From: a virus
Reading direction: 5' to 3' (one strand)
Virus record (IMG/VR): IMGVR_UViG_3300046787_000508
Span: 62,001 to 126,000 of that record
Length of the DNA stretch: 64,000 bases
Shown here: in pieces, positions 1-64,000 of the stretch
Numbering within the stretch: the first letter of the stretch is position 1
How the letters are laid out: each line of letters begins with the position of its first letter
The notes under the pieces: generated by a model
The model's input: the letters and a program-made list of their open reading frames with translations, nothing else
The model's database searches: none
Told to the model about the DNA's origin: nothing
Made by a program: the position numbers and the translations under genes

Positions 1-1888
1 TAGTAACATTACTAAAAGTTGCAGTAGTACCTGTAACGGCATCAAACTCTAATTTTGGGACGTTTACGGTTATTTCGTTTGCTTGAGTATCCTCATTACA
101 ATCATAACAATCAGGATAAGTAATAAGTGATAATTTGAATATATTTCTAAATTGGAATTCTTTTGCTCTTTGGAACATTTTAGCGGAAGCTCTTGACGAT
201 ACACCCGTACTTTCAAGAAGTTCTGCAATTGCAAATAAACTTTGTGCTGTTATCTCTTTAAAGAATAATTGAATGAATAATCCAATATATTCGATATAAC
301 TTATAATGGTTAAAATGAAAAAATTAAATCTGTGATTTCTAACCGCATCGTTTATTGGGAAAAAGTTATTTGTTCCTGAGCAATCCGCTCCCTGTTCTGG
401 CCAAATTTCTTTTATACCGATGAATGATTCGTTTCTATCTTTTACTAAGAAACTAAAAAGTTTTTCTAAAGCACTTGCTTTATAATATTTGTTAACAAAT
501 TGGGAAACACTATAAACCCTATTATATCTTAATTGGAAGAAGTAATCTTGAGGTACTTTAGTTTTTCCCTCACTAATAGCTTCAATACTTGTTCCTGTTA
601 TTTCCCCTAACGCCTCTGATGGGTAGTCATCAATAGATGTACTAAAAGAGTATGATTTTGGGTTTATGGTGCCGTATGCACCAACTCTACTTGTATCATT
701 TGTATGATACTCTCTAATATTTGGAACTAAGAACTTACCGGTAAACACATTTCTTGCACCCGCATCTTCACCTAAAGAAAATCTAAATCTATAATTTCCT
801 TGTGTTGGTATGCCGACATTCGGATTTTTAGATTCAACTAAATTACCGAATTCATCTGTGGTAAGGTAGGTCATGTTCATCGGTACTCTAAAAAAGAATG
901 TACCATTGTCATCAATAACACTATCAATTTTAACAGATTCCAAAATTGGTCTATCAATTATTGGGTTACCATTAATATCTTTTTCGTAATTACCGCTGAA
1001 TCTTATAGCCTCAATATCACCTTTATGTGTGGTAAGTCTACATTTTTCACCCATTTGGTTGTCCACGTTACAATTTTGGGTTAACGCATCTTTTCCTGTA
1101 TCGGTAAAAGTTCCTCCCATTAATAACGCGTAAGGTTCGATTCTGATACCTTTTTCTTTTAAATCGAAATCGGTTCTTGTAATACCAATTTCACATAATT
1201 CTTCATTACCCCAAAAAGGATAAACCTCAATTGTTCTATCAAAAGAAACAATTTGTGGAAGGTCCGATAAATTATTTGAATCTCTATAAGTGTAACCGTT
1301 TATGAATTTTTCAGGTGAAACACCTTCGTACATTAAATCGTAAGGAATTAATGATTGACATCCAATGTCCGATAAATCTACATCACAATGAATAATTTGT
1401 TGACCTAGTGGTACGCCCCATATCATGAAGTCACCTGCATCGTTTGTTTTTACCGTGTATTTGTAATATTTCTCAAAAACCTCCATATACTCTTCTCTTG
1501 AAAGAATATCCTCTTGGTCAAAAAACTTACCTGTCGGTGTGTGTCCTGTGTGTTGTTTTCTTGAAGGTAATAAGTGATAACGATATCCATCTTCGGATGT
1601 ATCGTTAATTTCTTTGTACGGGTAAAGAGCCGCAACTACTGGGTCGTTTTCGTCAACATCACTTAACGGGATAAAAATTGAAATCCTTGCATTTGGTACT
1701 CCAAATCCATTGTTAACTGAAACACGACCAACAACTACACCATAATCGGAACAAAGTCCCGTGGCATATACATCTTTTTGTGTGAATTTCAAAGATAATA
1801 TCTCCAACAAATCAAAATCTTGTTTGAGTTCGATATTAATCTTTTGGTCACGACCGATATCTGTATGAATTCTATGCTTTTGTATCAT
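1..1888 (-). CDS. Large virion protein with carboxypeptidase-regulatory-like domain, truncated by window edge
   Basis: The frame opens at an ATG (1888-1886) and stays open for 629 codons to the window edge, so the C-terminus is missing. I do not recognise the whole protein. Residues about 50-75 (VVGRVSVNNGFGVPNARI) followed about 70 residues later by TNDAGDFMIWGVPLGQ resemble the two halves of a carboxypeptidase-regulatory-like beta-sandwich. Such domains decorate surface and virion proteins; here the two halves are separated by an insertion. The middle is beta-rich and the last visible part contains a helical hydrophobic stretch (FFILTIISYIEYIGLFIQLF). It lies directly downstream of gp6 and gp25 and has its own TATTTATA box 4 nt before the ATG, so a late baseplate or tail role is likely. 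The coding frame is certain; the function is not. Confidence 0.8.
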   Translation of the reverse strand, partial: MIQKHRIHTDIGRDQKINIELKQDFDLLEILSLKFTQKDVYATGLCSDYGVVVGRVSVNNGFGVPNARISIFIPLSDVDENDPVVAALYPYKEINDTSEDGYRYHLLPSRKQHTGHTPTGKFFDQEDILSREEYMEVFEKYYKYTVKTNDAGDFMIWGVPLGQQIIHCDVDLSDIGCQSLIPYDLMYEGVSPEKFINGYTYRDSNNLSDLPQIVSFDRTIEVYPFWGNEELCEIGITRTDFDLKEKGIRIEPYALLMGGTFTDTGKDALTQNCNVDNQMGEKCRLTTHKGDIEAIRFSGNYEKDINGNPIIDRPILESVKIDSVIDDNGTFFFRVPMNMTYLTTDEFGNLVESKNPNVGIPTQGNYRFRFSLGEDAGARNVFTGKFLVPNIREYHTNDTSRVGAYGTINPKSYSFSTSIDDYPSEALGEITGTSIEAISEGKTKVPQDYFFQLRYNRVYSVSQFVNKYYKASALEKLFSFLVKDRNESFIGIKEIWPEQGADCSGTNNFFPINDAVRNHRFNFFILTIISYIEYIGLFIQLFFKEITAQSLFAIAELLESTGVSSRASAKMFQRAKEFQFRNIFKLSLITYPDCYDCNEDTQANEITVNVPKLEFDAVTGTTATFSNVT

Positions 1889-1892
1889 CTTA

Positions 1893-1901
1893 TATAAATA
1901 G
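1893..1901 (-). promoter_or_regulatory. Late-type box CTATTTATA
   Basis: The minus strand reads CTATTTATA, ending 4 nt before the ATG of the edge-truncated virion gene. It matches a box found before most virion operons in the window, always in the same orientation relative to the gene. Confidence 0.55.
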
Positions 1902-1939
1902 AAACTCCTTAGTTTTCTATAAGATAAGAAAAAAACAAA

Positions 1940-3772
1940 TTAATATGTAGTCGAAGTGAGAGTTTTAATCCTAACTTTAATATCTGTGTTCGGAACCCTT
2001 ACTTGGAATATCTGATTTGACTTCATATATATGGTACTTTCAGCTTGTAGAATCTCTTTTGTTACATCATCTTTATATGATTGTGAAACTTGTGCTGAAG
2101 AGTAATCCCCACCGATTTTATTGTAAACTCTAATATCAACAACGTTAACAACACCAACCACATTACCAATTTGAGTTTTTAAATCCCCAACTAATAGTGG
2201 GTCTCCCATTTTTCTCTTATCGATTGAGAAAAAGGATGTTGCTTGTTGAACAACGGATTTGATGATATCTGTTGAATTTTCATTTTTATTTACAACTAAA
2301 TCAACTTCTAATCCTAAATCGATAACTTCACCACTTTGGATGTCTAAGTAATCGTTTAACATTCTGTATTTTGAAAGATAGTTTAAAACGTTATTTTTCA
2401 ACGTATTAGATACGGTATCAATTAGATTACCATTCTCATCATATGATAACAACTTAATTCTAACTTTGTTGTCTTCCTCCATTACACTTACCTTTGCCGG
2501 TGCACCGAATGTCGCTGGCATGGTTTCAATCATGGATTTATAATCATTTAACGTCACCGCTCTGTTTTGTGCCGCAAAGTTATATGCAATCATGTTTCTA
2601 ATCTCCTCAACTGTAGGTGCGTCTGAACCTCCAACTGCGGGTGTAATGTTAGTAACTCTTAATGATTGGTTTACTTGGTCATTTATTGACGTATTAGGAC
2701 CGTTTACAACATATTCGAAGGTATCCATCGAATTGATTACATTAACCCCTAAATTCGTGTCTTTACCACCACCAATACGATATTTTACAAATAAAGTTGA
2801 GTTGGTTTTTGGGATTGCACCTAATGAGGTATTATTAAGGAATGTAGAAAGATTAACTTTCATGTTTCCTGTCATATAATTGTCCAAGTTATCCATTGGG
2901 TCCACATTACCTGAACCAAAAGTTAGTGAATAATAGTTTTCAGGTGTGTATTCAGTGTAAAATTTATTTACGATACCCATATAATCACCTGATTTGAAAT
3001 TATCTTTATCAGATGCCTCAGTTGGGTCTTCAACAAATATCTTATCTTCAATAAGTGATTTTACTTCGTACCATCTATTATCGGTTCCCATGAATTCATC
3101 TGAAGTAGGATTTGCTCCGTAACCTCCACCATCTTTATGAATTACTGATGTAACACCTAATATGTTTCTTTCAGGTAAATAAATCTTTAAGAATGGTTTT
3201 TGGTCAGTAGATGTAATAACTCTTCTGTAAATTCTTGTTACACCATTTACCACCGCTTCTCTTTTAGTAATTGTATATGAAACCAATTTATTGTTACCAT
3301 CAAAATTAGGTATTTTCAATCTATTAGGTTCACCTTTACTATTAAAAGGACTTGAAAAATCAATATCTTCGACAGTTTCAAATATTTGTCCTCCACCTGA
3401 AACCTGCGCTCCTGATTTCAATATACCTTCATATCTCTCATCATCTTTATCACCCTTTACAGGTACATTAATTGAAAAATCACATAAAGCAATTGATGGT
3501 CTCGGGCCAGGTAGTTTAATACCGTAAGTTTTCGCAATATGAAATAATGATTGTCTTTGTTGTGCAAAGTCCAAAATCGTCTCTTGCCAAACTCTATCAA
3601 TATGATAATGTAAGTTATCCGCAATACCCGCGTTCATGTCCAATAACACCGAATAAATCGAAGCATCATTGAAGTTGGTTATTAGTTCAGGATAGTACTG
3701 TTTGGTTAAATCAACCAATTCTTCTCTAAGTCCCGCAAAATCTCTTGTTGCGTATGATATTTGTTTTGACAT
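1940..3772 (-). CDS. 6: Baseplate wedge protein, T4 gp6-like (baseplate J family)
   Basis: This 610-residue protein resembles T4 gp6 (660 residues), which forms the wedge ring of the baseplate and belongs to the baseplate J-like family. The N-terminus (YATRDFAGLREELVDLTKQY, then NDASIYSVLLDMNAGIADNL) is the usual entry of this family. The middle holds the long beta-rich domain, and the region around VEEIRNMIAYNFAAQNRAVT, with NDYKSMIETMPATFG after it, is the conserved core. The C-terminal third has the alternating helix and strand pattern of the family. The ATG lies one base after the stop of the gp25-like gene, so the two are co-translated as in other contractile-tail phages, where gp25 and gp6 are also neighbours. 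Expression probably starts from the box at 4236-4243. Confidence 0.88.
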   Translation of the reverse strand: MSKQISYATRDFAGLREELVDLTKQYYPELITNFNDASIYSVLLDMNAGIADNLHYHIDRVWQETILDFAQQRQSLFHIAKTYGIKLPGPRPSIALCDFSINVPVKGDKDDERYEGILKSGAQVSGGGQIFETVEDIDFSSPFNSKGEPNRLKIPNFDGNNKLVSYTITKREAVVNGVTRIYRRVITSTDQKPFLKIYLPERNILGVTSVIHKDGGGYGANPTSDEFMGTDNRWYEVKSLIEDKIFVEDPTEASDKDNFKSGDYMGIVNKFYTEYTPENYYSLTFGSGNVDPMDNLDNYMTGNMKVNLSTFLNNTSLGAIPKTNSTLFVKYRIGGGKDTNLGVNVINSMDTFEYVVNGPNTSINDQVNQSLRVTNITPAVGGSDAPTVEEIRNMIAYNFAAQNRAVTLNDYKSMIETMPATFGAPAKVSVMEEDNKVRIKLLSYDENGNLIDTVSNTLKNNVLNYLSKYRMLNDYLDIQSGEVIDLGLEVDLVVNKNENSTDIIKSVVQQATSFFSIDKRKMGDPLLVGDLKTQIGNVVGVVNVVDIRVYNKIGGDYSSAQVSQSYKDDVTKEILQAESTIYMKSNQIFQVRVPNTDIKVRIKTLTSTTY

Positions 3773-3773
3773 A

Positions 3774-4226
3774 TTACAAATTAATAATTATAAAATCTGG
3801 TGTGGTAAATGTACCGTTATTAACCGTATAATCAATTTTAACCTTTGCAGTGTACGGTTTGTTCGCTGCAGTTGATACTCTAAATAATCTCGCATCTTCA
3901 TCTTCACTCACGGATGTAATCATCTGCTCAGGGTCGTCTTCCGCAGACATTACCTGAATTGAATTAATATCAAGATTTGGTATGTATTTCTTTACACCTT
4001 CTCTTATTTCTTCTTCGATGTTATTATGTGTGATAATATCGTTTTGGTCGAAAATGTATTCGTATAATCGTGTTCCGAAATCAGGTAATAGGAATCTACT
4101 TCCTTTTCTTGTTAGGAGTAGATGTATTAAATTCGCTCTAACCTCCTTTTCGGGGGTTGCAGTTAATCTAACGTAATTACCAATTGCACTATCCCTAAAT
4201 GGGAAGTCTATACCGTATGTAGCCAT
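3774..4226 (-). CDS. 25: Baseplate wedge protein, gp25/GpW-like
   Basis: A 150-residue protein of the gp25 family, the wedge component that links baseplate to sheath and is conserved in all contractile tails. Family features are the N-terminal DFPFRDSAIGNYVRL, the segment EVRANLIHLLLTRKGSRFLLPDFGTRLYEYIFD, written here only by its ends EVRANLIHLL and PDFGTRLYEYIFD, and the following helix EEEIREGVKKYIPNL. Length is close to that of T4 gp25 (132 residues), with a short acidic extension after the core. It is followed after one base by gp6, the normal partner. A TATTTATA box lies 9 nt upstream, and the nrdA terminator separates it from the replication block. Confidence 0.9.
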   Translation of the reverse strand: MATYGIDFPFRDSAIGNYVRLTATPEKEVRANLIHLLLTRKGSRFLLPDFGTRLYEYIFDQNDIITHNNIEEEIREGVKKYIPNLDINSIQVMSAEDDPEQMITSVSEDEDARLFRVSTAANKPYTAKVKIDYTVNNGTFTTPDFIIINL

Positions 4227-4235
4227 AACAATAAA

Positions 4236-4243
4236 TATAAATA
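4236..4243 (-). promoter_or_regulatory. Late-type box TATTTATA upstream of gp25
   Basis: The minus strand reads TTATTTATA, 9 nt before the gp25 ATG and downstream of the nrdA terminator, so it could start a late transcript for gp25-gp6. It lacks the leading GA or C seen at the best copies, so it is a weaker example. Confidence 0.4.
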
Positions 4244-4260
4244 ATTGTAAAATGGTAATA

Positions 4261-4291
4261 AATAAAAAAACCTTAACAAATGTTAAGGTTT
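4261..4291 (-). terminator. Rho-independent terminator after nrdA
   Basis: A 10-bp perfect stem (4268-4277 AAACCTTAAC with 4282-4291 GTTAAGGTTT, loop AAAT) is followed on the minus strand by a run of seven T. It lies between the nrdA stop and the gp25 promoter box and should end the replication-operon transcript. Confidence 0.8.
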
Positions 4292-4314
4292 TTAGTGTTT
4301 AATCGTCTAATATG

Positions 4315-6747
4315 TTATGAACCACATCCTTCACACTCAAAAGGTGAATCTGTTGGTCTTTCTGATGTCATTACAACTTCAGGAGTTTGTTCACTTATTA
4401 GAGTATTGTTAGTTGGTACATCTACATTGTTTACTGAGGATGTCTGTTCAATAGGTTTCATTGCTGACATATCAACACCTAATCCTTTAATTGCATCAAC
4501 CGCCGCTCTTGTTCTTAAGTAATACATACCAGTTTTCAATCCTAATTTCCAACCATATAAGTGTGCCGCCAATAATTTAGGTTTTGTGGCATTGTCCACA
4601 AATAAATTTAATGACTGTGATTGGTCAATAAAGATACTTCTGTTAGCTGCCATTTGTAAAACTCTCTTTTGTGACATTTCCCAAACAGTTTTATAAACTT
4701 CTTTCAATTCAGTTGGGATTTCAGGAATATTTTGAACTGAACCATTTTCCATGATTAATTTGTTCTTAATTGCATCATTCCACAAATCAAGTTTAACCAA
4801 TTCTTTTACTAAGTGTTTATTGATAACAATAAATTCACCACCTAATGTTCTACGTGAATATAGGTTAGTTGTGAATGGTTCGAACGCTTCGTTATTACCT
4901 AAAATTTGTGCCGTAGATGCTGTTGGCATCGGAGCCACTAACAATGAGTTTCTAACACCATAATTAACGACTTCTTTTCTTAATGATTTCCAATCCCAAC
5001 GTCCTGATAAATCACTATCGGTTTTACCCCACATTTGAAATTGGAATATTCCTTTTTCGATAGGTGAACCAACAATAGATTCATACGGTCCGAATTCTTT
5101 TGCCAAATCTTTTGATGAAGTCATCGCCGCGAAATATATTGTTTCGAATATCTCAGTTTGTAACTTATCTGCCTCTTCACTCTCAAACGCCAAACCTAAA
5201 ATACAGAATACGTCAGCTAAACCTTGTACACCAAGACCTACTGGTCTATGTTTAAAGTTTGAACGTTTTGTTTCTTCTGTTGGGTAGAAGTTTAAGTCAA
5301 TTACGTTGTTTAAGTTTTTTGTAACTTGGTAAGTTTGGTCATATAATAATTGATGACTAAATTCTCCGTCAACAATGTATTTTGGTAACGCAATTGATGC
5401 CAAATTACAAACTGCTTGTTCCTCAGGTGAACTATATTCAATGATTTCAGTACATAAATTTGAAGATTTAATAGTACCTAAATTCTTTTGATTTGATTTG
5501 TAGTTTGCCGGGTCCTTATATAACATATAAGGTGTACCTGTTTCAATTTGTGCAGTTAAAATTGCATCCATTAATTTTCGTGCCTTAACCACTTTCCTTG
5601 CTCTACCCTCTTGTTCATATTGTTCATATAAACGAGTGAATGCTTTATCTTCAGGACTATCGTACGCATCTGATAATCCAGGTGCTTCGTCAGGTGAGAA
5701 TAAAGACCAATCTCCATCAGTTTCTACTCTTTCCATGAATAACCCCGGTGTCCACATTGCTAAGAACAAATCTCTTGCTCTCATTTCCTCTTTACCGTGA
5801 TTTTTTCTTAAATCAATAAAATCAAATACGTCAGCGTGCCATGGTTCAAGATATACTGCAAATGAACCCTTACGTTTACCACCTTGGTTAATCCAACGAG
5901 CAACTTCATTATAAGTTTTCATCATTGGTAGTAATCCGTCAGATTCTCCTCCCGTTCCTTTAATGTATGAACCTTTAGCTCTCACATCGTGTACGTGTAA
6001 TCCAATACCACCAGCCCATTTAGAAATCTTAGCAACATCCTTCAACGTATCAAATAAACCATCGATATCGTCACCTTTATTCCCAACTAAGAAACAAGAA
6101 GACATTTGAGGTCTACGAGTACCCGCGTTGAATAATGTTGGTGTAGCATGAGTATAGTAGTGTTCAGATAGGTCGTTATAAATTCTAATAGCTTCATTAA
6201 CGTTACCATTACAAATACCGACCGCAACTCTCATGTAAAGGTATTGAGGTCTTTCAACAACTCTATCACCAATCTTCAACAAATATGAACGTTCTAACGT
6301 TTTGAATCCAAAATAATCAAACATGAAATCTCTTTCTTGATTAATTGCTCCATCTAACACTTCTCTATTTGCCAACACAAACTTGTGAATATCATCATCA
6401 ATAAGTGACGATTCTTTACCTGTTTTAGGTTCCACAAATGAATATAATTCTTTAATCGATTGTGAAAACTTTTTTGGTGTTGTTTTATGTAAATTGGAAA
6501 CCGCTAACCTTCCCGCTAATTTTGAATAGTCAGGATGTGTAGTGGCCATAGCGGCAGCTGTCTCAGCTGCCAATACGTCCAATTCTGTTGTTGATATGCC
6601 GTCAAATATTCCCTGTGTTACCTTTAATGTTACAAAGGTAGGGTCAACATACTCTAAATCTAAATCATTACAGAATACGTTAATTCTTCGTGTAATCTTA
6701 TCATATCTCATTTCCTCAAGGGAACCATCTCTTTTCTTTACTTTCAT
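4315..6747 (-). CDS. nrdA: Ribonucleoside-diphosphate reductase class Ia, large subunit
   Basis: The large (alpha) subunit of ribonucleotide reductase reduces ribonucleoside diphosphates to deoxy forms for phage DNA synthesis. This 810-residue protein starts with an ATP-cone domain (KKRDGSLEEMRYDKITRRI), the allosteric activity site. The first redox cysteine is in SSCFLV near residue 215, the substrate-radical cysteine is in NLCTE near residue 430, and the nucleotide-binding loop NSLLVAPMPTASTAQILGN and the following catalytic segment are intact. The C-terminus ends in CEGCGS, the mobile CxxC pair that accepts electrons from thioredoxin or glutaredoxin. The sequence style is that of the eukaryotic and Bacteroidota type rather than the E. 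coli or T4 type. nrdB lies 13 bases upstream and a strong terminator follows. Confidence 0.95.
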   Translation of the reverse strand: MKVKKRDGSLEEMRYDKITRRINVFCNDLDLEYVDPTFVTLKVTQGIFDGISTTELDVLAAETAAAMATTHPDYSKLAGRLAVSNLHKTTPKKFSQSIKELYSFVEPKTGKESSLIDDDIHKFVLANREVLDGAINQERDFMFDYFGFKTLERSYLLKIGDRVVERPQYLYMRVAVGICNGNVNEAIRIYNDLSEHYYTHATPTLFNAGTRRPQMSSCFLVGNKGDDIDGLFDTLKDVAKISKWAGGIGLHVHDVRAKGSYIKGTGGESDGLLPMMKTYNEVARWINQGGKRKGSFAVYLEPWHADVFDFIDLRKNHGKEEMRARDLFLAMWTPGLFMERVETDGDWSLFSPDEAPGLSDAYDSPEDKAFTRLYEQYEQEGRARKVVKARKLMDAILTAQIETGTPYMLYKDPANYKSNQKNLGTIKSSNLCTEIIEYSSPEEQAVCNLASIALPKYIVDGEFSHQLLYDQTYQVTKNLNNVIDLNFYPTEETKRSNFKHRPVGLGVQGLADVFCILGLAFESEEADKLQTEIFETIYFAAMTSSKDLAKEFGPYESIVGSPIEKGIFQFQMWGKTDSDLSGRWDWKSLRKEVVNYGVRNSLLVAPMPTASTAQILGNNEAFEPFTTNLYSRRTLGGEFIVINKHLVKELVKLDLWNDAIKNKLIMENGSVQNIPEIPTELKEVYKTVWEMSQKRVLQMAANRSIFIDQSQSLNLFVDNATKPKLLAAHLYGWKLGLKTGMYYLRTRAAVDAIKGLGVDMSAMKPIEQTSSVNNVDVPTNNTLISEQTPEVVMTSERPTDSPFECEGCGS

Positions 6748-6760
6748 CTTCTATTATAGT

Positions 6761-7732
6761 TTAAAAATCAATATCGTCAAATGCTGAATCCAAATCTTCA
6801 GACACGTTATTTACTCCTGCCTTTTGATATTCTGCAACTCGTTTCTCAAAGAAATTAGTTTTACCCTGTAATGCTATGTTTTGCATAAAATCAAATGGGT
6901 TTTCTGAGTTATAAACTTTAGGAACACCTAAAGACACCAATAATCTATCAGTAACGAACTCAAGATATTGTGACATTAATTCAGAGTTCATACCAATCAA
7001 ACGAACTGGTAGAGCTTCAAGAATAAATTCTTTTTCAATTTCTAATGCCCCACAGATAATTTCTTTAATTCTATTTGGGTCGATTTTGTTTTCAATATGT
7101 TGGTTGTAAATATGACAAGCGAAATCACAGTGTACACCCTCATCTCGAGAAATCAATTCATTTGAGAATGTTAACCCAGGCATTAAACCTCTTTTCTTTA
7201 ACCAAAAAATCGAACAGAATGAACCTGAGAAGAAAATACCTTCAACTGCTGCGAATGCAATTAATCTATCCACAAACGAATCCGAATTAATCCATTTTAA
7301 TGCCCAATCCGCCTTCTTCTTAACGGCAGGAATCGTATCAATTGCATTAAACAAATAGTGTTGTTCTTCTTTATCTTTAACTAATGTGTCAATTAAAAGA
7401 GAATAAGTTTCACTATGGATATTTTCCATCATAATTTGGAAACCATAGAAGAATTTTGCCTCGGTATATTGAACCTCATTAACAAAGTTAATTGCCAAAT
7501 TTTCATTTACAATCCCATCGGATGCAGCGAAGAATGCCAATACATGTTTAACGAAATGTTTCTCATCGTCGTTTAATTTATTTTCCCAATCGGATACGTC
7601 TTGTCCCAAATCAATTTCCTCTGAGGTCCAAAAAGACGCTTCAGATTGTTTGTAATATTTCCACAAATCGTGGTGTTGTATTGGGAATAGGACGAATCGT
7701 CCGCCATTATCTTGTAAGATTTTCTCTGTCAT
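6761..7732 (-). CDS. nrdB: Ribonucleoside-diphosphate reductase class Ia, small subunit
   Basis: The small (beta) subunit carries the di-iron centre and tyrosyl radical that drives NrdA. At 323 residues it has the expected length. The metal-ligand helices are visible: [22 protein letters not shown] by position about 87-105, then [10 protein letters not shown], whose tyrosine corresponds to the radical tyrosine of the mouse-type R2, then [13 protein letters not shown] and [10 protein letters not shown]. The C-terminal tail ends in DSAFDDIDF, resembling the aromatic acidic tail by which R2 docks into R1. It precedes nrdA in the same transcript. The presence of the tyrosine argues for the normal Fe-tyrosyl class Ia mechanism. 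Confidence 0.95.
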
Positions 7733-7746
7733 ATTTTTATATTTTA

Positions 7747-9129
7747 TTATTGTTGATTTACTCTCGTTTCTTGTGATTTACGATACACTTCCTGTGCTCT
7801 TGTTGCTCTATCCTTTACTTTATCTTGTTCGAATCCTAATAATGTATTTTGTGAATCTGTATCAATAATAAGGAATTTATTATCAAATTTACAGTTTTGG
7901 AAAATAACACCATCTTGACCAATACGTGATTTTAATAAAGTTAACGTACCCAAGTTATTTTCTTTTTGTTCTAACGTTTTACCGATAGAAAGAATAATGT
8001 GAGCCACTTGTGCTTTCTTAATATTACCACCCATTTGGTCACTTGTTACAACTTCAGAAGAAATAGAATCTCTATTACCTTGTGTTGCCGTCCAAACAGC
8101 GAAATCAAATTCAGATGTCATTGATTCTAATTGTCTCATGATTGCACCTTCACCTTTCCATTCTTCACCGAAAGCGTTTTTCTCAGCACTTAAACAATCG
8201 ACATAATCAATTAATAAAAGGTCAATTTTAACACCTTCAGATTCCATTTTTCTTACAATAGTTTTAATGTCTGAAACTGTAACACCGAAACTTGGTAACT
8301 TTAATAATTTCAAGAAGTTTTTACTTTCACTATTTCTTTGTTCAACGATTGAAATTACTTCTTGAGCGTGTTCACTTTGTTTATCTGGTTCAATACCTGT
8401 CCAAATCGTAAAGTGTTTTCTTTTGATATTTGTTTCACTATCCTCGAAGAATATTTGTAAAACATTTTTACCGTCATTAAACGCAGTGTTAGCGAATAAC
8501 GTTAATAAGGTTGTTTTACCTGTACCTGTAGGTGCCAATACCACTCCTAATTCACCCATACCGATACCACCTTTCAAAAGTCTATCGATTCCATTGATTC
8601 CGGTTGGGATTGGTACTCTTGAATCTTTTTCCAACGCTCCTGCAATATCATCAAAGACATCCTTTGCACCGTCTGAAGACGCACCTACTTGTAATGCATC
8701 GTTTACAAGTTTTTCAATCTTTACATATTCCTCAAAGTCTCCATTTTCGATGATATTGTTTACATCTTTAATTGCTTTCTTTAATACCTGTTGTTTACAG
8801 AAATTAAGGGAAGTATTCTTAATGTATTCAGGAACATCAATATGGTGCTCCTGAATTGTTTTTAACGTATCCATGTGTAATTTGGATGACGTATCTTTGT
8901 TCGATTCGGACATTAGTTTTTGTGCCAACGTATCGTAAGACGGGATTGCCCCGAACTTAGTGTGTATTTCTTTAACGTTCTCCATAATGTATCTAAAGTA
9001 TGGACTATCGAAGTACTTACTTTCCATAACATCAACGATGTTCTTAGCAAATTTTTTGTCTTCAATAATTGTTTTCAATAAAGAAACCTGGAACGACTGA
9101 CCTAAATAACCGAAATTCTTTTCACTCAT
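7747..9129 (-). CDS. 41: Replicative DNA helicase, DnaB/T4 gp41-like
   Basis: A 460-residue RecA-fold helicase that would unwind DNA ahead of the phage polymerase. An N-terminal helical domain (about 1-150) precedes the motor domain. Walker A is [10 protein letters not shown] near residue 198, Walker B is LLLIDYVD near residue 306, and the downstream WTATQGNR and [14 protein letters not shown] segments correspond to the sensor and arginine-finger region of the DnaB family. Length and arrangement fit T4 gp41 (475 residues). The gene sits in the replication operon between nrdB and a small duplicated-domain protein. No separate primase gene (gp61-like) or helicase loader (gp59-like) is visible in the window. 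Confidence 0.9.
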
Positions 9130-9159
9130 GTTTATATTTGTTTATATTTTCTAAAAAAA

Positions 9160-9603
9160 TTACAGCTCATATTGTAGGTAACTTGTCTCTAAGTCATTAG
9201 ATGACAATATATCTGTCAATTCTGACAAAATACCTCTGATTTTTGGTCTAACATCCACCGAGTATCTCGCTTTAGGATGGTAGTAATGTGCTGGGAATAT
9301 TCTAGAAATAAATACATCGTCGCCTAGCTTTACTTCCAATAAAAAGTGTTCTTCTTTGTTCTCATCCCCATCTTCTGAAACATCAGAACCGTAAAAATAA
9401 TTGGGATTTTCACTCATGTAGTCGGAACTTTTCATTTTCAAATCTTCCGAAATTTCGTCACAAATATTTTTTACTGAGTAGTGCATATCCATCGAACGTC
9501 TCGCTCTTGGATTGTAATCTTTAACATTAAAAAATCGTTGGATAATGATGTTTCCTTCTAATGTTAATAGGAATTCGAATTTTGTAATTTCTTGGTTTTG
9601 CAT
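9160..9603 (-). CDS. Protein of unknown function with internal duplication, in replication operon
   Basis: A 147-residue protein that I do not recognise. It consists of two similar halves: FLLTLEGNIIIQRFF...DYNPRARRSMDM (about residues 10-45) and FLLEVKLGDDVFISRIF...YYHPKARYSVDV (about 72-110), each followed by an amphipathic helix (ICDEISEDL and ILSELTDIL). The shared motif is [YN]xP[RK]AR-x-S-[MV]-D. It lies between the helicase and the exonuclease with only 4 bases to the latter, so it is probably an accessory replication factor, though nothing proves that. It has no membrane segment or metal motif. Confidence 0.75.
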   Translation of the reverse strand: MQNQEITKFEFLLTLEGNIIIQRFFNVKDYNPRARRSMDMHYSVKNICDEISEDLKMKSSDYMSENPNYFYGSDVSEDGDENKEEHFLLEVKLGDDVFISRIFPAHYYHPKARYSVDVRPKIRGILSELTDILSSNDLETSYLQYEL

Positions 9604-9607
9604 TGTG

Positions 9608-10624
9608 TTATTTGATTTTAAATTTAATGTAGCTTTTATTTTTTTCTTTTCTTGTTAATCTAAGGAATGGGTTTAGGAACTTTATCCAAGCGTCGTCTGA
9701 TTTTGGTAACACGTTGAATAGTCCATCCTCCATCATCATTTTCATCGTATTTTTATACGACCGTCCTTCGGGGTCTAAATTTTCATTTATAAGGAGTTCG
9801 ATATTCTCTCTTGCCTCGTCAGTAAGAAAAGGTTTATCCAAACTTACAATACTATTATTTATTTCGAAAAATTCTTCACCTAGAACCCCATGTTTTGTAA
9901 CACCTGTAAGTAATTTGGTAACTAATTTGTTGTTCTTATCCTGTTCAAATAAAATATTAGATTTATCTTTTATTTGTTGCAGTGTAAGTGGTTCCGTTCT
10001 TAGTTCGGGGAAAAGAGACAAAAGACTCTTAACTCCCATACCTCTAATACCTGCAATGTTGTCCGATGCGTCACCACACATCATCTTAACCAACTTTACG
10101 TTTTCAATTAAGAGTTCTTCGTGGTCATAAATAATAGTATCCTTTTGTTTGTATAACTTCCCATGAGATGGGTTGTAGATTTGTGTGTTAGAAGAAACTA
10201 ATTGTGTTAAATCACCATCAGATGAATAAACAATTATTTTTTCTTTCGGTGAGTTTTGAGTGTAATAAGCGATGGCGTCATCGGTCTCACAATACTCATA
10301 TTCACCTTGTCTAACGAATAACTCTTCAAGGTATTGTTTAATACGTTCTCTTTGGTAGTTATAAGAGCTTAATTCTTCTTCGGTTCTTATTCTTGATTTT
10401 CTATTCTCTTTGTAGTGACAATAGAGTTTTTTTCGGGTTTGAGAACCCTCATGACCGTCCCAAAATACTACGATTTTGTCTAACTTATATAATTCAAATG
10501 ATTTTCTAAGGGTATTAATAAAATGGTATAATCCACCAATATGATTTCCTTTATAGAAATAATTCTTAACACCATAGAACCCAATCGTAAGTAAATTGTC
10601 TCCGTCAACAAGTAAAACCGACAT
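9608..10624 (-). CDS. rnh: 5'-3' exonuclease / RNase H, FEN1-like (T4 Rnh family)
   Basis: A 338-residue structure-specific 5' nuclease that would remove RNA primers from lagging-strand fragments, as T4 RNase H (305 residues) does. The PIN-like catalytic core shows the expected acidic residues: LLVDGDNLL at the N-terminus, VVFWDGHEG near residue 50-60, ETDDAIAYY, YSSDGDLTQLV and MCGDASDNIAGIRGMG. The last is the helix-hairpin-helix segment that binds DNA, with the paired aspartates that hold the second metal. The helical arch lies between residues about 65 and 105 (KKLYCHYKENRKSRIRTEEE). The gene is 18 bases downstream of uvsX and belongs to the same replication operon. Confidence 0.88.
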   Translation of the reverse strand: MSVLLVDGDNLLTIGFYGVKNYFYKGNHIGGLYHFINTLRKSFELYKLDKIVVFWDGHEGSQTRKKLYCHYKENRKSRIRTEEELSSYNYQRERIKQYLEELFVRQGEYEYCETDDAIAYYTQNSPKEKIIVYSSDGDLTQLVSSNTQIYNPSHGKLYKQKDTIIYDHEELLIENVKLVKMMCGDASDNIAGIRGMGVKSLLSLFPELRTEPLTLQQIKDKSNILFEQDKNNKLVTKLLTGVTKHGVLGEEFFEINNSIVSLDKPFLTDEARENIELLINENLDPEGRSYKNTMKMMMEDGLFNVLPKSDDAWIKFLNPFLRLTRKEKNKSYIKFKIK

Positions 10625-10642
10625 TTAAATTTGTTTTATTAA

Positions 10643-11653
10643 TTACTCTTCTTCTGTTACAACTTTCACATCCGCGATGTCTGCAACACTGACACCTAAT
10701 CTTTCACTAATATAATCTCCTGAGATTTTTTTATAGTCTTCGATTGATTTTTTCTCTTCAACATCATCTCTACCTGGCATAAACCCGTGAGATGTTACCA
10801 AGATACGTCCATCCTCATATCCCAAACCATTTACGTGGTTCTTCATAATTGAGATTTTAGTTCTTGTTGCGATTTTAACTTTTCTCTTATCTTTAGTGAT
10901 TGAGATTTTAGTTGTTCCCGCACCTTTTTGGTTACCGAATAAGAATACTAAAGTTGAGTTTAACCAAATGGCTTCACCACCTTTAGCTTTGATTTTTGGT
11001 TGACCGAATGGATTGTCAGGTAATTCTACCCATGGTTGGTTTACAATTACTAATGTGTTTGTATAATCGTTATCTGTTCTTCTTGAACCTGAAATACGTT
11101 GATTCAGACCCATTCCGATTTTATCCGATAATACGGACGCATTATGTTGTTTACCACCTTTACCATCAAAAGTCATTTTACATGGAACAGAACCCACAGA
11201 ATCCCATAAAAACAACATATCGTGAGGAATGTCACCTTTAGCTTGAGCGTCAAGTAATTCGTTAATGTAATCTGTAATTTGTTCTATGTATTGGAAGTTA
11301 TTGTTGAAAAGGAAAAATCCGTCCCAATCAATTGCTCCTGTTTCTTCGTCAACTACTTGTTCACATTCAAAACCCATTAATTTAGCGTGTGGGAAATCCC
11401 ATTTCTGTTCTGTGATGATAAAGACAGGAAGGATTCCTTTCTTTTGTGCATCAACGGCAGTTTTCACTAATGCTGTGGTCTTACCTGTATCTGAGTGACC
11501 AAGTAACATGTTTATGTGTCCCATTGCAGGACCGGGTAACCCCGTTGCTTCCAAGAAAGCGTTACCTAAATCAAAGAATCTTTCAGCTTTGAAAGACGCT
11601 TCTTTAGAGAACTTTTTCTTTAAGGCAGAAAAGTCATTTTTTTTAATTGCCAT
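10643..11653 (-). CDS. uvsX: RecA/UvsX-like recombinase
   Basis: A 336-residue recombinase of the RecA family that would coat single-stranded DNA and carry out strand invasion for recombination-dependent replication and repair. Walker A is GHSDTGKTTALV near residue 49, Walker B is MLFLWDSVGSVP near residue 149, and NTLVIVNQPWVELPDNPFG fits the conserved segment around the L2 DNA-binding loop. Length is near that of T4 UvsX (391) but about 50 residues shorter. It sits immediately downstream of gp32, its functional partner, with a hairpin in the 58-base gap. No uvsY-like mediator gene is recognised in the window. Confidence 0.88.
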   Translation of the reverse strand: MAIKKNDFSALKKKFSKEASFKAERFFDLGNAFLEATGLPGPAMGHINMLLGHSDTGKTTALVKTAVDAQKKGILPVFIITEQKWDFPHAKLMGFECEQVVDEETGAIDWDGFFLFNNNFQYIEQITDYINELLDAQAKGDIPHDMLFLWDSVGSVPCKMTFDGKGGKQHNASVLSDKIGMGLNQRISGSRRTDNDYTNTLVIVNQPWVELPDNPFGQPKIKAKGGEAIWLNSTLVFLFGNQKGAGTTKISITKDKRKVKIATRTKISIMKNHVNGLGYEDGRILVTSHGFMPGRDDVEEKKSIEDYKKISGDYISERLGVSVADIADVKVVTEEE

Positions 11654-11670
11654 GTTGGTTGTTTTAAAAT

Positions 11671-11697
11671 GGAACCCAAGGTGAATCCAAGGGTTCC
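11671..11697 (-). other. Hairpin in the gp32-uvsX gap (attenuator or weak terminator)
   Basis: GGAACCC (11671-11677) pairs with GGGTTCC (11691-11697). On the minus strand the stem is followed only by a short T run (ATTTT), so it may be a leaky terminator that gives more gp32 than UvsX, or an mRNA processing or stabilising element. The structure is seen in the sequence; the role is inference. Confidence 0.5.
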
Positions 11698-11711
11698 TTG
11701 TTGTTTGTTAA

Positions 11712-12575
11712 TTAGAAAGGTAAATCTTCGTCAACTTCCTCGTCGATTTGTGGGTCAACCACAGGTGCCGTAGGTGTTGAAGTTGTAGGTGTTTTAGCTC
11801 CTCCGAAAGTTTCTTCACCTGATGTAGATGAAACATATTTCTTAAGGTCACTATCCCAACGTGGTGCCTCACCTCTTGCCACTAACTCAAGGTAATCTTC
11901 ACTTTTTTGTGAATACACATCAGCCCAAGTCAATTCATCGTTAACCCATGTTTCAGATACAGTTGCATCTGTATGTAATGGACCCATATCTTCAGGGATG
12001 ATTGAGTTAATTGTTGTATATTCTTTTCCTGTTCCCGCTTTACTTAAAGCTAAAGAAAGAATTAAATCACGTCCGTTTTCAGCATTGGTGATATCACCTT
12101 TGTTACGGAAAATAGGGAATACTTTGTCCATGATACCATCACCTTTGTGGTTATGTTTGAATCTCCAAAACTTAACCCCGTCTTGTTCGTTATCACGGTC
12201 AATAACTTTTACGATGTAAAATTTACGAGAACGATAAGTTCTAGCTAATTCTCTATCTGATTCTACACCCGTCATCATTAAACTGTCATAAACTTCGTTT
12301 AATGGTGAACGTTTTCCTTCTTGTTTTGGGTCATATAATTTAACCCATTTACCATCTACTTGTACTTCGTGGAAATACACTTCTTTAAATGGTGATGTAC
12401 CATCTGTAGTTGGTAAAATACGAATACGTCTTTCCTCACCTTTTGAACCTTTAGGTAAAATGGTAGTGAAATAACGTTTTAATCTGTCCTCTTGCGAGAT
12501 TTTTCCTGCGTTGCCACTTGTGGCGTTGTTCTTGTTCTTCTCGTACTGTGCCAGTACTGCATCAAATGTTGACAT
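11712..12575 (-). CDS. 32: Single-stranded DNA-binding protein, T4 gp32-like, without zinc-finger cysteines
   Basis: A 287-residue protein placed like gp32 (301 residues in T4) next to uvsX. The N-terminal basic LAST-like region is represented by ISQEDRLKRYFTTILPKGSKG. An OB-fold core follows (RRIRILPTTDG, VYFHEVQVDGKW, KFYIVKVIDRDNEQDG, VKFWRFKHN) and then a Thr/Pro linker and a strongly acidic tail. Two things are unusual. The protein contains no cysteine at all, so the structural zinc site of T4 gp32 is absent. It also ends in DEDLPF, very like the C-terminal tip of bacterial SSB that recruits host repair and replication proteins. It is the first gene of the replication transcript and follows a strong terminator. 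Confidence 0.85.
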   Translation of the reverse strand: MSTFDAVLAQYEKNKNNATSGNAGKISQEDRLKRYFTTILPKGSKGEERRIRILPTTDGTSPFKEVYFHEVQVDGKWVKLYDPKQEGKRSPLNEVYDSLMMTGVESDRELARTYRSRKFYIVKVIDRDNEQDGVKFWRFKHNHKGDGIMDKVFPIFRNKGDITNAENGRDLILSLALSKAGTGKEYTTINSIIPEDMGPLHTDATVSETWVNDELTWADVYSQKSEDYLELVARGEAPRWDSDLKKYVSSTSGEETFGGAKTPTTSTPTAPVVDPQIDEEVDEDLPF

Positions 12576-12621
12576 GTTTTTAAAATTTAAATTAATAGAA
12601 ATATTATACTAAAATATACAT

Positions 12622-12650
12622 AAAAAAACCCGGACTTCAAAATCCGGGTT
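12622..12650 (-). terminator. Rho-independent terminator before the gp32 operon
   Basis: An 8-bp stem (12627-12634 AACCCGGA with 12643-12650 TCCGGGTT, loop CTTCAAAA) is followed on the minus strand by seven T (12622-12628). It closes the transcript coming from the LamG-protein gene and insulates the gp32-led replication operon. Confidence 0.85.
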
Positions 12651-12677
12651 AATCTTTTTTTAATATATTTTTAATCG

Positions 12678-13589
12678 TTATACGAATGGTGTATCAGAAC
12701 TCCATTCTGAACCGTTGTTAACCAAATTGTTATAACCGGCAGCGTCAAAAACAGGGTTAGCTAATGAACCACCTAATAATAATAACTTAGTAGTTGCTGT
12801 GGCTGTTAATGGAGATGTTGGAACCGTTAACGAAGAACCTGTATAGATTGCTGAGTTATCCCAACGGAAGTTAGTTAAATAACCTGACCACCAGTTTGGA
12901 GAACCAGCTTCAGGGTCATCCACACCCATATTTAAGTCAAATCCGGCATTTACTGAATCTGTAATATCTCTATTGTCATTTAATTTAGTTTCAGCTAAAG
13001 TTCCGTCAATAAATAATTTTGTTGTTGTTCCACTTCTACAAATTGCAATGTGTGTCCAAGAACTTCCATCGTTATAACCATCAGGCATCGTACCATTTAA
13101 TGCACCACCATATGGCCAAATATAACATGTTGAACCTTCGATAGAACATCCGATAGTTGCTGTTGTGTTAAAACCTAAAGAGAATACTCTAGGGAAACTA
13201 CTACCACCAACTCCTTTCTTCATGAACCATTCGATTGTAAAATCTCCTGTGCCCGGTAACCAATTTACCAAGTCAGAGTTTAATGCCGTAACATATTGTG
13301 TACTACCATTAAACGTTATTGTCCCTGAGCCTTCAGCTGGTACAGTTGAAGGTATTGGTTCCCAACTAATGATATAATCATTGTGGGTTCCCATAAATGA
13401 ATTTTTAGGTGTTACATCATAACCATATACATTTCTCAACTCGCTAACCATTGAATCGTCAATATGTTGGTTATCGACAAATATACGATAAAGTCCTTGA
13501 GTTGTTGCACCTGTCACTAATTCATTAATATATGAAAGTGATGTTCTTGTTAATGTTGAACCTGTTGTTGCTACTGAGCCTGATATCAT
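12678..13589 (-). CDS. LamG / concanavalin A-like domain virion protein
   Basis: A 303-residue protein. Residues about 1-85 are an unassigned N-terminal part that may attach it to the particle. From about residue 86 (GTITFNGSTQYV) to the end it has the layout of a LamG-like beta-sandwich: TGDFTIEWFMKK, SWTHIAICRSGTTTKLFIDG and GYLTNFRWDNSAIYTG are the typical strands, and the last strand-turn is NPVFDAAGYNNLVNNG. Such domains bind glycans on cell surfaces, so an accessory adhesin or capsid or tail decoration is likely. It is the last gene of a small operon begun at 14863 and is followed by a strong terminator. The fold assignment is fairly firm; the location on the virion is unknown. Confidence 0.75.
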   Translation of the reverse strand: MISGSVATTGSTLTRTSLSYINELVTGATTQGLYRIFVDNQHIDDSMVSELRNVYGYDVTPKNSFMGTHNDYIISWEPIPSTVPAEGSGTITFNGSTQYVTALNSDLVNWLPGTGDFTIEWFMKKGVGGSSFPRVFSLGFNTTATIGCSIEGSTCYIWPYGGALNGTMPDGYNDGSSWTHIAICRSGTTTKLFIDGTLAETKLNDNRDITDSVNAGFDLNMGVDDPEAGSPNWWSGYLTNFRWDNSAIYTGSSLTVPTSPLTATATTKLLLLGGSLANPVFDAAGYNNLVNNGSEWSSDTPFV

Positions 13590-13604
13590 TTTTTATTATT
13601 ATTT

Positions 13605-13976
13605 TTATTCTAAAGTTAATAGATAACTTAATTTATTGATTTCTCCCAACATTTCGTCACGAATATTTAATAAATCAGAATCTTTATCTGTTAAGTCTGA
13701 ATTCATCTCTAAAAGTTTTCCTTTGATTGTCTTTATAAAAAGTCCCAATTCTAAGTCAGAAATATTTTGTAGGTTTAAAGTTTTTTCGTTTTCACTCAAA
13801 GAAAATCTACCATACTTACCCATTGCCGTTTCAGTAAAGGTATCGATTAAATCATCAAGTGCCGAATATATTCCACCAAAAGCATTATGTCTTGCATAAC
13901 CTTTGGTTTGCCAATGTAAAATTCTAAATTGTGTTTGTGTTTCTAAAAGAAACTGAACATTAGTACTGAGCTGCAT
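13605..13976 (-). CDS. Dps/ferritin-like small helical protein
   Basis: A 123-residue, almost entirely helical protein. The segment FRILHWQTKGYARHNAFGG followed by IYSALDDLIDTFTE strongly resembles the first helix pair of Dps proteins (HW-x-x-KG...H...D-x-L-x-D...E), in which His, His, Asp and Glu bind iron at the dimer interface. It is shorter than bacterial Dps (about 160 residues). The lower part (LGLFIKTIKGKLLEMNSDL) completes a helical bundle. Related small proteins are frequent in T4-like phages, where I recall them as family DUF5856 (not checked). The ATG overlaps the 3' end of the preceding gene by 17 nt, which suggests coupled translation. The ferroxidase role is inference. Confidence 0.6.
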   Translation of the reverse strand: MQLSTNVQFLLETQTQFRILHWQTKGYARHNAFGGIYSALDDLIDTFTETAMGKYGRFSLSENEKTLNLQNISDLELGLFIKTIKGKLLEMNSDLTDKDSDLLNIRDEMLGEINKLSYLLTLE

Positions 13977-14655
13977 TATCTAAGTCTGGGTTAAATGATT
14001 TCATTATTTCGTCCTTACCGTAATTTTCAACGTCATCTTTTGTTAACACATATTCATTTTTACCACTTTGTCTCATCTCACCTTGTTTGTGAGCAAAAAA
14101 TTCTTGTGGTTTTTCATTAAATGGGTATGAATCTAAAGAACGCATGTTAAGTTTTTCTTCAGGAGTTTTTGGTTTTACTTGTTGAATTAATGAACCTAAT
14201 TCATCGATTTTAGCAAGTACAGTATCCATCTCACTTAATTTACCTTCTAATTCAGATAATTTAGAGAATACACTGTCCATCTTTTGGATTGCACCGTTAC
14301 TTTCATCTTTTGACGCGTCCATTTGTTTTTTGATACTTTTAGTCATATTAACTAAATCAGTAATATCAATTTCTTCAGTACTTTCCTCTTCCATACCAGG
14401 TTCCGCCGGTGCACTCATATCTTCACCTGGCATTGGTGGAGCTGGAACATCACCCATAGGTGCTGCGTCTGTTGGTGCTGAACTTGTGTCCAATGCAGGG
14501 TCAGCAGGCATTTCTAATGCGGGGTCCGCAACAGGTGCTTCATCACCCAACGCAGGTTCCTCAAGAGGTGCGTCTTGTTCCATAATCATTGTACTACCAT
14601 ATTTATTGATGGCCTTGTGACGCATCAATTCTTCGTGTAATTTGTTTTCTAACAT
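13960..14655 (-). CDS. Virion or assembly protein with Pro/Ala/Glu linker and coiled coil
   Basis: A 231-residue protein I cannot assign. After a short helical N-terminus it has a low-complexity acidic linker rich in Pro, Ala, Asp and Glu (residues about 27-95, with repeats such as ADPALEMPADPALD and GDVPAPPMPGEDM). A coiled coil of about 60 residues follows (VNMTKSIKKQMDASKDE to DELGSLIQQV), then a short charged C-terminal domain. This layout is typical of scaffold-like or tether proteins of phage particles. It sits 4 bases after a 67-residue gene and overlaps the Dps-like gene, all behind one TATTTATA box. Confidence 0.7.
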   Translation of the reverse strand: MLENKLHEELMRHKAINKYGSTMIMEQDAPLEEPALGDEAPVADPALEMPADPALDTSSAPTDAAPMGDVPAPPMPGEDMSAPAEPGMEEESTEEIDITDLVNMTKSIKKQMDASKDESNGAIQKMDSVFSKLSELEGKLSEMDTVLAKIDELGSLIQQVKPKTPEEKLNMRSLDSYPFNEKPQEFFAHKQGEMRQSGKNEYVLTKDDVENYGKDEIMKSFNPDLDNAAQY

Positions 14656-14659
14656 AATT

Positions 14660-14863
14660 TTAGTCTTGTAAAAGTTGTCTACCGTCTTCGGTAATGTATT
14701 TTTTATTTATTCTTTCAACGATTCCGTCTTTTGACCTGATTACGTAACATTCTCCGGTTACCATATCACACTCTTCTCTTTCCATTCCGTCGTTAGAAAC
14801 ACTCTTTACGGTTTTAGGTGAAAGGAATTGGTCCATTGTATTGTTTAGTCTATTATTTTCCAT
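14660..14863 (-). CDS. Small protein of unknown function
   Basis: A 67-residue protein that I do not recognise. It has two cysteines in EECDMVTGECYVI, a spacing that could hold a disulphide or metal, and a basic stretch RINKKYI. It is the first gene of a four-gene minus-strand operon that runs to the terminator at 12622, and the best-matching form of the box (GATATTTATA) lies 17 nt upstream of its ATG. Its reality is supported by tight packing with the next gene (4 bases) and a clean ATG. Confidence 0.6.
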   Translation of the reverse strand: MENNRLNNTMDQFLSPKTVKSVSNDGMEREECDMVTGECYVIRSKDGIVERINKKYITEDGRQLLQD

Positions 14864-14880
14864 AATATTGTTTTTATAAG

Positions 14881-14890
14881 TATAAATATC
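14881..14890 (-). promoter_or_regulatory. Late-type box GATATTTATA before the 14863 operon
   Basis: The minus strand reads GATATTTATA, 17 nt before the ATG at 14863. It is a full match to the extended motif and sits in the only gap between this operon and the giant gene upstream. Confidence 0.55.
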
Positions 14891-14905
14891 TGTAACTTAG
14901 TTAAT

Positions 14906-17900
14906 CTACTCGGTCATTTTGAAATATACGATATCTCCATCGAATAATTTCAATTTATCAAGTAATGCTTTGGACATACCAATACCATATCCGTTAATTG
15001 ATGGTCCAACATTGACAGGTCCTTCGTATTTTTTATTTGTTACATTTATGTTAGTATCTAACGTATATCTAATATTTGCCGTTGGGTTAAGGAATTCAGT
15101 TTTTTTGAATTTATCCACAACAAAATCAGGAGTGGCCTTACCAACATTAAACTTAGTAGAATAATACATTTGTTTATTATCCTTTATGTCTGACCACTTT
15201 AATAATATTGGTGTGTCTATTGATTTGTTCAATTTAGAAACATAACTCATATTGATGTCATCGGCAATTGGATAATTCTTACCTCCCATTTGTACTACGT
15301 TAGCTCTTAACCATTCTTCTTTATTAAGTGTGATTAGTTGGACGTATTTTTCACCATCTTTTCCGTTAAATGGAATACCATACTCTTTGTAGTTCGTTTG
15401 ATTAACTAACTCCTCACCTTTTATTGGTGTTTTACTACTGATATCAATCGTAAAGGTTCCTTCTTCATTTTGGATAACTTTCTCAGTACCTTTGGCGTTT
15501 TGAAGTTGTAGATTTTCAGATTTAACTCTTGTTACCGCCTTTTTAACTAACTTATCAAATAACGACCTATACGATGCTAAGAATGAATCCTCAGGATTAG
15601 GTAATGATTGGATTGGTATTCTCGTTCCTTTGAATGAAGTTTCGATATTTCCCGCTCTAATGTTATGACTCACTTCAGTAATCCAGTATGAACCTCTGAA
15701 TAGTGGAATATTTTTTAAGTAGAAATACATGGTCGGTTGTATCATTACGTTACCTAAAGATGTTACATCACAAGTATACGATGATTGTCGATAAATGTCA
15801 AATAGTCCAATATCAATCTGTGCAGTACTTGAACCTGTTTCTTGTTGTCCAAGTCTTTCCATTATCTTAAACGACTCACTTGTATTTTTAATACTACTTT
15901 GGTCTAACTGTACGGATTTAAACATTGACTGATTTTGGTCACCAAAACTCACCTCGAATGCAACAACCTTATTTGCCTTTGAGTAGTCAGTATTAAGAAA
16001 CGCATCATTGGCAACTAATATTGGATTATTATTCGGGTCCCCGACGTTAAAACTGTCGTCTTTATATTTGTATTTCTTATTAATGTCGGATAATTCCAAG
16101 TGTTTTGATGTTGGTCCGATATATTGTAAAATAATTTTTGGTGATGATTCTTGGTAGTCTACTTCCAGAAATGTACCAAATAGACTTTCCGCAACTTTTT
16201 TAGTTGGTGTAATTTTTTTCTTATTCGTAAAGTTTGTTCCGTAGAAATTAACGTAAGCCGGTAACGCTCTCATATCAAATCCCGAATCTTGTATTAATAA
16301 CGACAACGCAGAATATAAATTAATTTTATCGTTTTTCTTATCTACCAAATTAACAAGTCTTTCCATGTCAAGGAAAACTTTATCACCAATGTCTTTGTTC
16401 GCCTTATCTATGAATAAAAATTCTTCCAACAATCCTCTTTGACCAATTGAATTACCGGCAATCCACTTATCATTAAACGATTTAAAATAATTGTAAAGTT
16501 CTAATTTAACAGGGTCGTCATTATAACCGTTAACAATGTTTAACACTTGAGTTCCTTTTTTAACCTCTAATTCTTTTTGTATTTTACTAACAAATCGAGT
16601 TAAAAATAAACTTAACCTATCGTTCATTGTACTAACATTGGTCACGGGGTTAACGGGTCCACTTATTAAATTTACACTTAAATAATTTATAAATGCAGAC
16701 TTTGGTGGGTAAACAAAACTATTGTAATTTACATCTGTTGGATTTAACCTTATGTATTCATTTTTTAAATTCTGAATGTACCCCGCGTAGATGTGGATTA
16801 TCGACCTAAATTGTTTTATGTTATCTTCACTAAGTTCAATGTTATTATTAACAAAGAAGTTTAGGTAGTCTCCACTAATATCTTCACCTAAAAATAATTT
16901 AATATTGTCTAAGTTATCTGTAAGTTGAGATGCGTTGAATTCATTAACTGAAAACGTTTGATTATCAATACCTGTGAAACCACCTAAAACGTAATTGTTT
17001 ATTTCTCTTGGATTACCTAAAGTTAACTTTATTAGGTTTTCGTTTGATAGTAATTCGTTGGTAATGTATTTTAAATTGTTAGTTTGTTCAGTTATTAATA
17101 GAGGTATTAGTTCATTAATATCCGTTGGATTGTTTACACCCTTTTTAACAGAAACGATTTCCTTTAATAAATCTTGGAATTTACTGTACTTAACGTTGTA
17201 TGGTTTGTACGGGATTTCTTCATTAATCTTACCACTTGCAAAGTCCAAGAACGCATCTTCAAATGTGTCTAAAATGTCCGATTTGAAAACGGCAATTAAA
17301 TCTATAATTTTCTTATAGTTAGAACTTATTGAGTATTTGTTAGTTATCGTTTTGTGATATTGTGAATACGTTGGTAACGTTTGACCACTATAGTTAATTG
17401 GTTTTTCACCCATCGGCAACGAATCAATTCCCCATAAAGTTCTGAAGTTATTTTGTTTTTCAAAATCAGATGAATCGTTGTAAAGATATCTTCTACCGTT
17501 ACTTGGTAGTAACGTATAACGTGTATCCGTTTTTGTGAATTTTGAATTGTCAATAAATGTTGTCCATCTCTTACCTCCAGTAATTGGTTGACCTTCTAAT
17601 AAGATGACGTTATTGTTAATTGCCGCACTAAAACTCGTTGCACCTGTAATCAAATTATAGTATGTATATCCATTAACAATTTGGTGAAATACCGATTGGT
17701 AAAATGGACATATTCCGAAATCGTTACTACTTTGTGTTACCGTTTGTCCGTTGTTTAATGTGTATGTTCTTCCTGACATTGCATCAAAAAATAACGGAAC
17801 ATTAATCGTTTCGGTTGTACCACTAATAATGTCAACACCTTCAGTTATAAATTTCTTATATCTGTGATATATTGACCCCCATTTTAAAATTAAATGATAT

Positions 17901-20656
17901 GGAATAAAATGTGTTGCGCCCACTTCTTTAAAAAGTGTGGATAATCTAACTTCACCAACGGTCGAATTTGTACCTTCTTTAACCACTTCATTTGGTGTTA
18001 TTTTATCATCTAAATCAATAAATGGTAATGAGTTTAATAAGAGATACGCCGAACCGACATACTTTTCGTTTATACCACTCTTTGTAAAATCTTTATAGAG
18101 TTGTTTATGAAAGTACGGTGTGTTTAATATATGTTTTGACAGGGTATTACCTGAAATATCTCTAAAATCCATCGTTTGGGTAAAAAGGTTTTCTTGAAAC
18201 TCTTTTTTCGCCCACATTTTTCCGTTAACAGATGAAGTAACAAATGCCTCATTAGTGTCCACTTTTAACATGTTGTTCAATAACAACTCACTATCTTTAT
18301 ATTCTGTGATATTAAGATACGATAAGTAGGTAGATGAGTTAAACGGATATAATGATAATCTATATGGTTCGGGTTTGTAATTACTTAAATCATAAGATAG
18401 TTTATCGTATTCTCCATCAAAATTTAACGTTTTAGATGTTTGAACATATTTTTCAATAAAAAAATCCTGTGATAATAAATCCTTTATATAACTTACCGTC
18501 GGTAATTGGTCTTGATAATAAGGCCACCTATCGAATGCCGAGAATCCCTTCATGTAAGTTTTTAAACTCTCAACGTCCTTTATATTCGTTTTTAAAATGT
18601 CAATAATGTCATAATCACCTTCAATTTGTGATTTCAAATTTGAAAATTCAATATCCGCCAATTGTTGTATTGTTTGATTACTGAAAGAATTAAATGACGT
18701 AGTGTATTTTGCTCTTTCAAAAATTTCATATAGAACAGATGCAATTGATTTATCATAATACGGTACGTATGGTGATAAATAAGTTAATGTACTAATGTCC
18801 TTTTTACTTAATTTAGCAGTATCGGTTTCAAATGTAAAACTGATACTATCGGGATTACCCTCCTTATTTGCCAATGGGTCCGATTTTTTTGTTGACACTT
18901 GGTAGAAATTCTCAACGAAGTCTACTTCAGGCCAAAGATTTCTATCATTGGATTGTAACTTTCCAACCATATCTTTACTACCTGGGTATACTAAAACTGA
19001 ATTTTTACCCCCTGCGGTTTGTTTTTTCACTTCCGGCCAAGGATATATATCATCACCAATACTATCGGTCGATATATTTTTTAATAAATCTTTTCTAACA
19101 TTCGAAGCTTCAAACGCCTTGTAATGTACATCTCGTAATAATCGAATGTAAGCATCGGCGTTTGCAAGAATAACACCAACAATATTTCTTATTGTAGGTT
19201 CAAATCCAATTCCAAGAGTACCATCACTAACGATTGCATTCATTTTCTTTTCGATATTCAATTCAAGTTTGTTTCTTTGTTCAACAAAATCTCTTTGAAT
19301 GTCATAAAGGGTTTCTAATAAGTCATCAATATTAACCCCTACTTTATCTTTAGTTCTATAAAAGTTTTTTAAATTCTTTAATCTCCCAAATGATACAGGA
19401 TGAATATCAAAGTCTAACTTACGTAATAGTTTCTTATCTCTATTTTCACCGAAAGCCTCGTTTTGACTTAATTTATCTGAGTAATTTTTAATAATGGTTT
19501 CTAAAGTTCCTGATGTGGTTGAACCTGTGATAGTTGTTAGTTCAGTCTTTTTGTTGCCCGCTAATTCGTGCCATCTTTTAAAGTAGGTTGTACCATCAGG
19601 TTTTTGAGTTGGAATATCGTCCTCCTCATATACCGCCGATAGATGTTTCGATTTCCAACCGATAATTGCGTTTTCAAATGTCGTTATTGTATCTTCAAAA
19701 TTTTTAATACCTGCAAGTACTTTATGGTCAATAATTTTTGAGAATAATTCCTTTTCTAAAATACTGTTTAATCTACCGGCAATAACAATTACTTCCCTCA
19801 ATGTTCTTGGTGGGAAGTCTTTGGGTAATAATCCTTTATTTATATATTCTTGATAAACCGATTTTAATATACTATAACCTTTTGTTGATTTTGTAACTTT
19901 CTTATCTTGTAATTTGGTATTACCATTAATGTTTCCATCGGTTGTTGTTTCAGTTAAAAACATATATGGTGCATCTAAAATACCTTCCAACGGAATGTCC
20001 GAAAGATAAGCATGAGTTGACCCAATAAATGATGTTGTTACTTCAAAGTTACCATTGGATGAATTATATCTTGAATTAAACTTAACTAAGTGTAATCTGT
20101 ATCTTATCGCCTTACCGTAAAATCCTTTTACCGTTAGATAAAATATTGGCCATGGTAAATGAAAGAATGCTTGATATGGTGAATTTTCAGGTGATTCAAA
20201 TAATGTCTTCCCTCTTACATCAACAAAATTAATGGTAACCCTAGGTACCGCATTGGCACCTGTAATGTCAATTTTTATATTGTCTATACCGAAACCCTGA
20301 CCTGAAGTATCTGACATGATAAAATCATCGTCAATTTTTTTTGTTGCACTATTTTGTTTAATCTCAGTATATGTTTCGGTCCAAGTCGAATCAAAATCTT
20401 TTCCTTGGTTACTCATCATATTGAACGTACCCTTTGCAATTGAAGTAAGAGTGTTTCGTTCATTACCTGACACAAGTATTGAACGGGGAATTAAATCCGC
20501 CTCTAAGTTAACATACATAACCAAATTTTCAGGTTGTATGTCTCTTGGCGATATTTCTCCATTAGATACTACAGTGTTAGGGTCGATAAACATTAAGTTG
20601 TTTTGGTCAACCTTTACTAATATATCATTACTTTTTTTTAAATTATTGTTCCCCAT
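14906..20656 (-). CDS. Giant baseplate hub-region protein (1916 residues), gp27-like segment near C-terminus
   Basis: At 1916 residues this is the largest gene in the window. The N-terminal 250 residues look like a phage structural beta domain (IKIDITGANAVPRVTINFVD; YQAFFHLPWPIFYLTVKGFYG; LHLVKFNSRYNSSNGNFEV). The central thousand residues are mostly helical and unassigned. Near residue 1640 the series YTCDVTSLGNVMIQPTMYF, LKNIPLFRGSYWITEVSHNI and IETSFKGTRIP matches the hub fold shared by T4 gp27 and late-control protein D, where it surrounds the spike. A GTP-free, small C-terminal domain follows (NGYGIGMSKALLDKL). It overlaps the gp53-like gene by 14 nt. I infer a hub or wedge scaffold that fuses several T4 baseplate roles. 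Confidence 0.7.
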   Translation of the reverse strand: MGNNNLKKSNDILVKVDQNNLMFIDPNTVVSNGEISPRDIQPENLVMYVNLEADLIPRSILVSGNERNTLTSIAKGTFNMMSNQGKDFDSTWTETYTEIKQNSATKKIDDDFIMSDTSGQGFGIDNIKIDITGANAVPRVTINFVDVRGKTLFESPENSPYQAFFHLPWPIFYLTVKGFYGKAIRYRLHLVKFNSRYNSSNGNFEVTTSFIGSTHAYLSDIPLEGILDAPYMFLTETTTDGNINGNTKLQDKKVTKSTKGYSILKSVYQEYINKGLLPKDFPPRTLREVIVIAGRLNSILEKELFSKIIDHKVLAGIKNFEDTITTFENAIIGWKSKHLSAVYEEDDIPTQKPDGTTYFKRWHELAGNKKTELTTITGSTTSGTLETIIKNYSDKLSQNEAFGENRDKKLLRKLDFDIHPVSFGRLKNLKNFYRTKDKVGVNIDDLLETLYDIQRDFVEQRNKLELNIEKKMNAIVSDGTLGIGFEPTIRNIVGVILANADAYIRLLRDVHYKAFEASNVRKDLLKNISTDSIGDDIYPWPEVKKQTAGGKNSVLVYPGSKDMVGKLQSNDRNLWPEVDFVENFYQVSTKKSDPLANKEGNPDSISFTFETDTAKLSKKDISTLTYLSPYVPYYDKSIASVLYEIFERAKYTTSFNSFSNQTIQQLADIEFSNLKSQIEGDYDIIDILKTNIKDVESLKTYMKGFSAFDRWPYYQDQLPTVSYIKDLLSQDFFIEKYVQTSKTLNFDGEYDKLSYDLSNYKPEPYRLSLYPFNSSTYLSYLNITEYKDSELLLNNMLKVDTNEAFVTSSVNGKMWAKKEFQENLFTQTMDFRDISGNTLSKHILNTPYFHKQLYKDFTKSGINEKYVGSAYLLLNSLPFIDLDDKITPNEVVKEGTNSTVGEVRLSTLFKEVGATHFIPYHLILKWGSIYHRYKKFITEGVDIISGTTETINVPLFFDAMSGRTYTLNNGQTVTQSSNDFGICPFYQSVFHQIVNGYTYYNLITGATSFSAAINNNVILLEGQPITGGKRWTTFIDNSKFTKTDTRYTLLPSNGRRYLYNDSSDFEKQNNFRTLWGIDSLPMGEKPINYSGQTLPTYSQYHKTITNKYSISSNYKKIIDLIAVFKSDILDTFEDAFLDFASGKINEEIPYKPYNVKYSKFQDLLKEIVSVKKGVNNPTDINELIPLLITEQTNNLKYITNELLSNENLIKLTLGNPREINNYVLGGFTGIDNQTFSVNEFNASQLTDNLDNIKLFLGEDISGDYLNFFVNNNIELSEDNIKQFRSIIHIYAGYIQNLKNEYIRLNPTDVNYNSFVYPPKSAFINYLSVNLISGPVNPVTNVSTMNDRLSLFLTRFVSKIQKELEVKKGTQVLNIVNGYNDDPVKLELYNYFKSFNDKWIAGNSIGQRGLLEEFLFIDKANKDIGDKVFLDMERLVNLVDKKNDKINLYSALSLLIQDSGFDMRALPAYVNFYGTNFTNKKKITPTKKVAESLFGTFLEVDYQESSPKIILQYIGPTSKHLELSDINKKYKYKDDSFNVGDPNNNPILVANDAFLNTDYSKANKVVAFEVSFGDQNQSMFKSVQLDQSSIKNTSESFKIMERLGQQETGSSTAQIDIGLFDIYRQSSYTCDVTSLGNVMIQPTMYFYLKNIPLFRGSYWITEVSHNIRAGNIETSFKGTRIPIQSLPNPEDSFLASYRSLFDKLVKKAVTRVKSENLQLQNAKGTEKVIQNEEGTFTIDISSKTPIKGEELVNQTNYKEYGIPFNGKDGEKYVQLITLNKEEWLRANVVQMGGKNYPIADDINMSYVSKLNKSIDTPILLKWSDIKDNKQMYYSTKFNVGKATPDFVVDKFKKTEFLNPTANIRYTLDTNINVTNKKYEGPVNVGPSINGYGIGMSKALLDKLKLFDGDIVYFKMTE

Positions 20657-20969
20657 AATATAGTTTATACAGTTCTATGTTTTTTCTATAATCTTGTAAG
20701 GACGGAACAAGTGGAAATGGAATCCTCATAACAAAGTTATTAGGTATTTCAAATTCGATTCCACCCGCAGTTGGGTTGGCCTGTAAAATTAACCAACCAA
20801 ATAACGGTGTGTCATAATATTCTTGTGACATCTTATCCAATCTATCTTTATTTTTTTTAAATTGAACGTATTTGTCTGTTGACTTAATAGGTAATTCAAT
20901 TCCCGGTACAATTTTAAAATTACCGTCTTCCAAAAAATATTGGTATCTATCTATGTATTGACTATTCAT
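20643..20969 (-). CDS. 53: gp53-like / LysM-like baseplate protein
   Basis: A 108-residue protein in which YVQFKKNKDRLDKMSQEYYDTPLFGWLI, quoted here by its parts KDRLDKMSQEYYDTP and LFGWLILQANP, followed by FEIPNNFVMRIPFP, reproduces the pattern of T4 gp53 and small LysM-like tail proteins. The pattern is a helix, then YxxPxxxWxIxxxN, then a hydrophobic strand ending in IPxP. gp53 clamps neighbouring wedges in the T4 baseplate. The gene is locked between the two giant genes: its ATG overlaps the stop of the 1585-residue gene by 1 nt, and its own stop overlaps the start of the 1916-residue gene. This suggests the three products are made in fixed ratio. Confidence 0.7.
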   Translation of the reverse strand: MNSQYIDRYQYFLEDGNFKIVPGIELPIKSTDKYVQFKKNKDRLDKMSQEYYDTPLFGWLILQANPTAGGIEFEIPNNFVMRIPFPLVPSLQDYRKNIELYKLYYGEQ

Positions 20970-23900
20970 TATCTTACGTAATTTAATGTATCAGTTGATT
21001 TCACTTTTCCTGTGGTGTTCACTTTTACTAATTGTTCCTTTTGTGTATCATTAAATGTAAAGGTTTCATTTGTAATATTAAATGAAACTTTATTACTATC
21101 CTTCTGAATTGGGTATTTTTTTACTTTTAAATCCTTTTCTTTTGGTGTAACCATAAATTTATTAAGTCTTTTTTCAATATCAGCTAAAATCCTTTTTGTA
21201 AAAATGGTTTCATCTTTCGTGTATAATCCCTTTATTTCCTGTATTGAATCTTTCAATAGAATTGATAGGAAATTCGTCATATCTTCGGTTGTCATTGTGG
21301 ACGTACTTTCAAAAATATATGAATCATCTAAATCTTCATAAAATTTACTTTGTTTATCACGTATGAATTTTATGTTGTTGTCATATTTTGAATAGAGTTT
21401 ATCATAGGTAAAACCAGATAATTCAGCACCAATGTATTGGTCCTTATCTACTTTACCGTCATGACCCGTTTCAACTAAGAAATTTACCTTATCTAAAGTT
21501 AAAATTAAATCGTTTCTACTTTTTTCAATGTCAACAATCGATTTATTACTTGAGAACGTGTCAATCATTTCACTAACTTTTTTAATAATGAATGGTTTTA
21601 AAATCTCTTCCGATTTCTTAACAACAGGTTCCGTCATATCTCTATCAAACTTAAACATTTCGGTCATACTTTCACTTTCAATTTTACTAATAAAAATTTG
21701 TTTGAAGTCATTAGCCATTACCGATAGTTCTTTATTTTTTACATAATCACCGAATAACTGAATTGTTTCAGTACCCGCACCTGTTTGTACCGTATAGTTT
21801 CTTATTGTTCTATATGTTGGTGATAGGAACATCGATGATAACGTATCCCCATATTGTTTAACAATGTTATTATACCCCGTAATATACGTTTTAGTATAAT
21901 TCTCGGTATCCTTAAACACTTGTTTTACTAAATCTGTGTAATCTAAAGTTTTATCATTTAAAGTTCCAATGTATTTCCCTTCAGTTACTTTATTGGTTTG
22001 TGTTAATGCATCAACCGCGTTTGGTTTTACTTCTGAAGGTTTAGATAAATTTAAAGTTTGTAAAAACTCTTTTGTAAATTTACTTCTATCTTCAGTTGCC
22101 GTTGCTCTTGGGTCATACACTTCACTATTTGCAAAGAAATTGGAAGATAACGCGTTCTGTAATCTCTCCACAGGTTTTTCCATACCTTGTCCACCAATAA
22201 AACTAATACTCAATGTAGCGGTCGCAATCATTGGTTGAACTCCGATACCTTCAGGATTTAAATCCCATGTACCTTCGTCAAATGAGAAGTTCACGTCACG
22301 GATAATAATTTTTGAGTGGTAGAAATCACCAACTCTCAATACACAAATAGGTGGAGGACCAAATGTAGTGTTTCTCGCATTTATATCACTCTCATCTGAT
22401 ATTCCTTTAATGGGTATAGTGTCTCCGGGTCTAATACATTGTTGTAAAAATGTTAGACGTGAGTTTAAACCCTCAGGTGTTGTTGAGTGGAAACCAGGGT
22501 GAAAGTATCTTAACTTTTCTTTTAACGAGTTAAATTGAACCGGTGAATCTTCCTCTAAAATTTTAAAGTAATGACATTCAGAAAGAACTTTCATTACAAT
22601 ATTTTTAAGTGGGTCAATACTTGGTTTTCTATCTTTCGCTTTTGGTTTTTCCTCGTATGGTACCAATCTTGTTTTAGGAACCTCAGTTATAGATGGTGGT
22701 GGTGTCGTTGCCGGTACATCCGGTGGTTTAACCGAATAGTTAACCTCAAATGTTGTTTCTCTACACCAAAATGTTATCGGTGCAGTTCTTTTAAGGTCAT
22801 TTGACGTTGTTACCAATTTATTATCACTACAATCGACATTTTTATGACTACCGATTGAACCGTTTGTTAATTGTTCACCAATATTTGAAACATATTCAAT
22901 TGTAAATTTACCTTCATTGTCAGTATATCCGAAATCTTTTAAAGATATTTCAATTGCACTTTCTTTAGCTGACTTATCTTTAGTTGTTACAACGTTTTTC
23001 CATTTAACTTTATCTAAAGCGGTTGTTGTTCCGTCTTTAGATATTTTTGTAATTAAATCGGTAATAATACTATAACTTCTTCTGTATGCTAATTTTAAAT
23101 TATAATTGTCGTCAGCAACCGCAGATGTGGTTGATGATAGTTTAATTTTAATATCTTTAACTGTTTTATCTGTTAATCCCTTTTTAAGTTCCTCATACTT
23201 TTCATTTACTTTAGGGTATGTCGTACTTAACTCATTAAATGCATCATCTATCTGTTTTTCAACTTCAGTTTTTAATGCCGGTACTTCAGATATGTTTGGT
23301 TTTGTTGGCGATTCTTTTCCAAATAAAATTTTATAATCTTTTTTAGATTTTGGTCCCCACGTACCGTTAACCAATAAGTTATCTAAACCTTGGTTTAATT
23401 CTTTTTTATATTCACCTTCCTTTAACAACATGTAATGGTCAAACTCTTTTTGGTATGTTGTGTCAGAATATAAATCACCTTTAGAACTACCTTTTGTTGG
23501 GTAATCGTTAGGGAAATATAACGTCGCTGAAAAACTCTTAGGGTCTGTTTTATTTGGGTCGGTATTTGGTACCGCACCTCCATTATCAGGTGTTCCAGGA
23601 TTTTCAATTGGGTCTGTTACACTTGTAAATTGTGTAATTGTTTGTGGGTCGTTATTTCCATTTAAAAATGCCTGTATTGTAGTAATATCTGTTTGACTTA
23701 AAGTTACATACTTTCGAATCAAATCGTAAAAATCTACGTCTTGACATCCCGCAAAAAACGCATTAATGTAATTTTCAGACTCCTCATCTGACATCCCTTT
23801 AAAGTGTTCTCTTACCAATAAGTTTAATACACTTGGGTGGTCAACAACAATCTTAAAACTAATTTGTCCCGTTCTTTCAGTATTTTGATACGTGTAAACA

Positions 23901-25726
23901 GGTTCAGGTCGACCTAAGAAAGTGTTAGTTTCCCACTTAGCACTGTTGTTCTCACTAATTTTTAAATCATAAGGTGGGAACCACATAACACGACCTCCGT
24001 TTGGGCCTCTTTCACAATATGGTAAATCGTTATAACTAAATCCAGGTAAGTTAGATGTTTTCCAAGCTAAGTTTTCAATAGAAAACATGTATTTTTTTGC
24101 ATAAAATCCGTCACCTTTACCTTTAACGATATTTGATTCGGGTCCAAAGTCTTTGTTTCCATTAGACATTGGCGCGATATTCAAGTTCCACGGTTTGGTT
24201 AAAACGCTACTACCGTACTTTCTAATAAGTCCAGTTCTTTTCATGGTGTCAGAATTGTTCATATAAGACCTATCCTTGGTCCAAACTCTACAATACTCAA
24301 TTCCACCTTCCTCTTTAGTAAACTTGTCAACATACTTAACTGCAGACCCTCTGGACATCATTGTATCACCTTCCTTAAAGATTCTACTTGTTTGGTCGAT
24401 AACATTCGCAACGTGTGAACGTGCTGCAGCTCCATTCGTTGGCATTGAATCAAGAATATCCTGAGTCGTGTCTAATATTGACCCATTTCTAAAGTTATAG
24501 TTAGTTGATAAACTTTCCGAAAATTGTGATTTCTCACTTGGGAACTCTTTGTTACCGACTCCTAATTTATTTTTTGATGAACGACTAATCCACGTTAATT
24601 TACCTCCAATTCCTCCACCTTCAGAAATATTTCGTTTTCTTCCAAATAAATCCGCCTGTATTGGGTCGAACATAACACTAAGATAGTAATTGCTTCTAAC
24701 TGGTCTATCATTAAAGTCATTCATTGCATATTTTACATCATCACTTCTATCGTCACCAATATATGCATATTTTGTTGGTGCCTCGACACCTAAAACGTTT
24801 TTAACACCTTGAGCTAAATTATCAATAAAATTAAATAATTTAGATGAATTTTGAGACCTTGCTGTTGTCGTGTAGTTTGGTCCGTATTTTGAATATGATA
24901 AATTATCAAATAACGCAATTTTTTGTCCCGAACCAAGATATTCAATCATTAAATCTGAAGGTTTCCTTGAAACTTTTGGCCTTCTATCAATACCAATTAA
25001 AGAACCCAATGCTCCCGTTACGTCTTGGTATATTTTACCTAACTCAGTTTTTGCCTCAGGTCTATAGTTTACCGGATTTCTTGGGTTAGATAAGTAATCG
25101 CCAGGTATTTCCGACCATGGAAATTCAACACCCACGACTGTTTGTACAAAATCAATTGCTTTACCCGGTAAAGTTTTTGCTACGGTTATTTTCGTATTAC
25201 CTTCAACAAGTGGTTCTCTACCTGTAATAATATTAATCGCTGTAGTTGTGTTTCCTTGTAATGCGTCTATTAATCTTACTCGACCAACAGTTGCTGCGTA
25301 TAAGTTTTGTTGTATTCTCGCTAATAATGGACCTTGTGGGTCTGTTTTAATATATGATGACGCAAATTTGAACAATTCAGATTCATTATCATAATTTGAT
25401 GTGGTTAATATACCAATTAAATTATGGTCTTGGTCTCTTTCAAAATATGGGTATAAATTTAAGTTTGCTCTTCTTGGTAATGTGTTGATACCATCTCTAA
25501 CCGAATATTGTAATGGTTTAAAAATGTTACCATTTTGTGTGTTAACCAAATATTGTGGTAAATTATTCTCTACAGTTCCAGGGTCAACGTTTGACATGTT
25601 ACTTAAAGATTGAACAGCATAATTTGAAGAACTACTAGTCTGAGGACCATTAGGAGATTGAAGAGTCTTACCCAAAATGTAATCTCTAAAGTTTTTTGTA
25701 GTATCGAAATCTAAGTAACTTGGCAT
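20969..25726 (-). CDS. Giant baseplate protein (1585 residues) with an inserted OmpA-like domain
   Basis: The protein begins with an unassigned region. Between about residues 540 and 690 it shows a structural segment seen in baseplate proteins of large T4-like phages (NGGRVMWFPPYDLKISE, FLGRPEPVYTYQNTER, then a beta domain ending in VDHPSVLNLLVREHFKG). A second part of the same kind follows near residue 1120-1200 (PPPICVLRVGDFYHSKIII and NPEGIGVQPMIATATLSI). Between them, residues about 735-1000 look like an OmpA C-terminal domain: SATLYFPNDYP, then DNYNLKLAYRRSYSI, which lines up with DxYNxxLxxRRA of OmpA, then a closing strand near ITFWCRETTFEVNY. OmpA domains bind peptidoglycan. A box CTATTTATC lies 15 nt before the ATG. 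The baseplate role is likely; the OmpA call is tentative. Confidence 0.7.
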   Translation of the reverse strand: MPSYLDFDTTKNFRDYILGKTLQSPNGPQTSSSSNYAVQSLSNMSNVDPGTVENNLPQYLVNTQNGNIFKPLQYSVRDGINTLPRRANLNLYPYFERDQDHNLIGILTTSNYDNESELFKFASSYIKTDPQGPLLARIQQNLYAATVGRVRLIDALQGNTTTAINIITGREPLVEGNTKITVAKTLPGKAIDFVQTVVGVEFPWSEIPGDYLSNPRNPVNYRPEAKTELGKIYQDVTGALGSLIGIDRRPKVSRKPSDLMIEYLGSGQKIALFDNLSYSKYGPNYTTTARSQNSSKLFNFIDNLAQGVKNVLGVEAPTKYAYIGDDRSDDVKYAMNDFNDRPVRSNYYLSVMFDPIQADLFGRKRNISEGGGIGGKLTWISRSSKNKLGVGNKEFPSEKSQFSESLSTNYNFRNGSILDTTQDILDSMPTNGAAARSHVANVIDQTSRIFKEGDTMMSRGSAVKYVDKFTKEEGGIEYCRVWTKDRSYMNNSDTMKRTGLIRKYGSSVLTKPWNLNIAPMSNGNKDFGPESNIVKGKGDGFYAKKYMFSIENLAWKTSNLPGFSYNDLPYCERGPNGGRVMWFPPYDLKISENNSAKWETNTFLGRPEPVYTYQNTERTGQISFKIVVDHPSVLNLLVREHFKGMSDEESENYINAFFAGCQDVDFYDLIRKYVTLSQTDITTIQAFLNGNNDPQTITQFTSVTDPIENPGTPDNGGAVPNTDPNKTDPKSFSATLYFPNDYPTKGSSKGDLYSDTTYQKEFDHYMLLKEGEYKKELNQGLDNLLVNGTWGPKSKKDYKILFGKESPTKPNISEVPALKTEVEKQIDDAFNELSTTYPKVNEKYEELKKGLTDKTVKDIKIKLSSTTSAVADDNYNLKLAYRRSYSIITDLITKISKDGTTTALDKVKWKNVVTTKDKSAKESAIEISLKDFGYTDNEGKFTIEYVSNIGEQLTNGSIGSHKNVDCSDNKLVTTSNDLKRTAPITFWCRETTFEVNYSVKPPDVPATTPPPSITEVPKTRLVPYEEKPKAKDRKPSIDPLKNIVMKVLSECHYFKILEEDSPVQFNSLKEKLRYFHPGFHSTTPEGLNSRLTFLQQCIRPGDTIPIKGISDESDINARNTTFGPPPICVLRVGDFYHSKIIIRDVNFSFDEGTWDLNPEGIGVQPMIATATLSISFIGGQGMEKPVERLQNALSSNFFANSEVYDPRATATEDRSKFTKEFLQTLNLSKPSEVKPNAVDALTQTNKVTEGKYIGTLNDKTLDYTDLVKQVFKDTENYTKTYITGYNNIVKQYGDTLSSMFLSPTYRTIRNYTVQTGAGTETIQLFGDYVKNKELSVMANDFKQIFISKIESESMTEMFKFDRDMTEPVVKKSEEILKPFIIKKVSEMIDTFSSNKSIVDIEKSRNDLILTLDKVNFLVETGHDGKVDKDQYIGAELSGFTYDKLYSKYDNNIKFIRDKQSKFYEDLDDSYIFESTSTMTTEDMTNFLSILLKDSIQEIKGLYTKDETIFTKRILADIEKRLNKFMVTPKEKDLKVKKYPIQKDSNKVSFNITNETFTFNDTQKEQLVKVNTTGKVKSTDTLNYVR

Positions 25727-25741
25727 CTTATTCTTTTATAT

Positions 25742-25750
25742 GATAAATAG
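25742..25750 (-). promoter_or_regulatory. Late-type box CTATTTATC before the giant baseplate operon
   Basis: The minus strand reads CTATTTATC, 15 nt before the ATG at 25726, in the 41-base gap after the tape measure gene. It could start the transcript for the two giant genes and gp53. Confidence 0.5.
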
Positions 25751-25767
25751 GTGTTTATGAAAAATTA

Positions 25768-27654
25768 CTAATTGGCATTAAGGTATGAACCCTTAATTTG
25801 ACCTTGGAAGTACGCATCGTTGAACATTTCTCTCATAATACCATCGGTTAATGTGTTATTTGATGTTATTTTTAATTCCACTTCTTTTTTCTCAATTGGT
25901 TTTTCAGTAACTTTTTGTGTTTTATCTTCGGTTTTCTTAATTTCCTCTTTAGTGTTAATTGGGGTTGTTTTACCTGTAACAGTACCTTTTTGATTTGATT
26001 CTTTTGTACTTGAAAATACATCTGTCGCTATCGTTCTAATAACATTGGCGGTGTCCTCAGTCCCCTTAGCTACTTTGTTAGCAATTTCTTTTGATTCGAT
26101 TGCCATTTTCATTGGGTCAAATCCCAATTGTTTTACTAAACTATCACCTAATTTACCTGCCTCAACTCTTGCCTTGGCGGCGATAAATGATACATCACGA
26201 TTAATGTTCTCAATTGCACTAACTTGTTTTGTTGCAATTTCCTCTGCTGACATTTTCTTAAACGCCTCTCTTTGGTTTAATAGAATATTTTTTTGATTGT
26301 CACTCATGGATTCTAATGCCACGGTACTACCTCCCAATTGGTCTTGTAAACTTTTTGGTACTTCAATTACCATTTTACCGTCTTTCATTTGAGCCATGTT
26401 AGTAAGGAATTCTCTATCATCATCCTCCATCACTAACCCTGTTGACATTAATTCACTAGCCGCAGACATTCTTTGAGCCGAATTAACCGCTAAATCAGAT
26501 AATTGTTTAAAATCTTGTCCGGTAGCACTTGCAATTGCTCTTACTTGTCTTAAATTTGCTCCTGTTACTTCAAATCGACCTGTTTGTTGGTTGAACGTTG
26601 CTAAACCTTTAACCGTTCCGGCTAATGCATCTTGTAAACCATTCATATCGTTGGTTGTCATATACATTAATTTAAGAGGGTCGTTCATTGCACCAAATGC
26701 TCCTCCAACTGCCGATAATTGTGCCGCCAATTCCATTGCCCCTTCGGGTTCAAATGCTTTATCGGCTAAAGCGGTGACCATCGAGAAGTCCATTTTTAAT
26801 GATTGTGCCTTCTGAGCCATTTTGGTTAAACCTTCAATTCCATTTTTGAAACCATATTGATTTAACAATCCTATATTTTGACCAACCTTACTGATTGTTT
26901 CTTTTGAATTTAAACCTAACTCTAGTGAACTTTTACTTGCATCTTGGATATAGTCCATTGTATCTTTAACGCCCATGGAAACTCTTTGAAAATCGTTTGC
27001 CATTTGTGCGGCACCTGACATTCCCCCCTCAACAAACTTACTTGATAGTTCCATATCACGAATAGTATCGGCATTGACTAATCTAAATCTACCTGAATCG
27101 GCAACTAAACTTGTCATTGTTTGTGATAACTCAGAAAAAGATATTCCTAATCTTTGAGCGTCAGGATATGCTTCGGTAATTTCTTCTCTAAATGCTTTAG
27201 ATAATTCTCCGGTCATCATTGTTCCCGAATTAATATCTTGTAATAAAGCGTTTTGTTGTTTGTAGTTGTCAACTAATGCGGTACCGGCTTGTGAAACCGC
27301 ATCTTTTGCTATGTCACCTAACGATTTTAATTTATTATTCGCATCGAATAACATATTAATCGCAGTTTCAATTGTTGCATTCTCACTTGTTGAACCGTAA
27401 TCTTTTCCTGATTGACTTTTTAACCCCTCTCTTACCGCTTGTAAAATACCCTTTGGTGCACTTGACGTTGGTCCACTTGTTGTGGTTGTTGGGTTAGATG
27501 ATGTACTTGGAGCAACACTATTATCGGTTGTTCTATAAAAGTTATACGCAGCCGACATATCCGATACACTTGCGTTCGGATTTGTCTTTTTATATTCGTT
27601 AAAAAATTCGGTTTGCCTTCCCGATTTGGCGAGTTGGGATAATTTATCGTTCAT
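25768..27654 (-). CDS. Tape measure protein
   Basis: A 628-residue, strongly helical protein in the position of the tail length ruler: after sheath, tube and chaperones and before the baseplate genes. The N-terminus is a short helical region with a Ser/Thr/Pro linker (residues about 48-70). Then come long amphipathic helices (LFDANNKLKSLGDIAKDAVSQ, given here as LFDANNKLKSLGDIAKDA) and repeats of the tail-ruler type (MAQKAQSLKMDFSMVTALAD, ELAAQLSAVGGAFGAMNDP, ASATGQDFKQLSDLA). A Lys/Glu/Thr-rich C-terminal part follows. Length is close to that of T4 gp29 (590 residues), so the tail is probably of similar length, near 100 nm. No lysozyme or peptidase domain is visible. A CTATTTATA box sits 4 nt before the ATG. 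Confidence 0.8.
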   Translation of the reverse strand: MNDKLSQLAKSGRQTEFFNEYKKTNPNASVSDMSAAYNFYRTTDNSVAPSTSSNPTTTTSGPTSSAPKGILQAVREGLKSQSGKDYGSTSENATIETAINMLFDANNKLKSLGDIAKDAVSQAGTALVDNYKQQNALLQDINSGTMMTGELSKAFREEITEAYPDAQRLGISFSELSQTMTSLVADSGRFRLVNADTIRDMELSSKFVEGGMSGAAQMANDFQRVSMGVKDTMDYIQDASKSSLELGLNSKETISKVGQNIGLLNQYGFKNGIEGLTKMAQKAQSLKMDFSMVTALADKAFEPEGAMELAAQLSAVGGAFGAMNDPLKLMYMTTNDMNGLQDALAGTVKGLATFNQQTGRFEVTGANLRQVRAIASATGQDFKQLSDLAVNSAQRMSAASELMSTGLVMEDDDREFLTNMAQMKDGKMVIEVPKSLQDQLGGSTVALESMSDNQKNILLNQREAFKKMSAEEIATKQVSAIENINRDVSFIAAKARVEAGKLGDSLVKQLGFDPMKMAIESKEIANKVAKGTEDTANVIRTIATDVFSSTKESNQKGTVTGKTTPINTKEEIKKTEDKTQKVTEKPIEKKEVELKITSNNTLTDGIMREMFNDAYFQGQIKGSYLNAN

Positions 27655-27658
27655 ACCT

Positions 27659-27667
27659 TATAAATAG
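27659..27667 (-). promoter_or_regulatory. Late-type box CTATTTATA before the tape measure gene
   Basis: The minus strand reads CTATTTATA followed by AGGT and then the ATG of the tape measure gene. The 4-nt spacing is one of the shortest in the window and would leave almost no untranslated leader if this is a promoter. Confidence 0.5.
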
Positions 27668-27671
27668 ATTG

Positions 27672-27854
27672 TTAATCGTTTCCACTTTCAATTTCTATCA
27701 AGTATTGAACGTAATATCGTCTAACATAAACAGGCATTGAGATAATATCTGAGTATGAGAATCCTCTTTTTACTAAATATAGTATCTCATCGAGCTGACC
27801 TTTCCTATAATCCGTAGAAAGGGCGAAAAAACTCAACCCCGAATCCAACTTCAA
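27672..27854 (-). CDS. Tail assembly chaperone C-terminal part, gp51-like, probably made by +1 frameshift
   Basis: This frame overlaps the end of the 249-residue chaperone gene by 50 nt and continues to 27672. It has no ATG: its first possible start is a TTG at 27854. It encodes LDEILYLVKRGFSYSDI followed by MPVYVRRYYVQYLIEIE, the same pattern as the second half of tail assembly chaperones (helix, then MPxxxRRxYxxxL) and T4 gp51. In the overlap the upstream frame reads TTT TTT CGC (27831-27823). Slipping +1 there converts TTT to TTC, both read by the same tRNA, and enters this frame. I therefore read it as the extension of a fused product of about 293 residues rather than a free-standing gene. 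Confidence 0.65.
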   Translation of the reverse strand: MKLDSGLSFFALSTDYRKGQLDEILYLVKRGFSYSDIISMPVYVRRYYVQYLIEIESGND

Positions 27855-28554
27855 CTTGGACTATATCTCCTGACGGGGTGGTTACATCTTTAGTCAAATT
27901 TAATCCAGGTTTAATATCTGAAATAAACTTTCTAAAGTCTTGGGAATCTTTTATTGGTAAACGTTCGATTAAATTTCGTATCTCCATTTGGTTTCTATTA
28001 CCACCGATAGATTTAATCATCATTTCAAGTTTTTTTGTTACGATTGGTGCAATACCATTACCGTTCCAACTATCTTTGATTTTTTGAAGTTCGTCTTCTT
28101 GTTTTTGTGTTAAAAAGGTAAATGTAATATCAACCTTACTTTTTTCAAAATAATAAGGATATTCATTATTAGCATCCGCAACTAAATTGAATTCTTTAAT
28201 CGGTACATTTGATAAATCAACCACTGCAGTAAACTGTTCGTTTGTTTTTGGGTCGGTAATCGTCATATTGTATTCAGAGCCGAAAGCGGTGTTTCTTAAA
28301 AAAATTAAGATTGCTTGTCTATCTTCTTCAACAATATCATCAAATTTTAAATCGTGGTCCAAAACTTTTCTGTTGATTAACTCATTAACAACTGTGTTTG
28401 TTGCGATTAAATTTGGGGATGCTAAGATATTTTCGTCTGCGGCAGTTAAGTAAGCCACCTTGACAGATTTTTTACCACTTGGGTAATGTAAACCTCGACT
28501 TGGCAGTTCCACCACGTCATAGGCAATCGTTGGGTCTATTCTAAATTCTTCCAT
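27805..28554 (-). CDS. 26: Tail assembly chaperone / baseplate hub protein, T4 gp26-like
   Basis: A 249-residue protein. The N-terminal pattern VVELPSRGLHYPSGKKSVKV then YLTAADENIL and VVNELINRKVL matches the T4 gp26-like family, whose typical entry is LPSxGxxYPxG followed by MTAxDE. DRQAILIFLRNTAFGSEYNM and a small beta domain follow, ending in an unusual last segment VGFGVEFFRPFYGL that lies over the slip site. In many tailed phages the gene pair before the tape measure makes a short and a frameshifted long chaperone, and position and overlap here fit that scheme. It is separated from the tube gene by a terminator-like hairpin, so it may have its own promoter in the AT-rich gap at 28555-28600. 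Confidence 0.72.
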   Translation of the reverse strand: MEEFRIDPTIAYDVVELPSRGLHYPSGKKSVKVAYLTAADENILASPNLIATNTVVNELINRKVLDHDLKFDDIVEEDRQAILIFLRNTAFGSEYNMTITDPKTNEQFTAVVDLSNVPIKEFNLVADANNEYPYYFEKSKVDITFTFLTQKQEDELQKIKDSWNGNGIAPIVTKKLEMMIKSIGGNRNQMEIRNLIERLPIKDSQDFRKFISDIKPGLNLTKDVTTPSGDIVQVEVGFGVEFFRPFYGL

Positions 28555-28600
28555 GGTATAAGTTACACAATAACTATTTGAAAGTAAATAATATAAAGAA

Positions 28601-28650
28601 AATAAAAACCCATTAACTTATTAGACAGATTTACCTTAATAGTTAATGGG
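28601..28650 (-). terminator. Terminator after the tail tube gene
   Basis: A long stem with one bulged base (28609-28623 with 28637-28650; outer part CCCATTAAC/GTTAATGGG) is followed on the minus strand by TTTTTATTTTC. It probably limits read-through from the abundant tube mRNA into the chaperone genes. Confidence 0.75.
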
Positions 28651-28674
28651 AATTTAATATGTTTTATGTGAATA

Positions 28675-29163
28675 TTAGTAAACTTGAATACATCTATCCA
28701 TTCTTAACGATGCATCGATTGTTGCTAAATCGTCTTGAGAATAGTTCAAATCACCGAAGTTCAAACTTGTTAAGAAACAACCTTGAAGTATCCATTTTTC
28801 AACAACTACTCCCGTTGGGTCTAACATTTCGAGTTCAACGTCCTTTTTGTATCCAGCAGCGTATCCCATACGACCTGTTACTGATTCTGCGTGTAAACGG
28901 AACCATTCCATAAGTGCTTGAGACGCAGAGGGACCAATTGGGTCTTTGAACGTTACTTTTATCTCTTCCCAATCAAAACGACCTGCAACGTATGTTGAAG
29001 TGTTCAAGAAAGGAATTTCCACCGATTTAATCTTAGCACTTGGACGAGATGTTGATGTCACGTACCATTCGTTAATTCCCAATGATGAAGGGAATCTAAG
29101 AATAAATCTATTTTTACGTTTCGGTTCATAAGGAACCGGCATTTTCATTAGTAAATCTGCCAT
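28675..29163 (-). CDS. 19: Tail tube protein, gp19-like
   Basis: A 162-residue protein, the same length as T4 gp19 (163), which stacks in hexameric rings to form the inner tail tube. Family features are PYEPKRKNRFILRFPSSLGI at the N-terminus, the strand-loop IKSVEIPFLNTSTYVAGRFDW, quoted by its parts IKSVEIPFLN and YVAGRFDWEEI, KVTFKDPIGPSASQALMEW, and the closing beta segment LQGCFLTSLNFGDLNYS. The gene follows the sheath gene, as in T4-like phages, but a 312-base untranslated stretch lies between the two. It has its own GATATATTTATA-like box 37 nt upstream and a terminator behind it, so it is a monocistronic unit as expected for a very abundant protein. Confidence 0.92.
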   Translation of the reverse strand: MADLLMKMPVPYEPKRKNRFILRFPSSLGINEWYVTSTSRPSAKIKSVEIPFLNTSTYVAGRFDWEEIKVTFKDPIGPSASQALMEWFRLHAESVTGRMGYAAGYKKDVELEMLDPTGVVVEKWILQGCFLTSLNFGDLNYSQDDLATIDASLRMDRCIQVY

Positions 29164-29200
29164 GTTGTATTTGTTAGTTTTTTTTGTTATTATATACTCT

Positions 29201-29208
29201 TATAAATA
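29201..29208 (-). promoter_or_regulatory. Late-type box TATTTATA before the tube gene
   Basis: The minus strand reads GATATATTTATAAGAG, with the core TATTTATA 37 nt before the tube ATG. The leader downstream is A-rich (AACAAAAAAAACTAAC). It is the best candidate for starting tube mRNA after the sheath terminator. Confidence 0.5.
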
Positions 29209-29424
29209 TATCTCAATTGGAAATAATTTTATTTTACTCAATTACTTGACTTTATCAATTTTATTTCGTAGTTTTTTACAGGCTCCAGCAATTAAGTTCC
29301 AGTATAAATAGATTATTATATAATAAATACTAGAATATAATAATATAACTAGTATTTCTAGTTCCAGTAATGCTGGGTAAATTAAAAATATAACAATAAT
29401 ATTATTATGGTTCCTTGTGGAACT

Positions 29425-29453
29425 AAAAAAGGGTACCATTTCTGATACCCTTT
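29425..29453 (-). terminator. Terminator after the tail sheath gene
   Basis: AAAGGGTA (29428-29435) pairs with TACCCTTT (29446-29453), and the minus strand continues with TTTTTTAGTT. It lies 22 bases past the sheath stop. Confidence 0.8.
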
Positions 29454-29475
29454 CTTTTTTATATCCCCTTTTAGA

Positions 29476-32301
29476 TTAGATATTTTCAAATGATGCTCCT
29501 GTTGGAGTAATAATGAATTCAACATCTATAAATTCAAGTGAACGAGTAGGTTTGATGTAAATTTTTCCTCTCAATGTGTTTGCATCGATGTCCTCAGGGT
29601 CATTAGATACACTTACACGGAAGTCATATAAACCTCTTTCTTTCTTGATAGCCTCAAGAATTGGGTTAACCAATCTTAAGAATTCATTTCTTACTTGTTC
29701 ATCGTTTTGTTCAAACAATAATCTAACCGCAACTGCTGAAATTAATTTTCTTGCTCTTAATAACAATCTTCTTACGTTGATTCTATCTAAAGCAGATTCT
29801 CTAACTTGTAACGTTTTGTTACCCCAAATAATTGTACCTGTATCAGAGAATGTAGCGATTGGGTTAATTCTGTTTTTATATAAACTATCTCTTTCGTCAA
29901 GAGTTAATTTCTTTTGAGCTTTAATTGCGTTTACCAAACCTCTTGAGTAACCCGCTACTGCGAACCATGGGTAAGAAACATTATCAGTTAATGCGATGTT
30001 TTTCAAAACCTCACCTGTTGGTGGAAGGAATAATTGAGTTGCATTGTCATTATCTCTTACTTGAATCCAAGGCCAATATGTTGCTGAATAGTTACTATCC
30101 AAAGAAGCTGTGTCCAAATTGTCAATTGCCTCATCAGCAGATGTTACATTTGGAGAAGCCACGATGTAAAGTGAATCCGCTCTATCGTTCTCAATCATAT
30201 CAATTGCTGCGGTTGTTAATGAACCGTGGTCAAAGAAGTTAATACCAGGAGTTGCAAATACGTTAATATCTACAGCTTCAGGGTTTGAGAACGTTTCAAT
30301 ACCTTTAGTGTAAGCGTAGTAATCAGAATTACCAAAGTTTACATTAAACACACCACCGTTGTTAGTGTTATTTGCGGTGTAAGTTGACTTACCAAATATA
30401 AATGAATCTGTGTTAGTTCTATTTTTTTGGTAGATATCCCAACCGTCAAATCCTCCAAACACTGCGAATGTGAATTTACGTGAAGCTAAAGTATCTAATT
30501 TTCCTTTATTAGTTCCCTCTAAATCGTAAGGTGTACAATCATAAGCAAAACCTGTAATTGTATTACCTGTAATTGAAGATGCATTTGTTGATAAGTGGAA
30601 ACCTGGCGTTACTTTGTCAGGATTAACTCCCTTGTATTTTAAAATGTCCTTATCAAAACCAACTTTAGATGATAAACCTAAAGATACTTTTTTGATTTTA
30701 TCTCCTGATTCAACTGTACCAAATGAATTGTATGCTGCTAAATCAACGATATCACCCGCATCGTGGTATTGTGTTTTGTAAATTACTGAACCTAATGTTG
30801 TTCCACTAATAGTGTCTGTAACGAAACCTTTAAAACCTGCAGGAATTGCGTCCGTAGGGTGACCGTCAGCCAATACCAATGTAATGAATTTTGAACGTAA
30901 TTCATATTCACCATCAGATGTACCGATTTTTCTACCGATATAACCTGGTTTATCTAAACTCATTGAACATCTAGTGTATTTTTCCAATACAACCATATTG
31001 TCGTCAGTATCGTTGAAATCACGAACTAATACATCAAATTCACCTTCTTCTAAGTTAATGTTCACGATTGAGATTTTTACTTGGAAGTTTGCCATCTCAC
31101 CGTCTGAAATTGTTTGGATTTGGAATAAGTCAGCAACATTACCACCTCGTACTTCAGAAACCACCATAGGTGATATTGTAGTATCAAACTCAGCAACGAA
31201 ATCATTACCAGTTGAATGGTAAACCTCATCTAAACTAATTCCTCTAACCAATCCTCTACTATATAAAGTTTGGATTAAATTAGGGTAAATTTCATGAACA
31301 TACATTGGATACTCGTCCATATCTTTATCAAATACATCTACACCTAATACTTTAGTGATATATTTTGTTGACGTGTTATCTAATGAACATGTGTATGTTT
31401 TAGTAGATGTACCTGAAGATATAGATACTTCAAATTCCCCTAAAATGTTAGTGTTAACACTTGTTGAATTGATAGTAAACCCACTATTATTTGTTACTTT
31501 TAGATTTAATGTACTACCCGCGTATTCACCTCTTGACCTTAAAGCTGCAACGGTAATATTGTTGTAATCATTAACAGTTGCACCTGTATAGTTAAATTTA
31601 GTTACATTGAACGTGTTCGATGCTCCTGAATAAACAAAAAGGTAAGAATTTAATCCGTTAACGACACCACCACTAGTCGTGTAGTAATCATTTGACCATC
31701 TATAATCAGTTGCGTCACCGATTGGTCCTGTTATTTCTGTTCCTGATAGTGAGTTAGTTTCAGAATCAGGTACGAAACCGATTGTGAACCAATCATTATT
31801 GGAATATGTACCACCCACAATGAATTCAGTTACACTGTCACCTGTTGTTGCAGTTTTACCTGATAATAATGAGTAGAATGTACTTCCTGTTACTCCTGTA
31901 ACGGTTGGAATTAATGTCCCTGTAGTATCTACAGGTGTTGACGTAGCATCAAATGTGACACTACCTAATGTTTTAAGACCAAATGTTTTATTTGGTTTAT
32001 AACCCGTTAATCCAAGTACTCTTGTTACGAATAGTTGGTTTGATTCTTGAAGATAAGATTTTGCAACATAAGGTAATTCATATTTTGGGTTACCATTACC
32101 GTATTTCAAAGGTGATGTGGTACCAAAATATGTCTTAAATTCGTCGAAATTTGTAATCAATACAGGTTCGAAAGCGGGACCTTTTAAAGTCTCACCTACT
32201 AAACCTAATGTTGTTACTCCGACACTTTGTGCAACAAATGTTAAATCCTTCTCTGAAGTGTAGACCCCTGGAGAAACGAATACTCTGTTTGAATTTGCCA
32301 T
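29476..32301 (-). CDS. 18: Contractile tail sheath protein, gp18-like
   Basis: The sheath surrounds the tube and contracts to drive it through the host envelope. The N-terminus (RVFVSPGVYTSEKDLTFVAQ) and the following VGVTTLGLVGETLKGPAF are typical of sheath subunits. The C-terminal 105 residues (from about 837) hold the conserved interlocking domain: INVRRLLLRARKLISAVAV, LLFEQNDEQVRNEFLRLV, and the strand series RGKIYIKPTRSLEFIDVEF. At 941 residues it is far longer than T4 gp18 (659). The extra length is in the surface-exposed middle (about residues 100-560), which is rich in Gly, Ser and Thr and probably forms added beta domains. It is followed by a terminator and preceded by a GATATTTATT box 36 nt upstream. 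Confidence 0.93.
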   Translation of the reverse strand: MANSNRVFVSPGVYTSEKDLTFVAQSVGVTTLGLVGETLKGPAFEPVLITNFDEFKTYFGTTSPLKYGNGNPKYELPYVAKSYLQESNQLFVTRVLGLTGYKPNKTFGLKTLGSVTFDATSTPVDTTGTLIPTVTGVTGSTFYSLLSGKTATTGDSVTEFIVGGTYSNNDWFTIGFVPDSETNSLSGTEITGPIGDATDYRWSNDYYTTSGGVVNGLNSYLFVYSGASNTFNVTKFNYTGATVNDYNNITVAALRSRGEYAGSTLNLKVTNNSGFTINSTSVNTNILGEFEVSISSGTSTKTYTCSLDNTSTKYITKVLGVDVFDKDMDEYPMYVHEIYPNLIQTLYSRGLVRGISLDEVYHSTGNDFVAEFDTTISPMVVSEVRGGNVADLFQIQTISDGEMANFQVKISIVNINLEEGEFDVLVRDFNDTDDNMVVLEKYTRCSMSLDKPGYIGRKIGTSDGEYELRSKFITLVLADGHPTDAIPAGFKGFVTDTISGTTLGSVIYKTQYHDAGDIVDLAAYNSFGTVESGDKIKKVSLGLSSKVGFDKDILKYKGVNPDKVTPGFHLSTNASSITGNTITGFAYDCTPYDLEGTNKGKLDTLASRKFTFAVFGGFDGWDIYQKNRTNTDSFIFGKSTYTANNTNNGGVFNVNFGNSDYYAYTKGIETFSNPEAVDINVFATPGINFFDHGSLTTAAIDMIENDRADSLYIVASPNVTSADEAIDNLDTASLDSNYSATYWPWIQVRDNDNATQLFLPPTGEVLKNIALTDNVSYPWFAVAGYSRGLVNAIKAQKKLTLDERDSLYKNRINPIATFSDTGTIIWGNKTLQVRESALDRINVRRLLLRARKLISAVAVRLLFEQNDEQVRNEFLRLVNPILEAIKKERGLYDFRVSVSNDPEDIDANTLRGKIYIKPTRSLEFIDVEFIITPTGASFENI

Positions 32302-32337
32302 CGATTGTTGTTTGGTTAATTATTTTATTACTTATTC

Positions 32338-32347
32338 AATAAATATC
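32338..32347 (-). promoter_or_regulatory. Late-type box GATATTTATT before the sheath gene
   Basis: The minus strand reads GATATTTATTGAATAAG, 36 nt before the sheath ATG. The spacing and A-rich leader resemble those of the tube gene, the other major tail protein. Confidence 0.5.
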
Positions 32348-32378
32348 TTTGTTTTTAGCAAAGATTTCCGTAATTTTA

Positions 32379-32410
32379 GATAAAAAGATAGTAAATTATC
32401 TTTTTTTATC
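32379..32410. terminator. Possible bidirectional terminator
   Basis: An AT-rich inverted repeat: GATAAAAAGATA (32379-32390) and TATCTTTTTTTATC (32397-32410) around GTAAAT. Either strand would give a hairpin flanked by T. On the minus strand it could stop transcripts from 33818-32583 before the sheath promoter. The stem is weak in GC, so confidence is moderate. Confidence 0.45.
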
Positions 32411-32427
32411 TTTATTTATCTTTAGTT

Positions 32428-32586
32428 ATGGAAAACAAAACGAAAAACGTGAAAATCAGTGATGTACATCATGAGATGTTAAAAGTCTACTGCGAAAAAA
32501 ATGGACTAAAAATTTATAAAGTTTTAGAGAAGTGGATTGACGAACATTGTAAACCAAAAAAGAAGGATATGTACGGTGATGATTAG
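32428..32586 (+). CDS. Small (52-residue) RHH-like protein gene on the opposite strand
   Basis: A clean ATG-to-TAG frame of 52 codons, missed easily because of its size. The product starts MENKTKNVKISDVHHEML, then KVYCEKNGLKIYKVLEKWID, and ends in a lysine-rich tail. The pattern of a short strand followed by two helices, with LKxYCxxNGLKIYKxxE, resembles small ribbon-helix-helix-type proteins that occur in T4-like phages. A regulatory DNA-binding role is possible but unproven. TATTTATC lies 7 nt before the ATG. The last 4 bases overlap the end of the convergent structural gene. It is the only plus-strand gene in the tail block 14906-34332. Confidence 0.6.
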   Translation: MENKTKNVKISDVHHEMLKVYCEKNGLKIYKVLEKWIDEHCKPKKKDMYGDD

Positions 32587-33818
32587 TGTATATAACACAC
32601 ACCGATTTTAGAACCGACCGTTGGAGTACCTAATAATGTAATGTCTTTATCTCCCGTTACAGCAAAACCACTACCTTCTTCATCAACAAGACCGTTAATA
32701 TCAATGTGAATTACACTGTCAATTTTATTTTGTACGGTAAATGTTAAAGTTGACCCATCATACACAAAAATTTCATTTTCTAAGAATAAAGGTTTACCAT
32801 AACTGTCAATAAATACACTATTTTTACCCGGATAATAAGAAATCATAATTGTACTACCTTCAGGAGGTGGAGACACGAACGTTATCTTTGATGTCTGTGC
32901 GATATGGTAAAAATCGACATCTCGTTCTTGGAGAAGTCCGTTTATTGAAACGTAAAATAAAAATCCAATACTTTCACCGACACTAAATGTCGTCTGCATA
33001 CCATCAGCAATAAAGGTTACGGTTTTTGTTTCAATAGATTTATTAAAGAATTTTTTAGCAAAAGGTTTAGTTCCCACAAATTCTGTCATTAAAAATAACC
33101 TACTAATTGCGGGTTTTACTTCAAACTCTTCAGAATCTATTAAGAAACCTAACATTGTTAGGTCATATGTTTGTAGGTAAAATTTTCTACCATCTAAGGC
33201 ATCAATCGGTGAATTATCACTTATTTTATCTAAAATAATTGGAATATAGTGACCTTTTACTGTGGTGTATGCCTGTCTTGATGAAAATTTTTGTAAGAAT
33301 ATCTTATTAAATCTGTTTAAATCTCTAAATTTTTGACAAACAATGGTTATTTCAAAACTAATATCAACCGCAACAGGTTGAGGTATTTTATAAACATCGG
33401 CACCCATTTGTGAACCGTTCCATGTTGGGACAGTTGCATAATTAAATGTTCTTCTATCAGGAATCGTTCTTTGAATAGAAGGATTTGTTCCGGGTTGAAC
33501 ATCAGGTTTTCTAATAACACCAATGAACGGTAATTTCATATTACCATCCTCGTCTGAGAAATTCCAATTGTTAGATATCTCACCCCATCTTTGGATTGTT
33601 AAAATTTTTGGAATAACAGGGATAGTGGCCCCATCGGACACAACTTTTAAGTTCTCCTTTACGAAATCTAACATCCCACCATCTAAATCGTCATGTAATA
33701 TTGAATCCGGAAGATAACCGTCCGATTTAGTAATCCTATCCAAAAGTTGTTGTCTTCTTTCGGTCAGTTCTTTACCTTTGTAAATCTCAATATTGTTTTT
33801 TCTTTTAGGTATTCCCAT
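32583..33818 (-). CDS. Virion protein of the neck/tail-completion region
   Basis: I chose the ATG at 33818 over an upstream alternative in the same frame at 33857. It is preceded by GAGGAG at a good distance and lies just after the stop of the preceding gene, giving 411 residues. The protein starts MGIPKRKNNIEIYKGKELTE. Its middle (PVAVDISFEITIVCQKF, DLNRFNKIFLQKFSSRQAY, RKFYLQTYDLTMLGFLID) is typical of tail or neck proteins of T4-like phages. The C-terminal part carries two similar beta repeats (SVGESIGFLFYVSINGLLQE and LTFTVQNKIDSVIHIDINGL), probably small sandwich domains. Location before the sheath gene suggests a tail terminator or connector component. I cannot assign it to a named T4 protein. 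Confidence 0.7.
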   Translation of the reverse strand: MGIPKRKNNIEIYKGKELTERRQQLLDRITKSDGYLPDSILHDDLDGGMLDFVKENLKVVSDGATIPVIPKILTIQRWGEISNNWNFSDEDGNMKLPFIGVIRKPDVQPGTNPSIQRTIPDRRTFNYATVPTWNGSQMGADVYKIPQPVAVDISFEITIVCQKFRDLNRFNKIFLQKFSSRQAYTTVKGHYIPIILDKISDNSPIDALDGRKFYLQTYDLTMLGFLIDSEEFEVKPAISRLFLMTEFVGTKPFAKKFFNKSIETKTVTFIADGMQTTFSVGESIGFLFYVSINGLLQERDVDFYHIAQTSKITFVSPPPEGSTIMISYYPGKNSVFIDSYGKPLFLENEIFVYDGSTLTFTVQNKIDSVIHIDINGLVDEEGSGFAVTGDKDITLLGTPTVGSKIGVCYIH

Positions 33819-33819
33819 T

Positions 33820-34332
33820 TTATACTCCTCTAAATTCGTTTTCTTGTGTTGGTACACATGTTATTGTTCGGTAATAAGGTTTGTACCCAAAATAATTATG
33901 TTTATTATCTGAGGTTACTTTCCCGTCATTTGAAACCGTGTAAAATCTAAGTCTACCTTCACTCTGAGGATATCCGATGTAATCACCGTACTTTATATCA
34001 ATTTTTAAATCTTCTAATTGTTTAATATAAACGGATATCTGCATGTTACCAGGTTCAAGATATCTCATAGTACCATTTTTATATGAACTATTTTTTGATT
34101 CTTCTATTTTAACTAATCCGTTAAATTCAATTGGTGGGAAATACTTTATCTCGTCTTTCCCAACTTCACCATAAACATCGTCTATGTCGGACTTTGACCT
34201 ATCCACTCGGTAAAGAACAAGTTTCATGTTCAAATCACCATGTAGGTATTCTTGTCCCATTTCTATTTGTAGGTCAAAATCCTCCTGTGAGAAGAATTTA
34301 GACATTCTTGTAATTGGTAGTTTATTGTCCAT
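33820..34332 (-). CDS. Putative neck protein (gp14-like position)
   Basis: A 170-residue protein with the elements LVLYRVDRSKSDIDDVYGE, YFPPIEFNGLVKIEESKN and LKIDIKYGDYIGYPQ. The motif of a beta strand ending in DxxYGE followed by a second strand with P-I recalls neck proteins of T4-like phages, and the gene lies upstream of the tail block as neck genes do. The call is weak and rests on pattern and context. It heads a minus-strand operon with the next structural gene, 1 base apart, and has a CTATTTATA box 6 nt before the ATG. Confidence 0.6.
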   Translation of the reverse strand: MDNKLPITRMSKFFSQEDFDLQIEMGQEYLHGDLNMKLVLYRVDRSKSDIDDVYGEVGKDEIKYFPPIEFNGLVKIEESKNSSYKNGTMRYLEPGNMQISVYIKQLEDLKIDIKYGDYIGYPQSEGRLRFYTVSNDGKVTSDNKHNYFGYKPYYRTITCVPTQENEFRGV

Positions 34333-34338
34333 ATCTCT

Positions 34339-34374
34339 TATAAATAGTTTAATTATTCAATCTAATTATTTATA
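34339..34374. promoter_or_regulatory. Divergent pair of late-type boxes
   Basis: CTATTTATA faces the minus-strand neck gene (core 34339-34346, 6 nt from its ATG). TATTTATA faces the plus-strand helicase gene (34367-34374, 7 nt from its ATG). Each box reads toward its own gene. Confidence 0.5.
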
Positions 34375-34381
34375 TTTTAAT

Positions 34382-36133
34382 ATGGAAACAAAAATCCCTG
34401 AAATTGAGGCAAGAACTATCTTATCAACATACGAAGGTTCAAACAACCAACTATTGGATTGGAAGAGAAAATTCGTAGAAGTTAAGAATTTCAAATTAAC
34501 AAGACCTCAGGCAGAATATGTACTAAAGTATCATGAAGTGACTCCAAAGGTTGCTCGAAAATATATCAATATTGTTAACACGTTTGGTGAGAAATTAATG
34601 GAAGATAAATTACTCCCGTTACCTCCAACCAAAATATGGTGTGAGAAGTTGTTATGTGACACAGATAAGGCGTTCCACATTTGGGGGAAAATCTTAGATA
34701 GTGAGAATTTGAGTGCAATGTGGTTACCTAAAGCTGCCGTAGTACAAGAAGAAAAGAAACTAAATCGAATCATCGATTATACCAAATACGATGAGAGACC
34801 ACCAATGGACCACCAGAAGGTCGCCATTGAGAAGTTATTGGCAAATGATAAGTTTATACTTGCGGATGATATGGGTCTCGGAAAAACGACCTCAGCGGTT
34901 ATTGCGTCGATTGAGTCTAACGTTAAGAAAGTATTAATTGTTTGTCCGGCTTCTTTGAAGATAAATTGGAAACGAGAGATTGCTAATTATTCAGATAAGA
35001 AGGTGTTAATTGTGGAAGGACGTAAATGGGGGTCAACTTTTGATTATTACATCATTAATTACGATATCATTAAAAATTATCACACCACAGATAAAAGTGA
35101 GGATAGTGACGATTATAAATTGTTAGTTAATGAAAAGTTCGATTTGGCAATTGTGGATGAAGCACATTATATTTCAAACGCAACCGCTAATAGAACACGA
35201 TTACTTAATGATGTACTTGAACAGATACCACGTGTTTGGTTATTAACAGGTACACCTATGACATCACGACCTATTAACTATTTTAACCTTTTAAAGATTG
35301 TTGAATCACCGTTAACTTTGAATTGGCAATCATATGTTCGTAGATATTGTAAAGGATACCAATTTAATGTTGGTACTCGCAAAGTGTGGAACACCAGTGG
35401 TGCAAGTAATTTAGATGAACTTCGTGAAAGAACAAAGAATCTTGTTCTACGAAGAATGAAGACTGACATTCTTGATTTACCTGAAAAAATTGTAACACCT
35501 GTATTTGTTGAATTGACAAGTAAGATGTATGATGAGGAATTGGAGGATTTTACACGTATTACTAACGATAAGAAAGAAGATGAAACCATTACAGTAACAT
35601 TAAATCGTTTAATGAAAATTAGACAACTTATTGCTTACGAAAAAATTCCATATACTTGTGAGTTAATTGATAGATGTCTTGAACAAGGTAAAAAAGTAAT
35701 TGTACTTACTAACTTCACAATGTCGTTAGATATGTTACATGAAAAATATAAAAAGAATTCAGTTACGTTGGATGGTCGTATGTCAAAAGATAAAAGACAG
35801 GAAAATGTTGATAGATTCCAAACTGACGATAAGATAAAAGTTTTTATTGGTAACATTAAAGCTGCCGGTGTTGGTATTACCTTAACTGCAGCAGAAGTTG
35901 TTATTATGAATGACTTATCGTTTGTACCCGCCGACCACGCACAAGGGGAAGATAGAGCTTATAGATATGGACAAAAAAACAGTGTCCTCGTTTACTATCC
36001 TGTATTTGAGAACACTGTTGAGAAAATTATTTATAATATCTTACAGAAAAAGAAAAACGTCATCGACCAAGTGATGGGTGACGGTGAATATTCTGAATCG
36101 TTCAGTAAAGATTTACTTAAACAACTCCTTTAA
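34382..36133 (+). CDS. SNF2-family DNA helicase/translocase
   Basis: The start at 34382 (METKIPEIEAR) is preferred over a longer in-frame opening that would run back across the divergent gene, giving 583 residues. Motif I is DDMGLGKTTSAVIAS near residue 161, motif Ia is VLIVCPASLKINWKREI, motif II is DEAH near residue 259, motif III is LLTGTPMTSRP near 286, motif V is GNIKAAGVGITLTAA, and motif VI is GEDRAYRYGQ near 523. The N-terminal 140 residues recall the SMARCAL1/HARP type, which rewinds or remodels forked DNA. A T4-like phage needs such an activity (UvsW) for branch migration late in infection, and the upstream late-type box fits that timing. The 3' end overlaps the convergent nuclease-like gene by 21 nt. 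Confidence 0.88.
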   Translation: METKIPEIEARTILSTYEGSNNQLLDWKRKFVEVKNFKLTRPQAEYVLKYHEVTPKVARKYINIVNTFGEKLMEDKLLPLPPTKIWCEKLLCDTDKAFHIWGKILDSENLSAMWLPKAAVVQEEKKLNRIIDYTKYDERPPMDHQKVAIEKLLANDKFILADDMGLGKTTSAVIASIESNVKKVLIVCPASLKINWKREIANYSDKKVLIVEGRKWGSTFDYYIINYDIIKNYHTTDKSEDSDDYKLLVNEKFDLAIVDEAHYISNATANRTRLLNDVLEQIPRVWLLTGTPMTSRPINYFNLLKIVESPLTLNWQSYVRRYCKGYQFNVGTRKVWNTSGASNLDELRERTKNLVLRRMKTDILDLPEKIVTPVFVELTSKMYDEELEDFTRITNDKKEDETITVTLNRLMKIRQLIAYEKIPYTCELIDRCLEQGKKVIVLTNFTMSLDMLHEKYKKNSVTLDGRMSKDKRQENVDRFQTDDKIKVFIGNIKAAGVGITLTAAEVVIMNDLSFVPADHAQGEDRAYRYGQKNSVLVYYPVFENTVEKIIYNILQKKKNVIDQVMGDGEYSESFSKDLLKQLL

Positions 36134-37138
36134 TTCGTTAATTTTATTACTTAATAGGGTCTCAAGTTCTTTGTCTTCATAATCGACAAAGTTTATTGAG
36201 ACCTTTTTTTTCTCGTCATCGTAGACAACACTATTTTTCTCTTCTTCTTTCTTTAAAACAAATTCTATATTATTTTTTCCACAAAGAGTTAATAGTTCAG
36301 TTAATTTTTGAGGTATTGGCATGTTTTTAGTTTTGTTATATTTTATATTTTCTTTATTAACCTTAATAACATTACCGACCTTTTTTAGTGTAGGTACATT
36401 TTCAAAAAAAACAACTGAAGTCATTTTTTCCATTGTGTTAATGTTACCATAACCGTAATAATCGGCATCATATGTTAAATCATTTGGAGAACCTGTTATG
36501 TTGAATTCGTCCCCTATCTCTACGCAACGACCACTCTTTATTTGCATTGTCTTAAACTCCCCATTTGGTAATTTAAAACTTAAATCAACCCCATTCATAT
36601 CACCACCATCACCATCTTCAAATGTAAATTCAACGTCAGTCACCTCACCAAATGAATCTTTTAAGGATTGTATTACAGAAATCACAGTTAGGTTCCCATT
36701 GTTCCACGACCTTTGACATTTAACTCTTAATTCTTTTAAATATTTATCGGTTCTCTCATTTGTAAAAATTAAATCAAAGAATTGGTCTATAAACCCCCAC
36801 ATTTTTTTTGCGTTATATTCGTGATAATCAATGTTACCAAACTCAATAAACATATCGGGGTCATATTTTGTTGCCCAATTATAAAAAGATAAACAACAAT
36901 TAGGGTGCGTATTGATTCTATTTGTCCACGACCATAAGTTGTCATCATTAATGTGTCCCATTTTTTTACTATCACTCGGATTTGGTCTCCATTTATTTAA
37001 AGGTTTAAAATGTTTTTCAAAACATTTCTGAGCTCCATTAAAATAATGAGCTTTCCAACCCCTCCCATTCATCCAACCTTGGTCAAAAAGATATTGAATA
37101 TCGGAATAGGTTACAATAGTTTTAGTAGTATTTTCCAT
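36113..37138 (-). CDS. Protein with PD-(D/E)XK nuclease-like motif
   Basis: I place the start at the ATG at 37138; a TTG at 37165 would add nine residues. The 341-residue protein has an aromatic, Asn-rich N-terminal half (FDQGWMNGRGWKAHYFNGAQ, then NPNCC-type segments) unlike anything I recognise. Residues about 165-200 contain EFTFEDGDGGDMNGVDLSF, and about ten residues on FKTMQIKSGR. The spacing D-x(12-15)-QxK after a beta strand is the signature of PD-(D/E)XK nucleases. Homing endonucleases, restriction enzymes and repair nucleases share it, so the role is open. No TATTTATA box precedes it, in contrast to the divergent gene at 37199, which suggests early or middle expression. Its 3' end overlaps the SNF2 helicase gene. 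Confidence 0.65.
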   Translation of the reverse strand: MENTTKTIVTYSDIQYLFDQGWMNGRGWKAHYFNGAQKCFEKHFKPLNKWRPNPSDSKKMGHINDDNLWSWTNRINTHPNCCLSFYNWATKYDPDMFIEFGNIDYHEYNAKKMWGFIDQFFDLIFTNERTDKYLKELRVKCQRSWNNGNLTVISVIQSLKDSFGEVTDVEFTFEDGDGGDMNGVDLSFKLPNGEFKTMQIKSGRCVEIGDEFNITGSPNDLTYDADYYGYGNINTMEKMTSVVFFENVPTLKKVGNVIKVNKENIKYNKTKNMPIPQKLTELLTLCGKNNIEFVLKKEEEKNSVVYDDEKKKVSINFVDYEDKELETLLSNKINELKELFK

Positions 37139-37184
37139 TTTACCAATATACTTAAAATTTTCCAAAATTCATAATTGAAACTGA

Positions 37185-37194
37185 GATATTTATC
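37185..37194 (+). promoter_or_regulatory. Late-type box GATATTTATC
   Basis: GATATTTATC lies 4 nt before the ATG at 37199 on the plus strand. The divergent gene on the other side of this gap has no such box. Confidence 0.5.
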
Positions 37195-37198
37195 AAAT

Positions 37199-38311
37199 AT
37201 GAGCGCAACAATTATAACCCAAGAACAAAAAGATAAACTATACACTCAGGTTTTTCACCTATTAGGTATGCCAGTTCGTGGTATAGAACTTACCGAAGAA
37301 CAAATGGACACATTTTTAGAATTGTCCTTATCGGAATATGAACAATACGTTAGTGATTGGTTAATCGAATCTCAATGGTCAGCATTGGCGGGATTAGATG
37401 TCGATACTCAATCTTTAACCCGTGCGTTTACTACAAGAAGTTTAGATTATGAAACACAATATTCGTATTCGTATTCTAAAATTGTAGGATTACAAGCCGG
37501 TGGAGATAATGAAATGAAAAAAGATTTTATTGAGTTATCAGGTAATACACAAACTTATGTAATTCCTGCAGGACGTGAAATAAATGAACTTTTATGGTTC
37601 ACACGTGCTGAGTTATCCGATTCCATTGTTGACCCATTCTTAGGTGGATTTGGTGGTCTTGGTGGTGTTGGTTTTGGTGGTGTTGGTGGATTTGCTCAAG
37701 TAGGTTCTTCAGGTTCATACTTTATGTTACCAGCATTTGACCTTTTATTAAGGATGCAAGATAGAAACATTAAAAACCGTTTAATTGGTGGGGAATTAAC
37801 ATATAGAATAACTGCAGGTCCTAACGGAACAAAACTTGTACATCTTTATAATGTACCGGGTGGTAGATTTGATTTTGGTTCATTAAAAACCTATAGAGTT
37901 TGGTATTGGTATTATCCAACAACCGATAGAGATACTTGTCTTGATAAAAACAAAGACGTAATTAAATTACCTTCAGATGTTGAAACAGAGGAATTGACAT
38001 GGGATAGTTTAAATAAACCGGCGCAAAACTGGGTTAGAAAATATCTTATTGCTTATTCTAAAGAAGGATTGGGACGTATTTGGGGTAAATTCTCAGGTGA
38101 GTTACAAGTTCCTGATAGTTCAGTTAAATTAGATTACACGTCATTATTAACTGAGGGTAAAGATGAGAAGTTAAAACTAATCGAAGAATTAACACAACGA
38201 TTAGAGAGACTCCGCCCTGAAAAAATTCTTGAAAGAAAAGGTGCAGAAGCGGAGAATCTAAACAAATCGTTGAAGTATAGACCTATGGTCTCTCCATTTA
38301 ATGTGATTTAA
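37199..38311 (+). CDS. Neck/head-completion protein, gp13-like (tentative)
   Basis: The ATG at 37199 directly follows a late-type box and is preferred to a TTG at 37175 that would place the box inside the coding region. The 370-residue product has an N-terminal helical domain (LYTQVFHLLGMPVRGIELTE, then MDTFLELSLSEYEQYVSDW), a pattern found in head-tail connector proteins. A Gly-rich loop follows (GGFGGLGGVGFGGVGGFAQ), then a beta domain rich in aromatics (YRVWYWYYPTTDRDT), and it ends with a helical C-terminus. I infer a gp13-like neck role from helix pattern and late expression; it is not a firm identification. The 3' end overlaps the DNA polymerase stop by 4 nt (convergent). Confidence 0.65.
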   Translation: MSATIITQEQKDKLYTQVFHLLGMPVRGIELTEEQMDTFLELSLSEYEQYVSDWLIESQWSALAGLDVDTQSLTRAFTTRSLDYETQYSYSYSKIVGLQAGGDNEMKKDFIELSGNTQTYVIPAGREINELLWFTRAELSDSIVDPFLGGFGGLGGVGFGGVGGFAQVGSSGSYFMLPAFDLLLRMQDRNIKNRLIGGELTYRITAGPNGTKLVHLYNVPGGRFDFGSLKTYRVWYWYYPTTDRDTCLDKNKDVIKLPSDVETEELTWDSLNKPAQNWVRKYLIAYSKEGLGRIWGKFSGELQVPDSSVKLDYTSLLTEGKDEKLKLIEELTQRLERLRPEKILERKGAEAENLNKSLKYRPMVSPFNVI

Positions 38312-41205
38312 CCTTCCATTACGTGTAATATAAGGTCACCATTATCGTTACCGATAATTTCATCTTCATTACTAACCGTACTTTGTGCTTGTGAACGTAG
38401 AACTTTTCTATTATGTTCGACCCATGATTGGTCAACTAATTTTAAACTATCTTCTACGTACATAAAGTATGGGTCACGACCAACTTTATTCCAAAACACA
38501 ACCTCACTATCTGAAAGTGTCATTACCTCATCGAATTTATCTTGACCACTTTCTTTTAATGGGTATCCATTTACTAACTCACATTGTGATTTGGTAAAAT
38601 ATTGTCGGTCTTTCGGGTCCTCAATTAAGATATCTTCTCTAATTTCAGGATTAAATGCAACTAATAATGGTTCCACACGTTTATTGAAGTTATTAAGATA
38701 ACGTGCAACATTATAATCACCCTTTAAATCAGGATTGTCCACGATATCTTTTTCAGGAATCATATAACAACTAATCTCGATGTAATTCTCAGGTATTTGT
38801 GTCCCGAATTTATTTAAATAATCTTCTTGTTGTTTCTTAGTTGGTTTTGTAATTCTCTGTACGTCACCTGATGATTTCTTAGTACCATTATTAATGTAGT
38901 AGATTGTATCACCTAAACCTGCAGGATAATCATTTTGTAAGATTAATTCCATATGTGCTTGACGAGACATTAAAGAACCTGACTTTGTTGTCTTCTGAAT
39001 GTGTTTTTTATAATCATTAACAGATTGTTTAACACGTGCTTTGTTTGCTATTTTAGAAAGTGGAATTTCTTTATTGTAGATTTTCTCCACATAATCGTAG
39101 TACAATTCTAAAAACGATAAACCATCACCATTTAATAAATGTTTTAATCCTTCATCTAAGAATTCAACAACATATGTCTGTAATTTTTTTGACTTAATAG
39201 TATTACCTGTCAATTTAATTTTCTCCTTACCTTTCTTAACTAATTTAATGATATAGTTTTTACGAGATACGTTAATACAAGACGGTGCGGTGTAGTCAAT
39301 ATCTAACCCCATTTCATTTCTCATGAATATGTCGTTAAATTCTGCGGTGTCCGCTTCAATACCGTGATATTCCTTACCCTCAATAACTAACTCATTTAAA
39401 CCTTTACCTATGTAAACTGTATCCTTTGCACTTTCAGGTGTTTCAAAGTTCACACCGTCCGTATCCATTACAAGAGGTTTATAACCTTTCTTCATGTAGA
39501 ACATAATCATCATACGTAAACATTGACGACCTATACATGTAATTGTTTCACCTGAATCCATTTCTCCCCATGGGAATACGTGTGGTGCGGATAATGAACC
39601 AAAATAAGCATTAATAAAGATTTTAATCGGTAACTGTTTACGGTCATACATTTCCGCAGCAACAGGGTCACTATCTTTTAATTCACTTGCAAGGTGTTTA
39701 TACTTAATACGAATGTTACGGAAATATTTTAACATCGATTTTTGAACACTCATAACATCACAGTCAGGGAAAACATCATACACAAGTTGTATTGATGGAT
39801 AAAGTGATGAGTAGTCAAACTTAACAATGTTCTTAGCGTAACCAACATTTAATAAACGAGACAAACCACCCGTAAATGGTCTCTTCTCATCTTTTGCAGG
39901 GATTGCTAAATTATTCTCGTATGACCACGCCAACATGATTAATTTCCACAATGTTGCAGTACCCATTGTTGCAATTCTTTCGTATGTTGTCGGTACAAGT
40001 TTAGAAAGTAAAAAAGTAGATTGAGAGAATGAATCGTCAACGACCATTGTCTCGAACAAGTCATCGTCAAGATATTGTTCAACTATTTTTCTACCTGTCC
40101 ATATTTCAAATTTACCCGGAAATCTTTCTAATAGATTTTCGGTACCAGGTTCACCAATCTTTTTATAACCACCCGTTTTTGGATTAACATAATAACTTTC
40201 ATTATCGAGATAAATTTTTGAAATTTGGTTACCCTCAACGTATACACGATTCTGTTTCTCCTTTTCCAAATACTTTGTGATATATTTCAATCCCCATGAT
40301 TTAATTTCAGAGTTAATTGCTTGAGCTCTACGAACCGAATGTGCGATATCTATAATGTTAAATCCCCAAATGACGTGTTGAGTATAGTCCTCAATTTCAT
40401 TTGCCAATTTTAACATTCCTTTCTTTTCTTTAATGCCCGTCGAAGTATATATTTGAGTTGCACCGTTAACGTCAACACCTAAAATCTGTGCTCGTCTTAA
40501 TATAAACGGCCAGTCAAAGAATGCGGAGTTATAACCTGCAACAATGGTCGGTTTTAATTGTCTGATGTGTTGAAAAAATCTTTCGATACATTCTTTTTCA
40601 CCATCCTCACCAAACGCAGATATTGTCTCATTTAAACCACGGTTATCCTTAACTCCAATCAAGATGATTTTACAAGTCTCAGGGTCTAAACCTGTGGTCT
40701 CAATATCGAATACAAATCGATAAACACCATCGTAATCGTCAATACCTTTGAATAATCTTTTCTTTGTTTGAACGAGATACTGTTCTACGGGTGTTAATAT
40801 TGTGAAGTGTTTTCTAACTTCTTCTCCCCATGGGTCTAATCCACCTTGTTTGAAGAAATTAATTAAATCGGTATAACTCTTGATACTTTTTACCAAGTAT
40901 TTCATACCTCTTTCAAGTCGGTCATTACCTTGAGTTTCTAATTTCTCAATTATGATACCGTACTTACCCATCATTCGTTTTTGGGTTTGTTTTGAACCTT
41001 GGTAAAAATTTAGTTCGGATAAGTCACCGACCCATAAAAATGGAATAAAGGAATCCGTTTTTACAATTTTACCCTTCTCAGGGTCCTGAATGATTTTGGA
41101 GATTGAATTGGTGGGGTAGTCGTACTCGACACCTACGATGTATTTCTCATCGTCGCCCCCATTTAGAAAGTTTTCGATAACTTCCTGAGAGATAACTTCT
41201 TTCAT
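38308..41205 (-). CDS. 43: DNA polymerase, family B (T4 gp43-like)
   Basis: A 965-residue replicative polymerase with 3'-5' proofreading. The exonuclease domain has FDIETTGLDPETCK (Exo I, near residue 168) and AGYNSAFFDWPFI (Exo II). The polymerase domain has motif A VKFDYSSLYPSI near residue 463, motif B IKIFINAYFGSL near 530, and motif C MDTDGVNFE near 582. In motif C, DTDG replaces the more common DTDS, a change seen in some phage polymerases. Both catalytic aspartates are kept. The C-terminal thumb ends in acidic residues, where a clamp-binding peptide would be expected. It is separate from the other replication genes and ends 4 nt inside a convergent virion gene. No intein or intron is visible. 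Confidence 0.94.
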   Translation of the reverse strand: MKEVISQEVIENFLNGGDDEKYIVGVEYDYPTNSISKIIQDPEKGKIVKTDSFIPFLWVGDLSELNFYQGSKQTQKRMMGKYGIIIEKLETQGNDRLERGMKYLVKSIKSYTDLINFFKQGGLDPWGEEVRKHFTILTPVEQYLVQTKKRLFKGIDDYDGVYRFVFDIETTGLDPETCKIILIGVKDNRGLNETISAFGEDGEKECIERFFQHIRQLKPTIVAGYNSAFFDWPFILRRAQILGVDVNGATQIYTSTGIKEKKGMLKLANEIEDYTQHVIWGFNIIDIAHSVRRAQAINSEIKSWGLKYITKYLEKEKQNRVYVEGNQISKIYLDNESYYVNPKTGGYKKIGEPGTENLLERFPGKFEIWTGRKIVEQYLDDDLFETMVVDDSFSQSTFLLSKLVPTTYERIATMGTATLWKLIMLAWSYENNLAIPAKDEKRPFTGGLSRLLNVGYAKNIVKFDYSSLYPSIQLVYDVFPDCDVMSVQKSMLKYFRNIRIKYKHLASELKDSDPVAAEMYDRKQLPIKIFINAYFGSLSAPHVFPWGEMDSGETITCIGRQCLRMMIMFYMKKGYKPLVMDTDGVNFETPESAKDTVYIGKGLNELVIEGKEYHGIEADTAEFNDIFMRNEMGLDIDYTAPSCINVSRKNYIIKLVKKGKEKIKLTGNTIKSKKLQTYVVEFLDEGLKHLLNGDGLSFLELYYDYVEKIYNKEIPLSKIANKARVKQSVNDYKKHIQKTTKSGSLMSRQAHMELILQNDYPAGLGDTIYYINNGTKKSSGDVQRITKPTKKQQEDYLNKFGTQIPENYIEISCYMIPEKDIVDNPDLKGDYNVARYLNNFNKRVEPLLVAFNPEIREDILIEDPKDRQYFTKSQCELVNGYPLKESGQDKFDEVMTLSDSEVVFWNKVGRDPYFMYVEDSLKLVDQSWVEHNRKVLRSQAQSTVSNEDEIIGNDNGDLILHVMEG

Positions 41206-41301
41206 GTTAGATATTAATTAAGTTTGACGTATTAGCTTACCAATATGGTAATTTGTCTTTGTTTCCTTAATAATATAAACAAAAAAAGTTATAATACCAA
41301 A

Positions 41302-41670
41302 TTAGATAATGTTAATGTATAACTTTTCTCTAATCGGTAGTATTAATTTTGTGGTTGGTTGTGAATCGGTATCTAAAAATTGAATGGTAATTTTACCTTC
41401 GAACTTACCAATTTCAAATGTCTGTTCTTCGGTAAATCTATACGTAATATAATATTCATCAGTTGTTTGGTCATATAACTTAGTTCTTGTTGTTAACAAA
41501 CATTGACCATTAAGTATATGTGCAATTCCGGTTTTTTGTTCAACCATCTCAAATGTTATATTAGAATTTTCTAACATATCATTGAAAGATGATTTATCGT
41601 TTTTACCGTCATCGATTAGTCTCATTTTTAAAATTGGGTCAGATGCCCCTTGTCGTATAAAGAATTCCAT
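41302..41670 (-). CDS. BppU-like N-terminal-domain protein, fibre attachment
   Basis: A 122-residue beta protein. MEFFIRQGASDPILKMRLIDDG, here given as FFIRQGASDPILKM then RLIDDGKND, with ITFEMVEQKTGIAHI and GKFEGKITIQFLDTDSQ after it, follows the layout of the N-terminal domain of BppU-type proteins (RQGD-x-x-P-x-L...G-x-Y...F). In lactococcal and related phages that domain joins receptor-binding proteins to the baseplate. The gene is the last of the fibre operon 49799-41302, with 3 nt to the preceding gene. A role in attaching or chaperoning the fibres is inferred. The remaining 96 bases to the polymerase gene hold a T-rich stretch but no convincing hairpin. Confidence 0.6.
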   Translation of the reverse strand: MEFFIRQGASDPILKMRLIDDGKNDKSSFNDMLENSNITFEMVEQKTGIAHILNGQCLLTTRTKLYDQTTDEYYITYRFTEEQTFEIGKFEGKITIQFLDTDSQPTTKLILPIREKLYINII

Positions 41671-41673
41671 ATG

Positions 41674-42510
41674 TTATGTTAATCTAATTAAAATGTGACT
41701 TCCACTTCTATAAAGTCCACCTAATGGTACATTACCAGCTTCCGCCTCAGAATCGTTTGCAAAATTTAAACTTGACGAAACCTCAGATAATACAACAAAT
41801 CCATTTGTGGTTAGGTTTTGTGTTACATCTAAATTATTTAATAAATTAACACTCCCACTGAATTCGTATTGATAACCTTCACTAACGTTAACCGTATTAA
41901 ACCCAACTACACCTGAACCACTAATATGTATTTGAGGGTTTTCCCATCTATTTTGTGAAAATAAATTTAAATTGGCGGGATGAGAAGGTCCACCGACTGT
42001 ACCAACATATAAATCTTTACCTACATTCAATAGATACGAATCATTCGCATAACCAACATACCCACCGGTATATTGACTTGAATTTATCCCCAAATCTACG
42101 TAATGTATGAATTCAGTACCATTATCCGCCGTAACCACAATGTCGGCACTTGCATTTGAACCACTATTAGTGTTTTGTAGATTGATTTGAGTATATGCAT
42201 AATGGTTACCACTAAAATGTGCAACATTATAACTACCACTATTCTCAACATGTAATATTTCGGGATTGTTAGTGTGAGTAATACCCGAACCAACCACAAC
42301 CTGATTCTTAAATGTTGATGAACTTGAAACAAATAACGTACCTTGTATTGTTTGGTTACCACTAAAGGTATGTGAACCACTATCCACTAAAACGGTTCTA
42401 AGGGTACCCAATGACGACTTATAGGTTTGACTACCATCGTCATAGATTGTGTACCCCGTTAAACTTGGGTTAGTTGTTCCCGAAAAATCCTTTATATATT
42501 TGTTTGGCAT
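41674..42510 (-). CDS. Tail fibre protein
   Basis: A 278-residue, Ser/Asn/Gly-rich protein made of short beta segments such as GSHTFSGNQTIQGTLFVSSS and DLYVGTVGGPSHPANLNLF, the usual texture of trimeric fibres with beta-helix character. The N-terminus (MPNKYIKDFSGTTNPSLTGY) resembles a segment that attaches fibres to the particle and recurs in tail fibre and appendage proteins. The C-terminal part (SEAEAGNVPLGGLYRSGSHI) looks like a short tip or trimerisation module of the kind that repeats EAxxxGxxxGxLYR. It lies in the host-recognition operon between a BppU-like protein and an 80-residue gene. No intramolecular chaperone domain is evident. Confidence 0.65.
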   Translation of the reverse strand: MPNKYIKDFSGTTNPSLTGYTIYDDGSQTYKSSLGTLRTVLVDSGSHTFSGNQTIQGTLFVSSSSTFKNQVVVGSGITHTNNPEILHVENSGSYNVAHFSGNHYAYTQINLQNTNSGSNASADIVVTADNGTEFIHYVDLGINSSQYTGGYVGYANDSYLLNVGKDLYVGTVGGPSHPANLNLFSQNRWENPQIHISGSGVVGFNTVNVSEGYQYEFSGSVNLLNNLDVTQNLTTNGFVVLSEVSSSLNFANDSEAEAGNVPLGGLYRSGSHILIRLT

Positions 42511-42512
42511 TA

Positions 42513-42755
42513 TTACTTAATTGTTAAAATAAATTGGTTACCTGATTTAATTGGTGCTGTTTCACCTTCTTTCAATTCACTAGACATATAAAAGAATTGC
42601 TCTTTTACAATTTCGTGTGGAAATTTGATTTCTTCTTTAACCGCATTCTTAATGTTTTCAATTGTTAATGGTTCATCAACATTGAATGTCTTGCGGTATC
42701 TTTTTATTTTTTCTTCGTTCTTAACGATTAAAACCTCTAAATTAAATGATTTCAT
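42513..42755 (-). CDS. Small protein of unknown function in fibre operon
   Basis: An 80-residue protein that I do not recognise: a strand (FNLEVLIVKNEEKIKRY), a helix (TIENIKNAVKEEIKFPH) and a closing strand (SGNQFILTIK). The composition and length would suit a small fibre-assembly chaperone, but this is a guess from context. It ends 2 nt before the ATG of the 278-residue fibre gene, so the two are likely co-translated. Confidence 0.55.
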   Translation of the reverse strand: MKSFNLEVLIVKNEEKIKRYRKTFNVDEPLTIENIKNAVKEEIKFPHEIVKEQFFYMSSELKEGETAPIKSGNQFILTIK

Positions 42756-42783
42756 ATTTTATATTTTTTTTATTTCTTAATTA

Positions 42784-44865
42784 TTAATCATCCCACCAGA
42801 TGTAATCGTTTATTAATTGTTCACCATCATAATCATCCATTGTAACTGATGTTATTGTTTCATCACTAACTAAGAAAAACTCTTTTGTTCCTTGACCTTG
42901 GAATATAACCACAAATCTATCTTTTGCTGAATATATGTCACTCCAATTATTGTATTGTGTTGTGTAGGTGTTTAATATTGTTCCTGTAAAATCATATAAA
43001 TTTATTGTATAAACACCACCATCTGATTCGTTATATACTAACATAAACTTATCTTTCCCAACTGACATATTGTAATTATAATATTCTGGAATAGTAAACT
43101 CTGAACTAATTCCACTATTAGTTAAAACTCTACAGTTTAATCCACCTTCAGACCATAATACCATATTACTTGGGGTTAAGAATGTAGATGTGAAATAATC
43201 ATTTGGTGTACTAATTTGATTGTAATGTGTTGTTGATGTAAACCCAGTACTTCCACTATAAACATAATATGCATGATTAGTAGTAGACGAATCAGTATAA
43301 CGTAAATAAAATACATCGCCGTTACTAGTCATATTGTAAGCATAATTTGAATATAATATCGGGTCTAAACTATCAAGAATTGTTCCGTCGTTACCAATTA
43401 AATTGAAGAACATATCTATTCCGCTGTTTGTACTGTAAGATGTTACAAGTCTATCTCCCATTGAGTAATAATTGGTGTCGGTTATACCTGAAACTGGTTC
43501 AGTTAAATCTGCAATTGTTACACCACTTATTGTAATTGTTATCACACCTAATGTGTTACCTGTTGTTTCGCAGAATGATTTATAAGTGTTACCAAGATTA
43601 CCCCACGTTGCCACCGTTCTATTTGCACCATTTGTCACAGAATAAGTTGTAAATCCGGTTTGGTTATTCAACATATAAACATAGTCGAAATAATCACATT
43701 GCGGTCCCAAATTACTGTATCCAACTTCGTTATATAATGAAATTACAACACTACCATCGACACTGCTATCAGGCCAATAACTTTCGTCACCATTTATGTT
43801 AATAGCATCATAATTAGAACCTCTAACGTGAGTTGTTTCAGTTAAAGTTCCTGTTGTACCATTGTAATGGATTATTTTATAATCGACAGCGGTATTGTCC
43901 CAATTGTAATAAACCGCACACATTCTATCTGTTCCAAGAAAACGAGCATCTACACTAGCGTATGTGTCTCCCGTAAGTGATATTGTTTCTAAAATATCAC
44001 CGTCGGTGTTATAAATTTCTAAACTTGTGTATTGATTGGTATCTTGGTCTCTAGTTTCAACGGCAATGAAATCGATAAATGGTGATATCATATGGTCAAC
44101 ATTTATACAGTCGCTCCAAGTTTTGAATGGAATAACTGTACCATCAGGTTTCATAATATATGACGCACCTGCACCATTACACGCCCATTGTCCAATTTCA
44201 TATTTTTTTACAATAATAGAACCGTCACCCATTACGGCATCATAATCCCATTCAATATCAATATTATGTGTTTCAGGATTCCAAGTGTAAGTATATAAAT
44301 CTATTCCGTTGAAATATTTTAATATACCATTATCAGCATCTTCATATGTAATCCATTTACCATCTAAACTATTAAGGTCATAACTATTTGTTGTTCCACT
44401 ATATTGACCAACAATGGCGTTCGATGCATCTGTGAATATTACGAGATTTTCGTTGCCATTGTCTCTACCTGCAAAATGATAACCATATCCTGAATCGGTT
44501 AACGGATAAAGGTTGTAGTTGTACCAATAAGTTGAGTCAATTCCTAAATCAATAACCTCAGCGGTGAAATCGTTAAAGTTTAACGTTGCTGCACCATAGT
44601 TACTCGAAGTTGTCATTCTATCTGAATGAACGAATAATTGTGTTTCAACTACCGGTTCGTCAATCGTTAACGTATACGTGTAATCATACTCGGCCAAATA
44701 GATGTTGTAAACACCATATGGATGTGATGTAATGTTATTAAAAGGGATTGTTTTAGTTCCAAGGTTTACCGTGGTACCTGATGTTGTCCCTGTATATGGT
44801 ATAAACGTTACTGTTGCCGTCTTACCACTTAAGTTCTCACTTGTTATTCTTGCTCCTATTGCCAT
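42784..44865 (-). CDS. Large beta-rich adhesin-like fibre protein
   Basis: A 693-residue protein, Tyr/Asp/Thr-rich and almost entirely beta. The first 100 residues form a sandwich-like domain (ARITSENLSGKTATVTFIPY; YTYTLTIDEPVVETQLF). The rest is a succession of 40-50-residue units with a shared rhythm, for example TDGDILETISLTGDTYASVD, NDGTILDSLDPILYSNYAYN and DFTGTILNTYTTQYNNWSD. This suggests a beta-propeller of many blades. Propellers are frequent in phage adhesins and bind sugars. The final residues (TSVTMDDYDGEQLINDYIWW) are acidic. It is the second gene of the fibre operon and has its own GTATTTATA box 19 nt upstream. Confidence 0.65.
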   Translation of the reverse strand: MAIGARITSENLSGKTATVTFIPYTGTTSGTTVNLGTKTIPFNNITSHPYGVYNIYLAEYDYTYTLTIDEPVVETQLFVHSDRMTTSSNYGAATLNFNDFTAEVIDLGIDSTYWYNYNLYPLTDSGYGYHFAGRDNGNENLVIFTDASNAIVGQYSGTTNSYDLNSLDGKWITYEDADNGILKYFNGIDLYTYTWNPETHNIDIEWDYDAVMGDGSIIVKKYEIGQWACNGAGASYIMKPDGTVIPFKTWSDCINVDHMISPFIDFIAVETRDQDTNQYTSLEIYNTDGDILETISLTGDTYASVDARFLGTDRMCAVYYNWDNTAVDYKIIHYNGTTGTLTETTHVRGSNYDAININGDESYWPDSSVDGSVVISLYNEVGYSNLGPQCDYFDYVYMLNNQTGFTTYSVTNGANRTVATWGNLGNTYKSFCETTGNTLGVITITISGVTIADLTEPVSGITDTNYYSMGDRLVTSYSTNSGIDMFFNLIGNDGTILDSLDPILYSNYAYNMTSNGDVFYLRYTDSSTTNHAYYVYSGSTGFTSTTHYNQISTPNDYFTSTFLTPSNMVLWSEGGLNCRVLTNSGISSEFTIPEYYNYNMSVGKDKFMLVYNESDGGVYTINLYDFTGTILNTYTTQYNNWSDIYSAKDRFVVIFQGQGTKEFFLVSDETITSVTMDDYDGEQLINDYIWWDD

Positions 44866-44884
44866 TGTTTAATATTTTGTCTAT

Positions 44885-44892
44885 TATAAATA
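44885..44892 (-). promoter_or_regulatory. Late-type box TATTTATA before the propeller-like fibre gene
   Basis: The minus strand reads GTATTTATAATAG, 19 nt before the ATG at 44865. The box lacks the leading GA or CT but matches the core. Confidence 0.42.
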
Positions 44893-44933
44893 CTTTATTT
44901 TATTGTATCTTTTATTATTTGTTATATTTTATT

Positions 44934-49799
<4,866 letters not shown>

Positions 49800-49804
49800 G
49801 TTTA

Positions 49805-49814
49805 TATAAATATC
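49805..49814 (-). promoter_or_regulatory. Late-type box GATATTTATA before the adhesin operon
   Basis: The minus strand reads GATATTTATATAAACATG, with 5 nt between box and ATG. It forms a divergent pair with the box at 49828-49837. Confidence 0.55.
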
Positions 49815-49827
49815 TTTCCCTTCGTTT

Positions 49828-49837
49828 GATATTTATA
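49828..49837 (+). promoter_or_regulatory. Late-type box GATATTTATA before the 49853 operon
   Basis: GATATTTATAATAAAAGTG lies 15 nt before the ATG at 49853 on the plus strand. In this 53-base divergent gap both strands carry the identical ten-base motif, each pointing to its own gene. Confidence 0.58.
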
Positions 49838-49852
49838 ATAAAAGTGATTTAG

Positions 49853-50638
49853 ATGAATAATTTTATTAAACAGGTAATTGAGGAGAAATTTGCTTCAAAA
49901 GCACAACAACGTTTCTTCTATGCAAAGGCAAACGAAAAGGGTGCCAGCAAGAAAGAAAAAGAAAAATGGGGTAAGATGGCGAAGGAGTTTTCAGATAAAA
50001 CAAATTTTAAAAAAATCCCTAATAAAGTTGATGAAACCGACCCAAATCAAGAAGAATTACAATTTGATGAGATTGTTGATGCCGATGGAAACATCATGAC
50101 AGGGTCAAAACCAACTAATGCCAACACTAAAGGTATTACTTCAAAATCTACAAGTGATGACGTTGTAAGGTCAGCAATGGGTCAAATGGGTACATTTGGT
50201 ATTGCAGGCGGAACGAGAAAAGGTGCAACCACAATGAGATATTGGGGAGAATCTGATATGAGTAAAGCATTAGGTTATGAAGACACGTTGGGTAGTGATG
50301 AGGATATCGAAGACGCTAAAAGTCATTTTGAAGATGAATTAGGTTTGCCTGATGATGAAGCAAAAGAAAGAATGAACAAAATGGGATACGATGAGAATTT
50401 ACCTGACGATAAGGTTAGGTTAATTGAGACCCCAAAGAAATTCATAGAAGAGTATATTGAAAGTTTATTGGCTAAGAAAACAAAATCAGATGATTTAGTG
50501 AAAGGTAGTCAAAACGAAATTGATGAGAAAAAAATTAACCCTATATTAATGAGACAATTAAAATCTTTAAAGAGTTCTTTAAAAGATAATGATTTATCGG
50601 TAAAGGATATTATTGATTATTTAAACGACAATGAATAA
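49853..50638 (+). CDS. Virion or assembly protein, unknown, with SKAQQRFFYA motif
   Basis: A 261-residue, very acidic and lysine-rich protein. The N-terminal FASKAQQRFFYAKANEKG with KKEKEKWGKMAKEFSDKT after it is a motif found in small phage and bacterial proteins (a short helix pair). The middle is Gly/Thr-rich and low in complexity (MGQMGTFGIAGGTRKGATTM). The rest is helical (DAKSHFEDELGLPDDEAKE; IEEYIESLLAKKTKSDD). I infer a structural or scaffold role from the late box and position; no family assigned. It overlaps the next gene by 8 nt. Confidence 0.65.
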   Translation: MNNFIKQVIEEKFASKAQQRFFYAKANEKGASKKEKEKWGKMAKEFSDKTNFKKIPNKVDETDPNQEELQFDEIVDADGNIMTGSKPTNANTKGITSKSTSDDVVRSAMGQMGTFGIAGGTRKGATTMRYWGESDMSKALGYEDTLGSDEDIEDAKSHFEDELGLPDDEAKERMNKMGYDENLPDDKVRLIETPKKFIEEYIESLLAKKTKSDDLVKGSQNEIDEKKINPILMRQLKSLKSSLKDNDLSVKDIIDYLNDNE

Positions 50639-51122
50639 AGAATTAATGGGTAGAGAATTTAACCTACCTGAAAATATTATACAACATTTAGCTACCAAGT
50701 TATCTCAACATACTTCGGATACCGATGGTACTATGCGTACGAAAAATCTTTTACAAACCAAAAAAGTTAACTACAACCAACTTAAAAGAATTTTACACGA
50801 CATGAAATACATGGACAAAACGAATGAAAGTGTAAAATATGAACTATATGGTGGTGAATTAATGGAGAAATGGGGCAATCAAATACTTCATTCGGAAAGA
50901 GGACAAATTCAAAATAGAAAAGATTCAAGACAAAGGGCGGATAATATCGGAGGAATAAACGGAATGAGAAAAAATTCACATTTAAGTTCTCACACAAAAA
51001 AAGATAGTTATAAAAGTCCAATTAACACCATGAAAAGTAACTCAGAAAAAACTTCAGTTTCTTCTTTGTCTCTTTCAAAATTATTTGAGGAATTAACAAA
51101 ATCTAAAAAAACAATTAAATAA
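50631..51122 (+). CDS. Protein of unknown function, basic, Ser/Asn-rich
   Basis: A 163-residue basic protein with no recognised domain. The first 70 residues are helical (NLPENIIQHLATKLSQHTSD; YNQLKRILHDMKYMDKT). A segment GELMEKWGNQILHSERGQ follows, and then a disordered tail of Ser, Asn and Lys. Its start overlaps the previous gene (ATGAATAA type), so it is translationally coupled. Basic, partly disordered phage proteins of this kind often bind DNA or are packaged inside the head; that is only a suggestion here. Confidence 0.55.
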   Translation: MNKELMGREFNLPENIIQHLATKLSQHTSDTDGTMRTKNLLQTKKVNYNQLKRILHDMKYMDKTNESVKYELYGGELMEKWGNQILHSERGQIQNRKDSRQRADNIGGINGMRKNSHLSSHTKKDSYKSPINTMKSNSEKTSVSSLSLSKLFEELTKSKKTIK

Positions 51123-51123
51123 T

Positions 51124-51783
51124 ATGGCAACATTGTTAGAACAATTAGCGGAAAAAGAAAGAGTTGCAAGTTTGGCTCGTAATTCATATGGAACCGACGG
51201 TAACTATAATTCAACACATCCCAATGCAATTGCAAATGGGGACGAAAAAGGTAAAGGTGAAAATAGTGGAATGATTGGTTCATCTATTGACATTATGAAT
51301 AGAAATGAAAGTTTATCAAGAAATACCTACAATTTAAATAACGGATATTCTGAGGTAAACATTAACGCACTTTCAGATGGGGATGAAAAAGGTAAAGGTG
51401 ATAACAACGGTAGTGTAGGTTCACTAACGGACATCAATAAAAGAAATGATTTATTATCGAGAAACCCATACCAATCACAAAACCAATATGGTGTTACTAA
51501 TGCTAATGCAATTTCAGACGGAGACGAAAAAGGTAAAGGTGAAAACAATGGTAATATAGGTTCTGCATCAGATATTCAAAATAGAATTGACAATATCGGA
51601 AGAAATCCTTATAATAAAGATAACGGTTATAGTTTAAATCACGTTAATGCGTTATCAAATAACGACGAGAAAGGTAAAGGTGAATATAATCAAAGTGTTG
51701 GGTCCCTTACAGATATTAACACAAGAACCCAAGTTACGGGAATCAATAAATTTAAGTTGAATAACACATACCCAGATTTTTAA
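51124..51783 (+). CDS. Repeat protein with four 47-residue units (DEKGKG)
   Basis: A 219-residue protein that is almost entirely four tandem units. Each has the order [RN]NxY, about ten residues, NAxSDGDEKGKGE, N-x-G-x-[IV]-G-S and a D-I-x-x-R helix end. DEKGKG starts at nucleotides 51241, 51382, 51523 and 51664, an exact spacing of 141 nt. Codons differ between units, so the repeats are old and maintained by selection on protein. I do not recognise the family. The regular acidic/basic motif with Gly turns could bind something periodic in the particle, such as capsid protein or DNA. The gene is 1 base from its upstream neighbour and overlaps the next by 1 base. Confidence 0.7.
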   Translation: MATLLEQLAEKERVASLARNSYGTDGNYNSTHPNAIANGDEKGKGENSGMIGSSIDIMNRNESLSRNTYNLNNGYSEVNINALSDGDEKGKGDNNGSVGSLTDINKRNDLLSRNPYQSQNQYGVTNANAISDGDEKGKGENNGNIGSASDIQNRIDNIGRNPYNKDNGYSLNHVNALSNNDEKGKGEYNQSVGSLTDINTRTQVTGINKFKLNNTYPDF

Positions 51784-52667
51784 TGTTTCAAATTACCGAA
51801 ATAGCATTACTACTTGAACAAGATAGTAAATTAGAATTATTAAGAAAATCGATTAGTGGTCGTTTACCGATTACTATCAATTATTCTGGACCCTCCAATG
51901 AGGTTAAATCAGGAAAGAGAATCGATATTCAACCCGTAATATTAGGTAAACACGTAAAAAGTGACAACTTAGTATTTTGGGCGTTTGTGTCAAAAGGAGT
52001 ATCTAAGAAAGGTCTTCCAAATTGGAAAATGTTTAGAGTTGATAGAGTTCTTGAGGTAAAATTTAATTTAGGAGCTCAACCATTTAATTTAATTGATATT
52101 CCAGGGTTTGTTAAAGGTAAGGCACCAAGCGCGATGAAATCGTTATCAAGTGTTGACATTATGTCACCGTATTGGTTTGAGGATGATAAGAGATACACTA
52201 AATCACCAATTACTCGTCCTACCGTTAAACAAAAACCAACTCCACCATCAGTAACTAAACCAACACCTGAGGTTCCAGAACCACAAACTCAACCTCAACC
52301 GGTGGAACCAAAAGCAGTAGAGAATCCTGAAACATCCAACGTAGATTATTCGGGGGAAATTTACAATAACTTAAAAAATAAAATATCTGATAATAACGGA
52401 CAAAAAACAATTACAACTAAGGATTATCAAGATGCTTTAAATGATTTGTATAGAAAGCAAGAAGATGAATGGAAGACCTACCAAAGAAAAGTTGGTGGTA
52501 ATGATAGACCTGGTCAAGGTACAAGAGCGAAGTTTAATAATAACTCTAAATCACAAATAGATTCACTTCTGTCTAAGGATAATATCACCGTAAATGATAA
52601 TAATCCTGAAACACTTTCAGAAAGATATAAAATACAAAATAGATTTAAACAGTTGATTAATTCATAA
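51783..52667 (+). CDS. Virion-operon protein with WYL-like N-terminal domain
   Basis: A 294-residue protein. Residues about 20-100 (LELLRKSISGRLPITINYSG; KRIDIQPVILGKHVKSDN; LVFWAFVSKGVSKKGLPNWK; MFRVDRVLEVKF) follow the layout of a WYL domain. That is an SH3-like fold that senses ligands in bacterial regulators; its typical end is FRLDRI. The residues W, Y and L after which the family is named are not all obvious, so this is a resemblance only. A Pro/Thr/Gln linker (about residues 150-190) and a helical C-terminal domain follow (DALNDLYRKQEDEWKTYQRK). It sits in the late 49853-53278 operon, an odd place for a regulatory sensor. Confidence 0.6.
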   Translation: MFQITEIALLLEQDSKLELLRKSISGRLPITINYSGPSNEVKSGKRIDIQPVILGKHVKSDNLVFWAFVSKGVSKKGLPNWKMFRVDRVLEVKFNLGAQPFNLIDIPGFVKGKAPSAMKSLSSVDIMSPYWFEDDKRYTKSPITRPTVKQKPTPPSVTKPTPEVPEPQTQPQPVEPKAVENPETSNVDYSGEIYNNLKNKISDNNGQKTITTKDYQDALNDLYRKQEDEWKTYQRKVGGNDRPGQGTRAKFNNNSKSQIDSLLSKDNITVNDNNPETLSERYKIQNRFKQLINS

Positions 52668-52687
52668 TTTAAAAATATATTTAGAAC

Positions 52688-53278
52688 ATGTCACAATTAA
52701 ATAACGGCCCAATTACATCAAACGATTTGATGCAAAGATTAGTACAGGCAAAAAAAGTATTAAATAAAGTAGATTCAGGTAATTATCATAAAGGTAACAT
52801 AAATGAAAATATGTTATCCAATAATGATTCTTACGATTCTTACGATTATGATGAGGTACCTCAAGTACCTACAAATAATCCATCATCTGTAAGTCAACCA
52901 ATGAGTAATGATAGAATACAAAATTCAAAATTACCCGACGCAATTAAAAAGGCAATGATGGAAAACCCAATACCACAGATTTCACTTAGCGATACCTTAG
53001 ATATGGATTTTGTTAAGGGAGCAAAAAGATTAATGGAAGCAGAAAACGCAGCTGCTAGACCACCACAAACTAAAAAATCGGCACCACAAATGAGTGGTAA
53101 TGTTGATATGAAGGCAATTGCCACTTTAGTGGAGAATACAGTACGTAAAGTTATGGATGAAAAACTAAACCAAATACTTGCCGCTTCACAAACTCAGTCT
53201 ATTAATGAGAATTTAGTGTTAAAAGTGGGAGATTCAATCTTTAAAGGTAAAATTACGGGAGTAAATAAATCTAAATAG
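52688..53278 (+). CDS. Protein of unknown function, last gene of the 49853 operon
   Basis: A 196-residue protein with three parts. An N-terminal helix carries QRLVQAKKVLNKVDSGNY, a flexible Asp/Asn/Pro-rich stretch (residues 40-80) follows, and then a helical C-terminal half (LPDAIKKAMMENPIPQISL; GAKRLMEAENAAARP; IATLVENTVRKVMDEKLNQI) closes with a short strand (LVLKVGDSIFKGKITG). The layout is like that of small capsid-associated or scaffold proteins, but no family is recognised. It ends before the host-type promoter candidate at 53281. Confidence 0.55.
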   Translation: MSQLNNGPITSNDLMQRLVQAKKVLNKVDSGNYHKGNINENMLSNNDSYDSYDYDEVPQVPTNNPSSVSQPMSNDRIQNSKLPDAIKKAMMENPIPQISLSDTLDMDFVKGAKRLMEAENAAARPPQTKKSAPQMSGNVDMKAIATLVENTVRKVMDEKLNQILAASQTQSINENLVLKVGDSIFKGKITGVNKSK

Positions 53279-53280
53279 GA

Positions 53281-53312
53281 TTTGATTTTTTGAAATTTTT
53301 TATCTATATTTT
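53281..53312 (+). promoter_or_regulatory. Bacteroidota-type promoter candidate before the glycosyltransferase operon
   Basis: TTTG (53281-53284), a 20-base spacer, then TATATTTT (53305-53312) agree with the -33/-7 layout TTTG-N19-21-TAnnTTTG, except for the last base. It lies 17 nt before the ATG at 53330 and just after a late operon, so it could give this gene block host-sigma-dependent, early expression. AT-rich DNA makes chance matches common. Confidence 0.4.
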
Positions 53313-53329
53313 ATTAGATAAAGAATTAT

Positions 53330-54559
53330 ATGTCAAAAATACGAATATTAGCAATCCCCTCCGACACACATGGAGTTGGTAAATTTAGAATTTTAGGTCC
53401 ATACACGTTCATCCAAGAAAACTACGGTGAAGATTTCCACGTGGACATTAAAACTAACGTACCCGATGATGATAAAGAATTTGAAAATTACGATATTGTA
53501 GTTTTTCATAGTTTTATCCATTCTCATTCTGAGTTTGAAAGAAATTTAGAAAGAATTGAATGGTTAAAGAAAAAAGGTATCATCACAATTATTGATAACG
53601 ATGACTATTGGGAACCTGATTTCAGACACCCAATGTACAATCAAATTATCAAAACGGGTACACCAAAGAAAAAGGTCCAATTATTAAAATTGGCCGATTA
53701 CATTACAGTAACTACACCAATATTTAGGAACACAATTAAAACAAAACTTGGATTAACCAATGTTCAAGTGTTTCCTAATGCCGTTGATGAAACAGAACCA
53801 CAATATAAACCAAACCCAACAAAATCAGATAGAGTTAGATTTGGTTGGTTAGGAGGTTCTTCTCATTTCCACGATTTAGATTTAATGACTAGCGGGATTA
53901 ACTCGGTTTATTCATCACATAAAGATAAGGTACAATTTGTTTTATGTGGATTCGATTTACGAGGTACCGTTACTGAAATCGACCAAAAATCAGGTCAAAA
54001 AAGACAAAGAGATATACGTCCTCATGAAACTACTTGGTTCCAATATGAGAAAATATTCACAGACAATTATCGAGCAATTGATGAAGACTACTTAAAATTC
54101 CTCACATCATTCAAGGAAGAAGAGTATAACGACATCGATTTACCATATAGAAGAAGATGGACAATGCCAATTTCAAAATATGCTTTGAATTATAATCATT
54201 TTGATGTATCTTTGGCCCCGTTAATACCATCAACGTTTAACGGTAACAAATCCCAATTAAAATTAATTGAGGCCGGATTCCACAAAAAGGCAATCATTGC
54301 AAGTGAAACTGACCCTTACACAATTGATATTATTAGTGCCGTTAATGAAGGTAAATTTAATGACAATGGTAATGGATTATTGGTTAACCAAAATAGAAAC
54401 CACAAAGAGTGGGCAAAACATATGAAGAAATTAATCGACAATCCAAACATGATTGAGGATTTAGGTAATCGTTTATATGAAACAGTAAAAGACACATACT
54501 CAATGAAAAAAGTATGTAAAGATAGAGTAGAATTTATTAAATCAATTATTAACAATTAA
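53330..54559 (+). CDS. Glycosyltransferase, GT-B fold (GT4-like)
   Basis: A 409-residue enzyme. The N-terminal Rossmann half opens with IRILAIPSDTHGVGKFRILG, in which a Gly-rich loop for acceptor binding is visible, and continues with YDIVVFHSFIHSH and IITIIDNDDYW. The C-terminal half begins near residue 168 (RVRFGWLGGSSHFHDLDLM), carries FVLCGFDLRG, and has LKLIEAGFHKKAIIASE near residue 312, the position of the donor-binding Glu/Gly segment. Two more glycosyltransferases lie 2.7 kb and 3.8 kb downstream. In phages, such enzymes modify DNA bases or alter the host envelope. No base-hydroxymethylating enzyme is seen in the window, so the target is unknown. Confidence 0.8.
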   Translation: MSKIRILAIPSDTHGVGKFRILGPYTFIQENYGEDFHVDIKTNVPDDDKEFENYDIVVFHSFIHSHSEFERNLERIEWLKKKGIITIIDNDDYWEPDFRHPMYNQIIKTGTPKKKVQLLKLADYITVTTPIFRNTIKTKLGLTNVQVFPNAVDETEPQYKPNPTKSDRVRFGWLGGSSHFHDLDLMTSGINSVYSSHKDKVQFVLCGFDLRGTVTEIDQKSGQKRQRDIRPHETTWFQYEKIFTDNYRAIDEDYLKFLTSFKEEEYNDIDLPYRRRWTMPISKYALNYNHFDVSLAPLIPSTFNGNKSQLKLIEAGFHKKAIIASETDPYTIDIISAVNEGKFNDNGNGLLVNQNRNHKEWAKHMKKLIDNPNMIEDLGNRLYETVKDTYSMKKVCKDRVEFIKSIINN

Positions 54560-54570
54560 AACAAACAAAC

Positions 54571-54801
54571 ATGCATTATTTAGTTACAATCGGTTACGAG
54601 TCAGAACAAATGGACAGAGAAGGTAACCCAAGAGTTAAAAAGTACAAATACATTATTGAAGCTGAAACAGTGGAAGAAGCAACAATCGTAGCATCTAAGT
54701 ACAGAGCTGGGGATACTCGTTCAAGTGAAAGTATCTCAGTGGCCAAAATGGCAATCGAATGTGTTATCGATTCAAAAAACACACCTGAATATTATAAATA
54801 A
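54571..54801 (+). CDS. Small protein of unknown function
   Basis: A 76-residue protein: a strand (HYLVTIGYESEQ), a charged turn, a strand (KYKYIIEAETVEEATIVASK) and a closing segment (SISVAKMAIECVID). The strand-helix-strand layout with EAxTVEEA is a common small phage and Bacteroidota pattern that I recall from families such as DUF4494, but I am not certain. It is 11 bases downstream of the first glycosyltransferase and preceded by an A-rich leader (AACAAACAAAC). Confidence 0.6.
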   Translation: MHYLVTIGYESEQMDREGNPRVKKYKYIIEAETVEEATIVASKYRAGDTRSSESISVAKMAIECVIDSKNTPEYYK

Positions 54802-54825
54802 TAATTAAAACACATCATCCGAGTT

Positions 54826-55050
54826 ATGGACTTTAATAGTAGAGATATACAAATACTTCGTCAGTCACAAAGTAAAATGGCATTAGAGTACCTTAACTCG
54901 GTTGGTGTTAAGGTTACATTTGAGGAATTACAACGTGTAACGGATGTGTTCGTTGAGTGTTGTTTAAGACCTCAAGATAACGACTTAAAGGAAAGAATTA
55001 AGAAGTTAGATAAATGGATTATCGAAAAGAAATTAAGTCAAAATGGATAA
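54826..55050 (+). CDS. Small helical protein of unknown function
   Basis: A 74-residue, fully helical protein (IQILRQSQSKMALEYLNSVG; TFEELQRVTDVFVECCLRPQ; ERIKKLDKWIIEKKL). Not recognised. It overlaps the dUTPase gene by 8 nt, which points to coupled translation and a role in nucleotide metabolism or its control, without further evidence. Confidence 0.6.
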   Translation: MDFNSRDIQILRQSQSKMALEYLNSVGVKVTFEELQRVTDVFVECCLRPQDNDLKERIKKLDKWIIEKKLSQNG

Positions 55051-55654
55051 AAGTGAAATAGAATCATATCTAAAGAGATTACAAGAATTAGATGAACAAT
55101 TAAGTAATGACGAGGACGATATCGATGAAGGTGGTTTCATGTCTGAACTTAATAAAGTTTTGGGTGGATTATCTAACGATGTACAAAGTGAGTTATTGAA
55201 ATCAAATGACCTTGCTTTGGGTGGGGCTTTAAAAATTAACATAAAAAAATTACATCCCGATGCCGTCATACCATCCTATTCAAAAGATGGAGATGCGGGT
55301 ATGGATTTAACTATTGTACGTGAAATTGATAACACTTCATTTTATGTAACATATGGTTTTGGTATTGCAATTGAGATACCTAAAGGTTATGTTGGTTTAG
55401 TTTTCCCTCGTTCGTCTATACGTAACTTTGATTTGTTATTAACAAACGCAGTTGGAGTTATTGATAGTGGTTATCGAGGTGAGATACAAGCAACATTTAA
55501 AAAAACTGATGGTTTAGATTCTCTTAAATACAATGTAGGTGAACGAGGAGCACAAATAGTGATTATGCCATACCCCAAAGTTGAATTTAACGAGACGGAC
55601 ACATTATCATCAACAGAAAGAGGTGATGGTGGATTCGGTTCAACGGGTAAATAA
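55043..55654 (+). CDS. dut: dUTP diphosphatase (dUTPase) with N-terminal extension
   Basis: dUTPase converts dUTP to dUMP and pyrophosphate, keeps uracil out of phage DNA and supplies dUMP for thymidylate. All five motifs are present: DGDAGMDLT near residue 82, FPRSSIRN near 121, GVIDSGYRGEIQ near 138, GERGAQIVIMP near 167 and STERGDGGFGSTGK at the C-terminus, which closes over the active site. The trimeric core is about 130 residues. Here it follows a 65-residue acidic, helical N-terminal extension (ESYLKRLQELDEQLSNDEDD; MSELNKVLGGLSNDVQSELL) that is absent from standard enzymes. It may mediate contact with other proteins. Confidence 0.93.
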   Translation: MDKSEIESYLKRLQELDEQLSNDEDDIDEGGFMSELNKVLGGLSNDVQSELLKSNDLALGGALKINIKKLHPDAVIPSYSKDGDAGMDLTIVREIDNTSFYVTYGFGIAIEIPKGYVGLVFPRSSIRNFDLLLTNAVGVIDSGYRGEIQATFKKTDGLDSLKYNVGERGAQIVIMPYPKVEFNETDTLSSTERGDGGFGSTGK

Positions 55655-55686
55655 TAAACCCATAAAAAAAATAAAAAACGAGAGAT

Positions 55687-56409
55687 TTGTCAACAAAACC
55701 TAGAGTTAAAAAATATCCTCCTGTGGTAGAAGAAAGAAAAACTTCCCACAAAGAGAGAATTCGAGAAATTATAAAAAAACCAAAAGAGAAGTTCCTTACG
55801 TCTAACCAAGAAAAGTATTGGAATATTTTAGGTGATAATCAAATAACACTATGTTTTGGACCTGCGGGTGTTGGTAAATCATATATTGCAATGAAAAGAG
55901 CAATTGATTTATTACACGATGAGAATAACAAATATGAGAAAATCATTATTGTTAGACCGGCAGTTGAAGCGGAGGAAAAGTTAGGGTCATTACCTGGTGG
56001 TTTAGAAGAAAAATTAGACCCATACATTTACCCGTCATATTATTTGTTAAATAAAATTATTGGCAAAGATGCTCGTGAAACATTGAAAGATGAGGGTTAT
56101 ATTGAAGTTGCGGCATTGGCGTATATGAGAGGATGGAATGTGGATAACACAATACTTGTTTTCGAAGAAGCACAAAATGCAACACCCGCTCAAATTAAAT
56201 TACTTTTAACACGTATTGGATTTAATTCTAAATTTTTCCTTTCAGGAGATTTGGAACAATCGGATAAGTTTAAAGATAAGACAAAATCAGGTCTTTACGA
56301 TGCAAAGAAAAGATTAAATGATGTAAAAGGAATTGGAATTTTTGAATTCGATATGTCCGACATTGTTAGAAATCCAATAATTGGTGAAATTCTTAATAGA
56401 TACGAATAG
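55687..56409 (+). CDS. phoH: PhoH-like ATPase
   Basis: A 240-residue P-loop ATPase. Walker A is GPAGVGKSYIAMKRA near residue 58, and Walker B is ILVFEEAQNATPAQIKLLLTR near 157, quoted here as ILVFEEAQN then TPAQIKLLLTR. Between them IIVRPAVEAEEKLGSLPGG and EEKLDPYIYPSYYLL are family signatures. The tail SGDLEQSDKF and GIFEFDMSDIVRNP is also typical. PhoH-like proteins are common in T4-like phages but their function is unsettled; they may act as RNA-linked helicases. The only start compatible with the family's N-terminus is a TTG at 55687, preceded by GAGAG. The next ATG lies after the Walker A motif and would destroy it. Confidence 0.88.
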   Translation: MSTKPRVKKYPPVVEERKTSHKERIREIIKKPKEKFLTSNQEKYWNILGDNQITLCFGPAGVGKSYIAMKRAIDLLHDENNKYEKIIIVRPAVEAEEKLGSLPGGLEEKLDPYIYPSYYLLNKIIGKDARETLKDEGYIEVAALAYMRGWNVDNTILVFEEAQNATPAQIKLLLTRIGFNSKFFLSGDLEQSDKFKDKTKSGLYDAKKRLNDVKGIGIFEFDMSDIVRNPIIGEILNRYE

Positions 56410-56446
56410 GGTTTACTTATAACATATTTGGTGGTATATTTCTATT

Positions 56447-57130
56447 ATGGAAGTATACATTAGCATCGACGGTGTTTTAAGAAACACAATACAAAAATTT
56501 GATTACCACTATGGTGAATCTTTTTTAGTATCAGAATTTGAAAATGAAACCGATTTCGAATATGGGGTAACTAAACCTATATTAAATAATAATTTATTAA
56601 ACTCATACAAATTCCAATCAAGGGACGAGTATGAGTTTTTCTTGTTTATGGAATACCCAATCGAAATATTCGGACACGCAGGTATAAGTTACCCAACAAC
56701 CTTTACCGACTTAAACAAATTCCTTTATGAAAATAAAGAACATAACATTACTTTGGTTGGTTTAGATGAATTAGGTAAGGCAAAACCCGCAACCTTATTT
56801 TTCTTGTCAAAGAATGGTTACTTAGGGGATAATATTAAATTTGTTAAGACTGAGGACTTACCTTCAGTTTGGAAAAAATGTGATTTATGGATTACTGATA
56901 GTCTTAACGTTATTGAGACATGTCCTAAAAATAAAAAAGTTGTTAAGTTTAATACGAAATACAACGAACACTTTACTAATAGTTTAGAAATTAATAAATT
57001 AACTGAAATAGAAACATCATGGTTGAAATCCTCGGAAAATATTATTACGTCGACATTGACTCAATTACTGAAAAATGTAAAACAGGGGAAATTATCAATG
57101 AAGAAGACGGAACACAAGGAACAGAAATAA
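56447..57130 (+). CDS. HAD-like protein lacking the catalytic nucleophile
   Basis: A 227-residue protein. The opening VYISIDGVLRN matches HAD motif I (hhhDxDGV/T), but the first aspartate, the nucleophile, is serine. The middle has NITLVGLDELGKAKPATLFF, at the place of motifs II-III, and KKCDLWITDSLNVIE is like the motif IV strand, with only one acidic residue. So the fold is probably HAD-like but phosphatase activity is doubtful. The N-terminal third is aromatic and acidic. The last 37 codons overlap the next gene by 112 nt in another frame. It follows the PhoH-like gene in the accessory block. Confidence 0.6.
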   Translation: MEVYISIDGVLRNTIQKFDYHYGESFLVSEFENETDFEYGVTKPILNNNLLNSYKFQSRDEYEFFLFMEYPIEIFGHAGISYPTTFTDLNKFLYENKEHNITLVGLDELGKAKPATLFFLSKNGYLGDNIKFVKTEDLPSVWKKCDLWITDSLNVIETCPKNKKVVKFNTKYNEHFTNSLEINKLTEIETSWLKSSENIITSTLTQLLKNVKQGKLSMKKTEHKEQK

Positions 57131-57294
57131 ACATATTCAAATATGAAATAATAAAAATGTGTCTAGAACGAATTATGTCGGAATACGATGAGGTCGATGA
57201 ACAAATGGGGGCATTAGCCACTCGTGAAATGTCGGTATCATTTAAATTGGCATTTAATACACTATTAAAAAATGAAATCTTAATCGAAGAATGA
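57019..57294 (+). CDS. Small conserved-type phage protein of unknown function
   Basis: A 91-residue protein. MVEILGKYYYVDIDSITEKC followed by EINIFKYEIIKMCLERIMSEY and MSVSFKLAFNTLLKNEILIE forms a strand, a helix and a helix. I have an impression that small proteins with this opening recur in T4-like phages, but I cannot name a family. Its start lies inside the HAD-like gene, with 112 nt of overlap in another frame, and its stop overlaps the next start as ATGA. The three genes are therefore translationally linked. Confidence 0.65.
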   Translation: MVEILGKYYYVDIDSITEKCKTGEIINEEDGTQGTEINIFKYEIIKMCLERIMSEYDEVDEQMGALATREMSVSFKLAFNTLLKNEILIEE

Positions 57295-58358
57295 GCAACA
57301 ATCAAACAAACATTGAAAAATTAGAATCTGCATTAAGTAGAATCGAAAACAAGGAAAGTGTAATTTACTTTCTAACTTATGACACTAAGAATAACCCAAG
57401 AGCGTCTGTAAAAAATATTTACGACATGGCGCTTGCGTTAAAAGAAAATGGTTACAATGCCAAAATCTTAGTGGAAGATAACACGTACACAGGTGTACAA
57501 AATTGGTTAGGTGAGGAATATCTAAAATTAGACGTGGTATCAATTAAGGATGATAAAATTGAAATCATGGTTGACGATGTGATTGTAGTACCTGAACACT
57601 ACTCAAACGTATTACCTCAATTAACCAATGTTAAATCCGTTAAAGTGGTCTTAGTACAACAAAAAGATTACATTTTCGAGACATTATCAATTGGTAGTAA
57701 ATGGAGTGATTACGGTTTTGATAAAGCAATCACAACAACTGAGGAATCAAAAAAATACATCTCGGAATATTTCCCTGAAAGTTTAGTACATATCATTCCA
57801 CCATTCATTGGGGATAATTTCACTCCAACCGAAAAACCTATTAAACCATTTGTGGCTATTAGTAGTAGAGATAGATTAATTCACCGAAGATTAATTTCAG
57901 AATTTTATTTAAAGTACCCACAATTACGTTGGGTTACTTTTAGAGATATGGTCCAAATGACCTACGATGAATTCTCAGAAGCGTTAAAAGAATGTATGGT
58001 ATCTGTATGGGTTGACGATGAAAGTACCTTTGGTACATTCCCATTGGAGTCAATGAAATGTGGTGTACCTATTGTGGGTAAAATCCCAAATTCAGAACCA
58101 GAGTGGATGGACGAAAATGGATTATGGACTTATGATATCAATAAGTTAGTTGAAATTTTGGCAACTTATATTTTAGCTTGGTTAGAAGGTGTAGAATTAA
58201 CTGAAGAGGTAAAAGATAAAATGAAATCTACTGTTTTACCGTACACTAAAGAAAATCATAACAACAAGACATTGGCGGTTTTTGGGTCACTAATTTCAAT
58301 TAGAACCGAATCAATAAAAACAGCATTAACAAAATTAAAACAAGAAGAAACAGTATAA
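57291..58358 (+). CDS. Glycosyltransferase, GT-B fold
   Basis: A 355-residue enzyme with two Rossmann-like halves. The N-terminal half has VIYFLTYDTKNNPRASVKNI and DMALALKENGYNAKILVED. The C-terminal half has KPFVAISSRDRLIHRRLISE, YPQLRWVTFRDM and FGTFPLESMKCGVPIVGKIP, the last a typical donor-binding segment (E-x-M-x-x-G-x-P-I/V). It differs clearly from the 53330 enzyme. It overlaps the upstream gene by 4 nt and is one base from the GT2-like gene, so these two enzymes probably act in one pathway. Confidence 0.8.
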   Translation: MSNNQTNIEKLESALSRIENKESVIYFLTYDTKNNPRASVKNIYDMALALKENGYNAKILVEDNTYTGVQNWLGEEYLKLDVVSIKDDKIEIMVDDVIVVPEHYSNVLPQLTNVKSVKVVLVQQKDYIFETLSIGSKWSDYGFDKAITTTEESKKYISEYFPESLVHIIPPFIGDNFTPTEKPIKPFVAISSRDRLIHRRLISEFYLKYPQLRWVTFRDMVQMTYDEFSEALKECMVSVWVDDESTFGTFPLESMKCGVPIVGKIPNSEPEWMDENGLWTYDINKLVEILATYILAWLEGVELTEEVKDKMKSTVLPYTKENHNNKTLAVFGSLISIRTESIKTALTKLKQEETV

Positions 58359-58359
58359 C

Positions 58360-59148
58360 ATGAAAAAAATAACAATACTTTTACCAGTACATAAATTAGA
58401 CGGTGATGACATCATTATGTTGAAAAATGCAGTTGACTCTGTTGAGGATTTTCATAACGATGTTAAAGTTTCAATCATTGCACCAAAAAATCTAAAATCA
58501 CAATTAATCGAATTAGGTTTAAGTGAAAAATTAGAAATAAACATTCTTGAAAATACAACAAAACAAACTGATTTCGTAAGTCAGATTAATTTAGGTATTG
58601 AAAACTGTGATACTGAATGGTTCTCAATCTTAGAGATGGACGATGAGTATAATAAAGTTTGGTTAACTGCTGTTAGTGAATACGCTCACAACTATAAAGA
58701 CGTTGATGTTTTCTTACCGATAGTAAAAGATATCAATGTTGAAGGTTCATTCTTAAGTTTCACCAACGAATCGGTTTGGGCTTACGGGTTCACCGAAACT
58801 CAAGGTTATTTAGATAACGAAGTACTATTAGAATACCAAAACTACCAAACTAGTGGTGGTCTTTATAAGACTGAGGTAATCAAGGAAAATGGTTCATTTA
58901 AAGATAACATGAAGTTAACTTTTAGTTACGAACTATTATTAAGATTAACCCACAATGGTGTTAAAATCATGGGGGTACCGAAAATCGGATACCAACACGT
59001 AAACTTCAGAGAGAATTCGTTATTTTGGTCATATAAAAATGACGATAAAACAAAATTAACAGAGGAAGAAGTTAAATTTTGGTTAGAGACGGCCAAAAAA
59101 GAATTTTTCTTCAAAAATAAACGTGAGATAATTTATACAGAAGCTTAA
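58360..59148 (+). CDS. Glycosyltransferase, GT2-like (GT-A fold)
   Basis: A 262-residue enzyme. The start KKITILLPVHKLDGDDIIML is the common entry of family 2 transferases. SQINLGIENCDTEWFSILEM leads into DDEYNKVW near residue 92, the DxD-type metal/donor motif (here EMDDE), and YQTSGGLYKTEVI plus YELLLRLTHNGVKIMGVP give the acceptor-side helices. It lacks membrane segments, so it acts in the cytoplasm. It forms a unit with the 57291 transferase and overlaps the sigma gene by 1 nt (TAATG). Confidence 0.8.
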   Translation: MKKITILLPVHKLDGDDIIMLKNAVDSVEDFHNDVKVSIIAPKNLKSQLIELGLSEKLEINILENTTKQTDFVSQINLGIENCDTEWFSILEMDDEYNKVWLTAVSEYAHNYKDVDVFLPIVKDINVEGSFLSFTNESVWAYGFTETQGYLDNEVLLEYQNYQTSGGLYKTEVIKENGSFKDNMKLTFSYELLLRLTHNGVKIMGVPKIGYQHVNFRENSLFWSYKNDDKTKLTEEEVKFWLETAKKEFFFKNKREIIYTEA

Positions 59149-59846
59149 TGCCAAGACCCAGAACCCAAAAAATCTATTTTGGGGAGGAGCAAGAAAAGGC
59201 GGTAGTCAGTTACCTTGAAAGTACTGATGATGCGGAAAGAAACAAGATATTCAACGAATATTTAAGAGACCCTCTCACAATTATGGTTGAAAGTATCATT
59301 AGAAGATACAAACTATACAGGAAAGACTTTGAATTCATAGATTTACATACGGATACAATGTCTTTCCTAATTACAAAAATAAGTAAATTTGACCATACGA
59401 AGAACCATAAGGCTTATTCGTATTTTGGTACTATTTGTAAAAACTACCTTATGGGTGCAATACAAAAAGACCAAAAAGATATGAATAGAACAGTGTCTTA
59501 TGACGATATATCTTCGGATATTGAGGAGAGACCTGATTTAACATACGTCATTGACAACACTCCATTAGACTATAAAGATGTTATTGTTAAGTTAACAACA
59601 ACTTTAGAGGAATTTATGGAAAGAGAGGATTTGAACGAAAACGAACAAAAGTTAGGTTATGCCTTACTTGAAATATTCGGTAATTTCGACAAAATCTTTG
59701 AAGTCGGAGAAGGTAACAAGTTCAATAAGAACTTGATTCTCCTTTCATTAAGGGAAATGACATCATTATCAACTAAAGAAATCAGAGTGTCAATTAAGAA
59801 ATTCAAAAAAATGTACGATGGTATACTTTTTAATTTCCTAAATTAA
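59148..59846 (+). CDS. 55: Late RNA polymerase sigma factor, T4 gp55-like
   Basis: A 232-residue protein. NEYLRDPLTIMVESIIRRYK followed by LHTDTMSFLITKISKFDHTK and AYSYFGTICKNYLMGAIQKD is a sigma region 2-type helix bundle: promoter melting and core binding, with aromatic residues in the melting helix. This is the pattern of T4 gp55 (185 residues), which directs host RNA polymerase to late promoters together with the gp33 and gp45 proteins. It has no region 4 comparable to that of host sigma factors. The C-terminal part (SLREMTSLSTKEIRVSIKKF) is helical and may contact DNA or a coactivator. This product is the obvious reader of the TATTTATA boxes, one of which lies 9 nt after its stop. Confidence 0.8.
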   Translation: MPRPRTQKIYFGEEQEKAVVSYLESTDDAERNKIFNEYLRDPLTIMVESIIRRYKLYRKDFEFIDLHTDTMSFLITKISKFDHTKNHKAYSYFGTICKNYLMGAIQKDQKDMNRTVSYDDISSDIEERPDLTYVIDNTPLDYKDVIVKLTTTLEEFMEREDLNENEQKLGYALLEIFGNFDKIFEVGEGNKFNKNLILLSLREMTSLSTKEIRVSIKKFKKMYDGILFNFLN

Positions 59847-59854
59847 GAAAAACT

Positions 59855-59863
59855 CTATTTATA
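59855..59863 (+). promoter_or_regulatory. Late-type box CTATTTATA before the 59867 virion operon
   Basis: CTATTTATATAGATG: the box ends 3 nt before the ATG at 59867, directly after the sigma gene. It is one of the best matches with very short spacing. Confidence 0.55.
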
Positions 59864-59866
59864 TAG

Positions 59867-60250
59867 ATGAGACAGAGAAAAAATTTAATATCATTAGAAA
59901 TGGATTCGGCATTGGCTTTAATGCAGGAAATCTATAATGATATTGTAGAACAAAAGAACACAGCCTCTTTAATTACAAAGAAAATGTTAACTTTTATGAA
60001 GGATGCTGAGGATATGAGTGTTATTGGTCCCGTAATTAAGGAACAACAAAAAATCCTTAATGATTGTACTGAAAAGAAAATATCACTTGTTAAGTTACAA
60101 GGGGTATTATTAAAACAATCGGGAACAACTGGTGGAAGTACGGATAAAGGATTTGGTAAATTAACATTATCGGATGATGATAGGGATTTACTTGAGAAAT
60201 TGGTTAATGACCAAGATAACGATACAAAAACAGGTAACTACACTATATAA
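59867..60250 (+). CDS. Small coiled-coil protein, first gene of the 59867 operon
   Basis: A 127-residue, helical protein: LEMDSALALMQEIYNDIVEQ, then LITKKMLTFMKDAEDMS and KEQQKILNDCTEKKISLVKL, then a Gly/Ser linker and an acidic tail (LSDDDRDLLEKLVNDQ). The shape and length recall small terminase subunits such as T4 gp16 (164 residues), but I see no DNA-binding motif and the large terminase is not in the window. This remains only a possibility. A second Met (residue 12) could be the true start if the upstream box is a promoter. Its stop overlaps the next ATG (TAATG). Confidence 0.6.
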   Translation: MRQRKNLISLEMDSALALMQEIYNDIVEQKNTASLITKKMLTFMKDAEDMSVIGPVIKEQQKILNDCTEKKISLVKLQGVLLKQSGTTGGSTDKGFGKLTLSDDDRDLLEKLVNDQDNDTKTGNYTI

Positions 60251-62145
60251 TGTCTAAAATTGAAAAAACCAGAAGTAAGATAAGGTCAAAATTAGATGCC
60301 ATAAAGGCGATTAATAATGACCCGAGCATGGTCGACAAAATGTTTGACGATGTCTTCGATGCACACAAAGAAGACTTACCTGATATTGGTGGATTCATGC
60401 AAAAACGTATTACCGACCTAACCTCAAAAGTTAAGGGTAAATCCAAAAACAAAAAAGACGTTTTTGGTGAACTTATAAAAACAGTTGAGGGATTTTTAGG
60501 GACGGATAAACAAGACAACTCAAACCTTAAAAAGAAACCACTTGTTAAAAGTAAATTAAAAAAATACGCTAAGGAGTCGGCACATCTTACTTTACAGGAT
60601 TCGAGAAACATTGTTCTAAATTCGGTAAAACAAACCTTATTTGGTGGGGACGGAGTTTGTGGTGGAAATAGTACATTTCCATCCGATACTTCAAGAATTT
60701 CACCAAAAGAATTTGATTTCATGAACGTACTAAAATTAGACCCAGATTCAATGGCGGGTACAATTATGTATGAAAATCAGGATACAAATCAAGGACATGT
60801 AAAACTTAATAGAAAACTTTTCGAATCTTTTGATAATACCTCACCATATTTCTTCCAAACAAAAGATTACAATACTTTATTTTCTTTACAATGGGATAGT
60901 AATACTCAGGAATATAATATTTCAGGATTACAAGGTGTAACCGGTCAAACCCAAGTAGGGGATTTCTTAACAAACTACTATAATGGTATTGAGTATCCCG
61001 ACATTCAACACGTAGTTAAAACTGCAATGTTAATGACACTACAAGGAGATGGTGGAGAACCTAGTTCTTTTGGTTCGGGTATGAACGATTTAGATAGGTT
61101 ATTACAGAAATTATTTGCACTATGTGGTACACCACCTAAAAAGAACCCATTAAAGGCCGACACTGCCGACCAATTCAATGAAGATGAGGAAGATATTACT
61201 TCTTATTTTGATTTTGACGATGTCGAAGGTATCGATTTAGATGATGAGGCAAATAGAAAAAGAAGAGTTTTAAAATTTAGAGATTGTGACAATTTTGAGG
61301 TTCCAATAAATTCCAATCACATGGAGGATTTTGTTTTCTTATTAAACGGTAAAAACTTAGACCAAAATGTTGATGACACTTTATTGAAAACTGCCGCAGA
61401 TGCTAGTGAACAAGGTTCATTAGGTATTGATGATTTACAACTATCAATTTTAAACACATTCATTTTACAATTACCAAAAGCATTAGTGAGTAGTGTTCTA
61501 TCACCTAAAATGTTTCTACCGATTGTGATTCTTTATAAACAATTTCAAAATGTTGTATTGTCAGCTAAAGAATTAATGAAAAAATTGGCAAAATTGTTTG
61601 TTACCATTGTTAAGGCTCTATTTTGGAGATTCCTTGCTGAATTTTGGAAATTTGTAAAGAAAGACTTATTGGAATTTATTAAAAAAATTGCAATAAAAAT
61701 CTTCAAAAATAAATTAAAAAGATGGAAAGGTATCATATTAGCATTAATTGCATTATTAATAAAAATTCTTACCGAACAACTCGAGAGTTGTGAACAAATC
61801 TTTAATTTAATACTACAGACAATTCAAGGTGCATTAAACGCTCCAATAAAAATTCCTATACCAGGGTTACTATTGGTGTTCTCAGATATGCTTCCCGGTT
61901 TCAGTAGTGATAGAGCGTTTATGAATGTTAACGAGAGATTAACGGCCATGGGTGTCAATATGGGACCGTTGTATGGTTCTGAAAATAAATTAAACTCAAT
62001 CATAAAAGGTATTATTGATGGTCACACAGAGGAGGTTGATGCCAATTCATTTATAAAAATTGCACTTAAACCTTCAATCATACCGGCAGGTCCTGGTGGT
62101 GCGGTAATATCACCATTGGTAACGGGTGTAGGTAAAATGTTCTAA
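60250..62145 (+). CDS. Virion protein of unknown function with C-terminal hydrophobic helices
   Basis: A 631-residue protein. The N-terminal 130 residues are basic and helical (KIEKTRSKIRSKLDAIKAIN), the middle is a beta-containing domain with an acidic insert (EDEEDITSYFDFDDVEGIDL, quoted from about residue 310), and the C-terminal third holds several long hydrophobic helices. WKFVKKDLLEFIKKIAIKIF leads into WKGIILALIALLIKILTEQL, then IFNLILQTIQGALNAPIKIP. These could be membrane-active or packed inside the particle, as in proteins ejected into the host cell. The ending AGPGGAVISPLVTG is Gly/Pro-rich. No family assigned; it is co-transcribed with the spike-like gene. Confidence 0.65.
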   Translation: MSKIEKTRSKIRSKLDAIKAINNDPSMVDKMFDDVFDAHKEDLPDIGGFMQKRITDLTSKVKGKSKNKKDVFGELIKTVEGFLGTDKQDNSNLKKKPLVKSKLKKYAKESAHLTLQDSRNIVLNSVKQTLFGGDGVCGGNSTFPSDTSRISPKEFDFMNVLKLDPDSMAGTIMYENQDTNQGHVKLNRKLFESFDNTSPYFFQTKDYNTLFSLQWDSNTQEYNISGLQGVTGQTQVGDFLTNYYNGIEYPDIQHVVKTAMLMTLQGDGGEPSSFGSGMNDLDRLLQKLFALCGTPPKKNPLKADTADQFNEDEEDITSYFDFDDVEGIDLDDEANRKRRVLKFRDCDNFEVPINSNHMEDFVFLLNGKNLDQNVDDTLLKTAADASEQGSLGIDDLQLSILNTFILQLPKALVSSVLSPKMFLPIVILYKQFQNVVLSAKELMKKLAKLFVTIVKALFWRFLAEFWKFVKKDLLEFIKKIAIKIFKNKLKRWKGIILALIALLIKILTEQLESCEQIFNLILQTIQGALNAPIKIPIPGLLLVFSDMLPGFSSDRAFMNVNERLTAMGVNMGPLYGSENKLNSIIKGIIDGHTEEVDANSFIKIALKPSIIPAGPGGAVISPLVTGVGKMF

Positions 62146-62146
62146 T

Positions 62147-62344
62147 ATGGATAAAGATAAAATCATTGAAATTGTACAAAACGTAAAAGATAAATCAAAT
62201 AAAGATTTAATTGAGAGTAGAGACGTGCTAGCTGATGAGTATGAAAAAACAAAAACTCTTATTGTTGATTTAACAAGACATTTGGAGATTGTGGAGAATT
62301 ACTACAACACAGTTAATAATGAAGTTGGAAATAGAATGACGTAA
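62147..62344 (+). CDS. Small coiled-coil protein
   Basis: A 65-residue, highly charged single or double helix (DKIIEIVQNVKDKSNKDLIE; LADEYEKTKTLIVDLTRHLE). It has no recognisable family. It lies 1 base after the preceding stop and 1 base before the next ATG, so it is well supported as part of the operon, perhaps as an assembly chaperone. Confidence 0.6.
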   Translation: MDKDKIIEIVQNVKDKSNKDLIESRDVLADEYEKTKTLIVDLTRHLEIVENYYNTVNNEVGNRMT

Positions 62345-62345
62345 T

Positions 62346-63881
62346 ATGAAAATAATTGACATTGCGGTTTGTGTTAATAACATAGACCCTAAAGGTATCG
62401 GTAGAGTTAGATATAGACCTTATGGATTGTATCTAAGTGAAATTGAAGGTGGGATAAAGTACGAAGAGTGGGATGAAAATGACCCACTTATTGCGTTACC
62501 ATTCCTACCTGCACATATCAATATTATTCCGAAAATACAATCGTCAATCAAATTAATAAAATATGACACCGACAAGGATACTCAAAATGTTGAATATGTA
62601 ACCGGTCCCTTTAGTTCTCCACACGATTTTGGAAGTGAGTCTTTTACCTCACAAAACAAATACACCACGTATGGTGGGGTTATCGTTTCAGATAGAAAAG
62701 ATGTTCGTACTAAGGAAGGTAAATTAATATCCCCATTAACCGAGGGTTCGTTTGCTAAGTTAAATGACATTAGTATCAACGGTGATTACGGTTCCGATGT
62801 AATTTTTACCGAAAACGGTGTTCAAATTAGAGGAGGGGCATTAATAAACAAAGATGCGGGAAATAACTCTAAATTCAAACAAAGTTTAATGGATTTCCCA
62901 CAAGTTGCAAAAAAGATGGGTAGATTCGGATTAAAGAAATTCCCACATACAATGCAATTGGTTTCAGAAGATGTTGTCATATCAAAACAAGTTGTTTCAA
63001 AATTAAAATATCTTGTTGAATTTGAAGTCGATAGTTTCACGTCCCCAACAAAATTAGATTTGTTTGTTTATAAAATAATTGATGAATACGGTTCTAAATT
63101 TAGCACCGTTAATTTTAATCAAAACACCGTAATTGATAGAACCGATACTAAAGTTGTTAAATTGATAAACGTAGACAATACGTTAACAACCCCAACAGTT
63201 AGTAAAGATATTGTCGGCACAACTAATACCGAAAAAATACAAAGTGTATATGTTAACATGAGAGAATTGTTACATATTATTGACATGAGAGGACTTGGAG
63301 ATTTAGACCCATCATTTGAACCTACAGATTGTCACCCATTTTACTATAGACCCACCCCAACGTTCCTTACAACTATACCATCAACACCTCAAGGTATTGA
63401 AAACAAAACTAAAATTGTACAAAAGATACAAGTTAGAAATAGATTGGGAGATAATGGATTGGTTTATTCTAAAACAAGTCTTTATGCACCATTTATCGAT
63501 GAAAAAAAGAAGGAAATTAAAATTAAACACGTAAAAGATGCGGGGGAACAATCGTTCTCATACTTAAGTTCAGATAAGGTGTACCTACTTTCAACCTCAC
63601 CTAACATTGGTGTGAACGTTGAATCAATTAATTTTAATGAACTAAGCGAATACGAATTAACTCAAGAAGATTACGTAAAATCTATTGACCCTAAGACATA
63701 TGCGTTAGTTAGGGGCGAAAATCTATATAATGTGTTAGTTGCATTTAAAAATATTATAGACAGTCACGTCCATAATATCAACGAACCTTTGGAAAAAGGA
63801 GACCCTAATTGGTTAAAATTAGACGAATTAATATCAACTTTACGAAATGACCTTTTAAATGATTCAATTAGAATAAACTAA
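62346..63881 (+). CDS. Baseplate spike/hub protein, gp5-like N-terminal OB domain
   Basis: A 511-residue protein. The N-terminal segment KIIDIAVCVNNIDPKGIGRV then RYRPYGLYLSEIEGG is the entry strand of the gp5/VgrG-type OB domain, which sits on the hub at the tip of the tail tube. The middle is beta-rich (VNGV-type hairpins, KLNDISINGDYGSDVIFTEN). The C-terminal part has LSSDKVYLLSTSPNIGVN and, near the end, YALVRGENLYNVLVAFKNII then DSHVHN. This ending is common in baseplate proteins of large T4-like phages. No lysozyme domain like that of T4 gp5 is present, so cell-wall penetration must rely on another protein. The next gene follows after a GATATTTATT box. Confidence 0.7.
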   Translation: MKIIDIAVCVNNIDPKGIGRVRYRPYGLYLSEIEGGIKYEEWDENDPLIALPFLPAHINIIPKIQSSIKLIKYDTDKDTQNVEYVTGPFSSPHDFGSESFTSQNKYTTYGGVIVSDRKDVRTKEGKLISPLTEGSFAKLNDISINGDYGSDVIFTENGVQIRGGALINKDAGNNSKFKQSLMDFPQVAKKMGRFGLKKFPHTMQLVSEDVVISKQVVSKLKYLVEFEVDSFTSPTKLDLFVYKIIDEYGSKFSTVNFNQNTVIDRTDTKVVKLINVDNTLTTPTVSKDIVGTTNTEKIQSVYVNMRELLHIIDMRGLGDLDPSFEPTDCHPFYYRPTPTFLTTIPSTPQGIENKTKIVQKIQVRNRLGDNGLVYSKTSLYAPFIDEKKKEIKIKHVKDAGEQSFSYLSSDKVYLLSTSPNIGVNVESINFNELSEYELTQEDYVKSIDPKTYALVRGENLYNVLVAFKNIIDSHVHNINEPLEKGDPNWLKLDELISTLRNDLLNDSIRIN

Positions 63882-63883
63882 TT

Positions 63884-63893
63884 GATATTTATT
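63884..63893 (+). promoter_or_regulatory. Late-type box GATATTTATT before the 63905 gene
   Basis: GATATTTATTAAATAAAAAAG lies 11 nt before the ATG at 63905 on the plus strand; the core is TATTTATT at 63886-63893. Confidence 0.45.
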
Positions 63894-63904
63894 AAATAAA
63901 AAAG

Positions 63905-64000
63905 ATGTCATATTTCCGTTCATACTTTAACAAAAACAACACGTTAGTAAAAGACTCTCAGATTAATACCGCTAAAAATCCAAATACCGAGATATTCTAT
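63905..64000 (+). CDS. Start of a gene cut by the window edge
   Basis: An ATG opens a frame of 32 codons that is still open at the window end. The visible product begins MSYFRSYFNKNNTLVKDSQ and continues with Asn/Thr-rich sequence. A late-type box lies 11 nt upstream, so a virion protein is likely. Too little is visible for a family call. Confidence 0.6.
   Translation, partial: MSYFRSYFNKNNTLVKDSQINTAKNPNTEIFY

What the first reader, a model, noticed from the sequence alone, without database searches (positions are those of the whole stretch)
1893..63893. Late-promoter-like box TATTTATA, inverted relative to the T4 late promoter, before most virion operons
Seen: the core TATTTAT[ATC], usually with GA or C in front, lies 3 to 37 nt before the start of the genes at 1888, 4226, 14863, 25726, 27654, 29163, 32301, 34332, 44865 and 49799 (minus) and 32428, 34382, 37199, 49853, 59867 and 63905 (plus), always reading toward the gene. 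In the divergent gaps at 34333-34381 and 49800-49852 each strand carries its own copy. The genes for nrdA, nrdB, helicase, exonuclease, UvsX, gp32, DNA polymerase, the nuclease-like protein and the glycosyltransferases lack it. Known: T4 late promoters use TATAAATA on the sense strand, read by gp55. Here the sense strand carries its reverse complement. Inference: a gp55-like sigma factor (59148-59846) reads a flipped or differently specified late box.
Basis: partly seen in the sequence, partly recalled or inferred. Interest (0 to 1): 0.78.

Follow-up and report, generated by a model that had tools for sequence, protein, structure and literature searches.

The report
Variant late promoter of far-T4 phages
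A large T4-related phage, probably of a Bacteroidota host, and several of its relatives mark the starts of their late (virion) operons with the box TATTTATA instead of the textbook T4 late promoter TATAAATA, probably because they carry a different late sigma factor.

Summary
On the whole 203-kb contig, TATTTATA lies on the sense strand within 60 nt upstream of 35 of 175 called genes (shuffles: mean 3.6, maximum 10). TATAAATA is near background (8 versus 4.2). De novo motif search finds naTATTTATa first. The same box leads virion genes of Flavobacterium phage immuto and Microcystis phage Mel-JY01. In metagenomic relatives it is present in 15/15, 17/17 and 9/10 distinct upstream regions of three box-led genes, and almost absent from the genes between them. 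T4, Syn9 and Ochrobactrum phage OC score for (T)ATAAATA in the same test; Rhodothermus phage RM378 scores for TTATTTAAA. The box has no -33/-35 partner, leads operons, can sit just after a terminator, and differs from the host-type promoters of immuto's early genes. The best reading is a T4-type late promoter with two central base pairs changed (AA to TT), read by the sigma factor at 59148-59846. 'Flipped' is not supported. Box type follows sigma lineage better than host phylum, with RM378 unexplained. Many boxes end 3-5 nt before ATG, so leaderless late mRNAs are predicted. Start sites and sigma binding are untested.

The parts
59148..59846 (+). gp55-like sigma factor gene (232 aa): sigma region 2 plus an extra C-terminal domain of about 90 aa; no box of its own
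   Evidence: PHROG late sigma factor E 2e-4; Pfam Sigma70_r2 18.2 bits, below the 24-bit cut-off; profile vs PDB: SigA E 0.0016, T4 gp55 7d7c_F E 0.0087; Foldseek top hits almost all sigma factors
1893..1900 (-). late box TATTTATA, 4 nt before ATG at 1888
4230..4243 (-). two overlapping boxes (TATTTATA, TATTTATT); the near one 3 nt before ATG of the gp25-like gene at 4226; terminator upstream
14881..14888 (-). late box TATTTATA, 17 nt before ATG at 14863
25742..25749 (-). late box TATTTATC, 15 nt before ATG at 25726
27659..27666 (-). late box TATTTATA, 4 nt before ATG at 27654
29201..29208 (-). late box TATTTATA, 37 nt before the tail tube gene (29163)
   Evidence: tube also boxed in immuto
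32338..32345 (-). late box TATTTATT, 36 nt before the tail sheath gene (32301)
   Evidence: sheath also boxed in immuto
32413..32420 (+). late box TATTTATC, 7 nt before a 52-codon ORF at 32428
34339..34346 (-). late box TATTTATA, 6 nt before ATG at 34332
34367..34374 (+). late box TATTTATA, 7 nt before the SNF2/UvsW-type helicase start at 34382 (divergent gap, opposite strand)
37187..37194 (+). late box TATTTATC, 4 nt before ATG at 37199 (homologue of immuto head completion protein)
44885..44892 (-). late box TATTTATA, 19 nt before ATG at 44865
49805..49812 (-). late box TATTTATA, 5 nt before the 1621-aa protein gene at 49799
49830..49837 (+). late box TATTTATA, 15 nt before ATG at 49853; conserved in 9 of 10 distinct relatives
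59856..59863 (+). late box TATTTATA, 3 nt before ATG at 59867; conserved in 15 of 15 distinct relatives at 3-4 nt
63886..63893 (+). late box TATTTATT, 11 nt before ATG at 63905; conserved in 17 of 17 distinct relatives

Best explanation
The box is the single recognition element of a T4-type late promoter with consensus [GA/C]TATTTATA on the non-template strand and no -33/-35 element. It probably works as follows: the phage sigma factor at 59148-59846 replaces the host sigma on the host RNA polymerase and melts the box at the -10 position, and transcription starts a few nucleotides downstream. Some boxes end 3-5 nt before ATG, so part of the late mRNAs should be leaderless or nearly so, which an SD-free host such as a Bacteroidota can translate. 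Shown here: the box, its strand, position, conservation and association with late operons in several phages. Inferred: promoter function, the sigma that reads it, start sites, leaderless mRNAs and the host.
For: Strand-specific enrichment on the contig and in immuto; de novo motif naTATTTATa, LLR 100 versus 29 in shuffles. Phylogenetic footprints in 15/15, 17/17 and 9/10 distinct upstream regions, with 0-2 in every intervening gene. In immuto, TATTTATA is before 16 of 65 late-region genes versus 6 of 131 others (p 7e-5). Portal, TerL, sheath and tube are boxed in both phages. Boxed genes lead operons: gap of at least 20 nt in 48/53 versus 56/121. Terminator stems end 3-12 nt before the box in several cases, so a transcript must start between terminator and ATG, where the box is the only conserved element. 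Immuto early genes carry a different promoter, aGTTGcc-N~20-TATATTTAG. The method finds TATAAATA in T4 and ATAAATA in Syn9 and OC. Each of four box-bearing phages searched has one sigma of this family. Mel-JY01 is a cyanophage with Shine-Dalgarno sites yet has this sigma and this box, while Syn9, also a cyanophage but with the short gp55, has ATAAATA.
Against: No transcript data. Similarity of the sigma to T4 gp55 is weak (E 0.0087). RM378 has a related box (TTATTTAAA) but no detectable sigma of this family. LR756508 has a weak sigma match but no box in the two stretches examined. No T4 sliding clamp gp45 found by Pfam PF02916. Gene-by-gene box sharing with immuto is not significant over all orthologues (p 0.38). 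With T4 geometry (box -13 to -6), boxes 3-4 nt before ATG would start inside the start codon, so start-site spacing must be shorter here.
Confidence: 0.72

Rival explanations
1. The boxes are host-type vegetative promoters (Bacteroidota sigma-A, TTTG at -33 and TAHHTTTG at -7) read by the unmodified host holoenzyme.
For: The core ATATTTA resembles TAnnTTTG; immuto early promoters (TATATTTAG) share ATATTTA with the late box.
Against: No TTG or other conserved element near -33 in the aligned sites of either phage; the box lacks the TTTG end, and T at -2 and A at -1 are not fixed. Immuto has a separate class that does have TTG at -33 and lies in the early regions. The box also occurs in Mel-JY01, whose host is a cyanobacterium.
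Confidence: 0.13
2. The box is an RNA-level element in late 5' leaders (translation enhancer, stability or processing site), with promoters elsewhere upstream.
For: Same-strand position close to ATG; AU-rich elements can act on RNA; the spacing clusters at 3-5 nt before ATG.
Against: Spacing ranges from 3 to over 35 nt, differs between phages and is longer where SD sites exist. Internal operon genes lack it. Terminator stems end 3-12 nt before some boxes, leaving little room for another promoter. The T4 late promoter scores the same way in the same test.
Confidence: 0.1
3. The T4 box is literally inverted and read by a sigma in a flipped mode.
For: TATTTATA is the exact reverse complement of TATAAATA.
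Against: The same string arises by two central substitutions; RM378 TTATTTAAA is not a reverse complement of the T4 box; sigma region 2 reads single-stranded non-template DNA with fixed polarity.
Confidence: 0.03
4. The pattern is a composition artefact of AT-rich intergenic DNA.
For: Whole-window counts are not above chance.
Against: Upstream counts are about ten times the dinucleotide shuffle mean, the reverse complement is near background, and boxes are conserved in diverged relatives.
Confidence: 0.01

Closest known systems
T4 late promoter and gp55/gp33/gp45 (PMC2988020, PMC7892883)
   Same: A single 8-bp AT box at about -10, no -35 element, AT-rich downstream, in front of virion genes; phage-coded diverged sigma-70-family factor
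   Different: TATTTATA instead of TATAAATA; sigma has an extra C-terminal domain of about 90 aa; gp45 not detected by Pfam PF02916; gp33 not tested; many boxes 3-5 nt from ATG
Late promoters of Syn9 and Ochrobactrum phage OC (ATAAATA type)
   Same: Same anatomy and gene class
   Different: A-run core and short gp55 without the C-terminal domain
Aeromonas phage Aeh1 variant late box (PMC2988020)
   Same: Precedent for lineage-specific change of a late box
   Different: Aeh1 changes the first two positions (a/gC for TA); here positions 4-5 change
Bacteroidota sigma-A promoter, TAHHTTTG at -12 to -5 (PMC6847099, PMC9723704)
   Same: T-rich core; short distance to the start site (4-5 nt in F. johnsoniae)
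   Different: No TTTG end, no -33 element; found in immuto as a separate class before early genes
Box of Rhodothermus phage RM378, TTATTTAAA
   Same: TATTTA core before tube, sheath, portal and the terminase operon
   Different: Last two bases AA not TA; no sigma of this family found

Membership tests
T4-type late promoter | Single 8-bp AT box upstream of virion and other late genes, strand-specific | tested here: met
T4-type late promoter | No conserved -35 element | tested here: met
   aligned sites of both phages
T4-type late promoter | Consensus TATAAATA | tested here: not met
   TATTTATA; TATAAATA near background
T4-type late promoter | Transcription start about one helical turn downstream of the box | not testable with these tools
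   needs 5'-end mapping
T4-type late promoter | Sliding clamp gp45 as activator | tested here: inconclusive
   PF02916 absent from contig; contig may be incomplete and clamp diverged
T4-type late promoter | Co-activator gp33 | not tested
   -
gp55 late sigma family | Sigma region 2 related to T4 gp55 | tested here: met
   colinear profile match to 7d7c_F over profile positions 16-139, E 0.0087; PHROG 'late sigma transcription factor' E 2e-4; Foldseek gp55 prob 0.95 but E 0.37; weak in all
gp55 late sigma family | Short protein that lacks a C-terminal DNA-binding domain | tested here: not met
   232 aa with a conserved C-terminal helical domain absent from T4, Syn9 and OC gp55; no PDB relative by sequence
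gp55 late sigma family | C-terminal clamp-binding epitope | tested here: inconclusive
   hydrophobic C-terminus in near relatives, binding not testable
Bacteroidota sigma-A promoter | TAHHTTTG at -7 | tested here: not met
   separate class in immuto
Bacteroidota sigma-A promoter | -33 element (TTTG) | tested here: not met
   no enrichment upstream of the box

The most novel reading that the evidence does not exclude
Far-T4 phages fall into two late-transcription lineages: a short gp55 reading (T)ATAAATA, and a longer sigma with an extra C-terminal domain reading TATTTATA independently of host phylum. In the second, phages of SD-free hosts place late boxes so close to the start codon that much of late mRNA is leaderless.
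Probability: 0.4. Interest if true: 0.72.

Novelty: new variant of a known kind. Interest (0 to 1): 0.6.

Why it matters
Annotation of T4-like phages searches for TATAAATA, so late operons of this lineage are missed. The pairing of two sigma lineages with two boxes that differ at two base pairs is a natural experiment on how a minimal sigma factor reads its -10 element. The sigma positions that separate the groups (A-[YF]-S-Y versus P-x-[AS]-Y in region 2.3/2.4) can be tested directly. Predicted leaderless late mRNAs would be unusual where leaderless messages are only about 5% in a related host (PMC9723704).

Tried and rejected
Whole-window motif counts: uninformative. Gene-by-gene box concordance with immuto over all reciprocal best hits: not significant (p 0.38), because operon structures differ; class-level tests were used instead. 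Host-type promoter TTG-N17-23-TAnnTTTG upstream of unboxed genes of the contig: 7 sense versus 3 antisense (shuffle 0.9), too few to define the early promoters. Sliding clamp by PF02916: none. C-terminal domain versus PDB by sequence: no meaningful match. LR756508 as a further relative: no box of either type in the two stretches examined. Papers: no report of TATTTATA as a phage late promoter in the held library; subscription journals and preprints are not covered.
Full report
What was checked. All sixteen listed sites exist on the stated strands. Raw counts over the window do not exceed chance (16 TATTTATA versus 12.7 +/- 3.5), so I tested position and strand. The window is 62001-126000 of a 202,894-base viral contig. 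On the whole contig (175 genes called by a script) TATTTATA occurs within 60 nt upstream on the sense strand of 35 genes. Dinucleotide shuffles give 3.6 on average and 10 at most. The reverse complement TATAAATA occurs before 8 (shuffle 4.2), and TATTTATA is the most strand-biased 8-mer of all. A de novo EM search gives naTATTTATa as best motif with about 61 sites (LLR 100 versus 29 for shuffled sequences).

Relatives. The nearest isolate by the sigma protein is Flavobacterium phage immuto (30% identity). Immuto has TATTTATA before 22 of 197 genes (shuffle 2.7; TATAAATA 6 versus 4.0); TATTTATA or a one-base variant precedes its portal, terminase, sheath, tube and tape measure genes. In its late regions 16 of 65 genes have it, elsewhere 6 of 131 (p 7e-5). 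Thirty-six IMG/VR loci encode the sigma at 45-94% identity. In them the box is present in 15 of 15 distinct upstream regions of the gene at 59867, 17 of 17 at 63905 and 9 of 10 at 49853. The sixteen other genes of that stretch, including the sigma gene, have it in at most 2. Flanking DNA has diverged while box and spacing are kept.

Controls. The same scan gives TATAAATA for T4 and ATAAATA for Syn9 and for Ochrobactrum phage OC (12 genes versus 1.5). It gives TATTTAT for Microcystis phage Mel-JY01 (13 versus 3.4; ATAAATA 4 versus 5.4), where it precedes terminase, portal-position and tube genes. RM378 gives TTATTTAAA (TATTTAA 26 of 95 genes versus 1.9), before tube, sheath, portal and the terminase operon.

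Why a promoter. Boxed genes lead operons (gap of at least 20 nt in 48 of 53 versus 56 of 121 unboxed; in immuto 28 of 32 versus 56 of 164). In several cases an intrinsic terminator stem ends 3 to 12 nt before the box, so the next transcript must start between it and ATG, where the box is the only conserved element. Aligned sites show no -33/-35 element, as in T4 late promoters (PMC2988020). Immuto early genes use a separate class, aGTTGcc-N~20-TTCnTATATTTAGgta, close to the Bacteroidota TTTG/TAHHTTTG promoter (PMC6847099). The box is therefore not simply the host promoter. Non-virion genes that carry it are ones expected late from T4 knowledge: the UvsW-type helicase and a RuvC-like resolvase.

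Which factor. The protein at 59148-59846 matches late sigma PHROG 234 (E 2e-4). Its family profile matches SigA (E 0.0016) and T4 gp55 (E 0.0087, colinear). Its model matches sigma factors almost exclusively, with gp55 at probability 0.95 but E 0.37 (mean pLDDT 76). Unlike T4, Syn9 and OC gp55 it has a conserved C-terminal domain, shared by immuto and Mel-JY01. Box type follows this sigma lineage rather than host: Mel-JY01 is a cyanophage with Shine-Dalgarno sites (33 of 87 versus 21 in shuffles) but has the long sigma and TATTTATA, whereas Syn9 has the short gp55 and ATAAATA. RM378 is unexplained, since no sigma of this family was found there. That the sigma reads the box is inference.

Flipped or changed. 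TATAAATA and TATTTATA differ at positions 4 and 5. Since the frame is palindromic, a two-base change and an inversion give the same string. RM378's TTATTTAAA is not a reverse complement of the T4 box, so the simpler reading is a changed core. A change at other positions (first two) is already known for Aeh1 (PMC2988020).

Spacing. On this contig 17 of 59 boxes end 3-5 nt before ATG and none properly ends at 0-2 (one apparent -1 is probably a misplaced start). At 59867 the 3-4 nt spacing is kept across relatives whose N-terminal protein sequence is also conserved. In F. johnsoniae the start site lies 4-5 nt after the -7 box (PMC6847099). If this applies here, many late mRNAs begin at or next to ATG. 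The contig and immuto show no Shine-Dalgarno enrichment, consistent with a Bacteroidota host, where leaderless mRNAs are only about 5.5% in F. psychrophilum (PMC9723704). Start sites were not measured.

Novelty. I found no report of this box in the held library. I file it as a new variant of the T4-type late promoter, not a member of the strict TATAAATA class.

Noticed in passing
L002/L003 (NC_055915), about 22-76 kb: Immuto early genes share a long promoter-leader block aaaGTTGcc-N~20-TTCnTATATTTAGgtatcaataattaaaaca, close to the host-type TTTG/TAHHTTTG promoter.
   Followed up: partly
L054, L062 (RM378): Rhodothermus phage RM378 has TATTTAA, mostly TTATTTAAA, before 26 of 95 genes, including tube, sheath, portal and the terminase operon, but no detectable sigma of the window's family.
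   Followed up: partly
L050 16764-17534: Microcystis phage Mel-JY01 carries a sigma and late box of the same kind as Bacteroidota-type phages while using Shine-Dalgarno sites.
   Followed up: partly
window 59568-59843: C-terminal domain of the sigma with the conserved pattern KFNKxxxLxxIRExTxxxTKxIRxxxKKxKxxY, no PDB relative by sequence; absent from T4, Syn9 and OC gp55.
   Followed up: partly
window 44934-49799: 1621-aa protein with many Pro-Thr (PTPTP) linkers between domains, probably a fibre or adhesin, read from a box 5 nt before its ATG.
   Followed up: no
window 29303-29310 (-) and 29322-29329 (-): Two further box copies 139-158 nt before the tail tube gene, inside the span of a short ORF at 29242-29439; possible second promoter.
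   Followed up: no

What the first reader, a model, noticed from the sequence alone, without database searches (positions are those of the whole stretch)
22700..23540. OmpA-like peptidoglycan-binding domain inserted in a giant baseplate protein
Seen: residues about 735-1000 of the 1585-residue protein contain SATLYFPNDYP, DNYNLKLAYRRSYSI and closing strands in OmpA order, between two halves of a baseplate domain. DNYNLKLAYRRS aligns with the DxYNxxLxxRRA helix of OmpA, though the preceding Asp is Ser. Inference: the baseplate may grip the cell wall during injection. This would fit the absence of a lysozyme domain in the gp5-like protein.
Basis: partly seen in the sequence, partly recalled or inferred. 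Interest (0 to 1): 0.6.

Follow-up and report, generated by a model that had tools for sequence, protein, structure and literature searches.

The report
OmpA-like domain inside phage baseplate protein
A family of uncultured large contractile-tailed phages carries, spliced into a tail-tip protein, a copy of the fold that bacteria use to hold on to their cell wall, so the tail may dock on the wall during injection, although the usual wall-binding acid is replaced by serine in every relative.

Summary
The 1585-aa protein (window 20969-25726, minus strand) contains an autonomous OmpA-C-like domain at residues ~729-1000 (22727-23542).

Evidence: AlphaFold2 gives the OmpA strand/helix order with an added helical hairpin. 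The top Foldseek hits in the PDB are almost all OmpA/Pal/PorE domains (individually weak). Profile-profile score to bacterial OmpA is 44, against a maximum of 21 in 100 shuffles. The domain interrupts a conserved domain: two anchor motifs lie 526 residues apart here, but 62 and 61 apart in the syntenic proteins of Flavobacterium phage immuto and Microcystis phage Mel-JY01. It is present in all 80 sequences that reach it, in conserved tail-gene order.

Peptidoglycan binding is plausible but unproven. Pocket Asn, Leu and Arg are invariant at ~29% domain identity, but the mDAP-binding Asp is invariantly Ser. That does not by itself exclude an OmpA domain: GYASPEG...YN (Asp to Ser) OmpA proteins are common in Bacteroidota and Ser occurs in Cellulophaga and Maribacter phage OmpA proteins. 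The missing-lysozyme argument is weak: no gp5-like protein was identified.

Most likely: a phage-adapted OmpA module that lets the baseplate contact the wall stem peptide. New context for a known domain.

The parts
20969..25726 (-). 1585-aa tail-tip/baseplate-cluster protein that carries the domain
   Evidence: ORF; 43 + 80 related loci; conserved gene order
23657..24109 (-). left half of the interrupted conserved domain (residues 540-690)
   Evidence: homologous to Flavobacterium phage immuto 716-aa and Mel-JY01 2255-aa proteins
22727..23542 (-). OmpA-C-like insert domain (residues 729-1000)
   Evidence: AlphaFold2, Foldseek, hhalign, Pfam on relatives
23516..23539 (-). first strand (residues 730-737), followed by the invariant N740 and P743
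   Evidence: DSSP of model; conservation
23171..23455 (-). enlarged helical part between first and second strand (residues 758-852), much longer than in bacterial OmpA
   Evidence: DSSP of model
23132..23161 (-). second strand (residues 856-865)
   Evidence: DSSP of model
23078..23125 (-). OmpA signature, residues 868-883: Ser868 (Asp position), Tyr875, Asn876, Leu879, Arg883
   Evidence: S, N, L, R invariant in 80 of 80, Tyr 84%
22886..22966 (-). two further strands (residues 921-928 and 940-947)
   Evidence: DSSP of model
22763..22831 (-). bulge with invariant Cys966 and Cys988 and two short helices, as in the disulfide bulge of E. coli OmpA
   Evidence: conservation, model, E. coli OmpA alignment, PMC7192894
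22730..22759 (-). last strand (residues 990-999), next to the invariant Arg989
   Evidence: DSSP of model
22127..22591 (-). right half of the interrupted conserved region (residues 1046-1200)
   Evidence: about 80% identical among relatives; weak co-linear match to immuto and Mel-JY01
20643..20969 (-). gp53-like baseplate wedge protein, next gene
   Evidence: phrog_7145 E 3.6e-4; matches immuto and Mel-JY01 counterparts
25768..27654 (-). 628-aa protein in the tape-measure position
   Evidence: gene order
27805..28554 (-). T4 gp26-like baseplate hub protein
   Evidence: PF12322 E 1.8e-10, phrog_150 E 2e-12
28675..29163 (-). tail tube protein
   Evidence: phrog_4542 E 5.7e-28
29476..32301 (-). 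tail sheath protein
   Evidence: phrog_23 E 5.5e-61

Best explanation
The 1585-aa protein is a tail-tip (baseplate/tube-initiation) component of a large contractile-tailed phage. Into one of its conserved domains a divergent OmpA-C-like module has been inserted. When the tail penetrates the envelope, this module docks on the host peptidoglycan through a pocket that keeps the OmpA Asn, Leu and Arg but has Ser for the diaminopimelate-binding Asp, and thereby steadies or positions the baseplate at the wall. Shown here: the fold and homology, the insertion, conservation of the pocket, and the gene context. Inferred: exposure of the domain, binding to the stem peptide, its role in injection, and a Bacteroidota host.
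For: Fold: AlphaFold2 strand/helix order; 16 of the 18 best PDB matches are OmpA/Pal/PorE-type domains. Sequence: PF00691 matched by 5 of 29 members, best 7e-4; hhalign score 44 vs shuffled maximum 21. The insert is modelled confidently even where the flanks are not. Insertion: anchor distance 526 residues versus 62 and 61 in two isolated phages. Selection on the pocket: 4 of 5 contact positions invariant in 80 sequences at 29% median identity, 16 of 267 positions invariant, hypergeometric P 4e-5; contact positions taken from PorE with bound stem peptide (PMC7192894). Context: tube, gp26-like, ORF628, this gene, gp53-like, ORF1916 kept in about 87-110 loci; among 80 domain-only hits each baseplate flank is present in 79. 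The Ser form is natural: GYASPEG...YN OmpA proteins, mostly in Bacteroidota, and Ser in four Flavobacteriia-phage OmpA proteins.
Against: The Asp that hydrogen-bonds diaminopimelate is never present, and the Glu of the bacterial GYASPEG variant is not present either. Foldseek E-values are individually weak (best 0.058). The Pfam gathering score is not reached. No binding data exist; a virion-internal scaffold role would give similar conservation. Two isolated phages with the homologous domain do without the insert.
Confidence: 0.5

Rival explanations
1. The OmpA-like fold has been recruited as a structural module of the tail tip (trimer or hexamer contacts, spacing of the tube initiator) and no longer binds cell wall; the conserved residues hold the fold or a contact with another virion protein.
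For: Invariant loss of the ligand Asp; invariant residues are also found outside the pocket, e.g. D797, G933, G939, G950, E951, L978, R989; the domain lies inside a protein of the assembled tail.
Against: The pocket Asn and Arg are kept as well as the fold; purely structural reuse would be expected to let pocket side chains drift at 29% identity.
Confidence: 0.3
2. The domain binds an envelope ligand other than the canonical stem peptide, such as a modified stem peptide, a periplasmic protein or a surface structure, so it is a receptor- or envelope-recognition module of the baseplate.
For: Asp to Ser changes the most specific contact; high divergence of the insert (23-41% identity against about 80% in the flanks) resembles host-adapting parts; Ser-type OmpA domains are widespread in Bacteroidota.
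Against: The divergence spares the pocket itself; no candidate ligand was found.
Confidence: 0.15
3. Chance motif: the resemblance to OmpA is accidental.
For: No Pfam match for the window member alone; weak Foldseek E-values.
Against: Shuffled-profile control, fold order, agreement of four methods on the same residues, invariance in 80 relatives.
Confidence: 0.05

Closest known systems
OmpA C-terminal-like domain (PF00691; OmpA, Pal, MotB, PorE 6TOP)
   Same: Strand/helix order, signature YN..L..RR helix, Asn and Arg of the ligand pocket, bulge with two short helices before the last strand, Cys pair placed as in E. coli OmpA
   Different: Asp is Ser; much enlarged helical part after the first strand (about 270 residues in all against roughly 120); inserted in a phage tail protein; below the Pfam gathering score
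Bacteroidota GYASPEG-type OmpA proteins
   Same: Ser at the Asp position, same spacing to YN, L and R
   Different: The phage domain lacks the PEG; the bacterial ones are cellular proteins, not tail-protein inserts
Free-standing OmpA-domain proteins of Cellulophaga phages phi14:2, phi17:2, phi4:1 and Maribacter phage Molly
   Same: Phage-encoded, Ser at the Asp position
   Different: Separate 330-340-aa proteins, not inserted in a baseplate protein
Flavobacterium phage immuto 716-aa protein (QQO92153) and Microcystis phage Mel-JY01 2255-aa protein (WWT39329)
   Same: Same gene position, homologous interrupted domain
   Different: No OmpA insert; anchors 62 and 61 residues apart
T6SS TagL peptidoglycan-binding domain (PMC8253398)
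   Same: Works like: OmpA domain tied to a contractile injection machine
   Different: TagL is an inner-membrane protein anchoring the firing cell's own machine; here the domain would contact the target cell
LysM-like domains of phage baseplates (T4 gp53, P2 gpX; from memory)
   Same: Works like: a wall-binding type of fold built into a baseplate
   Different: Different fold; the window has a separate gp53-like gene next door

Membership tests
OmpA C-like domain (PF00691) | Pfam gathering score (27.2 bits) | tested here: not met
   No match for the window member; 5 of 29 relatives match at E<=1, best 7e-4; whole-record search finds none
OmpA C-like domain (PF00691) | OmpA fold (strand-helix-strand-helix-strand-strand order) | tested here: met
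   AlphaFold2 order and Foldseek ranking; individual E-values weak
OmpA C-like domain (PF00691) | profile homology beyond chance | tested here: met
   hhalign score 42-44 vs shuffled maximum 21, mean 12
OmpA C-like domain (PF00691) | Asp binding diaminopimelate | tested here: not met
   Ser868 in 80 of 80
OmpA C-like domain (PF00691) | Asn and Arg of the ligand pocket | tested here: met
   N876 and R883 in 80 of 80
OmpA C-like domain (PF00691) | non-covalent peptidoglycan binding | not testable with these tools
   needs a sacculus pull-down or a structure with ligand
GYASPEG-type OmpA of Bacteroidota | Ser at the Asp position with the same spacing to YN | tested here: met
GYASPEG-type OmpA of Bacteroidota | PEG following the Ser | tested here: not met
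   residues 869-871 are AVA, ALA, EVA and similar
T4 gp48/gp54-type tube initiator (for the host protein) | profile match to a named baseplate family | tested here: not met
   no Pfam or PHROG match to a named baseplate family; flanks modelled with low confidence
contractile-tail baseplate gene cluster (for the host protein) | position between the tape-measure-position gene and the gp53-like gene | tested here: met
   conserved in about 87-110 loci and in two isolated phages

The most novel reading that the evidence does not exclude
A whole lineage of large phages has built a Bacteroidota-style, Ser-type OmpA module into the tail tip as a cell-wall sensor or anchor with altered ligand specificity, possibly with a Cys pair that closes only in the oxidising periplasm, so that contact with the wall positions the tube or gates injection.
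Probability: 0.2. Interest if true: 0.75.

Novelty: new variant of a known kind. Interest (0 to 1): 0.5.

Why it matters
How contractile tails cross and hold on in the periplasm of Gram-negative hosts is poorly known outside a few models. A wall-binding fold integrated in the tail tip of a widespread uncultured phage lineage would be another solution beside LysM-like baseplate domains and tail hydrolases, and it is directly testable with a 280-residue construct. It also draws attention to the Asp-to-Ser OmpA variant of Bacteroidota, whose ligand I did not find described.

Tried and rejected
Chance match: rejected by shuffled profile controls and fold agreement. Search for the protein in annotated phages: no tblastn match. 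Search in bacterial genomes: no relative. Naming the host protein by Pfam/PHROG: nothing. Folding residues 540-1240 to see the two halves pack together: flanks came out with low confidence (mean pLDDT 53), so the model could not show it; used only to show that the insert folds on its own. BFVD fold search: no significant match; the Cellulophaga phi17:2 OmpA protein appears only as a weak hit, E 3.9. Apparent broken ORF in L043: scattered frameshifts across the locus, read as sequencing error and left out. Six relatives without the motif are truncated ORFs that end before or at it. Literature search in open-access papers found no report of an OmpA domain in a phage baseplate protein; subscription papers were not covered.

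Full report
What was claimed. An OmpA-like peptidoglycan-binding domain sits in a giant baseplate protein at 22700-23540, with the key Asp changed to Ser.

Observation. The ORF is 20969-25726 on the minus strand, 1585 aa. The named motifs start at residues 733 and 873, and the changed Asp is Ser868. The window lies in a 202,894-base virus record. Forty-three related loci were found with the single protein, and 80 loci were returned of 183 confirmed with the profile; some contigs recur between the two scans. None was found in 50,697 annotated phage records by tblastn or in GTDB contigs. Among relatives, residues 551-650 and 1051-1200 are about 80% identical to the window protein, while 701-1050 falls to 23-41%: a fast-changing stretch between conserved flanks.

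Is it OmpA-like? Pfam on the window sequence alone gives nothing, and the record does not ring for PF00691. Scanning 29 relatives, OmpA is matched by five, best E 7e-4, the best E-value of any family. A profile search of PDB sequences puts OmpA-domain proteins among the weak top hits, best E 0.04, aligned on the same signature. Profile-profile comparison gives score 42 against a small mixed OmpA set and 44 against 42 GYASPEG-type bacterial sequences; one hundred column-shuffled versions of the latter gave at most 21, mean 12, and the reversed profile 11. AlphaFold2 on residues 712-1046 (mean pLDDT 78.5, pTM 0.74) gives strand, helical hairpin and long helix, strand, signature helix, two strands, two short helices, last strand, which is the OmpA order with an enlarged helical part after the first strand. 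Foldseek against the PDB ranks PorE first; 16 of the best 18 chains are OmpA/Pal/PorE-type domains and the other two belong to Legionella Dot/Icm outer-membrane complexes. No E-value is below 0.05. These lines agree on the same residues, so I take the fold as established at about 0.9.

Is it an insert? Two isolated phages show the same gene order. Flavobacterium phage immuto has sheath, a tube-sized protein, hub subunit, tape measure, a 716-aa protein, a gp53-like protein, and a 938-aa protein with a VanY domain; Microcystis phage Mel-JY01 has sheath, tube, 290 aa, two short ORFs, 1348 aa, 2255 aa, 111 aa. Their 716-aa and 2255-aa proteins are homologous to the left part of the window protein (hmmsearch 1.6e-7 and 9.8e-7 in a ten-protein set; hhalign 1e-6), and more weakly to the right part in co-linear order (10 and 3 of 1000 shuffles reach the score). 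The anchors GRPEPVYTY and VGDFY are 526 residues apart here and 62 and 61 there. The insert was modelled mostly at pLDDT 70-90 even in a construct whose flanks failed. Among 80 domain-only hits the left flank is present in 79 and the right flank in 79, the exceptions being short loci.

Pocket. In PorE bound to a stem peptide, Asp576, Asn584 and Arg591 make side-chain contacts with diaminopimelate, and Tyr583 and Ile587 pack on the peptide (PMC7192894). The same offsets here give Ser868, Asn876, Arg883, Tyr875 and Leu879. In 80 sequences S, N, L and R are invariant and Y is 84% conserved; only 16 of 267 domain positions are invariant (hypergeometric P 4e-5 for four of five; the sequences are related, so this is indicative). 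Median pairwise identity is 29%. So the pocket is under selection, but its acid is gone. That is not peculiar to this phage. A scan for a degenerate GYASPEG...YN pattern found 118 stretches, mostly in Bacteroidota by record title; all 80 loci returned carry it in an open frame, most continuing as L...R, and the two tested match Pfam OmpA. OmpA proteins of Cellulophaga phages phi14:2, phi17:2, phi4:1 and Maribacter phage Molly also have Ser. I did not find a study of what Ser-type domains bind.

Cysteines. C966 and C988 are invariant and sit where E. coli OmpA has its disulfide bulge (bulge described in PMC7192894). Whether they pair is not known.

Mechanism. Shown: fold, insertion, pocket conservation, gene context. 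Inferred: surface exposure, stem-peptide binding, role in injection. I put the docking model at 0.5, a purely structural role at 0.3, and another envelope ligand at 0.15.

The lysozyme argument. No Phage_base_V domain was found in the record and no Phage_lysozyme; a gp25 wedge gene is at 3774-4226, an M23 peptidase lies at 177.8 kb of the record, and no VanY was found.

Lineage. A 2025 paper describes aquatic jumbo 'moraphages' with predicted Bacteroidota hosts (PMC12619734). Whether this phage belongs there was not tested.

Noticed in passing
L250:25592-32359 (Microcystis phage Mel-JY01): The homologous 2255-aa protein has a long N-terminal array of imperfect repeats (around YFDI.NR.T..GFH.FAQLYDTKYIPESSIFDWDGKR..AP) ahead of the conserved C-terminal domain; annotated only as hypothetical.
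   Followed up: no
L251:25233-28049 (Flavobacterium phage immuto): The protein after the gp53-like gene ends in a VanY carboxypeptidase domain; no VanY match was found in the window's record.
   Followed up: partly
window 44934-49799 (-): 1621-aa virion-type protein with many long [13 protein letters not shown] linkers, a repeated NDLTYxxIP motif, and a C-terminal part matching virion structural protein families.
   Followed up: no
window 38308-41205 (-): DNA polymerase whose only matches in annotated phages are 18 records (Salinibacter, Nostoc/Anabaena and a few others) at about 22-30% identity.
   Followed up: no
window 4315-12575 (-): Replication and nucleotide genes (RNR large and small subunits, DnaB-type helicase, 5'-3' exonuclease, UvsX-like, gp32-like) lie between the gp25/gp6-like wedge genes and the other tail genes on the same strand.
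   Followed up: no
L124, L126, L127, L128: Free-standing OmpA proteins of Flavobacteriia phages all have Ser in place of the diaminopimelate-binding Asp, as in Bacteroidota GYASPEG proteins.
   Followed up: partly
L332 (record G000:C1:177801-178094, outside the window): M23 peptidase gene of about 232 aa, a possible endolysin.
   Followed up: no
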